The notes under the pieces: generated by a model
Database searches by the model: none
Seen by the model: the letters and a program-made list of their open reading frames with translations, nothing else
What the model was told of the DNA's origin: nothing
Program-made: the position numbers and the translations under genes
Origin: Quercus robur
Lineage: Eukaryota > Streptophyta > Magnoliopsida > Fagales > Fagaceae
DNA length: 64,000 nucleotides
Reading direction: 5' to 3'
Assembly: GCF_932294415.1 (NCBI RefSeq)
Contig: NC_065535.1
Span: 89,482,862 to 89,546,861 of the forward strand
In this document: positions 1-64,000 of the stretch, in pieces
Layout: the number at the start of each line of letters is the position of its first letter
Numbering within the stretch: position 1 is the first letter of the stretch

Positions 1-2271
1 TTGGTTGCAACACCATTAATTCCAACTTTCAACTATGGAAAATCTTTGACCACATTGAACTTCTTCTTACAACCCTTCTCATAAGTCTTGTACATACCAC
101 AACAAACACGCCCTCTTGCAACAACCAATGATCCTTTAGTGAATTTTCATCTTCCATTGCCAAGATGCTTACAATAACCAGCTCGATCCATAGCCAATGT
201 AGATAACACGTTCATTCTTAAATCTTGAACATATCGCACATCCTTTAATATCATTGTACAACCAACATTTGTTTTGATTCACACATCACTAATTCCCACA
301 ATTCTTGAATAGTTAGAATTACCCATCTTCATAACACCAAAGTAGTCTACTTTATATGTGGTGAACATGTTGGGGTTTATGCCCTGAAATCCAATTTATT
401 GACATGTCATAAATAATTAAATTGTTTAATTATATGAGACTATTTATAAATGAACTAATGGGAAATTATCATAGTTCTTGAGATACATTGTATGTGATTT
501 AGTCACAGAAGATATAAATCACAAGTTCTTTGTAAACTCAAAATATAGTTCGTAATCAGTGATGAAATTGGGCATTTCATCTGCGAAGACTATAACACAT
601 CAACTAAGATGGTTTGTCTTGATCATGGAAATGGAGACTTCTAGTTGATGTGTCTTAAGTGTTAAGACATGTTAAACCGGACTGCTGTGAGATTAATTAT
701 TCAATCAACAACTGTCACTTGAATGATTAATCTTATGACTTCTAATTTCATAGACTCTCAATTCTTAAAGGATAGTGAACCCAATCATGAAATGTAGGTT
801 ACTTTGATATATCAGGAGTGAGATCTAATATCCATAGTCAAAATCTCAGTATGTTGGGTAACCACACGTAGTGTTAAGGGAACACATATTTTTAAGATGG
901 AATCCATAATTTCTTATTATAGAGACAAGAAATATCTCTTTGACACAAGTTTAATGAGAAATGGTTATTCAGGGTGCCCACTTTAATAAGAAATTACTAA
1001 AGTTTATATTTATTGAAATCGGATTTCAGTAAATATGAATAACTAAAAGATTAAATTGGGTACTCAAGGATAAAATAGTTGTTTACAAAGTGACAGCTCA
1101 TTATGACTTTGTTCACTATGGATATTTCATAAAGATGTCAAATGATATCATTAGAGTCTTGTGATATAATTTATTAATAAAGCCTAGAGTGCAATTATAT
1201 TTATATAGTGGTATTAAATATAATTAATCGTAACTTTGGACTTGTCAATAGTTGACAAATAAGCCCAAGGTCCATTGGAGCTAGAGTCTTATTTGTTCCC
1301 TTTGGTTCCATTTTAAGCCTAAAGCCCAATTGGACAGGTCTAAAAGGCTAACCCAATTAGATAATTAATTTTTATTTAATAAAAGTTATTAAATAAAGTA
1401 AATATTAAGGTAGTTAGAATGTACATATGATGAAAAGAAAAGAAAATAGTTTTTCTCTACAATGAGAAGAAGAAGAACTTTCTTTTGAGAATCAATGTAC
1501 ATAAAGACTAATTGAGAGACCACTCATCTTGGGCACTATGTGGAATTGGGATGTTGATTAGAGGTATTCTCAAATCTTGTTTTTGAATTTCACTGCATTA
1601 AGGTACGCTTTCTATTCTTTGTTCTAGAATTCAAGGTTACATGTTATCTCTCATGAATGAAGTAGATCCGTGTTTGTTGCTTCCGCTGTTTGTTTTGTAT
1701 GAGATGCAAAACCAAATTTTCTAACAGAACAACCCTTTTGTAGGGATAAGATGGTGGGAGGCTTCTAAATCAACAACCCACTCAATATTATTCTTAGCAA
1801 CATGTTCATACTTTTGCTCTTGAAGAGAGAGTATCACAACATCCTCATCAAACACAACTATTGCAGTATTCTTCTCATTATCATTTTTTTCATCTTTATT
1901 CCAATGCCAAAAATTTCTTTTTATGTGCTCCTTTTTCCTACAATGGAATCATTCTCTCATCTCCTAAAACTAAGATATACTTTTTGATTGTGACATGGTA
2001 ACCCGATCATCAGGCTCCCCAGTTCTATTTATGCCTTTGTTCTCCATGACAAGAGCTTGATCTTGTGCATTGTTTACATCTACATCTCTCCCACAAACCT
2101 CCTTACTTAGAATTAAATCTCGAATATCATTATATTTGAGTTTTCTTTTCTATGCAGAATTGCTCACAACCATTCTCATGGCCTCCCAACTGTTTGACAA
2201 AGACACCAAAACAATCAATGCACGAATCTTGTCATCAAAATCAATCTCCAATCTCCAATGACAATTAAAAA
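1..2271 (-). mobile_element. Decayed Ty1/copia gag-protease remnant, antisense, split by a solo LTR
   Basis: Read on the minus strand, about 2,270 to 1,732 gives copia Gag-like text. It has a segment resembling the 'LLxSLPxSWE' stretch (here LVSLSNSWEAM), then ILSKE, and ends at about 1,790-1,740 in the protease motif WVVDLEASHH. The canonical D-S-G is D-L-E here. The same frame logic resumes at 367 and runs to 1 with KMGN, the DVRYVQDLRMNVLS block and a downstream GRW/KG..V stretch typical of the copia protease to pre-integrase region. The break between the halves is exactly the 368-1,726 insertion. At least one internal stop is present and the coding region leaves the window at base 1. It is non-functional, and the remaining pol lies outside the window. 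Assignment to copia is confident; the lineage is not determined. Confidence 0.8.
368..1726. mobile_element. Solo LTR (copia-type), 1,359 bp, with 5-bp target duplication
   Basis: The segment begins TGTTGGGG and ends CTAACA, so it has the TG...CA ends of an LTR. It is flanked by perfect 5-bp direct repeats GAACA (363-367 and 1,727-1,731). No coding sequence, primer-binding site or second LTR lies inside. Removing it and one GAACA rejoins the antisense copia protease coding sequence, which gives independent support for both ends. A solo LTR forms by recombination between the two LTRs of a full element, so a complete element once sat here. Transcriptional orientation is not assigned. Confidence 0.88.
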
Positions 2272-3840
2272 TACATCTAGAGAAAGAATTTTCAAAAAGA
2301 AAGTTTGACATTCAAATGTGCAACGCATTATTTAGGTGCTTTCTTAGGGTATTTTGGGTATTTTGATAGGGTTTTATGTCCCGATTGTTACAATATTAAC
2401 CAATTTTTAGTCACAATATATTTTAGATCTGAATTGAATAATATCACATAAACATGACTCACATAAGACACCAAAATGATGACATAGGAAAACCAATGAA
2501 ACAAACTATTTTCATAGTAAAAAACTTAGGGGGACTTAACCTAACAATCCTCAAGGTAGCAAAGCCACTAGAATAGAATGGAAGTTTATACATAATATTT
2601 AATCTTAAATCTAATGCTACTTCATATAGTAATTACTAACATGACCACATTTATCTCCAAGATTGATGGACTCTTTTATTTTTATTTATTGCACATGAAC
2701 TCCCAGTTCATGACTTCGAGATCAACTCTTAAAGATTTCTCCAATAATTGTAGTCAACTAGTTGCTCACTAGATCTTTAGTATGCACCTAGGCTCCAGTT
2801 GATGTTTTAAGAGAACTTGGAAAATTCCAGATCTATTTTCAAAAACACTACCCTATTGTGTGTGTAAAAACATGCTCTAGTTGTATTTATAGTGTACTTA
2901 AGTTATACGAAAGCCTAGATCCAACGATTGAGAAAACAAGTTGTTTATCAATTTTGCCAAACTCTCAATTGGTCGAGACATACAGTTTGACCAATTAAGA
3001 TAAGTGAACTTCAACCTGTCGAGCAGCAGTTGAAAAGCAATGCAACAACAGTTTTTATAATTCTAAAAGAGCTTTTCAAAATAGCATTCCTCTCTTATCA
3101 AAATATCTCTCCAGGTGGTTTTTCAGTTCAAAATTTCTAACTCCTTTGTGTTTTAATTGGAAAAAATTATGCTTCAAGATTAAGAGGATTGGTCATTTAA
3201 TCTCAAGAATTACTATACATCGAGATAAGTCCTCAAAATTTTTTAATCTTTGCATTTTATTCTTCAACTTGATTTATTTATTGTATTTAGTTTCTTCATT
3301 ATTTTTTCTTTAATTCTAGAGAGTAACTTTGTGTTTGTAATTAGAATGAATGTAGAATTAGGGTTTATTGTCTCAAGGGTGGGTACGCGTAATCCATCCC
3401 TACGTATGCATCCTAGGGCAATGCATATGCACTCCTAGTCCCTGCGTATGCAATTGCCTCCTAAGAACCCAAAAATTCAATTTCATGTCTTTTTCTTTGT
3501 TTTCTGTTTAATAAGTTTGATTCATTTGTGATGCTAAATTGCTAATCCAAGGTATGTATCCTAACCTCTTTTGATTGATCAATGTTTTACTATTTCCAAG
3601 GTAGGATGTTTGAACTTTTAAACATGTGAGTAAGATCTTTTGAATAAAACATGAAATTTTTGGACACCCACCCATCAAATGATTAATCTTTGAGTCCATG
3701 TGTTATGACGTGCATGAAATATATATATATATATATATAATACACTTATATTTTATATCTAGTCTTACTTTTACGTTATTTTGTGACTGATTATAAATTA
3801 TTTTTGTTTTATAGATAATAAAAACTTTACATGCAAAGTG
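2272..3840. other. Intergenic, no gene seen; includes (AT)n
   Basis: AT-rich sequence with no supported coding region. Short open frames lack recognisable domains. An (AT)n run lies at about 3,719-3,741. Part of it may be further retroelement remnant, but no ends or duplications are visible. Confidence 0.6.
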
Positions 3841-5210
3841 TGTTGGGTTACATGTATGAGTGAAGTCTCACATTGAATAAAAATGAGAAGAATGAGTGGT
3901 TAATATAACATAATTGAGTCCATACCTCTTGGGCTTAGGCTTTTTGGGTTAAAGTGTATCTCTATATGTTATATTAATCAAGGTTTTCAGAACCGGACCG
4001 GACCGGGAGGTCAGACCGTGAAAACCGGGAACGGGAATGAAAACCGGTTTTTTAAGCCTAAAGAATTGGATTTCTTGTTAATTTCGTGAACCCCTAAAAC
4101 TGGGGTTGGACCACACGAACTGGTGAGAACCATGCGGTCCAACCCCTTAGCAATAAAAAATAATAATAAAAAAAAAAATAAAAAAAAAACCAACTTAACA
4201 CAATTTTATTCTACTTAATTAAATTATCCATCTCTTACAAGGAATAAAAAAAATTATAATTAAAATCCTTCAAAGATATTCAACTTTACTTCAAAAATTA
4301 ATCATAAATTTTAACGTTTTCATGGTTATTATTTTATTTTATTAACTTTCTTTTTTAATTATTAAATATATGCTTGAAAATCATTAAATTTCCCTCACAT
4401 ATATAGATATATTGTCAATTTTGCTAGTTTTATAAATTTAATATCTATATTTAGGCTTTAATTAATTATTAAATTAATTATGAAGTCATCACGGTTCGAC
4501 CTTGGTTCGACCTCAAAAACCTTGAACCTCTTCCTTTTATGGTTCAATGAACGGTCCGGGTCTGAAAACCTTGATATTAATTACTCAAAGAAGCTTCCCA
4601 AGGTGTTTATCCCCCCAACAAGTGGTATCAAAGCCCATGGTGGTGTGCAACGAAGGTGGTGAGATGTTCATAATCCTTACCTAGTGGAAATAGAGAAAGC
4701 CTAAATGGCCCACACACAAAGATCCTGGAAAAAAAAAAAAAAAAAAAAGAAAAAAAGAAAAAGAAAAGAAAAGCCTAACAAAGGAATATTGCTAATGGTG
4801 CTAAATAATGGTGTGGTGCAAGGTTTCCATGGACATGGACGTGCGGGGTTCCCATGGATGTGCGTGCGGGGTTGACGCGTGGTTCCTATGGATGGCGTAT
4901 AAGAGACCAATGGATGATGGGTTGATGAAGTAAAAAACCCATTAGGCAAGGTGGAGTGAGTAGGACTTATTCATGTCCCACAGAGAGGTCTTGAAGCCCA
5001 CAGAGAGGCAAAAACTCACACTTGAGGGGGAGATTGTTGAGTTACATGTGTGAGTGAAGTCCCACATTAAATTAAGATGAGAAGAATGAGTAGTTAATAT
5101 AACATAATTGAGTACATACCCATTGGGTTTAGGCCTTTTAAGTTAAAGTGTGTTTCTATATGTTATATTAATTACTCAAGGAAGCTCCCCAAGGTGTTTA
5201 TCTCCCAACA
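3841..5210 (+). mobile_element. TRIM retroelement with 5-bp duplication AAGTG
   Basis: This is a miniature LTR element. The left LTR (3,841-4,620, enlarged by a nested MITE at 3,978-4,574) and right LTR (5,035-5,210, 176 bp) both start TGTTG and end CCCAACA. They share a common body. Next to the left LTR is a primer-binding site TGGTATCAAAGCC (4,623-4,635), one base from the usual plant initiator-Met tRNA complement. Next to the right LTR is a purine tract GAGGGGGAGA (5,024-5,033). Perfect 5-bp duplications AAGTG lie at 3,836-3,840 and 5,211-5,215. The internal region is only about 410 bp with no protein. That defines a TRIM, which must be mobilised by another retroelement. Confidence 0.9.
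3978..4574. mobile_element. MITE nested in the TRIM 5' LTR
   Basis: A 597-bp insertion with inverted ends TCAAGGTTTTCAGA / TCTGAAAACCTTGA and GC-rich CCGG-containing subterminal sequence. It is flanked by TATTAA at 3,972-3,977 and 4,575-4,580. The uninterrupted right LTR of the host TRIM shows the empty site. No coding sequence is seen. The superfamily is uncertain; the short duplication does not settle it. Confidence 0.8.
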
Positions 5211-5561
5211 AAGTGGGGTTAAGCCAATTGCAAGCCAACTTGAAGAAACCTGGAAGGCATGAAGTAAAAGGAAAAAAGAAAAGAAAGAGAAGAATAAAAG
5301 AAACAAGAAGCCTAGGAGGCGTGGGAGAGCAAAAGAAAGAAAAAAGAAAAGTGAAGAAAGGAAAAATTAAAAGTTTTCAAGTAAGAGATGTACAATGGGC
5401 TTGATTGCATGTTTCACGTGGGCCTTCTGATTTCTTCACCGAAACATGTATTGGGGAGTTTTTTTTTTTTTTTTTGGGCCATGTAGGGGTTTTAATACTA
5501 AGACCAGTAACATCAGGGGATGAAAAAAAGAAAAAAGAAAGAAAGAAGAAGAAGCTATTTT
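5211..5561. other. Intergenic, purine-rich, no gene seen
   Basis: Contains runs of AAGAAA-type purine repeats and an oligo-T tract (about 5,460-5,476). The lysine-rich open frames here come from low-complexity sequence and show no domain. Confidence 0.5.
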
Positions 5562-5775
5562 GCATTCTCAAATGGTTTGTTTGGGATTTGTTTATTTTGC
5601 TGAAATTGAATTTTTTTTGTTAAAAGTACTGTAGATAAAGGTAAAAATTAGTTGAAATAGTACAGTGAGACTCATAAATAGTATCAAAAAGTGCAGTGGG
5701 ACCTATAAATAGTAGTAAAAATAAGTTGAATAGTAAAATAAGTTAACAAAAATAATTTTGGCCAAACAGACACTT
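5562..5775. mobile_element. Probable short MITE (GTTTGTTTGG...CCAAACAGAC)
   Basis: The segment begins with GTTTGTTTGGG and ends with GGCCAAACAGAC in inverted relation. The interior has repeated ATAAATAGTA-type motifs like those of the 19.0-19.8 kb elements. No clear target duplication was found, so the ends are approximate. Confidence 0.45.
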
Positions 5776-6805
5776 TATCTATTTTACCAACATATTTTAC
5801 AAATCACCTTACATCCTGGTTTTTATTTTTACATACAACCCAATAAAATAATATAAACTACCTAGCAAAATAATAAAAAATATTACTCTCTTTTTCCTCC
5901 CACTCTCTTTTTCTCTTCACACACAATCACAAGATTAAAATAATATATATATATATATATATTTTTTTTTCTTTACAGTAAGGTTGCATATATGCAACCT
6001 TAAAGCACTAGCATTAGAGAGTGTAAACACTCCCCAATTGCTATTTTACAACCCAAAACACCTAAAACCCATCCCATCCGGGTTTGTAAACTTAAAAAAA
6101 TTTACAACCTATGAACAGTAAGAGCACTAGCATCTAAGGATGCAAAAAAAAAAAAAAAAAAAAGTCTATTTTACATCCTTAAAACCTACTTTATCTATTT
6201 TACCATCCCATTTTATAAGTTACCCAACATCTTAGTTTCTATTTTTACATACAACTCATTAAAATAATATAAACTATACCAATAAATAATATAAAATATT
6301 CAATTTCTCTCTCTTCTCTCTTTCCTCTCTACCTTTTTGGTTCTCATTTATGAGAACCAACTGTTCATAGTTGGTATAAAAAAGTAAAAACGCACTCTCG
6401 GATGTGGGTGGGTTTTGGCTTATTGGTTGCTAAAATAGTAAGTGAGGGGTTTTACACCCTCAATACTAGTGCTCTAAGGTTGCGTATGCAACATTGTTCA
6501 TAGGTTGTAAAGAAAAAAAATATTTTAATCTTGTGGTTGTGCATGAAGAGAAAAAGAGAGTGGGAGGAGAGTGTTTTTTATTATTTTATTAAGTTTTTTA
6601 TATTATTTTATTGGGTGCTATGTAAAAATAAAAACTGGAATGTAGGGTGAGTTGTAAAATGAGTTAGTAAAATAGATAACGTAGTGTTTGAGGATGCAAA
6701 ATAGGTTTATTTTTTATTTATTTATTTATTTTTTTTGCATCCCTGGATGTGGATTTTGGGTGTCCTGAGCTGTTATGTTTACATCCCTTAATACTAGTAC
6801 TCTAA
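5776..6805. repeat. Nested foldback/MITE cluster with TAA duplications
   Basis: The outer sequences about 5,776-5,995 and 6,478-6,720 are inverted copies of each other, sharing TTTTACAA, CTCTTTTTCTC and the GGTTGCATATGCAACC-type motif. An element at about 6,004-6,802 has TIRs starting GCACTAGCATTAG. Nested inside it is a 353-bp MITE at 6,122-6,474 (GAGCACTAGCAT...ACTAGTGCTC) flanked by TAA (6,119-6,121 and 6,475-6,477). A 3-bp TAA/TTA duplication is typical of PIF/Harbinger-Tourist MITEs; that assignment is inference. No coding sequence is present. Confidence 0.7.
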
Positions 6806-7939
6806 GAGCATTTACATTAGTTCTTCTAAATTTTCTGTCTATTTTACACGAAAAACCTACTTTTTCTATTTTACACATCCACTTTTACAAAACACCCACA
6901 TCAGTTTATCTATTCTACATATTTATTCAATAAAATATTCATTATTTTACTAATTTTTATTATTCACTCCTTCACTGCCCCTCTTTCTCACAGACCCACA
7001 ACCACCATCACCACCATCATCAGAAACCAAAGAAAAATCAGATCAACCCACACATACCGATCAACCCACAAATACCAATCAACCCACACGAAAAATCATC
7101 AGAAACCAAAGAAAAATCCGATCAACCCACACATACCGATCAACCCACACATACCGATCAACCCACATACTGATCAACCCACACATACCGATCAACCCAC
7201 ACATACCGATCAACCCACACATACCAATCAACCCACACGAAAAATCAGATTCAACATCAAATCAACCAACACCGATCAACCCACACAAAGAAAAACCAAC
7301 GCCGATCAAAATGCCATCGTCTCCATGCCTCCACACATACCCAGATCAACCCACAACCCAAATCAACCTAGACCAAGCAAACCCACACAAACCCACACAA
7401 ACCAAGACCAACCCACTCCATAAACTCAGATTAAACCACCATCGAGACCTCCCCACATCGCCGCCATCGATCATCGACCCAAACCCACACCGCCACCATC
7501 GAGACCATGCCACACGTCACGTGCCACGCGCCGATCTCGCCACGCTGTAACCCACAGCGCCGATCTCGCCACGCTGTGAACTTCGGTGGCATGCTTTGAA
7601 CGAGAGAGAGAGAGATGTGAGAGAGGGAGAGAGAACTGAAGATGAAAGGATGGGGTGGGTTTTTTGTGAGAGAAAGAGGGAGCGCACAGCGCCTGAGAGA
7701 GAGGGAGGTGAGAGTCAATGGAGAGGAGAGAGAAAAAACTATTAAAAAACTAAATACACATGCTACAGTGCCCGTGTAAATTTACACGGGTACTGTAGCT
7801 CATTGTAAAATTTAGAAGATTTTACACATTTTTAAACGAACTGATGTGGAGTGTTTTTTGGTTCAAAATGTGTAAAAATGGCCAAAATATGTATTTTACA
7901 CATTTATACACAATTATACCAGAGCTGATGTGAGTGCTC
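6806..7939. mobile_element. MITE-like non-autonomous element, TAA duplication, carries a minisatellite
   Basis: Ends are GAGCATTTACATTAG at the left and CTGATGTGAGTGCTC at the right, inverted with mismatches. TAA is present on both sides (6,803-6,805 and 7,940-7,942). The interior contains a Pro/His-coding-looking minisatellite (about 7,036-7,290) and GC-richer text around 7,430-7,720. The open frames there have no recognisable domain. It belongs to the same terminal family as 60,757-61,699. Confidence 0.7.
7036..7290. repeat. Minisatellite, 18-bp unit (ACCCACACATACCGATCA-like)
   Basis: About ten imperfect copies of an 18-bp unit occur in tandem, with two interspersed CACGAAAAATCA variants. 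It lies wholly inside the MITE-like element 6,806-7,939. Confidence 0.85.
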
Positions 7940-7942
7940 TAA

Positions 7943-8838
7943 GGCTTTAGGTTAGCGAAATGTGTGTATCGTATAAATAGGAGAAAATAGAAAACTAAAA
8001 ACAGGACGGATGTGGCTAAACATGTAACAGTGCTTGTACCGTACAAGTTCCTTTATTGTTTTCTCTATAGCTTTTTCTTTCTCCACGACAACGCTGTAAC
8101 TATTTCTTTCTTTACTTTATTTGTTTGATTTAATGCATCGAATTATATTATTGCGTTGTCTTTCAATTACCATAAATAGCTAAATTTTCAATTAAAGTTG
8201 AGGATGAAACATTGTTAAAAATTATTAGTATTAATTTATATGATTTAATTTTTTTCATAACAGTTGTTATCATGCAATGGATTGAAAAAAATTAATGATC
8301 CTGAATATACGCTAATATAAATTAACAATGTCGATTCCAAAATCTTAATTATATGAATTAATAATGCGGATTCTAAAATTATGTCAAGTAATAGTCTTTG
8401 AACCGAGTGAATATGAGATATGAAGTAGAGGCTAATTTATTTGATGGTCGAGTTGTAGTTAGACCTTTGTGTAAGGATCAAAAAAGGAGTTATTAGACCT
8501 AAACCAAGTGGTAACTCCTCTTCTCGCCTTAACCCTAAGTTAATGGCGTATTCTCATATTTGGACGGATCCACATTGGACGGCAGCCACATGAGCCATTC
8601 AATTGGCATATGTGGTAGCATACATAGCTCATCTGTTCATGCCTTGGGGCACTTGTAGGCCGTAGCAATTGTCTGGATAGGATGTGATTGAAACTCATAA
8701 CCAAAGAAGAAGCTTAGAACCAGAACAAGTATATCCTTATTACGGATAAAGTTAGCTTCACACTCACAACCAAATTGGTACCTTCTTCTTTGATGGTCCA
8801 CTGAAAACCTTTCTGTGGTGAGTTGGAGGCATCAGAAA
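7943..8838. other. Intergenic, no gene seen
   Basis: AT-rich and without a supported coding region. A degraded repetitive stretch around 8,440-8,830 resembles old retroelement debris, but I find no ends or domains. Confidence 0.5.
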
Positions 8839-9317
8839 TAGGGTCGGCTCAAGGCCTAGGCATAAGGCCCCACTAAAAAACAAAATTTTTCTTGGGAAAA
8901 AGGTCCCATTTTTTATAGTTAAAGGCCCAAATTTTTATAAAATTATATATATTTTCTAAAAGTTGTACATTTTTTTATTAGTGATGTACAAATTTTATTA
9001 TTAGCTTACAAATTGTCATGTTATTAATCACAAAAAATGTGATATAAACATTCATTAGTTAAATTGATGAAATTCATCAATGAGAAACAATATCACATTA
9101 TATTTTGAACATTTTATAGTACTTTTAATTAACGCATTTTTCTTTTTCATTTCTATTAAGACTCTCAAAGTACGAGACAACCTTAACTCAATTGAAACCA
9201 TAAAATATTTCAAAAAAATGTTGCAAATGTGTTAAATCATCAATTATAGATTAATCTCCCATAATAGTTTGAGACTTTGATTTTTGTAAACTAATATCCT
9301 ACAAAACCATACACCAA

Positions 9318-9379
<62 letters not shown>

Positions 9380-9691
9380 AATCAAAATATAAAATTAAAA
9401 ATTAGATTACAACTTTATTTAACTATGCATCGTCTTATATCCAAAATAAAGTATCTTTTCCAATCGCAATATATTTTTATTTCTTTTTATTAATATTTAT
9501 AATTCAACTATGATATTCAATTCTCTATATGAAATTAACATTAGTCTAGTTGGTATTATTTATGTATTTAATGTATCAAATTAACCTTAATTTGATTAGT
9601 ATTAAATAATTTTGTTTAATTAATATTTATCTATTAAAGGCCCCGCATAAATTTTTGGCCTTAGGCCCCAAATTATGTTGGGCCGCCCCTG
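8839..9691. mobile_element. Non-autonomous hAT-like element, 8-bp duplication
   Basis: An 853-bp element whose ends are imperfect inverted repeats. The right end read inward begins CAGGGGCGGCCCAACA and the left begins TAGGGTCGGCTCAAGG. Each is followed by a GGCCTAGGC / GGCCTTAGGCC palindromic motif. Perfect 8-bp duplications ATCAGAAA lie at 8,831-8,838 and 9,692-9,699, the hAT signature. The interior is AT-rich with a (CT)n microsatellite and no transposase. Confidence 0.88.
9322..9374. repeat. (CT)n microsatellite
   Basis: About 26 perfect CT dinucleotides inside the hAT-like element. Confidence 0.97.
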
Positions 9692-9699
9692 ATCAGAAA

Positions 9700-10450
9700 C
9701 CTCAGTTATGGGGTTGGTCGAATCGAGGGAACTCCAAAAGAGCGTCGAAACTGTGATGACCCACTTGGATGAAGTGAAATAGAGACAAGAATGCTCTATT
9801 TGAAGACGACGAAAAATCAAAATGAGGGTTAAAGGCCGATGATGGATCAATCATCAATGGTTACTTTTATACCATGTGAAATATGATGATAAACTAGAAA
9901 AGAGAGAATGATTTTTAACGTGGTTTGGCCATCAGAGCCCATGTCCAGAATCTATGTTATTTTGCTATCTCTGCATTGCTTTGTTGTTTTACATAGGTGC
10001 CTTTATAAATGCAAGTTCTACGGACAAACATCCCTACATATGTCTAATCATATAGAGATAATTTGTTGATGAGTTGGCGGGACCTTCCATATTTGTTTGG
10101 TCCGCCTTCATTAAAATATCTTTGAATTAAACTCCTTGGCCATCCTTTTACCCTCATATCCATGACCTGTTGTATATGTTGCAGCTAAATGATAGCAAGT
10201 AAACTTGAACTAATAGGCTCTTAAAATTCAGTCTTCTACTCGAAATGCAGCAGCAAAAGGGTAACTTTTGGTGGGTTGATTTCTCACTGAAAATTTGGAA
10301 GCTCCATGCCAAATTCTCATCTTGCTGAGAAGACACAAGAAATTAAAAAACCAAAGGAAATAAAAAAGGAAACTCTTACAAGCAACAAAAATTCAAATGT
10401 TTTTGTCATTGCTGATTCATCATAATTACTTAAACATTATTTAATTAATT
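9700..10450. other. Intergenic downstream of WAT1 gene 1, no gene seen
   Basis: No supported coding region. The 10,154-10,450 part is probably 3'-flanking sequence of the minus-strand WAT1-related gene. Confidence 0.5.
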
Positions 10451-10543
10451 TTAAGAGAGTAATGGTTCTTCCAAATCAACTTTACTATTCTTCTTCTTTG
10501 AAGATTCATTTATCAACACTTGCCCCATTTTTTCCTGATCATG

Positions 10544-13500
10544 CTATAGCTTTGGAACGGCCTCCTGTTTGATCTCTCTAAGGTCTTCGGCTTTACCCCA
10601 AAGCACAACATATAAACCAATGATCACAGCAAAAGCCCCTAGCAAGCTGAACCCAAAGCAATTTTAGGTTTTTGGTAAAAGGAAAATTTTGAATTTTAAC
10701 AAATAAGACAAAAACTGAGGAGAAGAAAATCAATGAAAATGTTAGTGTATAGCTTAGACTAGTTTAGCCCACTGGGCTTAGCCCAGTATACTATACTTGT
10801 AGTTTACTCATTTTACTTGTACTGCACACATATCTAGCCTATATTAGGCTCTCTATTGTACATTATTATACACACATCAATATACAGACTATTCAGTCTT
10901 TCTCACACTTTATATTCTTAACATGGTATCAGAGCCATTCCTCTGACTTTCTGGTTCCTGTGGACATCTCCGGCGTTCTTCCGTTACCCTCGCCTTCATC
11001 CAATAGCCACTGTTAGAAGCGAGTCACCGCCGTCACGCCCACAGTCCCAGCAACTCTCGGATCTCATTGTTCTGCTCATTTAACTGTCAAAGCAAAGGCA
11101 TTGAGTGACAGAACAGACAATCCCGAGCAAAACCCAACCAAGAACGGCCAGAAACCACCTCACACGCGCCTCCACGCGCGGCCTGAAGTTTTTGCCTCAC
11201 GAGCATGCGCTCCACGCGCCGCCACGTGCCGTCACTCTCACTCACGCGCCCCATGCGCGAGACCAAACGTCCTTCACGCGCTCACACGCGCCACACGCGC
11301 CAGCTTCGTTTCATGAACTGCCACGTCAGCCCTAGTGTGGCGTCACACTGCCACGTCAGCACACGTCATTCGTTGACTTGACCAGACCTGACTGTTGACT
11401 TTGACTTGACCGTTGACTTTGACCGTTGACCAAGTCAAAATTTTTCAACAGTACCTGTCTTGCTCAGTTTTTCGCGTAGATTCTGATTTTGGGCTCCGTT
11501 TCTGCATTTGAGGTATCTAAATCTCACTTTTTGGTCATTTTCTTCATTATGGCTCAACAAAGTGAACGAGATATCATACGTCTTATCACCATCATGTTGG
11601 ATGGTCCTACTAGTTATCATGCATGGTCTCAGAATATGACCGTCTTTCTCAAGGGTCGTAAACTGTGGAGATATGTGACTGGTTCAATTCCTAAGCCAGT
11701 ACTAGACCCTAAGTCCAAAGCCACAGTTGCTGAAAAGTCTTCCAAGACTGCTGTTACAACAGATGATTATGAAGAACGTCTAGAGGAATGGGAGAATATT
11801 CAGAGTAAGATCTTATCTTGGTTTATCAATACCTCTATTCCCTCCATTCATAATCTTCTTCCTCGTCTTGAAACTGCTGAGGCTGCTTGGAAATTTTTGG
11901 CCGATCGTTATAACTGCATTAATGATTCAAGCTTGGAGTTTCACATTGAATCAAAACTTTATCAAATGCGCCAAGAGACGGGTCAGTCTATTTCTGATTT
12001 TTATTCTCAGACTTCTACTATGTGGGAACAACTCTCTACTGCAGATCCTCCACTGGTGTATTCTAAGGACATTGAGCTCTTTGTCAAATATCGGGATCGT
12101 CGTAGATTTATGCACTTCATGATGGGTTTACGTGAGGATTTTGAGCCTACTAGGGCTTCTCTACTTAGCCGGTCTCCTACTCCTTCTCTTGATGCTGTAG
12201 TAAAGGAGCTCATTTCTGAGGAGAATCGTCGGCCTACTTATCACATGACATCATCTGATCATGTATTGGCTACACCCTCACCACAGCCTCCCATTGTTGC
12301 ATTCACTACTCCTCCGCGAATAAACTCCGGGCGTCCCACCTCTCAGTCTTCCAAAGGTACTCACTGCAAGTTTTGCCGTGCCAAAGGATATGACATCTCT
12401 GTTTGTCGTAAGCTACAAAAATTTGTGCAAGAGCAGAATAAAGCTTCTCTTCCTCAGGCAATTGCTGTTTGTCCTTCAAATCCATCGGTTCCTACAGGTC
12501 CATCTTTGGCTTCCTCGCTTACTACAGCTGATATTGAGGCAGTTGTTTAACAGGTTTTATCCCGCACTTCCACTGCCCTTTCTGTCACCTCAGGTAAACA
12601 ACCTTGGTTTTTTGATACTGCATGTTGTAACCATATGACTCCTGATGAATCCCAATTTTCTGATAAGGCACCCTTAGAACATCCAATCACTATTTACACT
12701 GCTGATGGAACTCCTATGCCTGTTAGTCATAAAGGAACAATCTCTTCTCCTTGTTTATCCCTTAGTGACACTTTTCATATTCCAAAGTTATCCCTCAATT
12801 TGCTTTCTGTTGGTCAACTTTGCGAATTAGGCGTAGATCTTCTATTTACTAATCATGGTGTGGATTTGTAGGATCCCCGGACGGGTCAAGTGCTTGGGAC
12901 AGGCCGTAAGGTTGGTCACATGTTTGAGGTTCATGACTTGAAGATTCCTTCACAAGTTGTTTCTGCAGCTGCTACCACTGCCACCTCCTCACCTGATCTA
13001 TGGTATGCTCTTCTTGGTCATCCATCCTTATCTCGTCTTCAATTATTAGCTTCTCAAGGTCATTTAGGTTCAGTTTAGTTTCAAAAATTTGATTGTACTT
13101 CCTGTCATTTTGGCAAACAAACAAAATTGCCCTTTAATACAAGTGACTCTTTTTCTTCTGCCCCTTTTGATCTTATACATTCTGATATTTGGGGTCCTGC
13201 ACCTGTTCCCACTGAGGGGGGATCTAAATATTTTGTCATATTTGTGGATGATTTTTCTCGGTATACTTGGATTTATCTGCTTCACCATAGGTTTGAACTT
13301 GTGTCTATTTACCAAACATTTCATAAAATGATTGAAACACAGTTCAATCGCATCGTTAAAATCTTTCGATCAGATAATGCTCAAGAATATAATGATAAAT
13401 CTTTCCTATCCTTTTTAGACAGACATGGTACTCTTCCTCAACGGTCTTGTCCTTACACTTCTCAACAAAATGGTCGTGCAGAACGAAAACATCGTCACAT

Positions 13501-16500
13501 TCTTGATGTTGTCCGCACCCTTCTCATTTCTGCCTCTCTTCCTGAGCGCTTTTGGGGTGAGGCCGCACTCACTATTGTGCACACCATTAATCGTATTCCT
13601 TCACCAACTACACACAACAAATCACCATTTGAGCTTCTTTATGGTCAAACTCCTGACTACTCCTCTCTTCGGGTTTTTGGTTGTGCTTGCTTTGTCTCTC
13701 TTCCTCCTCATGAACGAACAAAGCTCCAACCTCGTACTCGTCTCTGTTGTTTCCTTGGTTATGGTGTGTCTCAAAAAGGGTTTCGCTGCTATGATCCCAT
13801 TTCTCATCGCCTTCGTGTCTCCCGTCATGTTGAGTTTTAGGAACATCGTCCTTTCACGAGTCTTCAGTAGTTTCCTACATCATCTTCCTCAGAGTCTCCC
13901 ATTTTTACTGATCTTTTCCTCTCTCTCTATCCTGAACTTGTGGAGGATTCTTCAACATCGACTGCCTCTCCAGACGACTCATCTCCGGTTCTGTCTCCGG
14001 CATATGACCCACCTGTCTTGGATCCTGTGGCACCACCCTCTCCTGAGTCTCCTATTGGTCCTGAACTTCGTCGTTCCACTCGGGTAAGCATTCCTCCCCC
14101 TTATCTCACTGATTATCATTGCTCTTTTGCTCTTGCCACTCTCTATGAACCTCACACCTATCGTGAGGCTCATACTGACCCTCTTTGGCAACAAGCCATG
14201 AATGAAGAACTAGATGCCCTTCATAAGAATCACACTTGGGATATAGTTGATTTGCCTCCTGGTCAGTCTGTAGTAGGTTGTAGATGGGTTTACAAGATCA
14301 AGACCAAGGCTGATGGATCTGTTGAATGATACAAGGCTCGCCTAGTTGCCAAGGGCTTTACTCAGGAGTATGGTATTGACTATGAGGAAACATTTGCTCC
14401 TGTTGCTCGTCTTACATCTGTTAGATGTCTCATTGCTGTGGCTGTTGTTCGCCGTTGGCCTCTTTATCAAACGGATGTGAAGAATGCTTTCCTCAATGGA
14501 GACCTCCATGAAGAAGTGTACATGCAACCACCCCCTGGCTATCCACACTCAGACAATCAAGTTTGCCGCCTTCGCCGTGCTCTTTATGGCCTCAAGCAGG
14601 CTCCTCGAGCTTGGTTTGAAAATTTTAGCTCAGTTGTTGCTCAGCAGGGTTTCACTTCGAGTCCTCATGACACTGCTCTCTTTGTTCGAAGATCCTTTGC
14701 TGGTATCACTCTTATTCTTCGTTATGTTAATGATATGATTATTACTAGAGATGATTCTGCAGGTATCCGCTCTCTTCAGAACTTCCTTAGTCAGCATTTT
14801 GAGATGAAAGATCTGGGCACTCTCAGCTATTTTCTTGCGCTTGAGGTTACCTCATCCTCTGATGGATACTATCTTTCACAGGCTAAATATGCTTCTGATC
14901 TTCTCTCCAAAGCCGGTGTCACTGATAACAAGACTGTTTCCACTCCTTTGGAATACAATGCAAAGCTCACACCCTTGGACGGTGAACCTATATCTGATGC
15001 TACTCGCTATCGTCAGTTGGTTGGCAGTTTGATTTATCTCACTATTACTCATCCGAATATTTCACATGCCGTGGGTATGGTTAGTAAGTTCATGGATGCA
15101 CCTCGTTCTATCCACTATGTTGCTGTTCTTCGGATTCTCCGATATGTCAAAGGCACACTTTATCATGGTCTGCATTACTCCTCTCGAGCTTCATGCTTAT
15201 TCAGATGCTGACTGGGCAGGTGATCCGACTGATCGATGCTCTATCATAGGTTTCTGTTTCCTGTTAGGTACTTCTTTGGTCTCGTGGCGCAGCAAGAAGC
15301 AGGATGTGGTTTCCCGTTCCAGTACTGAGGCTGAGTATCGTGCCCTTGCCGACACCACTTGTGAGCTTGTTTGGCTTCGCTGGCTCTTGGCTGACATGGA
15401 TGCTTCACAGCCTATTGCCACTCCTCTTTATTGTGACAATCGTAGTGCTATCTACATTGCTAATAATAATGTCTTCCATGAACGCACTAAGCATATTGAG
15501 ATCGACTGCCACATCACTCGCCAGCATCTTAAGAAAGGAAATCTCAAGTTATTCTCCATCTCCTCTACTGACCAACCTGCTGATATCTTTATCAAGACTC
15601 ACCCGCCTGGTCGTCTTCGAGATCTTATATCCAAACTCCAGTTGGCTTCCTCCTTGCCACCTCGAGTTTGAGGGGGGATGTTAGTGTATAGCTTAGCCTA
15701 GTTTAGCCCATTGGGCTTAGCCCAGTATACTGTACTTGTAATTTACTCCTTTTACTTGTACTGTACACATATCTAGCCTATATAAGACTCTCTATTGTAC
15801 ATTATTATACACACATCAATATACAGACTATTCAGTCTTTCTCACACTTTATATTCTTAACAGAAAACTTGGGTTAGAATTTACTTCTCCTCCTTTACAA
15901 ATAAATAGAATATAGGAACTTAAACTTTGAAAGATACTTCAAAATCCAAAGGATTGGTAATATGTTACCTTCCGGTATATAACTCTTCTTGTAGAAACAC
16001 AGAAGCTATAATGGTTGTAATGACTGTGCATAGAGGATTGAACATTGCAGAAAAGAGCGGACCCCTTTGTGATATGCACCAGGTCTGAACAAAAAAGGTA
16101 ACTGCAGATCCAATTCCCTATTCATATATAAGGAAAACCCGTTGAGTTATTTTGATGGAGAATTCATTTTTGTTGCAGTATATGTAATCAAAATGTATAC
16201 AACATGCTGTTATATAATAATAAGAAACCTTTCTAGTAAGATGGAAAAGAGAAAGTTCATGAACAACTGACAACTTACGGCATATAAACAACATCCAAAT
16301 TCCTCAACTGAATGCAAATACCATGCTTCCGGGCCATTCTCTATGAGCAATGCAAATATTGCTGATTGTATCATTGCCAAGAAAAGCATCCAAGTAGATG
16401 AATATATATGATCAGGAACGCATGCTGTAACTGGTACCTAGTTAGGTAGTTATAAATTTTAACCAATATTTAGTATCAAAAAAATAATACAAGCTGGGAG

Positions 16501-17544
16501 AATTTGATTAGTAAAATACCTGCATAATCACCCAAAATGACCAGAAACAACTGCTTCCAAAGAGAGAGAGACAACCCAACAGCCAATTATCACCTCCTGC
16601 TCCAAAGATAGATTTTGATGGTAGCAATTCCATGTTTAATAGCTTTGGCCCTTTAAGCAATGCCATTGAGATGGCTCCACCAACACAGACGGCTGTCCCT
16701 AGTATCTTGGCACTACTTCTGAAGCTTCGTATATTAACTTTCTCCATTCTAGCCAATTTAGAGACTTTTTAAAAAAAATGTAAAAGCTTCTATAGTTAAA
16801 TATAATAAAAGGGGAAACATCCATTACAATGTTTAGGGTCACTCATTTTAAAGTTCCTCAAAAAAAAGAAAAAAAAAAAGAAGGGTCACTCATTTTAAAA
16901 CATAGTTCACCATGGCCTAGTTGGTTTCCAATTTTATTTATTTATTTATTTATGTTATTTATATCAGATTCTTGAATAGTTAGAATAATATTATCATACT
17001 TTAATCTAATTATATTATCATACCTAGATTATTGTAGGTGGTGGAACTCGGTGGGAACCCCCACAATTATCATACCAGATTAAAGTTGTAACAAAAGATC
17101 AATCATAAGTTTAAGCTAATTGAGGTAAGATAAATATGATTTAGTTTTTGTTGAAGTGTACCAGATCATTCTGTTCTTTTGTAATAAGTATTCAAAACAG
17201 ATATGTTAGATAGCTTGATTTGAACAAGGTTTTAAGATTTCATAAAAATGGGATCAACTTAAAGTATATGCTTTAACCAAAATAACTATTTTTTTATACC
17301 AATGTATTGGGTTTTTCTTATAGAGTATGCTTGGATGTAGGATGGAAAAGTGGGAAGATAAAAAATAGTAAGATAAAAAAGTGGAGGATTGAAAAGATTT
17401 TAGGTTTTTATTTATTTATTTATTTATTTTTATGTGTATTTGATTGGAGGGGTCGAAAAGTGGAGAAATAGAAATTTTTTTGTTTAATTGAGAAGAAAAA
17501 TTAGAGAATGAAAAATGATGTTTATATAAATTTAGTTTCATGGC

Positions 17545-17585
<41 letters not shown>

Positions 17586-17618
17586 ATTTAATAGTTTATA
17601 AGTAAGGAAATAAAAAAG

Positions 17619-17678
<60 letters not shown>

Positions 17679-18275
17679 TGAAGGGAGAAGGACAGATATA
17701 TAATTTTCCATCTTATGCCCACTTTCTTTCTCATTTTCTTCCCAATTTGGGAAGAAAACTCAATTTTCACAAAAGATGAGCCTGGTTAGAAAATAATTTT
17801 CTTTTCCATTTTTCATTTCTCTAACTAAATACATGCACTCACTATTTTCTCTCTCCCGTTTTCTACTCCTCTTGTTTTCATTCCAAGCAAAAAAGGACTA
17901 ATGATAGATAGTAATAGTACTATTTTATGCATGTGCATTGACATGTTGCTATTAAGAGTTCAGTTGGGTTTGTGCATTTACCCTAAAATGGCTGCCATTA
18001 CAAAGGTGATTGCAGGGATCAGATTGACCATGGCACTTGCTGCTGTTGAAGAGGCCAAGTACAGGCCTTCAAAATAGGCGTTCTGATTTGCTGTCACCCT
18101 ATGAATAAAATTAAGCATTAACCTCACAACCATATGTAATTAAATCAAGAATTTAAATTTCTAGAGAACTCTACCCAATAAGAGATGTCACAAATATTAA
18201 AGAAAAGCTCCTTATTCCCAATGAGATCCGACCAGAATTCCTCCTGCCAAGTGCCAACAGAATCAAGTATGAGAT

Positions 18276-18318
<43 letters not shown>

Positions 18319-18507
18319 GGATCACCTTCTTCTAAAACAAGCTATAGGAGCCATGATCAATGTGGCTATGACTTGCCTGTAGACCACAAACACCCTGGGG
18401 CTCATACCTTGAACTAAAGCAACTCCAGTAAAGAGAGCAAACCCTGCATAAATGAATTGTAGCCCAATCATAGCCAGTGCAGGCTTGTAACAGTCGAACT
18501 CACCCAT
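10544..18507 (-). CDS. WAT1-related (nodulin MtN21/EamA family) transporter, gene 1
   Basis: Membrane transporter of the plant drug/metabolite (EamA) family. Seven exons on the minus strand join in phase with GT/AG borders: 18,507-18,326; 18,243-18,175; 18,098-17,982; 16,748-16,520; 16,437-16,279; 16,117-15,969; 10,646-10,544. They total 1,008 nt, giving 335 aa. The start is the ATG giving MGEFDCYKPALAMIGLQ, the usual family N-terminus. Other marks are QGMSPRVFVVYRQ (exon 1), NLIPAITFVMA (exon 3), GGAISMALLKGPKL (exon 4), RGPLFSAMFNPLCTVI (exon 6) and IIGLYVVLWGK (exon 7). The family has about ten membrane helices and members are commonly 350-400 aa. This one stops early at TAG 10,546-10,544. 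In-frame reading past it gives a tail with VDLEEPLL before TAA at 10,453-10,451, like gene 2. Intron 6 holds an antisense copia element. Substrate (auxin, amino acid or other) is unknown. Confidence 0.88.
10740..10923 (+). repeat. 5' LTR of the copia element
   Basis: 184 bp, TGTTAGTG...TTCTTAACA, paired with 15,679-15,862. It ends immediately before the tRNA primer-binding site. Confidence 0.97.
10924..10936 (+). other. Primer-binding site (initiator Met tRNA)
   Basis: TGGTATCAGAGCC, complementary to the 3' end of plant initiator Met tRNA and the standard copia primer site. It abuts the 5' LTR. Confidence 0.95.
11549..15671 (+). pseudogene. Broken copia gag-pol polyprotein
   Basis: Gag starts at the ATG 11,549 (MAQQSERDIIR) with a UBN2-type Gag domain. 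Its zinc knuckle, CKFCRAKGYDISVC, has Tyr in place of His. Protease motif WFFDTACCNHMT is near 12,610. The pre-integrase zinc region has WYALLGH, so its first His is Tyr. Integrase keeps D (HSDIWG), D (RSDN) and E (NGRAERKH). RT keeps DVKNAFLNGDL but has YVND at 14,723-14,734 where catalytic YVDD is expected. RNase H has SDADWAG and STEAEYRAL. One frame is interrupted by stops at 12,548, 12,869, 13,076, 13,838, 13,868 and 14,327, and a frameshift near 15,180-15,195 moves RNase H to another frame. It cannot make a working polyprotein. Confidence 0.95.
15671..15678 (+). other. Polypurine tract of the copia element
   Basis: AGGGGGGA directly abutting the 3' LTR, where plus-strand priming of reverse transcription starts. 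Confidence 0.93.
15679..15862 (+). repeat. 3' LTR of the copia element
   Basis: 184 bp, the same length as the 5' LTR with eight substitutions and no indels. Followed by the GAAAA duplication. Confidence 0.97.
16749..17981 (-). other. Intron 3 of WAT1 gene 1, with microsatellites
   Basis: Between GT at 17,981-17,980 and AG at 16,750-16,749. It contains (TTTA)n near 16,940 and 17,410, (ATT)n at about 17,548-17,580 and (GA)n at about 17,622-17,675. Text from about 17,330 to 17,895 has the shape of an old MITE, but clear ends are not visible. Confidence 0.75.
18278..18313. repeat. (GA)n microsatellite filling intron 1 of WAT1 gene 1
   Basis: About 18 GA units on the plus strand. On the gene strand it is a CT polypyrimidine run inside an intron of only 82 bp (18,325-18,244). 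Confidence 0.93.
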
Positions 18508-19000
18508 ACTTTGCTTGTCAAAATACTATGGCAATTCAACTATATAACATTCAAAGCACTTCTTTAAAACCCTTTGTATTGCAACAATCATGAAAGCACA
18601 CACGCGACACACATGGACTGACATGATTTGATAACACTATTTTACTATTATCTTGCAAATTAAGTAAAGAAAGAGACTTTTCTCAAAAAAAAAAAAAAAA
18701 GTAAAGAAAGAGACAAAACGGACCAACAAAATAGTAATGCAATTATACACTATAATCCAGAGAGCTGCTTCCTCTTTTAATGTATAAAATAATAATTAAA
18801 AATTGCACAGTCTGACGTGGTGAGATTAGGTCCATAAGGATAGGGTTTCGAAGATACTTTTGATATCACAACTCACAAGGATTGGCACTGACCTGTCTCA
18901 AAGTTTGTCTGCGGGTGCTCCAAATGATTTGATATATCGAGCTTGTTTATATATTACTCCTCTATCTTTTCCTTTGTCAATGTTTTTTTTTTTTTTTTTA
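18508..19000. other. 5' flank of WAT1 gene 1
   Basis: AT-rich upstream region, no coding sequence. Presumed promoter; no motif is singled out. Confidence 0.5.
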
Positions 19001-19846
19001 AGGGTTTGTTTGGATAGAACTTATTTTGCTGAAAGTAAAAACTAAAAACTGAAAACACTGTAACAAAATAATTTTTAAATATGTGAATAGTGCCGTAGAA
19101 TCCATTTTTAATGAAAAAGTTGATAAAAAGTGAGATTTGTGGGTTAAAATAGTCAAAAGTTGCGGTTACTATTCATGAACAGTAACCGTTGTCCCCTGAA
19201 TGAGTGTTGCAGCAGAAGAAAAAAGAAAAAGAAAAAAAAGGTGAAAACGCATGAAACGCAACACGTATCTAAACCCTTCCTTAGTGTGCGTTTGTGCGCT
19301 TCCCAAACGCACGTTTTGCGTTTCAGGTTTTTTTTTTTTTTTTTTAGTCGAAATGTTTGATTTTTTCTGTGAACAGTGCATGGTATGCACTATTTATGAA
19401 TTTACAAATTTCACTTTTCAGCTAGTTTTTATTAAAAATGAGTTCCACGGTACTATTTACATAATTAAAAATTATTTTGCTATAGTATTTTTCAGTTTTC
19501 AATTTTCAGTTTTCAGCTGTATCCAAACGGACCCTAGTATCCGTTTGGATACACGTTGCGTTTACTGCGTCTGGCGTTTCCTGTGCTTTCCTTTTTTTTG
19601 CAGCACGCGTTTCAGGGGGACAAGCGGCTACTATTCTTGAACAGTAGCAGTATATTTCTGACTTTTCAACTACTTTTCATCAGTTTGTGGGTCTGTGCAT
19701 TGTTCACGGGACCCACAAACTTCAATTTTCAACAATTTTTTCATTAAAAATGGGTCCCACGGCACTATTCATACATTTAAAAATTATTTTGCTACAGTAT
19801 TTTCAGTTTTCAATTTCAACAAAATAAGTTCTATCCAAACGGACCC
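19001..19846. mobile_element. Back-to-back hAT-like MITEs (AGGGTCCGTTTGGATA termini)
   Basis: The left end AGGGTTTGTTTGGATAG and right end CTATCCAAACGGACCCT are inverted copies. The similarity extends about 200 bp inward on both sides, including AACAGTAACCG / CTACTGTTC-type motifs. In the middle, near 19,520-19,555, the same terminus appears twice head-to-head. That suggests two related elements or one inserted at the end of another. No clean flanking duplication is seen. A poly-T run splits the left copy. Confidence 0.7.
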
Positions 19847-21294
19847 TTAGATAAATGTTATGAATACCATTTTGGAATTTGTTTCGGTTTGTTTAGTAGA
19901 ATGAAATGTTTTAATATATGTATATATATATATTTATATATATATATATATATTATCAATTAAAAAAAAAAGTAAATAACTAAATATCAAATAATACAAC
20001 TTATTTATTTTTAAGTCTGAACATCAATATCACATCCCAAAATTTATAACAATTAGGGCACGTTTGGTATACTGTAATGATTATTATATGGAAATAAGAA
20101 TAAGTAGTACAAGGAATACATTAACTTGGAATGTAATAAGTATTACTATTTATTAGTTTGGTGACCATTTAGGAATAGAATCCTGAATATGCATCCACAA
20201 TTTAGTAGAATATAAAAAGAATGTGTAATTAAATCATTTTTAAGTCAAATTTCCTAAAATATACTTATTTTAGAGTGTTTAAAATAGAGCTAATAATTAA
20301 CAAGAAGGAAAATTTTTTTTCTTTCCTTTTGAAGATGTGGCAACTAATGGCTTTTTAGGAAATTTTTAAAAAAAATTATTACATAAGGTGAACAAATAGA
20401 TATTCAATACTTTTGATAAAGAATATTTATTTCTCATTTCGAAGAATAGCTATTCGTAAGGAATAACTATTCATTATAATAAAAACATAACCAAACAACC
20501 GAATAATTATATTATAGGAATATCTATTACATTACAGTGTCTATTACAATCTACCAAATATGCCTTTACTTTGGATTGGCTGCTTGTAGTATGTGGCTAA
20601 ACATTTTATATTGTGGAAAAACTTGGGTCTCCACATGCACATGCATCCATGCAGACTATTTTTGTAGGGCATTGGTGAGGGATATGTCATATTAATTTGT
20701 TTTGAATGTATAGTGATATATATAGCAACCAAACCACATGTGCCATTGTATATTTATCAATAAGCTTTCACTGTGTAGGTGGGTGAGAGTGAGACAACGA
20801 AATCAGGAACCGCAATAGGGATTATAATGTAGAGGTTGGAAGGGTTATGGATCACCTCTGATTAGCCTGAAAAAGAAAAGTAGCCTACTTATTAGGCCAT
20901 GAGACTAATAAGTGGAGTTTTTCGGCGCACCTCAATTAAAAAAAACAACATTGGTAGACTTAGAAAAATTGAAAAGTTTTTACCCAAAAAAAAGAAAAAG
21001 AAAAATCTTCTCTCTCACGCATTGGTAGAGAGCTATTTTTTTAAGTAAGATAACATATATGCTTAACACTTGAGTTTTAACGTTAACGTCCTTGAATTTT
21101 CACGTAGTTTAGGTAAGCCTGATCTGGTTTACTTAAATCTCCCTCATGTGATTGACCTTTTGCCTCTCTTTAGCAGCTTTTTGTGTTTTTGTTTCTTCTC
21201 TCTGTGCTCTCATGTTTGTTCATCTTCCTTACTTATATATTGTCCCGCAGCGGCGCAGCCACATATTTCCTTGCTTATAGCTCCAGTTTTTTTT

Positions 21295-21325
<31 letters not shown>

Positions 21326-21639
21326 GTGCGATTATAGCACCTTATGCATTGCTCTCATAGTAAGTTCTCTCACTCGTTTAGACTTGGTATAAATAATTTT
21401 CTTTTTCTTTTAATTTTTTAGCTTATAAGAATTAGGATTATTAATAATTTTCTTATATGCATTTGATGGGTCTAAACTGTGTGTGTATATATATATATAT
21501 TGTTTATTAAAAAAATAATTATGTGGTTTTTGTTTGTTTTTAAGGTCAGCAGTAGCAATTATCATACTAAAACTAATCGTAAATCAGTTTGAAAATTGAA
21601 TTTTTAAGATGAGAATTCCTTTGTGAGAGTTGAACTGCT
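19847..21639. other. Intergenic; MITE-like block and T18G22 tract, no gene
   Basis: About 20,056-20,564 begins GGGCACGTTTGGTATAC and ends with CTACCAAATATGCC, an inverted-end MITE-like block without a clear duplication. An (AT)n run lies near 19,918-19,952. A T18G22 homopolymer block is at 21,287-21,326. No coding gene is supported. Confidence 0.6.
21287..21326. repeat. T18 followed by G22 homopolymer block
   Basis: An 18-T run is followed directly by a 22-G run. The exact length could be affected by sequencing or assembly error. Confidence 0.85.
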
Positions 21640-22019
21640 AGAACCTATATCATCAAAAGATAGCAATGATGAATTTCATGCTAATGTAGAAGGAGAAGTG
21701 ATTATGAAATTAGGAATGGAATTTGAGACTGAGAAAGAAGTGTATGACTTCAAAAACAATTATGCACGTGTGGTCGGATTTAATATTAGGTGAAGTTAGG
21801 GGCATAAAAATGGCTTAGGTAAATGGTTAGGTAGAGTGTTTTTTGTTGTTATTGCCAAGGCATATAAAGAAATGACAAAAGAGATATCAACGTGAAATGC
21901 CATCATCTAGAAACAAGGTGTTGTTGTTTGGCTTAAATGAAAATTAGTCATAGATCTAGTGAAAAATATTGTGACGTAAAATTTGTGACAAATCATTCAC
22001 ATGTTTTAGCTCAAGGAAT
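21640..22019 (+). pseudogene. Decayed FAR1-type DNA-binding domain, split by the giant MULE
   Basis: Plus-strand text gives MEFETEKEVYDFKNNYA and GFNIR, then, after frame breaks, TRCCCLA, MKISHRSSEKYCDVKF and NHSHVLAQG. This is the order of the FAR1/FRS zinc-chelating domain: GMEF..EEAY.FY..YA, a TRtGC-A block, then HNH.L. Stops and frameshifts mean it is dead. The HSHVLAQG text is cut at the MULE boundary 22,019/22,020. It continues after 54,161 through the duplicated TCAAGGAAT as QGIKQVRC. Known biology: FAR1/FHY3 factors are domesticated MULE transposases; here it may be a host gene relic or an older transposase relic. Confidence 0.72.
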
Positions 22020-22150
22020 GGCCAAAATGGGCAAATGCCCTTTTTTCGGAAATTAAACATCTTTGTGCCCTCATTCTGAAACTAAATAGGGAAATGCCCC
22101 TCTTTTGTAACTCGATGATACTAAAATCGAGTTATATGAAATACTCGATA
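22020..22150 (+). repeat. Left TIR of the giant MULE
   Basis: About 131 bp, matching the reverse complement of 54,030-54,161 at most positions with single-base differences and one or two short indels. Homology weakens after about 150 bp. Confidence 0.93.
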
Positions 22151-22380
22151 CTTCAATAATCGAGTTATACACAGGTTTTTCCCGCACTGCTGGCATTTTT
22201 TGTTTTGAATCTCTACATAACTCGATTAGTTAAAAATCGAGTTAGTTATACTGTTATAAACCCTGATTTCGTACTGTCTTTGTGTCAGGTGGAGTGTTTC
22301 AATGTAACTCGATTCCTGGAATATCGAGGTATAAAGTATACTTGATATCCGTAAAGTCGAGTTATTCTCTTATAATTTCT
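22112..22380. repeat. AACTCGAT/ATCGAGTT palindrome cluster, left end
   Basis: At least four units of the form (A)ACTCGAT-spacer-ATCGAGTT, spacer about 8-14 bp. The first two are in the TIR and the others run to the first small gene's leader. A partial copy of 22,282-22,461, missing its middle, recurs at 24,479-24,556. Confidence 0.85.
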
Positions 22381-22883
22381 GCACACCTTCTCCCACTCAG
22401 TGTGCCTTGCTCTCTGCTGAACTGAGGACTTTCTGCTGAACTGAGTTGGAACTCCTCCACGGATCAACAGCAGGTTTCTTCAAACTCAATTGAAATTTGT
22501 ATCACCTCAGGTAAAAAATTCACATCACAATTTTAGGGCAATGTTATGTTCATTTGATATTGTACTAAATTTTGATTTTTTAGGTTGAATGAATGTGAAG
22601 TAAGTACATTGGTGTGATTTTGGTTATTTGTTGTAGTAAACGTTGGTAAGAAGAGAATGAAATAATTTCTTTACTATAGCAACATTTTGTATTGCACATA
22701 ATCATCATTGGTCAGACATTTACAACAACATTTAGTGTTGAAGACAATGTGTAGACATTACCAACAATGTCTATTGTTTATGAATGTCTTTGTTGTATAC
22801 CATTCTATGCAGGATTACATTATTTAGCAACAGTTGATACACACTGTTAACTTGATCATTTGGTGTTATTGTATTCAGTGTCA

Positions 22884-23333
22884 ATGTCTGGTTCTGGCAA
22901 CCCACAACTGTATAGGCCTCATGATGTGTTCACTGCTATGGGTCGTTGTTGGGTATTGGAAGATGAGTTCAGCTATCCAATCAATCCGAATTTGCGAAAT
23001 AGTGCTTACGTTCACAATACCATGAGACAGGAGTGGGCTTGGTTATTTCGTGAACAACAAATGTTTTATGATGAGTTGGTTGGTTTTAAGTTGCCAGTGC
23101 CTCTGCGACTCGCATCAGAAATGCCCAGAGACAGCATCGACGAACTTCGTAAAGCATTGAACCGCATAAGAGAAGAAAATAATCGAATGAAGATACGTCT
23201 TAATCGATATCGGACCCAAGTTGAGATTCGAGAGTCAGTGCAGGAAGGGTGGTACGAGCATGCACAGTTCATGCAATCACTTCTTGCTGATCCCATTTAT
23301 CAGTCAGACGTGGAGATGTCAGATGAAGAGTAA
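22884..23333 (+). CDS. Small coiled-coil protein S1 of the giant MULE
   Basis: 149 aa from the ATG at 22,884 (MSGSGNPQLY). An upstream in-frame ATG at 22,860 would add eight residues; I chose 22,884. The function is not recognised. The C-terminal half is a charged predicted coiled coil. Its landmarks are a Trp-rich segment (W51, W53), PVPLR near 71-75, PR at 81-82, ENN at 98-100 and RLNRY at 105-109. The tail is acidic (DVEMSDEE). The PR-to-ENN spacing is identical in S2 (23,626-24,006), and S3 (27,053-27,667) shares the block, so the three form one family. A possible 5' UTR intron begins after CACCTCAG near 22,510. It is the first gene inside the left TIR and reads inward. The frame is intact, so probably real. 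Confidence 0.72.
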   Translation: MSGSGNPQLYRPHDVFTAMGRCWVLEDEFSYPINPNLRNSAYVHNTMRQEWAWLFREQQMFYDELVGFKLPVPLRLASEMPRDSIDELRKALNRIREENNRMKIRLNRYRTQVEIRESVQEGWYEHAQFMQSLLADPIYQSDVEMSDEE

Positions 23334-23625
23334 TCGTGTTGTGTCGTGGTGTAATTAGATTTTGTTGGAGAACTATTTTGCTTAACTATGTGTTATATGT
23401 ATGGTTGCATTTGTACTATGTAAACCTTATTATTGATTATGAGAAGCATGCACGTTATTCGTAATGTAGATTATTCTCACATAAGTCATAAAAGTCAAAT
23501 ATTCTCACACATGATGTTTTTCAATAAGCACGTACGACATAACACAGAAAACATAAAATAACTTACACTAACATTATTAACTTAACCATAGACATAACAC
23601 ACACACACACACACCACAGTGGCAT

Positions 23626-24006
23626 TCATTCTGATAGGTAGTCCTCGTAGTTGAGGACATTGTTACGTTCTGCCGGAGTGAGTTGCCTGTTTGTTGCAAC
23701 GGCTTGCTCCTCCGCCAATTGTAGCATATGATACCTGGACCTACGAAGTATCATAAGATTGTTTTCTTTTTTTATTTTCGTCACTGCACGCTCATATTGG
23801 TGCATGTTTTGTCGTGGCAGTGTGAGCGAGCTACGCTCGACAAGAGGCGCTCCGATTTGCAGGAGATCATTGTGCAGAGCGTTGGACTCGTTCACGCGAA
23901 AGTCCCACTCCTGTTGCAATCCGGCATAGTATTCCCTCTCGTCAGAATCTCTTTGCGTTCTATAGTTATTTGGAAAACGAGGTAGCATCCAATTACGCAT
24001 TGACAT
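23626..24006 (-). CDS. Small coiled-coil protein S2 of the giant MULE
   Basis: 126 aa from the ATG at 24,006 (MSMRNWMLPRF). It carries the family block: EW at 33-34, P54 and ER at 57-58, LPR at 63-65, ENN at 81-83 and RY at 91-92. PR-to-ENN and ENN-to-RY spacings match S1 exactly. The mid-region is predicted coiled coil (KIKKENNLMILRRSRY), and the end is acidic (NYEDYLSE). It lies tail-to-tail with S1, 292 bp apart. A palindrome-bearing copy of the left-end promoter-like sequence lies about 0.5 kb upstream at 24,479-24,556. No known function is recognised. The frame is clean but short, so an expression test would matter. Confidence 0.65.
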   Translation of the reverse strand: MSMRNWMLPRFPNNYRTQRDSDEREYYAGLQQEWDFRVNESNALHNDLLQIGAPLVERSSLTLPRQNMHQYERAVTKIKKENNLMILRRSRYHMLQLAEEQAVATNRQLTPAERNNVLNYEDYLSE

Positions 24007-24414
24007 TGGAAAATGTGACTTTAGATCGGTATGTGTAGAAGTTTTGCAAGGGTAGATGTATGTAAATGGGACTTCGGTATGTGTAGATGTTTTGCAAGGG
24101 TAGATGTAAATGGGACTTTATATAGGGGTTTTGCAAGGGCAAGTATTCAGGTGGATGTGAGTATAAGTATTCACGTGAATAAAGATGATATGAGTTGACA
24201 GTATATTGTTCAGTGGCGTCTGTTGGTGCATGTGATTCGTTGAGGTAGCTGTCGAGTTACACTATAGCTTGTGCTACAGTAGCGGGCTGGTGATGTGTAC
24301 TGCAAAAGAGGTTGCGTATTTATTCACGTGAAGACTATTCAACATTGATGTGCTTCATCTGACATGATTTGACGAGACAATGTTGAGCTGTGTTAAATGT
24401 ATCATAAACTTCTC

Positions 24415-26200
24415 AGGGATGCTATAGGTACATCCTTTAAAAATGCTGCATTGCAAAAGGATGCATAGCTGTGTCAGGTGTCAGGTGGAGTGTTTCAATG
24501 TTACTCGATTCCTGGAATATCGAGTTGGAACTGAGTTGGAACTCCTCCACGGATGCGTGTAGGTGATATGACTGGATAGGGTTCAATAGTGCAAAGCTAT
24601 TGAGCAGCACTACGAACATCAATGTAGCACTAGGACCAATAACACTCGAAATTGATGCACAAAATTTTCTGCGTTGCTATGTGTATTGACGTGAGTGTGG
24701 ATGGGTACTTCTGGTCAGGGTTCAACAATACTGAGCTATCCACCGTAGCTACAGTCATTGCTCCCTATGGTGGAATTTGGCAAGTGTGATTGAAGAAAGC
24801 TAATAACAACATTAGGTTTTGTAATGGTTGGCAGGATTTCGCTGAATACCATTCTATCTGTTATGGTTATTTTTTAGTCTTCAGATATGAAGGAAATTCA
24901 AGCTTCCATATTGTTATATTTGATAAGACTGCCATTGAGATTCAATATCCACGTAGGAAGAATTGTAAATTGGAAGATCATCAGGTAAAAATATCAAAAA
25001 CTTAGATGAAGATCATACAAACATTTCTTCCTTAATGTACAAACCCATAAAACATGAAGTCAGAGAAAAGTTTGTTCTTAAAAAATTACAGATTATGTCC
25101 AGAGGAAGAAAGAGAGAGAGCAATCCAAGCAGCCAAAAAATTGAAGCCTAAAAATCCTTCTTTCATGGGTATCTCGTGGCCACATAATATGGTGAGCCTT
25201 TATACATAATGTGATTATGATGTTCTCTTAAATATGGCTTGGAAACATATATGGGAAGCAAGTATATTATTGGGAAGCAATTTGTCACACATCAATGTCT
25301 TGTGCTATTACCCTCCATCAAAACCTATTAAGCAATGAGATTCGGGGAAGGCTGGGTTGCATTTTCGAAAGACAATAATTTAGAAAAAGGAGATGTCACT
25401 GCCAATGAGGTGATCGAAAGGACTCCTGTTGTGATTAGTGTCTCAATATTTCACTTGGTTGACCATCAGAGTTTGGACAAGGATAACCTATTTAAAATTT
25501 AAACTAGTGATGTTTATGCTTATATTTAATTAGGGACTTTGATCAGTACTATGGTTTATTTCTCTGACCAGTTTGGTATGTCTTGTTCAAAACTATTCAG
25601 AATTCCTGTGCTTCATCTGACATGACTTGTTGAGACAGTACTGAGCTGTGTTCAATGTATCATAAACTTTTCAGCCATGCTCTGCATCCTTGAAAACGGT
25701 GCATTGCAAAAGAAGGCATATCTGTGTATTGACTGGACAGGGTTGAACAGTGCGAAGCTGTTAAGCAGCACATGTAGCACTACGAACAACATCTGTGTAC
25801 CAATGTTGGACAGCTCACACCCAAAATTGATGCATAGCCAATTCAGGGATGCTCTGCCTCTTCGAAAACGGTGCATTGCAAAGGGTTGCACATATGTGTA
25901 TTCACGTGAGTGGGGATGGGTACGTGTGGTCAGGGTTCAATAGTTTCGAGATGTTGAGTATCACATGCAGAACTACATCAATCAAGTGTAGCAATGATGG
26001 ACAGCTTACCCCCAAAAATTTGCTTACACTTTTGAAGGGTCCTCTGCATCCTTGAAAATAGTGCATTGCAAAATGTTGCATATCTGTTTATTCACGTGAG
26101 CATGGATGATATGACTGGACAGGGTTCATTACCGTCGAGTTGTTGAGCAGCACATGCAGAACTGCGAACATGACTTCGCCGAACAGTGCCGAGCTGTGTT
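24415..26200. repeat. Degenerate repeats of about 180 bp (CATTGCAAA...CACGTGAG...GGTTCA)
   Basis: Imperfect units recur near 24,440, 25,690, 25,865 and 26,055. Each has a GTGCATTGCAAA-type start, TATTCACGTGAG-type text (an ACGTG core), then GGACAGGGTTCA or a relative, then GTTGAGCAGCACATG. Further TATTCACGTGA copies lie near 24,165, 24,319 and 27,910. The units surround and partly interrupt a B3 pseudogene. Confidence 0.75.
24748..25470 (+). pseudogene. B3-domain (REM-type) gene fragment
   Basis: Plus-strand text reads GGIWQV, a stop, then KKANNNIRFCNGWQDFAEYH, FLVFRYEGNSSFHIVIFD and EIQYP. This is the second half of a B3 DNA-binding domain (…W..F…G..LVF.Y.G.S.F.V.IFD). It is followed after an intron-like gap by ERAIQAAKKLKPKNPSF (25,117-25,170), a REM-family linker. 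Then comes GEGWVAFSKDNNLEKGDV (about 25,343-25,400), part of a second B3 domain. Stops interrupt it and the N-terminal half of domain 1 is absent here; a matching piece lies inverted at 26,190-26,335. It is related to, but distinct from, the intact B3 gene at 34,337-36,191. Confidence 0.78.
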
Positions 26201-26335
26201 AGCCTTTTCCAACCTCACTTGCCAAATGCTAGTATTACGAGCAGTGAGTGTAGCAACAGTGGCTTGAGTTTTATCCCCCTGTTTCCCTACAAACTTTTCA
26301 GGGAGTCTTTGCAGGTAGAAAATGTAGTTACATTT
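26190..26335 (-). pseudogene. Inverted N-terminal B3 fragment
   Basis: Minus-strand text gives LQRLPEKFVGKQGDKTQATV, TLTARNTSIWQVRLEKANT. This is the first half of a B3 domain and overlaps the point (IWQV.L.KAN) where the plus-strand fragment at 24,748 begins. It suggests one gene cut and partly inverted, or two copies in opposite orientation. No intact frame continues. Confidence 0.72.
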
Positions 26336-26349
26336 TGTCAACATCAATG

Positions 26350-27052
26350 TAAAATTACATGAAGAAAACTATGCTTCCAAGTTTTACATCAATGGCTTCC
26401 GATCATCACAATTGCAATATTAGGGAGCTTTCAAGCAATGCTACAACAAACCAATAACTTGAATGAAATATTTCAAAGGCTGATCAGGCTTTTAGGCCTT
26501 TACTCTATTTTTAAGCAAACCAAATATCGTTGTGAGAGTGTGTTGGGTGAGCCATATGGATTTTCAGTGAGTGAGTGGTTAGTCTGGTTTGGACGAGTCT
26601 TTATGTAATGTATCTATATAAAGTAGGACACTATTAGAACTAAGATACACAGATACATGCATATTATATCGTGACTCAAAGAACTCATATAAAAGAATTA
26701 TTCGAATTATTGAATCATATGCGCGGTTGGTCTATGTGGTTTGGATCAGTCTGTATGTATTGAATCTATTAAATTTTCCTACAAGTAATGTGCAATAAAT
26801 ATAATTTGGAGGCATTTCACTTCCTAAGGTTTTCCCTACATTACAAAGCAAAGGACATTGTTCGTCCATGACCCACATTACTTGAATGTAGCAACAAAGA
26901 ACACGTATGAAAAAAATGAGAAAGTGATTTCACATAAACTTAGCCAAAAGTAATAAACAGTTAATCTTTAGAGTTGCAAAAGTTGAACATACATAATCAT
27001 CATTTGTCACACATTAACAATAACATCATGTATTGCACATAATGTGTAGACA
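26350..27052. other. MULE interior, no gene seen
   Basis: Contains two copies of GTTTGGAC/TCAGTCT-GTATGTA-type text (near 26,590 and 26,745). Otherwise no coding region is supported. Confidence 0.5.
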
Positions 27053-27667
27053 TTAACAACAACGTCTAATGTTCGTAGGTAGAAATTTTTGGAAATCATC
27101 ATTGCTTGAATCTGAGAAGTCTGAAATATCTGTTTCATCATCTAACGCTGTAATTTCATTAATAGACTTCATGGCTCGCTCTTGCGCCTTCCCCTTTAGA
27201 TGCTTCCTAGCTTTTTGGATTGCGTGAAAACGGTCTAGTCGCCTTTGCATTTGATTGTTCTCTTGTTCAAGACGAGCAACTATGTTGGCAGGTTCATCTC
27301 TAGGTAACTCGGCAGAGCGTGCCTTAGGAACTCGTAACCCGTGCCATCGACAATACACCTCTAACTCACACCTCTTCTCGTATAGGGTTGACCATGGTGG
27401 TTCTGCTATAGTGAACTCTATTGCGGTGGTATCTGTACTTAGTTTTGTAGGTTTGCCGACCATGATGTGTCCGACGCTTCCAAGACTCTCATACGTGTAT
27501 ATTGGCATATTAACGAAATCTCTCTTCTTTCCAACCCATTTTCCTCCATAGTGGTCTGTGTATGTATGTAGTTGTTGATCTGTTGGAACTTGTGATGATG
27601 CATTTGTTGAAGTAGGTCCAAACTTGTTTCGCATTGTATGATTTGATGTTGAGGCATTGCGACTCAT
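27053..27667 (-). CDS. Small coiled-coil protein S3 of the giant MULE
   Basis: 204 aa from the ATG at 27,667 (MSRNASTSNHTMRNK). The N-terminal 90 residues are Ser/Thr/Asn-rich and have no S1/S2 counterpart. The family block then appears: PW at 91-92, RVPKAR at 112-117, LPRD at 121-124, ENNQM at 136-140 and RLDRF at 143-147. ENN-to-R spacing matches S1 and S2, while the PR-to-ENN gap is three residues shorter. The C-terminus is basic then strongly acidic (DDETDISDFSDSS). Function is unknown. The shared PR/ENN block suggests a dimerising coiled coil, which is inference. Confidence 0.7.
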   Translation of the reverse strand: MSRNASTSNHTMRNKFGPTSTNASSQVPTDQQLHTYTDHYGGKWVGKKRDFVNMPIYTYESLGSVGHIMVGKPTKLSTDTTAIEFTIAEPPWSTLYEKRCELEVYCRWHGLRVPKARSAELPRDEPANIVARLEQENNQMQRRLDRFHAIQKARKHLKGKAQERAMKSINEITALDDETDISDFSDSSNDDFQKFLPTNIRRCC

Positions 27668-29648
27668 AGCTTAATCAATCTACGAAGTTAGCGGGGTAGA
27701 AAGTTAACATTATATCACTGGTGCATTTATAACCTCATTTCACGGTCCAGGCATTACAATTTCACTTATTAGGGCCTGTCATGTCAAACCCTTCAGGAAA
27801 AACACTATATGAACAAGATTTTAAATGTTCCTAATGTCACATCAAAGGTGGGCAGTAGTTGCAACAGTAGATGTAAATGAGACATTTGTGCATCCAATTT
27901 CACAATTCTGTATTCACGTGAGTGTGGGTGTGAAACAGTGTCGAATTGGGTATCCACATCGTGTAGAGCACCGAACATGACTTGACTAAGCAGCAGCGTC
28001 TGTTGGCACATGTGCTGCGATTGAAGGAGTTTGATATGACTACAGTTGGTGCTACAGAAGCAGGCTGGTGACGTGTGTTTAGAGTTGGAACTTGGTCACC
28101 TTCAAACTTCGCTATATTAATTGTGTTTTTTCTTTCACCAGCAAGTTCGCAATATTAATTTATTAATTATGTTTGGTCTTTCACAAAATAAATTATGAAG
28201 ATCACAGTGTTTTCTGTGATTTGGTCATTTTGAATGTCTGTAAACATGATGGTGTGTAAATATGACGGTGTTCATTATCTTTGGTCATTAAACATTTACA
28301 GGTTAAAAGCATCACTTTGGTCTCAGAACCATCACTCTTACAAATTACGTAGCGCCATAGGTCATGTACAAGTGTACTTTCTCTTGTAATCGTAGCCAAT
28401 TGATGTGAGACTGCATTTGAGGGAATACCTACTTACTCGACTATTCGATCAAACATCGTGGTCAAAGACTTGTCGGTTTGAAGCGAGGCCCAATTTGGTC
28501 TGAATACCACATCTGTTATACCGTAGATGTTGGTGGTGGCTTGAGCTCCTGGTTATATTTGTTTAATTGTGGACTTTACCTTTACAAAATCTTAAACATC
28601 ATTAGTCATTGTCGTTGGTCATTTTCAAGGATGGTAGTCAAAACGCTCTTCCCATAATTCGTGACTGTTGGTTAGAAGAGATTGCATATAGGTAAAACCA
28701 TGTTCAACCCTGAAACTAAGCTCTCAAACAAACGCGTGCCATAATAATTTACAGGTTGAAAGCACCACTTTGCTCTTAGAACTTTGATGTTAGTGGCTTG
28801 AGGTCACTGTTATATCTGTTTAATCGTGGTTGGTCCTTCACAACATACTTAAACTTCACGATGTTTATTATCTTCAGCTCACTGTTATCTAATATACATG
28901 GGAAGAGCAAACCACTTCAGGTTTGGATTTCTCATATTTGATTAAAAAAAATCCGTTAGACCTAATGCTAGAGTGAATGAGGTCATGCCAAGTGTCGCTT
29001 TTATATTTTTCGACGAGTCTGCACTGCAAGGTTTCATCAATAAATTTTGTAATGAAAATATGATGCATGAGGAATAGTCCAGGCGAGGATCAAATTCAGA
29101 ATAATATAATTGCTGATTTAAGATCGACAAAAATATCCAATTAGTGGAAAATACATGTAAGCTCAGCAAAACCTCCAATAAAAATAGTTGCCTGAAGTCA
29201 AGATATAGCTTCAGCCATTGTTCCAAGGAAAATCTCCTAGGTGGTTCATCGTTAATATCAAAACCTGTAAACGAATTGTGCTTTCACAAAACCTTCCATT
29301 TGTATTAATAATTACTATAATCTAAAAACACGTGAGCGTCGTACAGAATTATGAAATAAATGTTATTTACACACAGACTTGGATCTACTTGATATTATAT
29401 AGAATCACATAATAACATAAAAAATTCTTAGACCATTACATCCATTTCAATAATACTAATGATAGTAACGATGGGCATGAAACTAACCATCATATTAATA
29501 TATCAAATTACTTTCAACGGATACCATGTTCTTCAAATTGCCACTAAAATAAAAAAATATAGAACTGTCATACAATTCTCCAAATATGTTATAGCAACCA
29601 CGAACTGAAAATCGTCCCCCCCTTGGGTACAATACCCAATGGGAATCA
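27668..29648. other. MULE interior with decayed internal repeats, no clear gene
   Basis: Diverged repeats near 28,500-28,610 and 28,790-28,880 share GGCTTGAG...TATATCTGTTTAAT. The minus strand near 28,960-29,230 has a coding-looking block with no recognised domain; it may be another captured fragment. No intact gene is supported. Confidence 0.5.
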
Positions 29649-30782
29649 TCAAGAGTCAGATGGTGTAGAAGGTGGAACAAGACGTCTATAGTGAGCTAAG
29701 TCCGCTCGCATAGCTCCAACCTCGGCAAGAAGACCATGTAGAAGCTGACCATGGGCTGCCTGAGTCGTCATAATGGTCTCCATCATAGCATGAAGAGAGG
29801 GAGGAAGAGGGCATGTATGCGCTGCATCAACAGTGTCAACATCTATCTCATCATCACCATCCTCGGCAACAACAGATGTGGGATCCCCATGCATGTCCTC
29901 ATCTTGAACATCTCCAGTAGTAGACCGTACTCGTGGTCTGTTGGATGGACCAACACTGAGGTCGACAACCTTCTTTTGGGCAGTTCGCTGTTTCAGAAAT
30001 TTGGCTCCTATAGGGGCTTGGATGTGAACCAACTCGTGGGAAGGAAAGTTCTTTAATCCTAAATATTTGAGGACCCTATGGATGAGAACTGGGAAAAACA
30101 AAGCATGCCTCTTATACTTGCTCCTACGCACCTTGACAATGGTTTCGATGAAAAGGGAAGGAAAACAAATGGAACTATTGGTGACAAGGGCGTAAAGCAA
30201 GATACACCTGTCTACAGGGATTGCATGGATATGAGAGATAGGGAAAATATTGTGACAAGCTATCCTAAAGAAGATATAATTAAGCTCAGTCAACTCACTT
30301 GAGCTAATACTTCGGCCAGAATCCCGAATGTTTGATCGTCCACAAAGAACATCCATAACATCATCAATACGAGGAGACATAGAGTTTGGATAAGTAGGTG
30401 TACAAATTATAGGTACATCAAGGGCTTTAGATACGTGCTCCCTAGTTATTGTAAACGGTACACCACGTATGGACGATGCCACCTTGTGACCACCAAGATC
30501 CTCATGCACCGATAGATTCGAATAGAATTCTCTAATCAAGTCAGCTGGAGGGGGTTGTATGTTTGTACATAGGGACAGCCAATGCCTAGACTGTAGATTC
30601 TCACGAACAAAAGGATGCAGCTCCTGTAAATTGATTTGCCTTTCTCCCCAAATACGCCTACGCTTAATCAAGGTTTCAAAGGTTTGCTCATTTTCTGGCG
30701 TGAGGAACCTTAATTGATCAAACACCACTTCAGGTTCGGATGCAGCTTTGCATTTTCCCCTCTTAGTCCTCTTCGGACCCAT
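29649..30782 (-). CDS. 377-aa plant transposon-type protein of unknown function
   Basis: An uninterrupted single-exon frame starting MGPKRTKRGKCKAAS. The N-terminus is basic, possibly nuclear. Residues about 25-230 have FLTPENEQTFETLIKRR, LHPFVRENLQSRHW and LIREFYSNL, then VRG/RGVPFTIT-type text and a helical segment. This order resembles the 'putative plant transposon protein' domain common in repeat-encoded plant proteins, recognised by pattern only. A basic/acidic linker (DVQDEDMHGD..DDEIDVDT) follows. Then comes a C-terminal helix, MMETIMTTQAAHGQLLHGLL, that may be a coiled coil. A palindrome cluster (31,569-32,175) lies upstream on its promoter side. Function is unknown; it could be an accessory protein of the MULE or captured from another element. 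Confidence 0.7.
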   Translation of the reverse strand: MGPKRTKRGKCKAASEPEVVFDQLRFLTPENEQTFETLIKRRRIWGERQINLQELHPFVRENLQSRHWLSLCTNIQPPPADLIREFYSNLSVHEDLGGHKVASSIRGVPFTITREHVSKALDVPIICTPTYPNSMSPRIDDVMDVLCGRSNIRDSGRSISSSELTELNYIFFRIACHNIFPISHIHAIPVDRCILLYALVTNSSICFPSLFIETIVKVRRSKYKRHALFFPVLIHRVLKYLGLKNFPSHELVHIQAPIGAKFLKQRTAQKKVVDLSVGPSNRPRVRSTTGDVQDEDMHGDPTSVVAEDGDDEIDVDTVDAAHTCPLPPSLHAMMETIMTTQAAHGQLLHGLLAEVGAMRADLAHYRRLVPPSTPSDS

Positions 30783-31568
30783 AACTAATCGATGGTCAGT
30801 AGTGCAAACACGATCAGCTCACACAAAAACAGAACCAAAATGAAGTTTGAAGCAGAGAACAAAAATTGAAGAGTAACCAGCTACCATGTGTAGAAAATCA
30901 TGCACACAATATACTGTCTAGAGCAGTTTACAACAACACAATGAAAACCAAATATTCTTATTCACGGGTTGTTTAGTTGGTGCAATAATTGTAATGCATT
31001 TTGGTCCGAGTCAATAATTTGAAGTTAGAGACCTAGAGTATATAACAGAAGTCTTATCATATAGGAAACATACAAGTGGATTTAGGAACTGACATATATC
31101 ATACCATCGTAGCTACATGTAGTAAGTTTCACCAGCTTCTACAAAAAACAGAAAATAAATTGCACAATGTACAGTTCAGACATACAACCAGCATATATCT
31201 ATACCACACACATATGGAGCCACTGGCAAGTTCATTTTGTGGAAGGAAGACAACCTATGACATAGGCAACCTTACTAACAACAATGCATTTGACTAGGCA
31301 AACACCCAATTTCATCACAATCTTCATAGACATAGACATAGAAGTGTGAAGCATCAAAATGCAAAATTTGAGAATAATGCACCAACAATGTGTAATTTCA
31401 AAGACAGCAACCGTTAAAAGAGTCTTACTATGTAAAATCCTCGACGAATTTGCGCGGGAAATTGTGGGTTCTAGCCGGATGAAGCGAGAGCAATCGAAGA
31501 TGTAATTTTGGACAGCTGCAAGTTCTGCAGAACTGGGGAAGAGTTAATAAAAATGGGTAATAGATTGT

Positions 31569-32175
31569 AATGTCCATATAACTCGATATTACTATAATCG
31601 AGTTAAATGCAATCAAATTTTCAGCACAAGGGCTTGCACATAAACCGACTGTCCGTAAATCGAGTTATGTGTAGCACAAATAACAAGAATCCAGTTAATG
31701 GTGGAACGGCTTTCTCATAACTCGATGTTACAGAAAACGAGTTAATTTCAAATAACTCGATTATAAAGAACTCGAGTTATTTTTATGGGCCCCCAGGTAT
31801 TTGGACTGGTCCAGATGCGGTCCAAGACGAATCGAAGTTTAAAGGTAGGCCTGCGACAATACTCGATTCTACTTGAATCGAGTTCTGTGCAGTGGACACT
31901 CACAAGAAATCAAATTCCTCGAGATTTGGAAAATCGAGTTACATTGTACACATGCACCCACCCAGCCCATATATTTGGACTGGTCCAGATGCAGTCCAAG
32001 AGGAATCCAACTGTATATGGCTACCTCGCACAAAACCGAACAAATAACATAGTACTCTGTTATTTGCAGTAGAATATCTCAAGAATGCAATTTCTGTGTG
32101 TAATGGCTTGCATATAAATGGCGACATCATAAAGCGAGTTATTTGCAGAGTTACTCAATTTTGTAGAACTTGAGT
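31569..32175. repeat. Palindrome cluster upstream of the 377-aa gene
   Basis: About seven units or half-units of AACTCGAT-spacer-ATCGAGTT lie here, for example near 31,580, 31,735, 31,755, 31,862 and 31,920, some degenerate. Two copies of a second hairpin, TTGGACTG-N9-CAGTCCAA (near 31,800 with one mismatch, and 31,977), are interspersed. Confidence 0.85.
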
Positions 32176-32784
32176 TATTTTCACTGGTCTCCCTTAATCT
32201 TCCTGTTAGGTGTAATCATTTGTCAACATTAATTGACAATAACAAGTAGTCTTCTAATACATGTTCCAAAAATCATGCGGAGCCTTTTTATTAAATATTT
32301 TTTATTTACTTATTTTTTAGTGGTATGATTCTCAATAAAATGTAAGTTTCACACTTTTTATGAAAATTTCAGCAAGAAAATGGATTTAGAAATAATCCAG
32401 ACTCATGATTCCTTATGACAATGATAGAATTACTTGCATTTCTACCGTGTGGATGACCCACTTTCATAAGCAGTTAATGGCAGCAGTTATGATAGGAGTT
32501 TGACAGATGTTGTTTGCAGGTTTGTTTAGTTCAAAGATGATGTTTTTCTATAAATTTTGGTGTTTTGAATGCTTCCGTGTATCCTAAATCTCTCTCCTTT
32601 TTTATTTTCCCCTTATATTCATCCTTGCGTTTGCAACACTACTGTTCTTTTGAAGGACTACTGCAACAAAAAAAAAAAAAAAAATATCATCCATTTTGTG
32701 TAGATTTGATTTCAATATAATTTAATTATCTTATCCAGAAGCATGAGTATGGTCTCTCGAATTTTAATGTTTTTGTACATGCAG

Positions 32785-32881
32785 GGAGCTTGGCATTGGA
32801 ATAGTTCCATACAGTCCTCTTGTTCGTGGTTTTTTAGCTGGCAAAGGAGCCGTGGAAAATTTGGCTGCAAATAGCGTATTG
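32785..32881 (+). pseudogene. Captured aldo-keto reductase exon
   Basis: A GCAG|G acceptor, then text reading [21 protein letters not shown], then [11 protein letters not shown], ending in |GTACAT. This matches the plant aldo-keto reductase (auxin-induced PCNT115/perakine-reductase type) stretch [17 protein letters not shown]. Only this exon is recognised, with intron-like sequence on both sides. A host gene piece was therefore taken at the DNA level. It cannot encode an enzyme. Confidence 0.82.
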
Positions 32882-33020
32882 GTACATATTTCACCAGTAT
32901 TTTGTGTTATTCATTTGTATATTAGCAAAGATTTTTCAGGAAACAATGATATTTTTCTTTGAGCAACGATTCATCAAGTTTTTTTTTTTTTTTTTTTGAG
33001 AAAGAAGCTGACTTATTTTA

Positions 33021-33795
33021 TTAACTTGAAACAATTACATCCAAATCTAAAATCGAAACAATATGCGATGAGACATCTTCTATCCATACTTGAAAATCTG
33101 ATATGCGTAATGCATTTTTCGGCAGACTATGAGCAACCCTATTGTCGTTTCTCTTAACATGAGAATACAACAATCGTTCAAAACTATTAGCAACCCTTTT
33201 CACATCATCTACCAGTAGACCTATTGGAGATAGGCTACACTCTGTTGACTTCAAACCTTTAATCTGACCGAGAGAATCTCCTTCGAGAGTAGCTCTTTGA
33301 AAACCCAACTCACGCGCAAATGTCACTGCCTTCAGAGCAGCCAGCGCCTCAACCTCATCAGGCTTGTAAGCTTGATGAATTTTTTCTGAACAAGAAGCCA
33401 TCACAACTCCATTATTATCCCGAATTACCACTATTGCCGCCACTTGAAATTGATTTCCCTTGGAATATTTTTTCAAGGCATTAATTGGATTAACTCCAAT
33501 TGTACATGCTAGCTGGCTGGTAGACTCCAAATTGGGTGTAACAATTCTTGCCAATAATAACTCTTCATTATTATTTATATTTGCCAAAAACGTATCCTCC
33601 TGTAATACCTCCACCGAAATAGAAGGTGTATTAATTGAGTTGGACTTATTGCTAATTGGCGTGGACTTTGGCAGCACTAAATCCTCAATAATTGCAGACA
33701 CTGAAGCCCAATCCAGCTGCGTGGCTGAGGGCAGCATTAATGAGGGCGTTACTCCAGGAGTTGTAACTGAAGTAACGTTCCTCCAACTTCATCTA
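33021..33795 (-). pseudogene. L1-type LINE fragment: RNase H-like (RVT_3) domain
   Basis: A minus-strand open frame from 33,737 to 33,021 has VVIRDNNGVVMAS, DEVEALAALKAV, LEGDSLGQI and VKRNDNRVAHSL. These are the D, E, D and H landmarks of the RNase H-like domain at the C-terminus of plant LINE ORF2. A poly-T run on the plus strand at about 32,979-32,997, just past its 3' end, is the poly(A) tail. It is a 5'-truncated LINE copy inserted in the MULE. A target duplication was not found. Confidence 0.85.
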
Positions 33796-34336
33796 TAACA
33801 TTTGAAAAATTGCTACCAAGTGAAATTTTGAAAATTTAGCTTTCAAGCTTTTCAAGTTGCCACATTATATTGATTGACACAATTGATGGATTAACTTCTC
33901 ACTTATTTTATAAACATCTAAATTTGCAAACATCTATAATAATGACTACAAATTATTGCACATGGTGTTATTGTATTAAAGTGTTACAATATATACAAAA
34001 CATACAACAATGTCATCTGAAAAGAACAAAATCCTATAGCAATAACAATGTTGACCCCCCTAAAATAAAATCCAAGAGTCGCCATGCAAAAAAGGCCAAA
34101 ATCCAAACAAAACCGTAGAAAAAAATACAGCATCACATTCATTTTAAAATACATATGAAAGTTCATCATAGTAATTAAAAATTTCCCAAGAGTGAAACTC
34201 TAAACATCACAAAAGTACCCAATCAATAAACTTGCAAACTGGGATGAACAAAATAGGGATGAATAGTAAAGTTGCAAAGTAAACACACTCTAAACATCAC
34301 ATAATATTATCATCACTTTGCATCCACCCTAACCAC

Positions 34337-36191
34337 TTAGTCTTGGCACTTGAAAATGTGGACGTTTAACACAACACCGTCCCTCATAATCAGCTCAAAT
34401 ACGCAAACATCTCCTACTTGCAAACTATTTTCCCTCACAAACGCAGACCAACCAGCTGATACGACACATGATGAACCCCCACTTCGTTCATAAATGTATA
34501 GCTTCACAGGCCATAATCGGTCCACAATCTGGAGCTTGACAGGGAGTATACTTGCTTTGGTGTAGTCCTTGGTAAACCCGTCTCTTGGTAAGTAGTTGAT
34601 AATGTGTTGGGGTAAACTCTGTACAAGGAACAATAATAGATATTTAACAAATATATTCCAGCAACAAGTATCTAATTGATCTACATCTTTTCACCTAAAA
34701 ACACAAATAAGAACAAATCATTACCAACAAAATGTCCAGCCACAAGTATCTAGTGTGACAATCTTTCTAATTGATCTATGAAAAATGACAGTTAATGGGA
34801 GTTGCATTTCTAAATTACAAAAATATTCCATTTTACTGAAGCTAAAAGCTTACCGCACGATCCTTGCCATTAATGTAGGATGGACGCATGGTAACAGTGA
34901 AAAGGGGATTTTCTGATTTAAAAGCATTGGCTATAACAAGATTTTTAGCTACACCACCGTCTTTCTTAGGATGGGCTGATCCTGAAAGAAGTTGAAAATA
35001 CGAAGTCATGCACATAAAATTAATAGAGCAGAAGCTAAACAAATCAAGCAGTTGCTTACAAAAGTGTAACATTCAAACCTGAACCCTCTCCCCTATAAAA
35101 GTGTTTGATGATTTCAACAGAGCTGTCATCACTCTCATCATCTTCGATCCTATGATGTACATGTTGTTCGTCGTCTAAAGTATAGTCTATTTCTGTTGCA
35201 GTGGCATCAAATATGAGTACATGAAACTGTGAATTTCCTTCATATTTGAAAACCAGCAAGTGCCCCACGGCTACACCATGAGAGCTTGCAAATTCGGACC
35301 AACCATTTTGAAACCAAACCCCCCCAGCATGTTGTGCCAACTTGACTTTCCATTTTCTACCATTTGGAATAGTGAGAAAGGCCATATCTGACAGGTCCAC
35401 TCCAAATTTCTGCACGAACTTATCTGGAATCCGCTGTAAAAAGAATCTCCATAACATAAATGCAGGCTAGGGAAATAAACACATGCAATCAATCCTTATA
35501 CACAATGCTAGAAAATAAAAGTTTGAATGACCCTCTTATACTTCTTAGTTACAGCCCCCCACCCCCACACAAAAAAGAAAAGAAAATCAAACAAAATAAA
35601 ATGTAATCCTGCAACATTGACGTTATATTTAATAGCTATAACAGTAACAACTCTTATGAATTTTGAAACCAATTTATACAACCTAATCTTATAACCAAAA
35701 TAACCATCAACCTCTACACTTTTACATTTCTCTGTTGTTGTTGAAATGTAAAAAATTTTGGGGAAATGTTGTACATTTGACAGGTCCACTGCAAAAGAAT
35801 ATATATTAAACTGTGAATTTCCTTCATATTTTTCCTCAATCTCTACCATGCGCTTATATCCCTGTTCCATTTTTTGTTCATATCTACTTGTACGATGCAA
35901 AAGTACTCTGTTATGTGACTGTGTTCTTCTTAAAGTGTAACCTACGTATTGCAAAATGAAAGTTTTTCTGACTACATGTAACAAATGTACATATTTCAAC
36001 AATCACAAATAAAGAAGATGAAGTGTTCGAAGTGTATTAGCATATGATTTTCAGACAATGATAGAATTTATAAATTTGAGCATACTTACAAGCTTTCCTT
36101 CCTGAACAGCATTCTGCAGAATAATCTTGAAAAAGTGTGGGGACCGATCAGCAGGACCATCGTCGTTGTCTCTCCGCCATTGAGAAGCCAT
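34337..36191 (-). CDS. Double B3-domain (REM-type) DNA-binding protein carried by the MULE
   Basis: Four exons join in phase with GT/AG borders: 36,191-36,090; 35,433-35,079; 34,981-34,854; 34,618-34,337. They total 867 nt, giving 288 aa. The start is MASQWRRDNDDG. B3 domain 1 (about residues 18-120) has PHFFKIIL, RIPDKFVQKFG, WKVKLAQ, NGWSEFASSHGV and LLVFKYEGNSQFHVLIFD. An acidic linker with DDESDDSS follows. B3 domain 2 (about 175-288) has NPLFTVTMRPSYI, LPQHIINYLP, GWSAFVREN and LQVGDVCVFELI. All frames are open. B3 proteins bind DNA in plant transcription factors; here it could recognise element repeats, which is inference. A large palindrome array (36,290-37,640) begins about 100 bp upstream. 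Recent capture of a host REM gene, or a long-held element gene, are both possible. Confidence 0.87.
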
Positions 36192-36289
36192 TGTTCTGGT
36201 TCTCCAAACTTTCGCTGAGAAGAAGTTGAACAGTTGCTGCTTCGTACGTTTGAGCACTAAATAGTGGGTTGGTCATACACATAACCCGA

Positions 36290-37640
36290 CTATTTAGAAA
36301 TCGAGTTATGTGTACTGGGACTAAAAGGAGTCCATGCTGTGCGCAGTGTATCTCAGAGGAATCCATGTTGTGTGTGGTGGTTTGGAAGTCCATTTGAAGT
36401 AACTCGATATCCTGAACATCAGGTTAAAGTAGAATTACTCGATATCCAAGAAATCGAGTTATATGGGACTAACTCGCTTATAAAGAAATCGAGTTAAGTT
36501 ACATGGGAAATTGGGAATAACTCGGCAACAATTGTAGACAACGGTCTTCAACGTATCTCGATTCTAAATATATCGAGTTCCTCTCAACAGAACTCGGTAA
36601 CCACTAAATCGAGTTACGTTGACTGGGCTTCCTGAGCCAGCCCAGATAGTTGGACTGGTCCAGAGGCAGTCCAAGAGGAATCTAAGTGGAGACAACGGCC
36701 TTCAACGTATCTCGATTCTATATAGATCGAGTTACTCTCCATTTGAAGTAACTCGATATCCTGAACATCAGGTTAAAGTAGAATTACTCGATAGCCAAGA
36801 AATCGAGTTATATGGGACTAACTCGCTTATAAAGAAATCGAGTTAAGTTACATGGGAAATTGGGAATAACTCGGCAACAATTGTAGACAACGGTCTTCAA
36901 CGTATCTCGATTCTAAATATATCGAGTTCCTCTCAACAGAACTCGGTAACCACTAAATCGAGTTACGTTGACTGGGCTTCCTGAGCCAGCCCAGATAGTT
37001 GGACTGGTCCAGAGGCAGTCCAAGAGGAATCTAAGTGGAGACAACGGCCTTCAACGTATCTCGATGCTATATAGATCGAGTTACTCTCAACATAACTCGG
37101 TTACGACGAAATCGAGTTAAGTTGACTGGGCTTCCTGAGCCAGCCCAGATAGTTGGACTGGTCCAGAGGCAGTCCAAGAGGAATCTAAGTGGAGACAACG
37201 GTCTTCAACGTATCTCGATTCTATATATATCGAGTTACTCTCGACATAACTCGGTAAGGATGAAATCGAGTTAAGTTCACTGGGCTTCCAGCCCAGATAT
37301 TTGGACTGGTGCCAGAGGCAGTCCAAGAGGAATCTAAGTGGAGACAACGGTCTTCAACGTATCTCGATTCTATATATATCGAGTTACTCTCAACATAACT
37401 CGGTAAAGATGAAATCGAGTTAAGTTGACTGGGCTTCCTACACCAGCCCAGATATTTGGACTGGTCCAGATACAGTCTAAGAGGAATCTCCAACGTAACT
37501 CGGTACCCTATAAATCGAGGTATGTTGAAGGTAACTCGGATATCTAGAAATCGAGTAACTCAGATACTTGACAATTGAGAGTGGATACAGTCGTAGGGGG
37601 TTGAAAATGGACTGCAACGTAACTCGTTATCTAGAAAATC
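36290..37640. repeat. Palindrome-bearing tandem array upstream of the B3 gene
   Basis: Twenty or more ATCGAGTT/AACTCGAT half-sites lie here. The array has units of about 150 bp (starts near 36,992, 37,145, 37,293, 37,448), each with two palindromes, an ACTGGGCTTCC...CCAGCCCAGATA segment and the hairpin TTGGACTG/CAGTCCAA. A higher-order direct duplication of about 350 bp (36,391-36,740 and 36,741-37,090) is nearly identical; I saw few differences. This points to recent amplification. Confidence 0.92.
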
Positions 37641-38395
37641 GAGTTTCATTTAGTATAACCTTTCTACTTGTAGTTTTGCTTGCTACTTGCACTGTTCACA
37701 CGCATTCAGTAACGTGCTTATTCATGGTTAAAGTGGACCTGCTGACAACCATGCTGTGAACAACAAGTCATCCATACAAATCATAACCAACCACATCCAT
37801 CAGTAACATTCCCCCATTTGCATTACGCGAATGAAAAAATCATCCATATATACAAGCTTATTTGTAAGTAAAGAGCCTCTAAAGCTTTAATCAGTTGATG
37901 TACAAAAATAAAAAGTTCCATTTCTGCATTTTAAACAGTCATAGCAATTGTAAGTTGAAACTTGGACAGCATCCGCCAACAATGGTTTTAGGCAAACATG
38001 GAGTCATAGCATTTGAGTGACACCTTCTTTTTGTTCTTTTTAGAAGTTGCCTCCTTTCTGAGGAGTAGCCAACACAGAAATTAGTATACAACCCATGGTA
38101 ATCAATAAATTGAATTGACAAATATAGAAGAGTATTCAAGCTTGCCTGCTTAAATGAGGAGCATCTACAGTTACACCTTGCGGATTGAATACAAATCTGC
38201 AGCAAAACATATACAGTTAGGGAAATAGAGACCTCATGAATACTAGAATATGTACACCACAAACAATAAGATTGAAAGAATACTACAAATTACTGCCCAC
38301 ATCTTAATTATAACTCATATAATGTAATATCTAAACATGTAAAGAAGAATAACTTATGATACCCCCTTGTTACTAAGATTTGTAATTCTTACCTG
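37641..38395. other. 3' flank of the transposase gene, no gene seen
   Basis: AT-rich; no supported coding region. Presumably 3' UTR and spacer of the transposase, which lies on the minus strand. Confidence 0.5.
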
Positions 38396-41041
38396 CTACA
38401 TAGCACCATGGCTTGTTGAAGCCACATTTCGAGTTGGACATGTACGACGGTTATGACCCTCTTGGCGACACAACCCACACTTCAACTTTGGTCCATTCTC
38501 AATCCACAATGAGGTTGGCAACTCCCTATCCTCGTCATCCATCTCATTGCGGATTCTCGTGGACTTGGGCCGACCTTTTTCACGGATCAACCGCTGGTTT
38601 GGCATTACGGTTCTCCTTTCTGCTGGCTCCGGCCATTCTAACCTATCTTTTAGTGGTTGGAATATAGGCTCATAGTTGTGATAGCGTTCTTCAAGGCGGT
38701 AGAAATGATCCATATACTCAGTGGCATCATGGTTGTGTTTGGCACAAACTGCTATCAAGTGGGAACAAGGGATCTTGTTTGCTTCCCATTTGCCGCACGT
38801 GCATGTCATGTCTATGAGGGAAACCCTATGGGTGTGATCTCCCCCGCCAGTGTTCAACAGTGAAGACTGTGTCTCCACTGTATATAACCGTTGTTGCGCA
38901 CTCATCCTTCTAACAATATGGAGCTTCGCCTTCTCTTGATTTTCCTCGAACTTGTCATAGGCATATTTGCACCACACTTGCCCCTCTTCCAACTTCTCTA
39001 GGGTTTTGTTTCGACGTTCGTCAAAGTATGAGTTCACCTTGTAAAATGTAAACTTCACCATTGCAGTTATGGGCAAGCTACGTGCGCCCTTAAGTACCCC
39101 ATTGAAGCACTCTGACAGGTTGGTTGTCATTGCCCCATATCGGTGCCCATGGTCGTGTACAAGTGTCCACTTTTCTTGATTTACCTCCTTAAGATAGTCG
39201 TACGCAGCCAGGTTGACATTCTTGATGCAATCCATGGTGTTCTCAAACTTCCTAACTTGATTCGCAGTTGCTGCGTTCCATACCAAGTTCTTCAAGGCCA
39301 CACTATTGAAGTTAGTGTTAACATTGCTTACTAAATGGCGGAGGCAATACCGGTGATGGGTTAAGGGCGGTTGCAAGTAGCCCCTAGTGGTGTCATCGAA
39401 GCATGATTGTATCCCACGATGCCTGTCGGATATTATACACAAATTGGTGCGGTCTGTAACATAGGTCAACAGGCATGCCAAGAACCATCCCCATGTCTCC
39501 GTGCTCTCGCTTTCGACAACGGCAAATGCGAGTGGATAAACCTCGTTGTTACCATCTGTTGCCATTGCTATCAACAGCTTTCCTTTGTACTTGCCATAAA
39601 GGTGCGTTGCATCTATGCTTATCACCGGCCTGCAATGCCTAAACCCTCTAATACACGGACCGAAAGCCCAAAACGCGGAGTTGAATATACAAGTCCCCGG
39701 GACATTGGGGTCACACTTTAGTGTGGTCACAGTATCCGGATCTGCATCAGACAATGCAGCTAGAAATCGTGGCAATTCTGCGTACGACTCGTCAAAATCC
39801 CCGTAAATACGTGCAACTGCCTTCTGTTTGGCTTCCCAAACCTTGTACATAGTTACATCATGCCCATGCCTTGCATGCAACATACTACGCAAGTCCCTTA
39901 CCTTTCGGGTTAGGTCTTCCCGTACATACTTCTCAAGTGCAATGGAGATGAACTTTGAATCCATCATCCGCCCATCAGTTGGTAGCTGGAGGGATGAGCA
40001 ACTATGGGGACCCTTACATGTACTGATAACCCACATCCCGTGCTTCTTGCTGCAATTGGCCCGAATTGACCACAGACATGCCTCATTCTTACACCGCACT
40101 ACCAGCCTATTGGTGTCAGACTTGATGACCTTGTATTGCTTGTTATGCTCCACAGAGTAGAGGGTCAACACATATTGAATAGAGGCTTTATTCTTGAATA
40201 GCATCCCCCTTGCTGGGTGGTCATCTTTATGCCAACTTGTAAGATGTCCTGTACCCAATGCAGGTGATGGGTCATTAATATTGTCCCATGTGTTTGATGT
40301 GAACCATTCTGGGATAGGAACTGTTGTAAGGCAATCTTCCTCGTTATTTTCAATCAGTGGTACATCTAAGACCTCCGCGTCGTCCACTGGTCCATCTGTA
40401 TCAATGAACTCTTCATACACATCTCGGCTGGCATCAATATCAATTCCCCCGTCCATATCAGCTTGGACATGCTCATATGTGTGAGTAGACCCTCCCACAT
40501 CATGTGTATTGGTGGCGCCCACCACTTCGGTGTTGTCCAAATGATCTATTGCACATGGTTGATTATTGTAGGGGAAAGGCGTGGCATAGGCAAAGGGAGG
40601 ATGCACGTCAACCGACAATGAGTGTGGCTCTTCCACCCCACTGGCATGCTGTGAACTTGCACTACCATGGAACCCAACAGCCTCAATAGTTACATACAAG
40701 TCAGACGCTATGAACTGGGGGGTCCGCTTAATCACTGCCCACATCATGTCCACGTCAGCATCGCAACCCAACGGATTTGAGTTGTAGACAACCTGAGTAC
40801 TCACAAGTATCTGGGGGGCACGGTACACAATGGATATCTTATGTGACTCCTTGTCCAACCGTAGAGCTTCCATTATCTTCCGGTGCATTTTTCTCAAGTG
40901 TGTTCCCCATTTCAACTCAATGAACTTCTGCTTCACTGACTCGCCTTTATAGGACAGCCCATGCAAGTCATGGAAATACTGTTCCCCATCATAGTAAACG
41001 TAGAAGCAGTGACGACCCATGGCAGACCTGGATAAGGACAA
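38396..41041 (-). CDS. MURA-type MULE transposase, 881 aa, uninterrupted
   Basis: Catalyses cut-and-paste transposition of the element in the nucleus. It is a single open frame. The ATG at 41,041 gives MSLSRSAMGRHCFYVYYDG; the Met at residue 8 is an alternative start. The N-terminal 120 residues are a PB1-like/MuDR N-terminal region. A zinc-binding region with C..C…H.C (RCKNEACLWSIRANC, GPHSC) follows. The MULE core has SIDATHLYGKYKG with D477, CIISDRHRGIQ with D539, and NLSECFNGV with E644, giving an intact DDE triad. A SWIM finger CxCx9CxH spans 747-761, and a CCHC knuckle CGLCRQEGHNRRTC spans 855-868. Length is normal for plant MURA proteins. It is divergent from the HBD gene at 42,608, with a palindrome cluster between. 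No frame damage is seen, so activity is plausible but unproven. Confidence 0.96.
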   Translation of the reverse strand: MSLSRSAMGRHCFYVYYDGEQYFHDLHGLSYKGESVKQKFIELKWGTHLRKMHRKIMEALRLDKESHKISIVYRAPQILVSTQVVYNSNPLGCDADVDMMWAVIKRTPQFIASDLYVTIEAVGFHGSASSQHASGVEEPHSLSVDVHPPFAYATPFPYNNQPCAIDHLDNTEVVGATNTHDVGGSTHTYEHVQADMDGGIDIDASRDVYEEFIDTDGPVDDAEVLDVPLIENNEEDCLTTVPIPEWFTSNTWDNINDPSPALGTGHLTSWHKDDHPARGMLFKNKASIQYVLTLYSVEHNKQYKVIKSDTNRLVVRCKNEACLWSIRANCSKKHGMWVISTCKGPHSCSSLQLPTDGRMMDSKFISIALEKYVREDLTRKVRDLRSMLHARHGHDVTMYKVWEAKQKAVARIYGDFDESYAELPRFLAALSDADPDTVTTLKCDPNVPGTCIFNSAFWAFGPCIRGFRHCRPVISIDATHLYGKYKGKLLIAMATDGNNEVYPLAFAVVESESTETWGWFLACLLTYVTDRTNLCIISDRHRGIQSCFDDTTRGYLQPPLTHHRYCLRHLVSNVNTNFNSVALKNLVWNAATANQVRKFENTMDCIKNVNLAAYDYLKEVNQEKWTLVHDHGHRYGAMTTNLSECFNGVLKGARSLPITAMVKFTFYKVNSYFDERRNKTLEKLEEGQVWCKYAYDKFEENQEKAKLHIVRRMSAQQRLYTVETQSSLLNTGGGDHTHRVSLIDMTCTCGKWEANKIPCSHLIAVCAKHNHDATEYMDHFYRLEERYHNYEPIFQPLKDRLEWPEPAERRTVMPNQRLIREKGRPKSTRIRNEMDDEDRELPTSLWIENGPKLKCGLCRQEGHNRRTCPTRNVASTSHGAM

Positions 41042-41748
41042 TTAATTGTGGTTATCATGCAGAAGATAGGGGGTTATGTTAATGCAATAGTAATTACTCT
41101 TTTACAGATGCACTATGATGCTATCCTAATTATAGGTGTACACACTTGATTCGTTTGAACACAAACATTGGCCTTTTAGGGGAGACGTGCCACAACAAAG
41201 AATTAGGGTGTTTGTAAACTCGCTTGGTAAGGATGCAATATGGAGTAGGAAAATGCAAACATGGTCAGCAAAACTTGTTCACCTCGCAGGCTTTCTTTTT
41301 CAGAACCCACACAGCAAAGACTTTCAGAACTGAAAGAGCCATACAATTTAAACCTCAGTATACATTACACATCATTAGTGTGTAGTTACGAATGAATGCA
41401 TATGTCATCATATGAATTCACCGTACAATGTTTGTTTATATATATGTTTATTTAGAATGATTATATACATATTTCCCAAAAGAGTTCTCAAAAAAAAGTA
41501 TTATATACATTACTATATAAAACTCGACATATTTAGGAACAATATGTATACAATATCACTATCACACACACATACACACATATAAGATTATTCTCACATA
41601 AGTCATAAGAGCACACAATAATTAATCGTTTCTTGGACAATTTTTTGCAGGATTTTCAATGCACTAACAGTTTTTGCAATTCCTAACAAAAATGTTTCAA
41701 AAAATTGGTGCCCTAAGCACATACATTATATGTAAACATACCTATACA

Positions 41749-41784
<36 letters not shown>

Positions 41785-42339
41785 CATGTGATCATATATG
41801 GGTAGGTAGCTTTGTTTATATTTACATATATTTGCATATACATACATACATACATGTATATATATATATATTTCCCCTTATATGTGTGTGTGTGTGTATG
41901 TGTGTGTATATATATATACATATATTTGGGAATGCCACATATACATCTTATTATATGGGTAAGTACGTTTGTCTATATATACATATATCTATACAATGTT
42001 TTCTTTATGTATATATATACACACACATAATGTCAGAATAAGACAGTTGTAGAAAGCAATCCAAACCCTTAAGTAGTTATGTAAGTCAATCCATTTATAA
42101 GTAGTTATGTAAGTGAATATATACCTGTCAGGGAAGATGTGCCAGAACAAAGAAGAAGGGGACCACAGCAACAGCACGCCTGGTGAGGATGCAATAATGA
42201 CAAGGAAAATGGCAGAAGAGTTAGCAAACTTTGTTCACCTCATAGGCTTTCTTTTTCAGAGACCAGACAGTGAAGGTTTTCAACACAGATAGAGCCAGAC
42301 ACGTGCATGGATTCTGAAATGTGGGGAGGGGGACAACAT
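41042..42339. other. Spacer upstream of the transposase, with (TA)n/(TG)n
   Basis: No gene. Contains TATATA/TGTGTG microsatellites at about 41,740-42,030. The text near 41,190-41,340 recurs in diverged form at 42,125-42,300 (GCCACAACAAAG / GCCAGAACAAAG ... CACCTC..AGGCTTTCTTTTTCAGA). That is a local duplication of upstream sequence. Confidence 0.65.
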
Positions 42340-42505
42340 GACTCGATATTAAGTACATCGATTTTATATAATACTCGATACCACATAAATCGAGTTACTG
42401 TTGACAAGACGTATTGAAATGACGGCATTTCAGAAACTCGGTTAATGAGAAGTCGAGTTACATGTAACTCCGCATGCTATAACTCGATTTATATGGAATC
42501 GAGTT
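42340..42505. repeat. Palindrome cluster between transposase and HBD gene
   Basis: Four units of ACTCGAT/ATCGAGTT type lie at about 42,340-42,370, 42,374-42,395, 42,435-42,460 and 42,480-42,504. They sit about 105 bp upstream of the 42,608 gene and 1.3 kb upstream of the transposase, in the divergent promoter region. Confidence 0.88.
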
Positions 42506-42607
42506 GTGGCCCCATTTCCACTACAAAAGCTCACTTCACACGTTAGAAGGTGCAGCCATGTTATTCTAGTGCAAAGAGTTCCCACCATTGCGTTTGTGTA
42601 GAGCAGG

Positions 42608-43045
42608 ATGGGACGAACCTATGTTGTGTTTAACGGTCGTGTTCCAGGCATATACGACAGTTGGCTAGATGCGAGTAGACAAGTTCATAAATTCCCAAAC
42701 GCCAATCACAAATCATATAAAGATCGAAGGGAAGCCGAAGCTGCATACATGGAGTATTTGCATGGTAATGGTATGGGCGTGCATGGTGGTGTGTCTACGT
42801 CGTGGGAAACTCCAAACATATCAACCTCAACTCCACCTAGCACTTCTCAAAGCGAAGGAACCAACTATGGCAGTGGAGACATTAGGCACACTTTGTTAAG
42901 GTATCAGTTGGAAGTTGCCATTGAGGAGCGTGACCACGCAAGGAGGATCGCAACGTTGAGTGCAAACATGTTGAATGAAGTGGTGGCTCACGTTGTGGGG
43001 GATGATGAAGTTGATGCACCCACGAGACAACGTACGGATGCATGA
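42608..43045 (+). CDS. 145-aa protein with an RNase H1 N-terminal (viroplasmin-type) domain
   Basis: The start MGRTYVVFNGRVPGIYDSW fits the small RNA-DNA hybrid-binding fold found at the N-terminus of RNase H1 and in caulimovirus viroplasmin. Conserved features are YVVFNGRVPGIYDSW at about 5-19, a Val/Phe core (QVHKFPN), a K-S-Y and an EAEAAY helix (about 42-47). No RNase H catalytic domain follows. Instead there is a Ser/Thr-rich linker, then a helix LLRYQLEVAIEERDHARR and a C-terminal DDEVDAPT tail. The frame is intact and the domain is complete for this fold of about 45 residues. It might bind nucleic acid during transposition, which is inference. It is divergent from the transposase with shared palindromes between. 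Confidence 0.82.
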   Translation: MGRTYVVFNGRVPGIYDSWLDASRQVHKFPNANHKSYKDRREAEAAYMEYLHGNGMGVHGGVSTSWETPNISTSTPPSTSQSEGTNYGSGDIRHTLLRYQLEVAIEERDHARRIATLSANMLNEVVAHVVGDDEVDAPTRQRTDA

Positions 43046-43869
43046 ATGCAAAAGTACGACTTCTTGTTGTGGTATTTAGTAAGATATGTATACTTCCAAG
43101 TACCATCTGTTGTCATGTGTGCTTTAAGTAGAAGTGTCATCGTTTTCCAATTGTTTCACTGGCAGATATGTATATATGGAAAAATAACCTTATTATTTTT
43201 GTTTTTGGACTACTTTGGTCTTATTCGGTCCATTATATCTACTTTGGTCTTATTCGGTCCACTGTGGTTTCTAGGAAAATCGGTGTACTACATTCTATTT
43301 ACTCTATTTGATCCTATTCAGTCACCTTTGGTCGTACCCCGTCTATTTGATTCACTGCAGTCCATTATTGTGTACTTACAAAATACTACATCAGCCTATA
43401 CACAATGAGCCACGATTAACGAATGTACATGACGTAAAAAACAACAATGAATTGCATAACCTCTACATGAACGATTTGGAAATCCTCCTCGTTGGAGGAT
43501 TCACTGCAATCCATACCAATCAAAGAAAATTCAAAGTTTAAAAAAGCTAGGATTGGAATTATTCATACATGATAAATCGTCCAACATTAGAAAATTATCT
43601 AAATTCTTCAAGTCAATTCTGAAAATTTTAATAGCCACAATATAGAAAGTCCAGAACAAAATGACCATGAATAAAAATTGACACCAACTAACTAAAAAAA
43701 CAAATAACACAGCTATATAAAGGTTCTTGAATCCCAAACACAGTAAATAAAACCCTAAAATTATGATGTACCTTGTAGTATTATTCTGAATTAGAAAAAA
43801 AATGAACACTTAAAATTTAAAAGTTACGTAATCTCGTGAACATTACATGGAATACTACAGGTTTCAATA
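43046..43869. other. 3' flank of the HBD gene, no gene seen
   Basis: Contains a short tandem TACTTTGGTCTTATTCGGTC duplication near 43,208-43,262. No other coding region is supported. Confidence 0.5.
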
Positions 43870-44035
43870 GATACATTACAATGGTCCCTCTAGCTAGCTC
43901 CACTGGACAAAACAGGTTCATCTCTATGAGAGTGGTCTTGCCACTGCCAATTCTGCCAACAATACGTATTTTGTGCCCTTCCTCAAATGTGCAACTGATC
44001 CCCCTCAGAACAAGTGCATCAGCCTATATTTGATC
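43870..44035 (-). pseudogene. Captured ABCC-type ABC transporter fragment (Walker A)
   Basis: Minus-strand text reads [20 protein letters not shown], then [13 protein letters not shown]. This matches the start of the second nucleotide-binding domain of plant ABCC (MRP) transporters, including the Walker A motif G..GSGKTT. Downstream residues diverge. Only this exon-sized piece is present, so it is a captured host fragment. Confidence 0.8.
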
Positions 44036-44597
44036 TGTTTTATCAATGATATATAAAGCCATATTATAAAGCCAAGTTTGAAGCAAATAACACAACTCTC
44101 AATCATGTGAAGATAAATAGAAAACCAGTCAGATTGGTAATGAATGCCAAAGCATTAGTCCGCTTAGATAAAGTCCGGAAGAACTTCAAATCAAGAATGC
44201 TTGCACTTCCGTCAAAAGTGCAAGCATTCCTTTCCCACTAAATACTCCACAAGAGACAAACTCAGTATCATCATGTCTAAATTTTTTAGCAATCAAACCA
44301 TGTAAAGCACTAAACATATGAGGATTACCCATGTCAACAGTTTGGTCAATTAATGCCAACTTATACATCAGAAGTCTTATTAAATGCTTCTTCCACTTCT
44401 AACTTATAGGAAGCTCAAAGAAAATATGTTTGATGATCACCAAACAGACATGTAAGAAGAAAATTTTACAGCATCGTTAGTTTGCAAAATCTACAATTAT
44501 TTTCATTCCCACATGATTTCAACACATTGCAGATAAGGATATATATATATATATATATATATAAAGCACAATGAAGGCAAATAAATGGAAAAAATAC

Positions 44598-44926
44598 CTG
44601 TATGCCCAACAAAAGTATGTGTACATTTGCTTCCTCTCCAAAGTTTTAAAGTTGTATCACTTGAACCTAAAATCGTGGTAGCATAAAAATGAACCCCATA
44701 AGTTCATAGTGAAAGACATTCGTAGTTGATAATGCATTCCAATCTGATGTAACCAATTCCAACTACCAACAAAATCTAAAACAATATCTAGCAGAACAGT
44801 CATCTACTTAATCATATTATACCTGTAACAAGCTCGCCTGAAGGCAGCTTTATGAGTGCTTGGATTGCTGCCTTATGAGCCTCCCAGGATTCTGAAGGTT
44901 GGCCACTTCTCCAACGTCTTAATGTG
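44598..44926 (-). pseudogene. Captured PLAA/UFD3-type WD-repeat gene fragment (two exons)
   Basis: Two minus-strand exons, 44,926-44,823 and 44,666-44,598, have GT/AG borders and a shared frame. They read TLRRWRSGQPSESWEAHKAA, IQALIKLPSGELVTG, SSDTTLKLWRGSKCTHTF and VGH. This is a WD-repeat stretch of the phospholipase-A2-activating protein homologue (PLAA/UFD3/DOA1 type), with SSDTTLKLW as the clearest mark. The intron between the exons is retained, so capture was from genomic DNA. The rest of the gene is missing. Confidence 0.85.
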
Positions 44927-46319
44927 CTGTGGTGAAGGAGACATTAGATACTAACCGAAAATTATTGAGAAAAATGCATATACCTTTGTAAGCATAGATA
45001 ATAATTCAAACCCAAAAAACGGCAATACACAAACAATAAAAGTAACATTCAAACAGTATGCAAATTTTTCATTAATGCCTCCATCATTTCATTAAAGCAA
45101 ATGATGGACAAGATTTGATTCATTGGCCAATGACACACACAACATATATATATATATATATATACTGAAAATCATAAAATAAGAAGGCTAATTGATGAAA
45201 AAATCAATAATCAATTAAATGTTTCTCATTGGGTTCCCAATTTGCTACCAAAATGAAAAGGTAATATATACAATGATAAATAACAATTACAAACCCCAAG
45301 AAGCAAAAGGAACAAAACATGCACACATAACTAAGATTTTTGCCGTTTTCAGCTTTGGGTAAGTTATATTGTGAGCTGCTCTAGAACAATGCTAGAAAAA
45401 AATATAAATTCTATTCTCCAAACTTCCTACTAACGAACTTGTAATCAAATGTACACAGATCTAATCATTCTAGAGAGGAGGGGATTTAAAGGAGATTAAA
45501 ATTAATAAAATGGGAAGGAGGATGTACCAATCTAGGAATTGTAGGGAAGGCGAATCAGAAAATTAGGAGAGAGACACATACCTAGCCAAGCATTGTAGAG
45601 ACTCGGATAAATGATTTGCTACAAAGGAGTTGGTTCTGCCATTGATCCGCATAAACTTCGTCATCAAACTCTTTTACAGAAAGTATCAAATTACTTCTTC
45701 TTGCTTATCAACAATACCACACATTTGTTTCTCACAAAACTAACAAAAATAAAAAAACAAATTACTCTCTTACAACCCACTTTACTGTAGCTAACAACAT
45801 ACAAAAACACAAGAAAGTTTGGCTTCAAATGAATACCAATCCAGACATTTGTCAAATTGCAATCAAAACTCCAAGTGCAGAAAAACTTCCTAATACATCA
45901 ATAAATACAATACGCCTTATGGGTTTTCTCCAAAATATCAATTTCTTGACAACAAACACATTGACAGCCAGTATTCTCCCCAAGCAATGATCCAGAAATA
46001 GATGCACAGCCACCAAGATTCTCCCCAATTAGTAGAACATTTTGCATGCTTATTCCAGTCACCTATACACATGAAGAATAAGCACACAAGGACAATCCAG
46101 CTCAATGGCCTTTTCGTGTCCACCATTGCAGTTAGGTCTAAAAAAAAAATACGACTTTAGAAGAAAAGTGAAACGTAACTATGCAGTCACCTATAGGCAG
46201 GAAGTATAAGCATACACTAAGGCATTTAATGATCTTTTCGTTTCCGCCCATATGCCCTGACAGGTCTAATCTTACCTGTTTCATCAGACACAACAGCATA
46301 ATTAAATTAACATAATCAA
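44927..46319. other. MULE interior between the captured PLAA fragment and the PMD gene
   Basis: No intact gene. Minus-strand 45,590-45,665 has exon-like text ending at a |GTATGTG donor that I cannot assign. Two copies of an 80-bp motif (GTCACCTATA...TTTTCGT..CC.CC) lie at about 46,058-46,137 and 46,187-46,266. A (TA)n run lies near 45,147. Confidence 0.5.
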
Positions 46320-49300
46320 TCAAATGCACAGTACAAGTAGCTCAAGAAGATGGGAAGTGTAGACGAAGTACATACCATCACCGGTCCCGCAATCGGGAGC
46401 ATGCGCACGCGGGCGTCGCGATCTCCGCAAAGCCTCCACCGGCTCAATGTCCTCAGCCGGTATCTGCTCAATCTGTACAGCCTCTCCGTGGGCGGTTTGA
46501 GATGGAGCTGACATGGTGGGGTCCACTTGCACTAGAGGTGGGGTGGGCATGCCTGGTGTGGGGACAAATATGCATCCACCATCATGGGCAGATCCACTGA
46601 AAACTGGGGGCGACATACGAGGAGGGCCCTCAAAGTCCGTGCTAGCACCATGGGATGTAGTGTGGGCTGGAACAGTGCCCTGATGATCGACGCTATGGGA
46701 TGGCCCAGCACCATCGCCAGGCGTGCATCGCGGTGTCCTGCCGTCGTCATCAGACAGTACCCAATCAGTGCCAAGCCATGCCTCTTCTACACCCTCCTCA
46801 TTCCCTTCCTCGTAGATGGGAGCCGACTCGGTCGTACGGCTGCGACCAGCTTGACCACCTCCACGATGTCCACCCCCACGAGACCCACCACGTTGCCCGC
46901 CACGAACTGGGGCCTGTCTATCAATGTCAACTGCTTCTGCAAGCGCATTCGCCAATTTAAGTCGGCCTAGCTCCTCCACAAGCTCTAGTGTAAATGTAAG
47001 GTCAGTGTGCATGTCAGAACCTTCATCGCACCTCGGTATAGACCTAATCATCGTCCGAACCTACAAAACAAGGGCGTCATAAAAGCAAGAACGCAAGTAT
47101 GATGCAAAACTTGGATAAATCTGTTCCAAAATCAAAAGAAAAAGTAGCAAACATAGCTAATGAAATCCTTATATTACTTATAATTATGAAGCATCTTTAA
47201 AAAGACAGTGTATAAAAATAGGGGTTGGCCCCCCCTGTGCAAGAATTTATAGTTCCAACCCAACACTCAAGAGGTTGTATGTTTCCTGTTATGTTTATCG
47301 CTACGCAATCTAAACATTGAGATAATACTTCTAAAAAACACGTATAGTTGGTTGTACATAAGTTCAATCTTAGCATAAGTGAAAATATCAGAATTTCACT
47401 TCTGTATCTAGGCTTCACGAGATTTACAACTCCATTAATATCACATTGCAATCAGGACACATATTTTGAAGTTATTATTTCCTAACGTACACGCCCAAAT
47501 CAAATGAATTGAAAATATCAAACGCAAGCTTCAAGTTTCAATTAAGGGAAGTACCAAAAACTTAGAACATATATCATACTTGAATCTAGTATAAATGCAC
47601 ATCTCCTTGCTGCATACTTGCAAGATTTTAAATGACCTTTAAGCTGTTGGGAATTGCATTCTACCAACAGTTTAGTAAGGGACTTCCCAATCCTAGAGGT
47701 AATATCTATCAAGGAATATGTAATACATTAATCAGTCCTGGAGGAAAGGCTATCTAAACTATCATGAAATGCGAATTTATCACTACTACACAGAGTTGCA
47801 CCGTCCATTTTAAAGTACAAGCCAACCAAAAACAAAAAAAAATTAAAAAAAATTAAAATAAAATACAATAAAACCCAACCCAACCTACCCTTTTTAAAAG
47901 TTGAATGTAATTATATGAACAAAGGTGTGGTCATCATTAGTCATTGCCCATTAACCATTCCTCATGCAAACAAATTGGATCAAGACAAATTCAGTTTGTT
48001 ATGAACAACTTAAATCATGCAGTATTTTGACTTTAAAACATAATGACATGTCATGCAGTATTTTTTCACTTTAAAACAACATGACAGAGAAACTTATAGA
48101 GATGTAACAACAATAACTATTGTGGACTTCAAAATATGCATGATAAATCTGCTGAGGATATTTAATCCAACAATGGTTTCATCCATAAAATAGGAATTGT
48201 TGCCTCACCATGAGTTCCCAATACGCAGACTCTGGTGTTATGTACCGCCTTGTGTGGCGATTGTACCACATCATGTACTCAACGAGATACGTATCATCAT
48301 CGTCTAGGAGATCGGACCCGCGAACTACATTCACTCGGTTGGCCCATTGCCGAATAAAGGGATCATGTTCTACCTCCCAGTTCTTCTCCCATTTACCCTG
48401 AAGGGATATCTTGTGAAGGGTAGTCGACGTATCCACGACACTTGGAACTGGTTGCTTCATCCCAAACTGACGGAGGACTCGCTCAGGATGATGCCACTCC
48501 ACTATCCAAAAGAATATCAACGGCACCTCGGCCCTCCAAATATGCTGCCCAGCAGTGCAATACGCAGGTAGGGAGCCTAGCGTATGTGTGTACGGCTCCC
48601 ATACAATCTGCATAAGTAGATTATGTTTGTGATAGTGAGACATCATACTAATTTAACATTATGTAGGTGATATGTAATATGCAAAGCATGGAATTTCTAG
48701 CTTCTAGTCGTACACAAAATCTTCAGGGATTATTGGGCAGAAACTAAAAGAACAACAAAATTGACCTGCAAAAAATATTAAAAGATCTAGGTTGTTCATG
48801 TCCACCATTTTCAGCCCCATGTTCATATGCTGGACAGGGTTCAAAGCTAACTGACACCATCAAATACTAGGGTTTTCAATCTGAACCAAACTTAGAGGAG
48901 GGTACTACAGCAGTCTTATGGCTGTAAGATGAATCCAAGTTGATGATTTCGCAAAATCTTTTTATCGTAATAGAAATATTGTGCTACATTAATTGCATTA
49001 GTCATTAACAATGTTTCAATGAATGAGAACAAAATGACTATTATAAGGTCTACTGAAGACATTGCATTTCAAGTACCACTTTATATTGCAAGAAATGGAA
49101 GCTATGTAAATTATTACATGGTATAATCCTCATCAAATACTGTTATTATATTTCTATGTAAATATATATTTCTTATAAATTTTAGTGTTGGAAATTACGT
49201 AAGCCTTTTAGTTATCTCAAACTAATCATGTCAATGTCTAAAATTACATTCCTCTTGAAGAATATGGTGATCAGCATATTTTGCACGCTTCTAAAATTAT

Positions 49301-52300
49301 ATGAATAAAGTACTCGTTAATAATCCATAGCTTTTAATAATTTTAGGACTATTAAGGCAGCTAAAGTGGGGACAACTTAAGGAGTTGCATGCTGCAATTA
49401 AATTGTGCTCTCCAACTTTGGTGCAAGGAGCACGAACTAACTTTTCATTTAGGTCAACAACAAGAGGTAATGTGTCAAGCGTCTTTATGTTTTCTCATAT
49501 ATCACTGATTAACAATTATTTGTTTCTTTAAACTTAGGCCATTGTTTTCCAAGAAGACAATCGAGGCTGTGCATATTCAAAATATACCACTTGAATACGT
49601 AAATCGAAGTCAAACAGTATTCTACTAGACTGTAAAAATATAACCTTCAATTCAGCAAAGGTAATTTATAACGTACAATGTAACAATGTTTTTTGCATCA
49701 CAATAACAATTTTTGTAATCCTGGATACCCCTATGTTAGAAGAAGAAATACTAAATTGTCTACTTATTAGGCAGAGCAATAACTATGGTTTTAAGCTCAT
49801 AACATTTTATTAATTAATTACAAGTGATTCACATTGACTACCTATGAAAACACCATCAACTAGAACATCCCAAACAGATGTTTAGATAACATAAAAGTTT
49901 ATATTAACCTTAGATGGTCACTTAATACTAAATATTGCTATGTTCTGTCACAGGGGTAGTGAAATGCATAAACTCCAAACATTAGTAAGTTTTTGAAGGC
50001 AAAGCAACAATTGAGACTATCTTCGGTGCTCACTCTGGCATCCTAAACAACCCCAAATCTCACAAAGGGTTTAACCTATACCCTGGACTCTCGAGTTCCT
50101 ACTGGGAGGGCACTAATGGCTTTGTATTTTGGAAATTTCACAGTGTGGACCCAAGCAATGACAACCATCCAGCATTGGACAAGGACAAGCTATGGCAATG
50201 GCTTAGCCTATGGTCACTCTATGACATTCAAGTCAGAGTAACTCCATCCTTTAGTTTGCTTAATTTCAAATTTCAATGAAAGCCAGAGAAGTGATCATGT
50301 GTTTTACGGGCCAATGATCAATAATGTCATCATTCCCTCTGTTTCTGTACTTAGGCCAAAAATGCAAACTTGGGTTATATTTTTGCTCTCATGTCATGAT
50401 TACACAATAATTAGATAAAATTTTCGTAGTTTAACATTTGCAGCTTTCCCAACGTTCTAAATTTAAAGAATTTTATCATTTTATGAGATTTAACAGCCAA
50501 CTATATTACAACAGTGAAGAGCAGCTCTAACTCAGCAAATTTAATTCAACGAAAATCTGGAATATAATTGTGGTAATATCTAAGTCAACCACCAAAACTA
50601 TAGCGAATCCAGAAGGTGTGAAATATTAATAAGCTTCAACAGTTCTAAAAAAAATTTCTATTTTAAAGCTTTAATATTGAAGTATAACAACTATCAAAGA
50701 TTCAAACTCTCTCTAAAAGAATTATGAGCACAAGTCTGGGCTAACCTGTTGAGCAAGACTCCAAAACGCATGTAAAGAAGCAGAAAGTGCAAAAACAACG
50801 AAGAAGACAGTGAAGCAGAATTCACACAAGGATTAGGGAAAGAAAAAAATTTGGACCATTTCTCGATTTATGCGTGTCATCCTTGCGCAGGGGCCATGCG
50901 TTTTGAAAATATCATTTGTATTCTAATATGCCTTGATTCCCTTGTTCTGAAAAGACCCATATTTGTCAAGTTTATAGTTAGAAATTTGTTGTTTAGAATT
51001 TAATTGACCATGCTGGTTCTGCGTTTACAATCATTCGCCTTATATAAAGTCTTAAGAAATATTGTTTTGAAATTTTTTAGTTCATTTTCATAGCAGGCTA
51101 AAAGTTCTATTTTCTCATGTTAAGTAGGTTGAAACGGTGTATAATAACATAATCAGAAAATGAACACAAACTTTTGATTCAGTTAGTAGCTGGAAAGAAT
51201 TTAAAGATGTCATCGTCAGTTTTGAAGATGCATCATTAAAATCAAATGAATTACTTGAGCACACAAATACAACCAAAGACAAATCTGATCATCTTTGGTA
51301 TACTATTAGGTAAATTCATTTCTCATTGAATTATAACCAATTACATAATCCAATATGTGCGTCTTCTCTTCATTGCATCAGCTTAATGACATTTGTAACA
51401 ATTGGTGGAGTTTTTGTTTTTTGGTTGCAACACAAGTTTGAACTCACTGCCTTGCACTAAACGAAGACTTCATGCTCAATGTTTTGCGCATGTTGCACAT
51501 GCTTCAAACATCTTGGAAAAGGGACAATTTATTCTGTGTTTTTTTTTTTTTTCCGTGTAAATCACAAACGTTTCCGTACATAATGAAGAATATAGCCAAA
51601 TTCTACTTTATATATATATGACTAAATTTATATATAACCCATTGATTTAACCCAACTTAACCTGAGTCATGTTAGTTGGGTTGCATTGGAAAAAACCCTT
51701 CAATCCAACCCAATTTGGAAAAAACCCTTTGATTTAACATTCAAGAATTTTTTACTTTTGTTTTACTTTATGTAAGGACGAGCAAGTATTCATGCAGGTG
51801 CTACAAATGGAAGTTCTAATGTGAAGTACTTCACGATGGACATTCCAATTGAGTTAAATGATGGGATGGAAATCCAAGTACCAAACAAAATGATTGGATG
51901 GTATTATGAAATCAACTCATTCCTACAACAATCCAAGAATTCAAAATAATATAAAATTGAGGGAAACGAAAATAAAAGCATGTGCGGTGCATTTGAGGAA
52001 AACGTGCTCGGCCCGTAGTTATAAGAATTGAGGGAAACGTGGTCATAAGAATTCAAACTAAATTAACCGAATACCTGCTCGGCCCGTACTGTAGCCAGTG
52101 ACGCCCGGTACGCAGCAAGGACGTGTGTGGCATGCTCTGCGGTGCATTTTGGCCCGCTCCACCTACCAAACATGAGATGTCGACAAATGCTCATTACTGA
52201 ACCTTACATTTAACAAACTTTGCTTTTATATTTCACATCCATATACTAAGCATTGATAAGTTTCTTTCGTTTGTTAGTTTGGCATACTTTTAATTATATG

Positions 52301-53289
52301 AAAGAGACAAATAACGAGAACTCAATGAACGTACCTAATGGCAAGGGGCCCTGAGTGCACTGGCGGTAGAGGCGGCCTCACAACAGGGCATAATTGTGGG
52401 AACCTTGAATAGGCCCATAGCTGCACCAACAAGAGTGCTCCTCCAATCTGCATCGCATCCTTCTTCGATGCACCACAAAGTTGCCTATACAGCCAGGCCA
52501 ATGTTGCACTACCCCAGCTATACCGTCTCGCATTGCTGACTGGGTTGAGCAACTGCAGAGGCAGCAGTGAGACCCGGTCCGCAGACCTGTCCATGAACAA
52601 GAGGGCCCCCATCCGTACAAGTAGGTGGTAGCGGGCATATTGCTGCACGACTTCGTCAGCAGCGTCCACAACTAAGGGAGCGGCAAACTGTGCATCAAGC
52701 CAGGTGTATCTTATCCTCGCCCCAGCAAGGGTAGACTTGTTTGAGTTTGGTATCGGGGGTGGAGGTTTATGGCCCAACAACTGTTCGCACAGCTCACTCC
52801 ATTTGTAGTCTGTCTTCCCAGTGACAGGCAACCCATCCACCGGAAGCCCCAGCATCACCTCCATATCTTGCAAGGTGATACCCATTTCTCCATGGGGTAA
52901 GTGGAACGTGTGCGTCTCCGGACGCCACCGCTCAACCAACGCCGTGATCAAGGCGTGGTCGACCTCCATATCAGGAACCTTGAATAAACCAGTCAACCCT
53001 GCTGCATCTATGTGTTGCATGATACGTGGATCTAACCCACCCTGTGGCAATACACATTTACGGCGTCGAACCTTTATCATGCCAGGCGCCTCCTGCACAC
53101 GGACGAGTATTCTGTTAGGAGATTAAACACGAGGTAATTATAAAACAAACATGTATTAATAATACTACTACATACCTCGTCAGCGGCGCACCTCCAAAGT
53201 GGACTTGACCGATGATTCGGCTGCTGGGCCAACTGGGTATCCACATCGGGTCCAGGCCGCACTCTATCTAGTGCCTGCATATCTGACAT
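46320..53289 (-). CDS. Plant mobile domain (PMD, MAIN-like/'aminotransferase-like') gene of the MULE
   Basis: Five exons join in phase with GT/AG borders: 53,289-53,176; 53,092-52,335; 52,162-52,075; 48,607-48,209; 47,060-46,376. If exon 5 is not spliced further it runs to a stop at 46,320, giving about 700 aa. The start is [16 protein letters not shown] marks include [58 protein letters not shown] and [20 protein letters not shown]. They continue with [27 protein letters not shown] and [13 protein letters not shown]. The C-terminus is Gly/Arg-rich ([12 protein letters not shown]) and ends with CGTGD. PMD proteins include Arabidopsis MAIN/MAIL1 and many MULE-carried copies. It is the gene nearest the right TIR, reading inward. 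Intron 3 is 3.5 kb and contains captured beta-galactosidase pieces in antisense. The last exon border is uncertain. Confidence 0.85.
49347..51309 (+). pseudogene. Captured beta-galactosidase (GH35) fragment, antisense in PMD intron 3
   Basis: Three plus-strand exon remnants lie in gene order. 49,347-49,466 reads [20 protein letters not shown], matching LPKWGHLKELHxAIKLC of plant beta-galactosidases. 49,538-49,660 reads [10 protein letters not shown], then a shifted FQN..LE block and the DCKN/K region with stops. 51,167-51,309 reads [20 protein letters not shown], then [20 protein letters not shown], matching LLEQ.NTTxDxSDYLWY. Exon borders (AG|, |GT) persist. Between the last two is an extra coding-like block (about 49,995-50,275, [19 protein letters not shown]) not assigned. 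It is non-functional. Confidence 0.85.
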
Positions 53290-53936
53290 GGCAGCAAATA
53301 CATTGTTAGCAATTTTCTAACAAGTAAACCACATTTAATATAAAATAAAAGCATAGATTCAGTAAGACATTATATTTTGAGCACAAGATTTTCAACATCA
53401 CTTCTTAAATAAATAAGAACTTGCCATAAAAAAAATTATTTCAGAACTATTTAAATCACTTCTTAAAGCTTCGGATAATTATTAATTAACTATTTCTGAA
53501 AATATAAGTTATAACACCACTCGATTTGCCAAAACCCCTCATCAAAACCCCAAGCACATTTAAACTCATTAATGAGAAAATCATCATTGCAGCATATAAA
53601 AGACAACAAAATTCTCATCTTCATTAGTAAATTTACTACTTCCTTAAGTTTCAACAAAATAATCAAAATCCCACACAAAACGCAACCTAACATTAACCAA
53701 CGTCAGAAAATATTTCAGAGGGAGAGGACCGTACCTGTAATCAGCGGCGGCGGGAACCAACGACGACTGATGGAGACTCGAGGAAGAGTGGGGAAGCCTG
53801 ATCGCAGAGCGAGAGAGACAGAGTGTGGAGAGAGAGTGATGGCAGAGAGCGAGGGAAAGAGAGTGTACAGAGAGAGTGAGTGACTGAATAGCGTTGTGAG
53901 ACGTTAGGGTCCTATTGATTCAAACCGCTGAACATA

Positions 53937-54080
53937 ACTCGATTTCTAGTTTCCCGAGTTATGGCCGTCTACACAAACATTTTTTTATTCGGGAAAATTC
54001 GAAAGGTCAGACTAACTCGACTATAATAATATCGAGTTATTCATTAAAACTCGATTTCTATATTGTCGAGTTACAAAAGA
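53937..54080. repeat. Palindrome cluster at the right end
   Basis: Three ACTCGA(T)-spacer-(A)TCGAGTT units (about 53,937-53,963, 54,014-54,039, 54,049-54,073) lie about 0.65 kb upstream of the PMD start. The last two form part of the right TIR. Confidence 0.88.
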
Positions 54081-54161
54081 GGGGCAATTCCCTATTTAGT
54101 TTCAGAAAGAGGGCAAACGAATGTTTAATTTCGAGAAAAAGGGTATTTGCCCATTTTCTCC
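54030..54161 (-). repeat. Right TIR of the giant MULE
   Basis: 132 bp, the inverted counterpart of 22,020-22,150. Immediately followed by the second TCAAGGAAT copy. Confidence 0.93.
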
Positions 54162-54290
54162 TCAAGGAATCAAGCAAGTTAGATGTCTTCTTTGATTTAT
54201 TTAACCAAGGTAACAAAATATGGGTTTGTTGTGTTTAAATTTTACAATGTAAAAAAAAAAAAAAAAAAAAAAAAGTACTAATTCTTTATA
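54162..54290 (+). pseudogene. Continuation of the FAR1-like remnant
   Basis: The duplicated TCAAGGAAT leads into text reading QGIKQVRC, continuing the FAR1-type domain interrupted at 22,019. It then decays into a poly-A run (about 54,250-54,274). The copy is cut again by the small MULE at 54,291. Confidence 0.55.
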
Positions 54291-55946
54291 GGCGTAAATG
54301 CACTTTTAGTCCCTACATTTTGATTCTTTTCTATTTTAGTTTCTACATTTTATTTTTACCACTTTTAGTCCCTAAACCAATTAACGCGTTCCATTTTAAT
54401 CCTTTCCGTTAGCCCACCAACGTAAATTGCTTAAATGGCAAACTGATGCTGACGTGGCCAATTAAAAAATAATAAAAAATTTTAATTAGCATTTAAAAAT
54501 ATGCCATGTTAGCTTTTAAATATAAAAAAATTTATTAATCAATTTTAACTAAATAAAAAAAGAAAAAACAGAATTAAAAACAATAAAACACATCAATTCA
54601 AATCTAATTCATTTTGAACAAGAACACACAAGAACGTTATCACAGATTTAAACATCAACACAATATCATAAAGCACAAGCCCAGAACCAAACACAAACTC
54701 AAATTTAAAAACACAATAACAAACTAAATCTTTCCTCTCATCTGTGCCAAAGATCCAAAAATAAAACCTGAAGACCCCATCAAGAAGACCAAGAAAGAAA
54801 GGTTCCAGCCCAAAAATGCAAAAAATTCTTTGCCTTTTTTCATAAACTAGAAACCACAACGGCATAAATTTCAACCAAAAGCCCCCCAAAATGTCATTCC
54901 TATTCCCACTTACCCAACACAACAACAACGGCCAAGCATGTTAAACCTGAAATCCCCAAAAGTCCTAGACCAAAACAGGAACACAGATTCATATGCGCCC
55001 ACAAACAACAGCACAAATACACACATTAGACTTCAAACTTATTTTGGAATAAAACCCAAAACAAAAATCCTCTTTTTCTTAAAACCCCCAAACCTGAATA
55101 CCAAATCTCTAGAACCACTACAACAAACCTAGGGCCGCCAACAAACCAAATCTAAACCCACCTACAAAGTCGATCTAAAACACAAGACCACCCACAAAGC
55201 TGATCTGAAGCTCACCCACAAAGCCAATCTGAAACCCAGGACCACCCACAAAGCCGATCTGACCCAGGACCACCCAAAGCCGATCTTGAGAGAGAGAGAG
55301 AGAGAGGCTTCACCATGAGAGGAATTAATAGGGAGGCTGAGTTCCGTGGTGGAACAGGGAGGCTGTGCCTCATTTTGGATCAAAGAGAAAGAAGCCGAGG
55401 TCTAGAGAGAGATGGACTCAGATCAGGTTTTGGGTCTCAAGTGTTCAAAGTTTGTGAGATTTAGTTTGGGTGGTAGAGAGATTGGAGGTGGAGGAAGCTC
55501 CGGCCATGGTGGCCTTGCAGCTTCGACACAAGAGGAAAGATTTAGTTTGTTATTTGTGTTCTTTGTGTTTTTAAATTTGAGTTTGTGTTTGGTTCTGGGT
55601 TTGTGCTGATTGTGTTCTTGTGTGATCTTGTTCAAAATGAATTAGATCTAAATTGATGTGTTTTATTGTTTTTAATTCTGTTTTTTCTTTAGTTAAAATT
55701 GATTAATAATATTTTTTTATATTTAAAAGCTGACATGGCATATTTTTAAATGCTAATTAAATTTTTTTTTTTTTAATTGGTCATGTCTGCATCAGTTTGT
55801 CACCTAAGCAATTTTCGTTGGTGGGCTAACGGAAATGATTAAAATGGAACGCGTTAATTGGTTTAGGGATTAAAAACGGTAAAAATAAATGTAGGGACTA
55901 AAATGGAAAAAAGTCAAAATATAAGAACTAAAAATGCATTTACGCC
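54291..55946. mobile_element. Non-autonomous MULE with about 400-bp TIRs
   Basis: A 1,656-bp element. The left end GGCGTAAATGCACTTTTAGT and right end CATTTACGCC are inverted, with near-identity over about 230 bp (TTAACGCGTTCCATTTTAAT, CCGTTAGCCCACCAACG). A further inverted block extends to about 54,740 on the left and 55,540 on the right. Flanks are TTCTTTATA (54,282-54,290) and TTCTTTAAA (55,947-55,955), a 9-bp duplication with one mismatch. The centre (about 54,750-55,530) has no transposase. It contains short CCACCCACAAAGC-GATCT repeats and could be captured sequence I cannot name. Confidence 0.85.
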
Positions 55947-55955
55947 TTCTTTAAA

Positions 55956-56380
55956 TTACTTATATGATAATTTTTCTTCAACAATATGGCAGCCACCTCA
56001 TGATGGTAGCTCAAGGAATCAATTATTGCCACAAATTACAATGGTAAACTTTTAAATTTCAATTATGCATTTTTTTTATTGTAATATTACTCTTAAATTT
56101 TGTTGTATCACCTCATAACTGGTTCGCTGTGTTATTTGTTATTTCTTTCATTGTGAGATGTATCAAGAAGATAGCATTGCAAACTTAAAGATAGCTTTAT
56201 TGAATGGTTGAACTTGATACAAGTAATTAGATGAAAGTAGATATTTTTATTGCTTTCATTTTATTGATTTATGATTGGTTAATATGTAGGCACAATTAAT
56301 GGAAATGAGAAATCAAAGGAATGATGAAGATATTAAATAATAAAGAAAGAAGTATGCTAATCCCCATGGACCATCAGATC
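55956..56380. other. Intergenic, possible tail of FAR1-like remnant
   Basis: Two short coding-like blocks on the plus strand (about 56,000-56,040 and 56,288-56,340) could be late exons of the same broken FAR1-like gene. The evidence is weak. Confidence 0.4.
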
Positions 56381-58124
56381 GAGCATCCACAGTAGTGGAA
56401 CTAAAAATTTAGTTATTTGGTACCACAAAAAGTTACTTTATCTATTTTACCTACTCACATGCTGCAACAGTAGATCTATTTTAGCTTTTAACATAATAAA
56501 ATAATATAAATATTATAATAAAATAATATATCCACTACAATAAAATAGTATATCTACTACAATAAACAACAATCACAACCACTCGCAACCGCTATTGTTG
56601 CCACTACCGTCGCCGCCACCGACTCTTCCATCGCCACCGCAATTGCTACTGTTGCCACTACTGCCGCCACTGACTCTTCCACCACCACCACCACCGACTC
56701 TTCCGCTGCCGCCACCGCCACATGATAGCAAATAATCGTTTAGTATTAACAAGTAATTTTTTTTAACTCCAAAAGTTGAAGAATCAAAAACTGACACAAG
56801 AGTATTTTGAGATGTTCCCAAAAGTTGTGAGTCAATTTCTACATCCTCATTCATGATACCCATATAATATGTTAGGTCTCTACGTGACTCCATAAAATTA
56901 GAAAAAAAAAATGTAAACTTCCTTGCGCACAGAAAATTCTCAAACTAACATTTATATTAAAACTTAAAATACCTAGAATTATAACAATAGAACATGATTA
57001 TTCATAAATACTTAATTTGACATGTAGCTTAATCCCACTGATAAAGAAAACAACAAATTCATTTTTGAGCATCTCAAAACCAAACAAACAATTTCTCATT
57101 AAAATGACCACAAGAAATCCTTTTTGTGTGCTTCTGTTTCTAGTTTTGTGCAATAGAATATAAAATTAGGACAAGAACTTCTATTACAAGAAAACCACAC
57201 AACAAATTCCTGCAAACAGAAAATTCCCAATACATTCCAATACAAATACATTCTGTCCATTCATAGATGCTCTGAATCAAAATGAATCAAAACGAATGGA
57301 TGCTCTGAGATCAAATGACAGAACTTTTCATTGAGCAAGAATAGCAAAAAAATTATTGCATCTAAAATAATAAACTGAAAGAACAAGAAAAAAAAATCAT
57401 TGACCACATTGCTAGTTATCTCAGTTTTTTCTCTTGAACCCCCAAGCTAAAATGGAAATAAGGGACACCCGTTCCAGCAGAGAACAAAATATCCATCCTT
57501 TTCTTTGATGTTATACCCAAATAAAAAATCCCAAGCATGTAGATGAAGAAGATAGAGATAACTAACCTGAAGTGGATTGGCAGAAGAGAAGTGCTCGATG
57601 AAGAAGATAGAGATAACTAACCTGAAGTGGATTGGCAGAAGAGAAGTGCTCGGGGGCGTGGGTCTGAGGCGGATTGGCGGCGTAGGTCTGAGGTTGACCA
57701 GCGGCTTGGGAGTTCGACTAAGTGGGTCAGCTGGTGGGTCGGCAACGTCGAGCTTCGGTGGCGATGACATTAAGGATCGAGGGTCGGCAGCGGTGAAACA
57801 GGGAGGTGAGAGTTTGAGAGAGTGAGCTTGAGAGAGTGAGCTTGAGAGAAAGTGAGACAGAGTGATGAGAGCTTCAGAGTGAGTTGAGAGTGACACTGAG
57901 AGAAAGACACGGTGAGAATAAAAGAATATATTTTAATTCGGTTGGAGAATAATTTTTTATTTTTTTTTAGCTTTCAGCTACAGTGCATAACCATACATAG
58001 TTGTGCATTGTAGCAATGAAGGTAAAATATTTACCTTTAGCTCCATTGCTATAGTGTGGATTTTTGTGTTTTGGTAGAGCTAAAATAGCTATATAGCTAT
58101 TTAGCTCCACTGTTGTGAGTGCTC
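56381..58124. mobile_element. Non-autonomous foldback element, GAGCATCCACAGTAG...GTGAGTGCTC
   Basis: Ends GAGCATCCACAGTAGTGGAA and CTCCACTGTTGTGAGTGCTC are inverted and belong to the same terminal group as 6,806-7,939 and 60,757-61,699. No matching 3-bp duplication is seen here. The interior has a Gly/Ser-coding-looking CCACCGCC minisatellite (about 56,585-56,722) and a GC-rich end. No transposase. Confidence 0.6.
57541..57651. repeat. 55-bp direct duplication
   Basis: GAAGAAGATAGAGATAACTA followed by ACCTGAAGTGGATTGGCAGA and GAGAAGTGCTCG occurs twice in tandem (about 57,543-57,595 and 57,598-57,651), with essentially no differences. Confidence 0.9.
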
Positions 58125-58132
58125 TCATGCTT

Positions 58133-59365
58133 GGTACCCAACCCCAAATTTGCAAAATCCCAACCTCACAATAGGCACTGTAGCTGATCTCATTGACCAA
58201 AACACTCACTCTGGGAAAACTGATTTGGTTAGATCTTTGTACCCTAACCCTACAAGCTCAGAGATTCTTAGCACCCCCATTTCCAAAATAGGTGCTATTA
58301 TAGATAATCTCTTGTGGAAATTCTCAAACTTTCTCAAACTCAGGGGAGTATGAAGTCCAAAAAGTTTATGAAGTCCTTTTGGAGGATGCTAACCATTCAA
58401 CCACAGTAACATCTAGACCCCATAGTATTCCTAATGTTGTATGGAAACTCATTTGGAAGGTTAGGCTGCCTTTAAAAATATGCAACTTGGATTTGCCAAC
58501 TTTCCTCACTTTGAAGAGGAGGGGAATCCCAACTACTGCTCTATGCCCCTTTTGTGATAGTGAAGAGGAGTCATCTAGTCACCTTTTCCTCCAATGTAAC
58601 TTTGCTAGAGCTTGCTGGTATGGCTTCCAACTAGCCATCCATACCTCTACTCTAGGTTCTATGACAGTTCAGCAATGGCTCACCACTTCTATTGTCAGAC
58701 ACAAAAGGATGGATGCGGATAGCATGAAATTTTTACAATTGATGTTCATCACTCTCTGGACAATTTGGAATCATAGGAACATAGTGGTTCATGAAGGAGT
58801 TAAACTTGATCCAATGAATATCATTTTAACTACTCAAAACTTGTTTTGCAAGTACCAAGAGGCCTTTGATAAACACCTCAATACTGGAAATAGGTCTTAT
58901 AGGCAGAGAAGTGTGGCTTAAGGAGTTGATGGTCAATGGTGCATTGTTCTCAAGATATTTGGTGTTAGAAAGAAAAGAAGGAAAAAGAGTGCCTTTGCTT
59001 ACAAGGCTCAGAATGCTCAGGGGGATACTGTGTTTAGTGGTTGCAGTAGCAGTGCAGCACGATCAGCTTATGGAGCTTTGCTTGAAGGATTAGGAGAAGC
59101 AGCAGCTCGAGCTAAAAGACTTCACTTAAACCAGATTTTGGTTTTGAGCAGTAGTAAACATCTAGTCCAGTTGTTCAACAAGGGTGGGATTCCAGGTTGG
59201 AAAGAAAAAACGTTGGTTGTTGATATTCTGTCTTTGAAACATCAGGGTCTAAGTTTTTCTTTCCTTTGGGTTCCAAGTTTTGTGCTTGGTAATGTAAATA
59301 TTTTGGTTGATGTGGCTTCCAGTGTTCCAATACACTATAATTGGTCTCAGCCTTCAATTGTGTAA
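58133..59365 (+). pseudogene. L1-type LINE 3' fragment (zf-RVT plus RNase H-like)
   Basis: The plus strand has NPNLTIGTVADLID and DNLLWKFSN. It then has VWKLIWKVRLPLKI, LKRRGIPTTALCPFC, ESSSHLFLQCNFARACW and FITLWTIWNHRN. This is the zinc-finger region (zf-RVT) after a plant LINE reverse transcriptase. Further on, in another frame, 59,020-59,365 gives the RNase H-like end (SAYGALLEGLGEAAARAK, VVDILSLKHQGLSF). Frameshifts break it and the reverse transcriptase is missing. It begins close to the end of the 56,381-58,124 element. No clear poly(A) tail, only a short (GA)n at 59,388-59,405. Confidence 0.85.
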
Positions 59366-60447
59366 TGCTCCTTTTTTCTGGTTGATGAGAGAGAGAGAGA
59401 GAGAAGTATGCTTGTTTGTAAGACTTTAGGATTTGGCTTATCTCCAATACTTTTTTAACTGAAGGTATTCTTTTATTTTATATATACAATAGCAAGTGAT
59501 AGTGAGTTTTAATATCCACATTTTATTTAGTTAGTAGGTAATGTGACAGTTTCTCATTAAAACAAAAGGAGATTTCAATTAAAAAAGTACTGGAAATAAG
59601 TCAAACCTAGGACTTTATTGGCCAAGCTCCAAGTCTATAGAGATCATGCATTGAATTGTTAGAAAATTTGAGAGATGTTGACTTCATTTTGCAGCAGTGT
59701 GCTTTTCCTGTGGTACCCTTTTGTTAGTTCATGTTAGTAAGATTGCTACTTGGACTTATTATTTGGTGGAGGTGCAACATTTTTTTGTTTGTTTGTGTTA
59801 TTAGTAAGGTTGGGATCAACTACAGTAACTCCCTCCTTTTTATTCCTTGATACCATTGCAGAAATAATAAGTACAATGACATGAAGTTCTTTCACAGAGA
59901 GAATTAACAAAAGACTTTGAGGGTTTATATTGAAGTCTTTCCTGCTACATTGCACATGGCCATCATTTAATGAATAATTAGTAAAGCTACTGTGGCACTT
60001 GCCTGATTTTGTTCATGGAGTCTCTTGTTTCTATTAAACCATATCACCCATAGAGTAATGAGTATGAGTTGTAAGAAACTATTCCCATTTAAAGATTCAC
60101 TCATGGGATTGAGAATCATGCTTTCCATCCATTTATGGAGGGGTTGGCCTTGTATAAAATCATATCTGAGATTGATTGCTAAATTCCACCATAATACATG
60201 TTATGGAACATGACACATTTTATCACAAGAGCTTCTCCTTCGATTTAGGCAAAAAATTAACATGAATATCCTTTTTTTCTAAATTCATTTAAGAATTTCA
60301 ACAAACATGTAAAATACAAAATCTAGCAACCCCAAATGTTTACTAAATACAACCTTTACAACAAAGGGACTTTTTTTCTCTCCACACTTTTCCTAATAAA
60401 ACAAAAATCAAATATTATCATCACCATAGACACTATCCCTAACCTGG

Positions 60448-60534
<87 letters not shown>

Positions 60535-60756
60535 AGAAGAAGAAGAAGAAGAAGAAGAAAAGAAACAGTTCCTGGGTATTAGAAAAAGAATAGCTGCAGG
60601 TCCAAGAAATCGAAACATAAATTTCCATTGATACATTGCACAATTTCATTATAAAAGTTGACTTTGTGTGCATGGACCAGTAGGCAAAAAAGTAAAATGT
60701 GGACAAACCAATTGAAGATTCAAATCATTTCCAAGTTACAATCTCGAGAGCTATAA
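59366..60756. other. Intergenic, no gene seen; (GA)n/(GAA)n
   Basis: AT-rich with no supported coding region. Contains the (GA)n tract at about 60,451-60,530 followed by (GAA)n to about 60,560. Confidence 0.55.
60451..60560. repeat. (GA)n then (GAA)n compound microsatellite
   Basis: About 40 GA units are followed by about 9 GAA units. Confidence 0.95.
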
Positions 60757-61699
60757 GAGCATTCTCATCAGGTGTGTCAAATGCCAAATATTTTGCATTT
60801 GACACACCAAACACCACTATTCAAGCCTCATGAGGTGTTCTAAATGTGTCAAAAATTTGAAACATGTTACAGTACCGTCTCAAATATGAGACGGTACAGA
60901 TATCAATGCCAAAATTTTTTATTATTTGTTTATTCACCGGGTTTTCTCTCTCATATATTCATTTTGACTTTCTCTCTCTCTTTTCTCTCATCTTCGTTCT
61001 TTTCTCTCATCTGAGTTCGTTCTTTTCTCTCTTGCCAATCTCGCCGAAGCTACCAATCTTGCCGCTGATCTAGCTAGAGCCATAGTCGTCCTCCATAGCT
61101 CCCTCTACACTCTCATTCTCTTCCTCTCTCATCCTCAAGCCGCCTGAAGCCGATCTCGCCTAAAACCACCTCAAGCCGCTGAAACCGATCTCGACTAAAG
61201 TTGCCTGAAGCTGATCTCGTCGCTTACGTCTCCCACTTGAAGCCGATCTTGCCACTTGAGCTGTGGGTTTGTTTGATTTGGGATGGGTTTTGAGGTTTGT
61301 GAATGTGGTGGGTTGTAGGTTAGTTGTGGCAGTGGTACTGTGGTTGTGGCGGTAATTTGGTGGTTGTGGTGGTGATTATTGGGTAGTTGTGGTGGTTATT
61401 TTTTGGGTTGTTGTGGATTTTTTTTTTTTTTTTAAGATGCTGTTAGTGGATGTGGGTTTGTGCCGGTGGTGGCTATTGATGTTGTTGCGGCAGTGGTTGT
61501 TGGTGGTTGTTGTTGCAGTAGTGGTGGAGGAGTTGTTGTTGTTGTTGTTGGAGGAGTTTAATATATTATTTTAATGTATAGAAGGGAAGAATAAAACATC
61601 TGATAAATGAAATGTTGTAAAATGACATGGTAAAATAATAAAATAAGCTTTTGGTATGTCAAAATGACATTTTTTATAGAAGAGCTACTGAGAATGCTC
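60757..61699. mobile_element. MITE-like element with TAA duplication
   Basis: 943 bp; left GAGCATTCTCATCAGGTG, right CTACTGAGAATGCTC; TAA on both sides (60,754-60,756 and 61,700-61,702). The interior includes a GT-rich GGTGGTTGT low-complexity tract. No coding domain. PIF/Harbinger-type is inferred from the TAA duplication. Confidence 0.72.
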
Positions 61700-61702
61700 T
61701 AA

Positions 61703-61948
61703 AGAATTCTTATCCTTCTTCTAATTCTTTACCAAACTTATTGTCACCAAACTTAATCAATTCCATCACTTTTCCATATACGATCCGAAAGAATCAACAA
61801 TTTTCAATTTTCGACATTCTAAAGAACATGATTTCAAGAAAATTTCATAACAAAAGCATAAATCTCAACTCTTGAGAGGGGTGTTAATTTATAGGTTATT
61901 GTTCGTGGGGATTGATGAGTCAAAGAACATCGTGACAACATGTCATCC

Positions 61949-62041
<93 letters not shown>

Positions 62042-62393
62042 ATTTGAAAAATGAAATGTGATGATTAAATGTACTCAATAATTCATAATAATATTATGGG
62101 TTAGGCTTAAATTCAATATCCAATAGTACTAGATCCGTTGAAATAATGACATATGTCCACTTTTAGACATGTGTCACCATCTGACCAGGTCCAGTACACT
62201 AATACACTGGACCTAAACCAAGTCTTAATATTTCTTTTATTTCACATTTTAATGTTACAAAATTCTTTCCTTCAAGTTTTATCTATCAATAGTTGCACAA
62301 ACATGTTCTTCGATGCTAATCGATACACCATTGCATGTGAAGGTATTTTCTTTCTTTCTTTCTTCTCTTTTTTTATTTTTTATTTTTTTATAT
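61703..62393. other. 3' flank of WAT1 gene 2, with a long (GA)n
   Basis: No gene. A perfect (GA)n of about 44 units lies at 61,952-62,040. A short GGTCCAGTACA/TACACTGGACC inverted motif is near 62,188-62,214. Confidence 0.6.
61952..62040. repeat. (GA)n microsatellite
   Basis: About 44 uninterrupted GA units. Confidence 0.97.
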
Positions 62394-64000
62394 TTACTTA
62401 CATATCCCACTCTCATCAACATTGCATGCTTTATCAGTCAAAAGGGGTTTCTCCAAATCAATTTTCCAACTTGTTTTCTCTGAAGTATCAACTTCCGAGG
62501 TCTTCACGGTACTTGCCTCATCAGTCTGGAAATTTGCGTTTTCTTTGATTTCAACAAGGTCTTTGGCTTTACCCCATAGCACGGCATATAAACCAATAAT
62601 CACACTAACTCCACCAATTAAGCTGAAAAAATCCACATTGGTCTATTTTAGATATCTAAAGTTAACTTATCAAAGCATTGATAAATTGCCAAAAAAACAC
62701 ATTCAATTGCCCAAAAAATATGAATGAAAAATCCAAGTTGTCATAATAATTGTTGTAAAGTGCACTAACATCAGGTGTGCTAAATGCTAAAAGAAAAGAA
62801 AAGAAACGCACTAATTAATACACCAAACACTAAAAGCCCACCTATATGAAGGGTCATTATTGAGTATTCCTGGAATATCATAAATGTGTACTCTCCCATT
62901 TCAAATAACTATAAATCCTACTAATTACATTTATGATGAGACCCACAATTTATGTAAGAGGATGAGTACGCATTTATAGTACTCTTGGATGTATCAATTG
63001 CCAAAAAAATTTGGCACACTACCGTACAAATAGAATGGCATAAATATTTTGTTAATTTTGTATTCAAAGTTCTCTCCTCATGATTGTAGGAATTAATTAA
63101 TAGTTATTTAAACTTTCTCTCTCCCATATGTATTCATTGCTTTTGAGAACAAAAAAGAAAAGAAAAGAAAGAAAGAAAGAATATAAAAAGAATCAAAAGA
63201 ATAAAAATATATATTTATCTAAATAAAATAGCTTTTTAATGTATCAAAATAGCATATTTTTAAAACACATGATGCTAGTACATAACATAATTTTGTTAAA
63301 GTCTCATCTCGATCAAAACAGAATGGAATATAGGGATATTCTGGTTAAATAAAAATTACTTTTAATTAAAAAGATATTCCAAGTTTTACAAAGTTGAGAC
63401 AATGTTACCTTCCGGTATAGATCTTCTCATGAAGAAACGCAGCAGCCAATATGGTCACAATAACTGTGCACAGAGGATTGAACATTGCAGAAAAGAGTGG
63501 ACCCCTTCTTGATATGATCCATGCTTGAACGAAGAATGAAAGCCCAGATCCTATACATCCCTACTCATATGATATTCCAGTTTCAACTATTAAGATCATG
63601 TCAATTTTTAATTCAATTAATTATCATCTTAAATGAGCAATTAAAATGAACATTTTATTGAAAACCAACTACGTACTGAAAAATGTTCTTAGCATTTGCT
63701 TAAATAAAAAACTACTTACTGTAAATAAAATACATGCAACTTCAAGAGGTGAATGTATATTCCATGCATTTGGGTCTCGCTCTATAAATAGTGTAAGGAT
63801 CGCTGATTGTATTGTGGCTGAGAAACACATCCAAGCTGATAAAGATAGGTGGTCAGAATAGCTTTCTGAAACTAGAACCTGGTTAAATTAAATTATAGCT
63901 TTTTAGTGATCTAGATCTAGTATAGTTATCAGATCATTAAAAGAGAAATATAGATCTATCGATACCTGTAAAATCAGCCATAGTGCCCAGCAACAACAAC
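62394..64000 (-). CDS. WAT1-related (nodulin MtN21/EamA) transporter, gene 2, 3' half
   Basis: Minus-strand exons 64,000-63,966 (cut by the window edge), 63,878-63,720, 63,560-63,409 and 62,622-62,394 join in phase with GT/AG borders. They encode the C-terminal half: WALWLILQ; VLVSESYSDHLSLSAWMCF..IQSAILTLFIE; GSGLSFFVQAWIISRRGPLF and MFNPLCTVI; VIIGLYAVLWGKAKDLVEIK. A cytoplasmic tail with IDLEKPLL follows, and the stop is TAA at 62,396. Exon sizes and phases match gene 1 (159 and 152 versus 159 and 149 nt), so the two are paralogues in the same orientation. Gene 2 keeps the full tail that gene 1 has lost. The 0.79-kb last intron holds a MITE-like block. A membrane transporter; substrate unknown. 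The 5' exons lie beyond the window. Confidence 0.88.
62760..63285. mobile_element. MITE-like block in the last intron of WAT1 gene 2
   Basis: The left GTGCACTAACATCAGGTGTG and the right read inward (TGTACTAGCATCATGTGTTT) are inverted and related to the 60,757 element's ends. The flanking duplication is unclear, so the ends are approximate. Confidence 0.55.

Follow-up and report, generated by a model that had tools for sequence, protein, structure and literature searches.

A gene-rich Mutator-like element of about 32 kb, very probably spread as an intact unit in the genome of Quercus robur

The window, i.e. the whole stretch of 64,000 nucleotides of Quercus robur that was analyzed, contains a unit bounded by terminal inverted repeats (TIRs) and a target-site duplication (TSD), with an open MURA-type transposase frame and several further genes inside. 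The features are collected in Table 1. The first-pass annotation had described inverted termini of about 130 bp. The end-to-end alignment paired 22,024-22,167 with the reverse complement of 54,013-54,157, that is about 145 bp, with an ungapped match of 120 nt at 84% and outermost four bases that are partly unlike (GGCC / GGAG). The perfect 9-bp duplication that the annotation reported was read as TCAAGGAAT on both sides. Several nested elements, each with its own TIRs and duplications, had been named as the sign against a single unit; no such inner pairs were observed in the repeat listing of the window, a general listing of longer repeats.

Table 1. Features of the element and of its target in the window
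Feature	Position	Strand	Basis or remark
FAR1 DNA-binding domain of the target	21,826-22,011	+	Pfam (PF03101, E 8.8e-7); adjoins left junction
Left TSD copy, TCAAGGAAT	22,011-22,019		direct reading; TSD test across copies
Element span	22,020-54,161		bounded by ~145-bp inverted termini and perfect TCAAGGAAT duplication
5' TIR	22,020-22,167	+	alignment; genome-wide matches of terminus
Six AACTCGAT/ATCGAGTT sites, two dyads with 9-bp spacer	22,109-22,313		in and just inside 5' TIR, upstream of CC1 ORF
CC1, 149-aa coiled-coil-like protein	22,884-23,333	+	ORF; relatives in Q. suber, Lithocarpus, Castanea
CC2, 163-codon ORF, distant CC1 paralogue	23,626-24,117	-	ORF and comparison (29% over 63 aa)
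Decayed B3-domain fragments	24,733-26,320	24,733-24,948 +; 25,350-25,463 +; 26,204-26,320 -	below Pfam cut-off where tested
CC3, 205-codon coiled-coil-like ORF	27,053-27,670	-	92% identical in 42-kb sister element
T32, 'putative plant transposon protein'	29,649-30,818	-	Pfam (PF20167)
Seven AACTCGAT/ATCGAGTT sites	31,580-31,940		upstream of T32
LINE-type RNase H (RVT_3) passenger	33,021-33,788	-	Pfam; mainly marks one subfamily
B3 gene	34,337-36,272	-	Pfam; B3 domains in 35,466-35,056 and 34,690-34,337
~154-bp tandem units, many ATCGAGTT sites	36,389-37,520		repeat listing
MURA-type transposase, one uninterrupted frame of 881 codons	38,396-41,041	-	ORF list and Pfam
Three motif sites (one dyad)	42,389-42,505		between divergent transposase and HBD genes
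HBD, ORF with ribonuclease H1 N-terminal domain	42,602-43,045	+	Pfam (PF01693)
Plant mobile domain (PMD) gene	46,320-53,122	-	exon 53,122-52,322 (PMD 1-211); exon 48,652-48,179 (PMD 238-347)
3' TIR, two motif sites inside	54,013-54,161	-	alignment; motif scan
Right TSD copy, TCAAGGAAT	54,162-54,170		direct reading; TSD test across copies

The MURA gene had been called uninterrupted, and the frame is indeed open from stop to stop, with the first ATG at 41,020 and three domains above the Pfam cut-off: MULE (PF10551, E 2.1e-19), DBD_Tnp_Mut (1.3e-10) and SWIM (1.4e-7). We take D477 (DAT), D539 (SD) and E644 (NLSE) to be its probable catalytic residues. A PF10551-bearing transposase, the TIRs found in most families of Mutator-like elements (MULEs) and a TSD within the 8-11 bp of the superfamily are all present. 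PDB sequence searches (E 0.001) returned a single weak match for B3, to At1g16640 (E 4e-4), and none for the transposase or HBD; no NCBIfam family passed its cut-off in the four proteins compared. CC1 has no Pfam family above cut-off, and its predicted structure is helical but poor (mean pLDDT 55). The PF20167 domain of T32 is related to ORF1 of the Athila retroelement. By eye, the B3 gene has a likely first exon predicted in 36,272-36,051 and the PMD gene a possible C-terminal exon at 47,060-46,320. A relative of the B3 gene in Q. suber carries the source name 'vrn1', and in the Q. suber gene model P0116 the transposase is joined to B3 and a T32-like C-terminus, arranged as in the window's element.

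The unit had been placed in the middle of a FAR1-like sequence that rejoins across the insertion. The FAR1 domain does extend up to the left junction, but the rejoining is only partly shown: the right flank gave no Pfam match in the frames tested (5 of 6), and the joined flanks contain no reading frame of at least 40 aa across the junction. A FAR1-like locus, C2:26,603,869-26,606,101, matches the left flank at 77% and a junction-spanning segment of 48 bp at 94%, the two matches being collinear on a single strand and separated by 1.93 kb. When the genome was searched with the joined flanks for the proposed empty site, no intact, spanning match was found among the 40 matches listed, the window itself excepted.

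We analyzed the distribution of the same termini in the genome, as had been suggested, and the family proved larger than proposed. The terminus searches scored the best 40 of 1,993, of 1,357 and of 521 candidates, so that the copy numbers are lower bounds. The 151-bp 5' end occurs at 95-100% in at least 40 genomic places; among the 40 that were scored, 39 have an inverted 3' partner at a distance of 4.9-42.8 kb. The span is 31.3-32.4 kb in 21/39 pairs, the window's included, and shorter (4.9-28.6 kb) in nine. Among the 25 pairs with both ends among the fetched loci, we observed an own 9-10-bp TSD in 24 (22 perfect, two with one mismatch), compared to 0/600 cross-pairings of mismatched ends. 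The TSD is 10 bp long in 18 of these copies and 9 bp in six, which makes the 9 bp of the window the minority length; the sole exception is the 4.9-kb copy, with no clear TSD (2 mismatches of 9). The TSDs differ among the 25 pairs read, as expected for dispersed independent insertions. A second full copy on another contig is colinear with the window's from end to end, with 25 substitutions in 32,135 aligned bases (99.92% identity outside indels), a TSD of its own unlike that of the window and a different number of ~154-bp tandem units. Taken together, the presence of the unit on many contigs, with its own TSD at 24 of the 25 loci read, and the full second copy show that the 32 kb transpose as a whole, in agreement with the single bounded MULE initially claimed.

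A transposase match was observed in 31/39 copies (best 52 of 1,721 candidates scored), always in the same orientation (31/31); in 26 of the 31 it lies 13.1-13.7 kb from the 3' end. A full-length frame without stops is kept in 21/39 copies; in the same scored set, five of the remaining copies have stops in a full-length frame, five are partial and eight have no match. These counts use 42 of 53 rows, nine sister-family rows and two from C38:2.607 Mb having been left out. T32 was matched in 35/39 copies and is full and stop-free in 29 (39 of 110 search rows used, plus nine sister partners). PMD exon 1 was matched in all 39, stop-free in 31 and full length in 28 of those (39 of 150 genome matches used); after a recheck of 21 PMD rows, a 1-base deletion in C40_17519148 proved to be the cut end of the locus and was not counted as a frameshift. 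The LINE-type RNase H fragment, the only clear passenger, lies inside 19/39 copies (19 of 151 genome matches used, those within terminus pairs), which indicates that it moved with the unit. Stop-free in 18 of these 19, it proved too young to calibrate the neutral decay of reading frames.

Copies whose transposase is partial, interrupted by stops or without a match among the candidates scored would thus depend on a transposase supplied in trans. A giant element that spread recently and is now dead, its present copies silenced or defective, or mobilised only in trans, is a reading to which we give an appreciable but minority probability. It is consistent with the shorter pairs, of which six were read at both ends, five of these six showing a TSD that is perfect or has a single mismatch, and with the stops in the transposase of several sub-family B copies. 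Against it stand the 21 full stop-free transposases and the nearest fetched copy, which differs by 0.08%. Judging from the sequence, the earlier suggestion that the element might still move is plausible.

We also observed a sister family of at least 19 terminus pairs, including two measured elements of 42,008 and 40,470 bp with 245-bp TIRs at 95% and 10-bp TSDs (TGTTAATAGG and CCGCTTTACA). The sequence common to the two sister copies stops at the termini. Both families have the gene order PMD, transposase, PF20167 protein (T32) and coiled-coil protein (CC3), and a motif cluster lies in two sister loci at the same relative place as the window's T32-upstream cluster. The sister CC2 contains a stop; in the sister pieces searched, which are part of the element, HBD gave no match and B3 only a 48-codon fragment. 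Between the families, dN/dS was 0.18 for the transposase, 0.19 for PMD, 0.38-0.39 for T32, 0.17 for CC1, 0.16 for CC2 and 0.32 for CC3. The dS of the coiled-coil genes (0.12-0.43) is far below that of the transposase and PMD (1.2-1.3), which may reflect an exchange of gene modules between families. Within the window's family, the selection on CC1 (pN/pS 0.49, p 0.03) and on PMD exon 1 (0.57, p 0.054; 30 copies each) is weak. The youngest copies show no sign of selection: the transposase has one synonymous and seven non-synonymous changes between the window and the C6 copy, and three and 11 between the sister copies C6 and C5.

The element belongs to a known superfamily and is unusual in its size, gene content and regulatory-looking repeats. 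With the MUDR and MUDRAVI2 groups (Dupeyron et al., 2019) it shares the MULE transposase domain, the MuDR DNA-binding domain, the SWIM finger, long TIRs and a 9-10-bp TSD; according to PMC6446971, most members of these groups also have a PMD gene. The oak elements differ from MuDR/MURA-type MULEs by the additional ORFs T32, CC1-CC3, B3 and RNase-H1-N, and by sizes of 32 and 40-42 kb. The size had been singled out as unusual, and the largest MULE found in print (PMC2528002) is grapevine Mutavine-1 / Mudravi1, with 17.7 kb and 70-bp TIRs. Like the oak element it is large and multi-copy, with 43 transposase-bearing copies, 12 of them with potentially functional ORFs. It could argue that the oak element is ordinary for a MULE and its exceptional look only apparent, if others of its size are described in the subscription literature or in repeat databases. 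We consider this rather unlikely: no MULE of at least 30 kb was found in the literature searched, mostly open-access papers, repeat databases aside, and no Pack-MULE exceeds 7 kb in the set cited by a giant-transposon review (PMC6431247). Pack-MULEs likewise enclose host-like gene pieces (B3 in the oak element) between MULE ends; they are short, lack their own transposase and are mobilised in trans, whereas the oak element has a complete transposase frame.

The giant KDZ and EnSpm elements of algae (PMC12477816) and the fungal Starships resemble the oak element in large size, accessory genes and passengers carried along, but differ from it in transposase superfamily and host. The explanation by a haploid phase that PMC12477816 offers for the giant algal transposons does not suit a diploid tree. 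No Pfam match to a KDZ, EnSpm or Starship transposase or tyrosine recombinase was observed in the 19 interior ORFs scanned. VANDAL MULEs have the VANC anti-silencing protein, accessory genes and clusters of short motifs bound by an element protein. The oak element, also a MULE, likewise has accessory genes and clusters of short motifs as putative binding sites; general Pfam scans of its ORFs gave no VANC homologue.

The mixed content (LINE fragment, B3 fragments, Athila-ORF1-related PF20167 domain) might suggest unrelated short MULE ends around separate nested elements, 32 kb that never moved as a unit. This is highly improbable, and we regard it as ruled out by the individual TSDs of the copies and by the second copy, colinear throughout. 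In addition, 21/39 pairs fall within 31.3-32.4 kb and gene offsets match where tested. Segmental duplication or assembly error, which the high identity of the copies could evoke, has a negligible probability and is ruled out by the same two observations, the own duplications being present at 24/25 loci tested, the two sister copies alike only up to their termini and the N count of the window zero.

We are highly confident that the window holds one copy of a giant, complete-looking Quercus robur MULE that spread as an intact unit of about 32 kb. From its domains, the MURA transposase would recognise the ~145-bp termini, excise the unit and insert it elsewhere, and insertion would leave the 9-10-bp target duplication, an outcome shown by 24 duplications. 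The PMD, PF20167 and coiled-coil proteins, and here B3 and RNase-H1-N, are probably retained by the element and not random cargo, in view of the shared order (PMD, transposase, T32, CC3) and of the between-family constraint on these genes and on CC1 and CC2. PMD probably affects host silencing, a role speculated for MULE-borne PMDs (PMC5418596). The dense AACTCGAT/ATCGAGTT sites of the termini and of the regions preceding several genes probably bind the element-encoded transposase or B3, which would couple gene expression to transposition. More tentatively, at somewhat under even chances, oaks would host a lineage of giant gene-rich MULEs, comprising two or more families (~32 and ~40-42 kb), that acts as a mobile genome of small size and modular build. 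Purifying selection would maintain its shared core of PMD, transposase, PF20167 protein and coiled-coil proteins, AACTCGAT/ATCGAGTT dyads would form a cis-regulatory code encoded by the element itself, modules would be exchanged between families, and several copies may transpose today.

Overall, these results show that the oak genome contains dozens of closely similar ~32-kb elements and that plant DNA transposons of very large size can move in one piece. The host in which these MULEs of 32 and 40-42 kb have multiplied is a long-lived, diploid tree, and 21/39 copies of the 32-kb family have a transposase frame that is open over its full length. How a MURA-type transposase joins ends 32-42 kb apart becomes a testable question, as do the function of the selected accessory genes (PMD, suspected of anti-silencing in MULE-borne forms, and the Athila-ORF1-related PF20167 protein) and the influence of such giant units on oak genomes. 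As the copy in the window and those closest to it also contain a B3-domain gene, new insertions could disseminate genes that resemble transcription factors.

We analyzed the borders of the element by comparing the window with itself. The terminal inverted repeats (TIRs) differ in part at their outermost four bases (22,020-22,023 and 54,158-54,161), and a repeat scan of the window paired them without gaps over 120 nt at 84%, 31.9 kb apart. The same target-site duplication (TSD), TCAAGGAAT, perfectly flanks both sides. The first-pass annotation had proposed a single bounded MULE of ~32 kb with inverted termini, a perfect duplication at both borders and an open transposase frame, inserted into FAR1-like sequence. 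Borders, TSDs, the open frame and the spread of the whole unit bear out this reading; insertion into FAR1-like sequence also stood, the "rejoining" of the flanks across the insertion being seen only in part. FAR1-like relatives (75-78%) stop matching at the TSD start in 11 of the best 40 flank matches, and a run of 24 A lies beside this flank, 81-104 bp beyond the right TSD. The element may have inserted into a FAR1-like copy that arose by retro-processing. Other surrounding elements are listed in the table; the start region of the foldback-like one matches many genome places.

Features of the window and of two sister elements
Feature	Location	Strand	Remarks
Left and right TIRs	22,024-22,167; 54,013-54,157		~145 bp
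CC1, coiled-coil-like ORF	22,884-23,333	plus
CC2, coiled-coil-like ORF	23,626-24,117	minus
CC3, coiled-coil-like ORF	27,053-27,670	minus
T32, PF20167 protein gene	29,649-30,818	minus
Tandem array	36,389-37,520		inside element; ~154-bp units; 17 of 39 ATCGAGTT/AACTCGAT sites; one-unit difference between two full copies
Transposase	38,396-41,041	minus	open, 881 codons; MULE, DBD_Tnp_Mut and SWIM domains
HBD, PF01693 ORF	42,602-43,045	plus
PMD (plant mobile domain) gene	exons 53,122-52,322, 48,652-48,179, possibly 47,060-46,320	minus
Ty1/copia-type retrotransposon (by eye)	10,739-15,862		185-bp direct repeats 10,739-10,923 and 15,678-15,862, 96%; interrupted gag, integrase, RT and RNase H-like frames
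24-A run	54,251-54,274
Foldback-like element	54,349-55,889		~1.5 kb, just right of insertion; inverted arms 128, 99 and 89 nt
Frame resembling zinc-binding C-terminal part of LINE reverse transcriptase (by eye)	58,304-58,921
Sister element	C6:15,626,640-15,668,647		42,008 bp; sharp common borders from two-locus comparison
Sister element	C3:60,036,022-60,076,491		40,470 bp; sharp common borders from two-locus comparison

In the searched genome (785.7 Mb, 42 contigs; the window is C2:89,482,862-89,546,861), the 151-bp 5' end was found at 40 or more places (best 40 of 1,993 candidates scored), as was the 151-bp 3' end (best 40 of 1,357). Among the scored ends, all but one of the 40 on the 5' side have an inverted 3' partner at a distance of 4.9-42.8 kb, and the 39 resulting pairs span 31.3-32.4 kb in 21 cases and at least 26 kb in 33. 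We observed a 9-10-bp duplication at 24 of the 25 pairs with both ends within fetched loci (22 perfect, two with one mismatch), the exception being a 4.9-kb copy, and at none of 600 mismatched end pairings used as a control. Over 1,651 bases from each end, the three nearest approximately full-length copies differ from the window at 2+1, 3+1 and 5+2 bases, and a second sub-family by 1.3-2.1%, its 5'-end alignment containing ~124 gap columns. Contig C38 carries another complete copy, colinear throughout, which differs by 25 substitutions across 32,135 aligned bases; among its indels are one additional 154-bp tandem unit and an AT run of greater length. Plants accumulate 2e-9 to 7e-9 substitutions per site per year; with these rates, assumed rather than measured, the two copies diverged roughly 56,000-195,000 years ago. 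The ~32-kb unit has spread as a whole, and the window element may still be mobile, presumably through the action of its transposase.

From right to left, the minus strand carries PMD, the transposase, a gene with two B3 domains, T32, CC3 and CC2; the plus strand carries HBD, with a ribonuclease H1 N-terminal domain, and CC1. PF20167, the T32 domain, is related to Athila ORF1 (PMC11728184). Reading frames are preserved in many of the family copies. With the best 52 of 1,721 candidates scored, 31 of the 39 copies contain a transposase match, and in 26 of these it sits 13.1-13.7 kb from the 3' end; 21 frames are full length and stop-free, five full length with stops and five partial. T32 was matched in 35 of 39 copies (29 full and stop-free) and PMD exon 1 in all 39 (31 stop-free, 28 of those full length). 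Neither premature stop nor frameshift interrupts CC1 in 25 of 30 copies, or the covered part of PMD exon 1 in 26 of 30. The accessory genes presumably have roles in the element. A LINE-type RNase H fragment lies inside 19 of 39 copies; since these belong almost exclusively to one sub-family, a single entry into that lineage, with later spread as a passenger, is the most likely history.

Nine further transposases share 67-68% identity with that of the window (best 52 of 1,721 candidates scored), four of them stop-free. T32 follows each on the same strand, 2.5-3.1 kb downstream, and a PMD exon (70-72%) lies 16.5-27 kb upstream in eight (read by eye). The sister elements on C6 and C3, the two pairs for which TSDs were read, have TIRs of 245 bp, 95% identical, and are flanked by perfect TSDs of 10 bp. 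Searching with the sister TIR gave at least 40 places (best 40 of 521 candidates scored). The scored places make up 19 pairs spanning 10.8-78.2 kb, of which six measure 40.2-42.0 kb, plus one unpaired place and one extra end beside a pair. All nine sister transposases fall within these pairs, 17 of which contain a PMD match. At the C6 locus the order is PMD, transposase, T32 and CC3, with no B3 match between transposase and T32 in the part read; gene order is conserved between the two families. The coiled-coil end of the 42-kb sister (L074:5876-9500 and L070:1-394) matches window 22,798-27,670 at ~80-92% DNA identity in the longest pieces. About nine other PMD genes (59-60%) have equal-length open frames of 339 aa (C1:4724280, C3:15773011, C2:71511706, C40:5433225 and others) and may represent a third element family that spread recently.

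Between the window and sister elements, the genes are under constraint: dN/dS was 0.18 for the transposase (dS 1.18), 0.19 for PMD exon 1 (dS 1.27, first 149 codons), 0.38-0.39 for T32 (dS 0.77-0.78), 0.17 for CC1 (dS 0.18), 0.16 for CC2 (dS 0.43, with one stop in the sister) and 0.32 for CC3 (dS 0.12). Against two second-sub-family members, the transposase gave 0.27 and 0.29; in very young transposase pairs, with 8 and 14 changes, the ratios were 1.9 and 1.0 and no constraint was visible. Because dS varies along one element pair, reaching 1.2-1.3 in transposase and PMD, the sequences suggest an exchange of the coiled-coil end between families, later than the divergence of these two genes. Alternative explanations would be gene conversion or rates that differ among the genes.

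The element contains 39 instances of the word AACTCGAT/ATCGAGTT, 22 of them outside the tandem array (~35x the number expected from dinucleotides), and the remaining 31.8 kb of the window contain none, an excess that is descriptive only because the word was picked from the same data as over-represented. Clusters of sites lie in both termini, in front of T32 and of the B3 gene, and in the stretch separating HBD from the transposase, which are divergently oriented; CC3 and CC2 have no site close upstream. Among the sites are four pairs arranged as AACTCGAT-N9-ATCGAGTT dyads. In two sister loci, T32 is likewise preceded by sites (8 and 6), and the transposase frames contain none. These are candidate protein-binding sites.

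The closest transposase relative is from Q. lobata (94%). In Q. suber, gene models join parts of the transposase to B3 domains; one of them, P0116, has a T32-like C-terminus as well, giving the order of the window element. CC1 has same-length relatives in Q. suber (87%) and Lithocarpus (85%) and a shorter one in Castanea. Given these relatives, the element genes are probably older than Q. robur.

MULE TSDs measure 8-11 bp, and PMD is common in several plant MULE groups (PMC6446971); it has been captured by MULEs, and an anti-silencing role has been speculated on (PMC5418596). The largest grapevine MULE is 17.7 kb (PMC2528002) and arthropod MULEs span 1.4-10 kb (PMC13359780). Size limits are treated in PMC6431247, giant KDZ/EnSpm elements in PMC12477816, and Mutator elements within Q. 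virginiana centromeric satellites in PMC13042303 (see also PMC9168764). No 30-kb MULE was recognised in titles and abstract openings, a scope that leaves aside most subscription papers and repeat databases, and we therefore do not claim the largest known. Overall, all the features tested identify the unit as a MULE, and an unusual one in its size, its gene content and the number of apparently intact copies.
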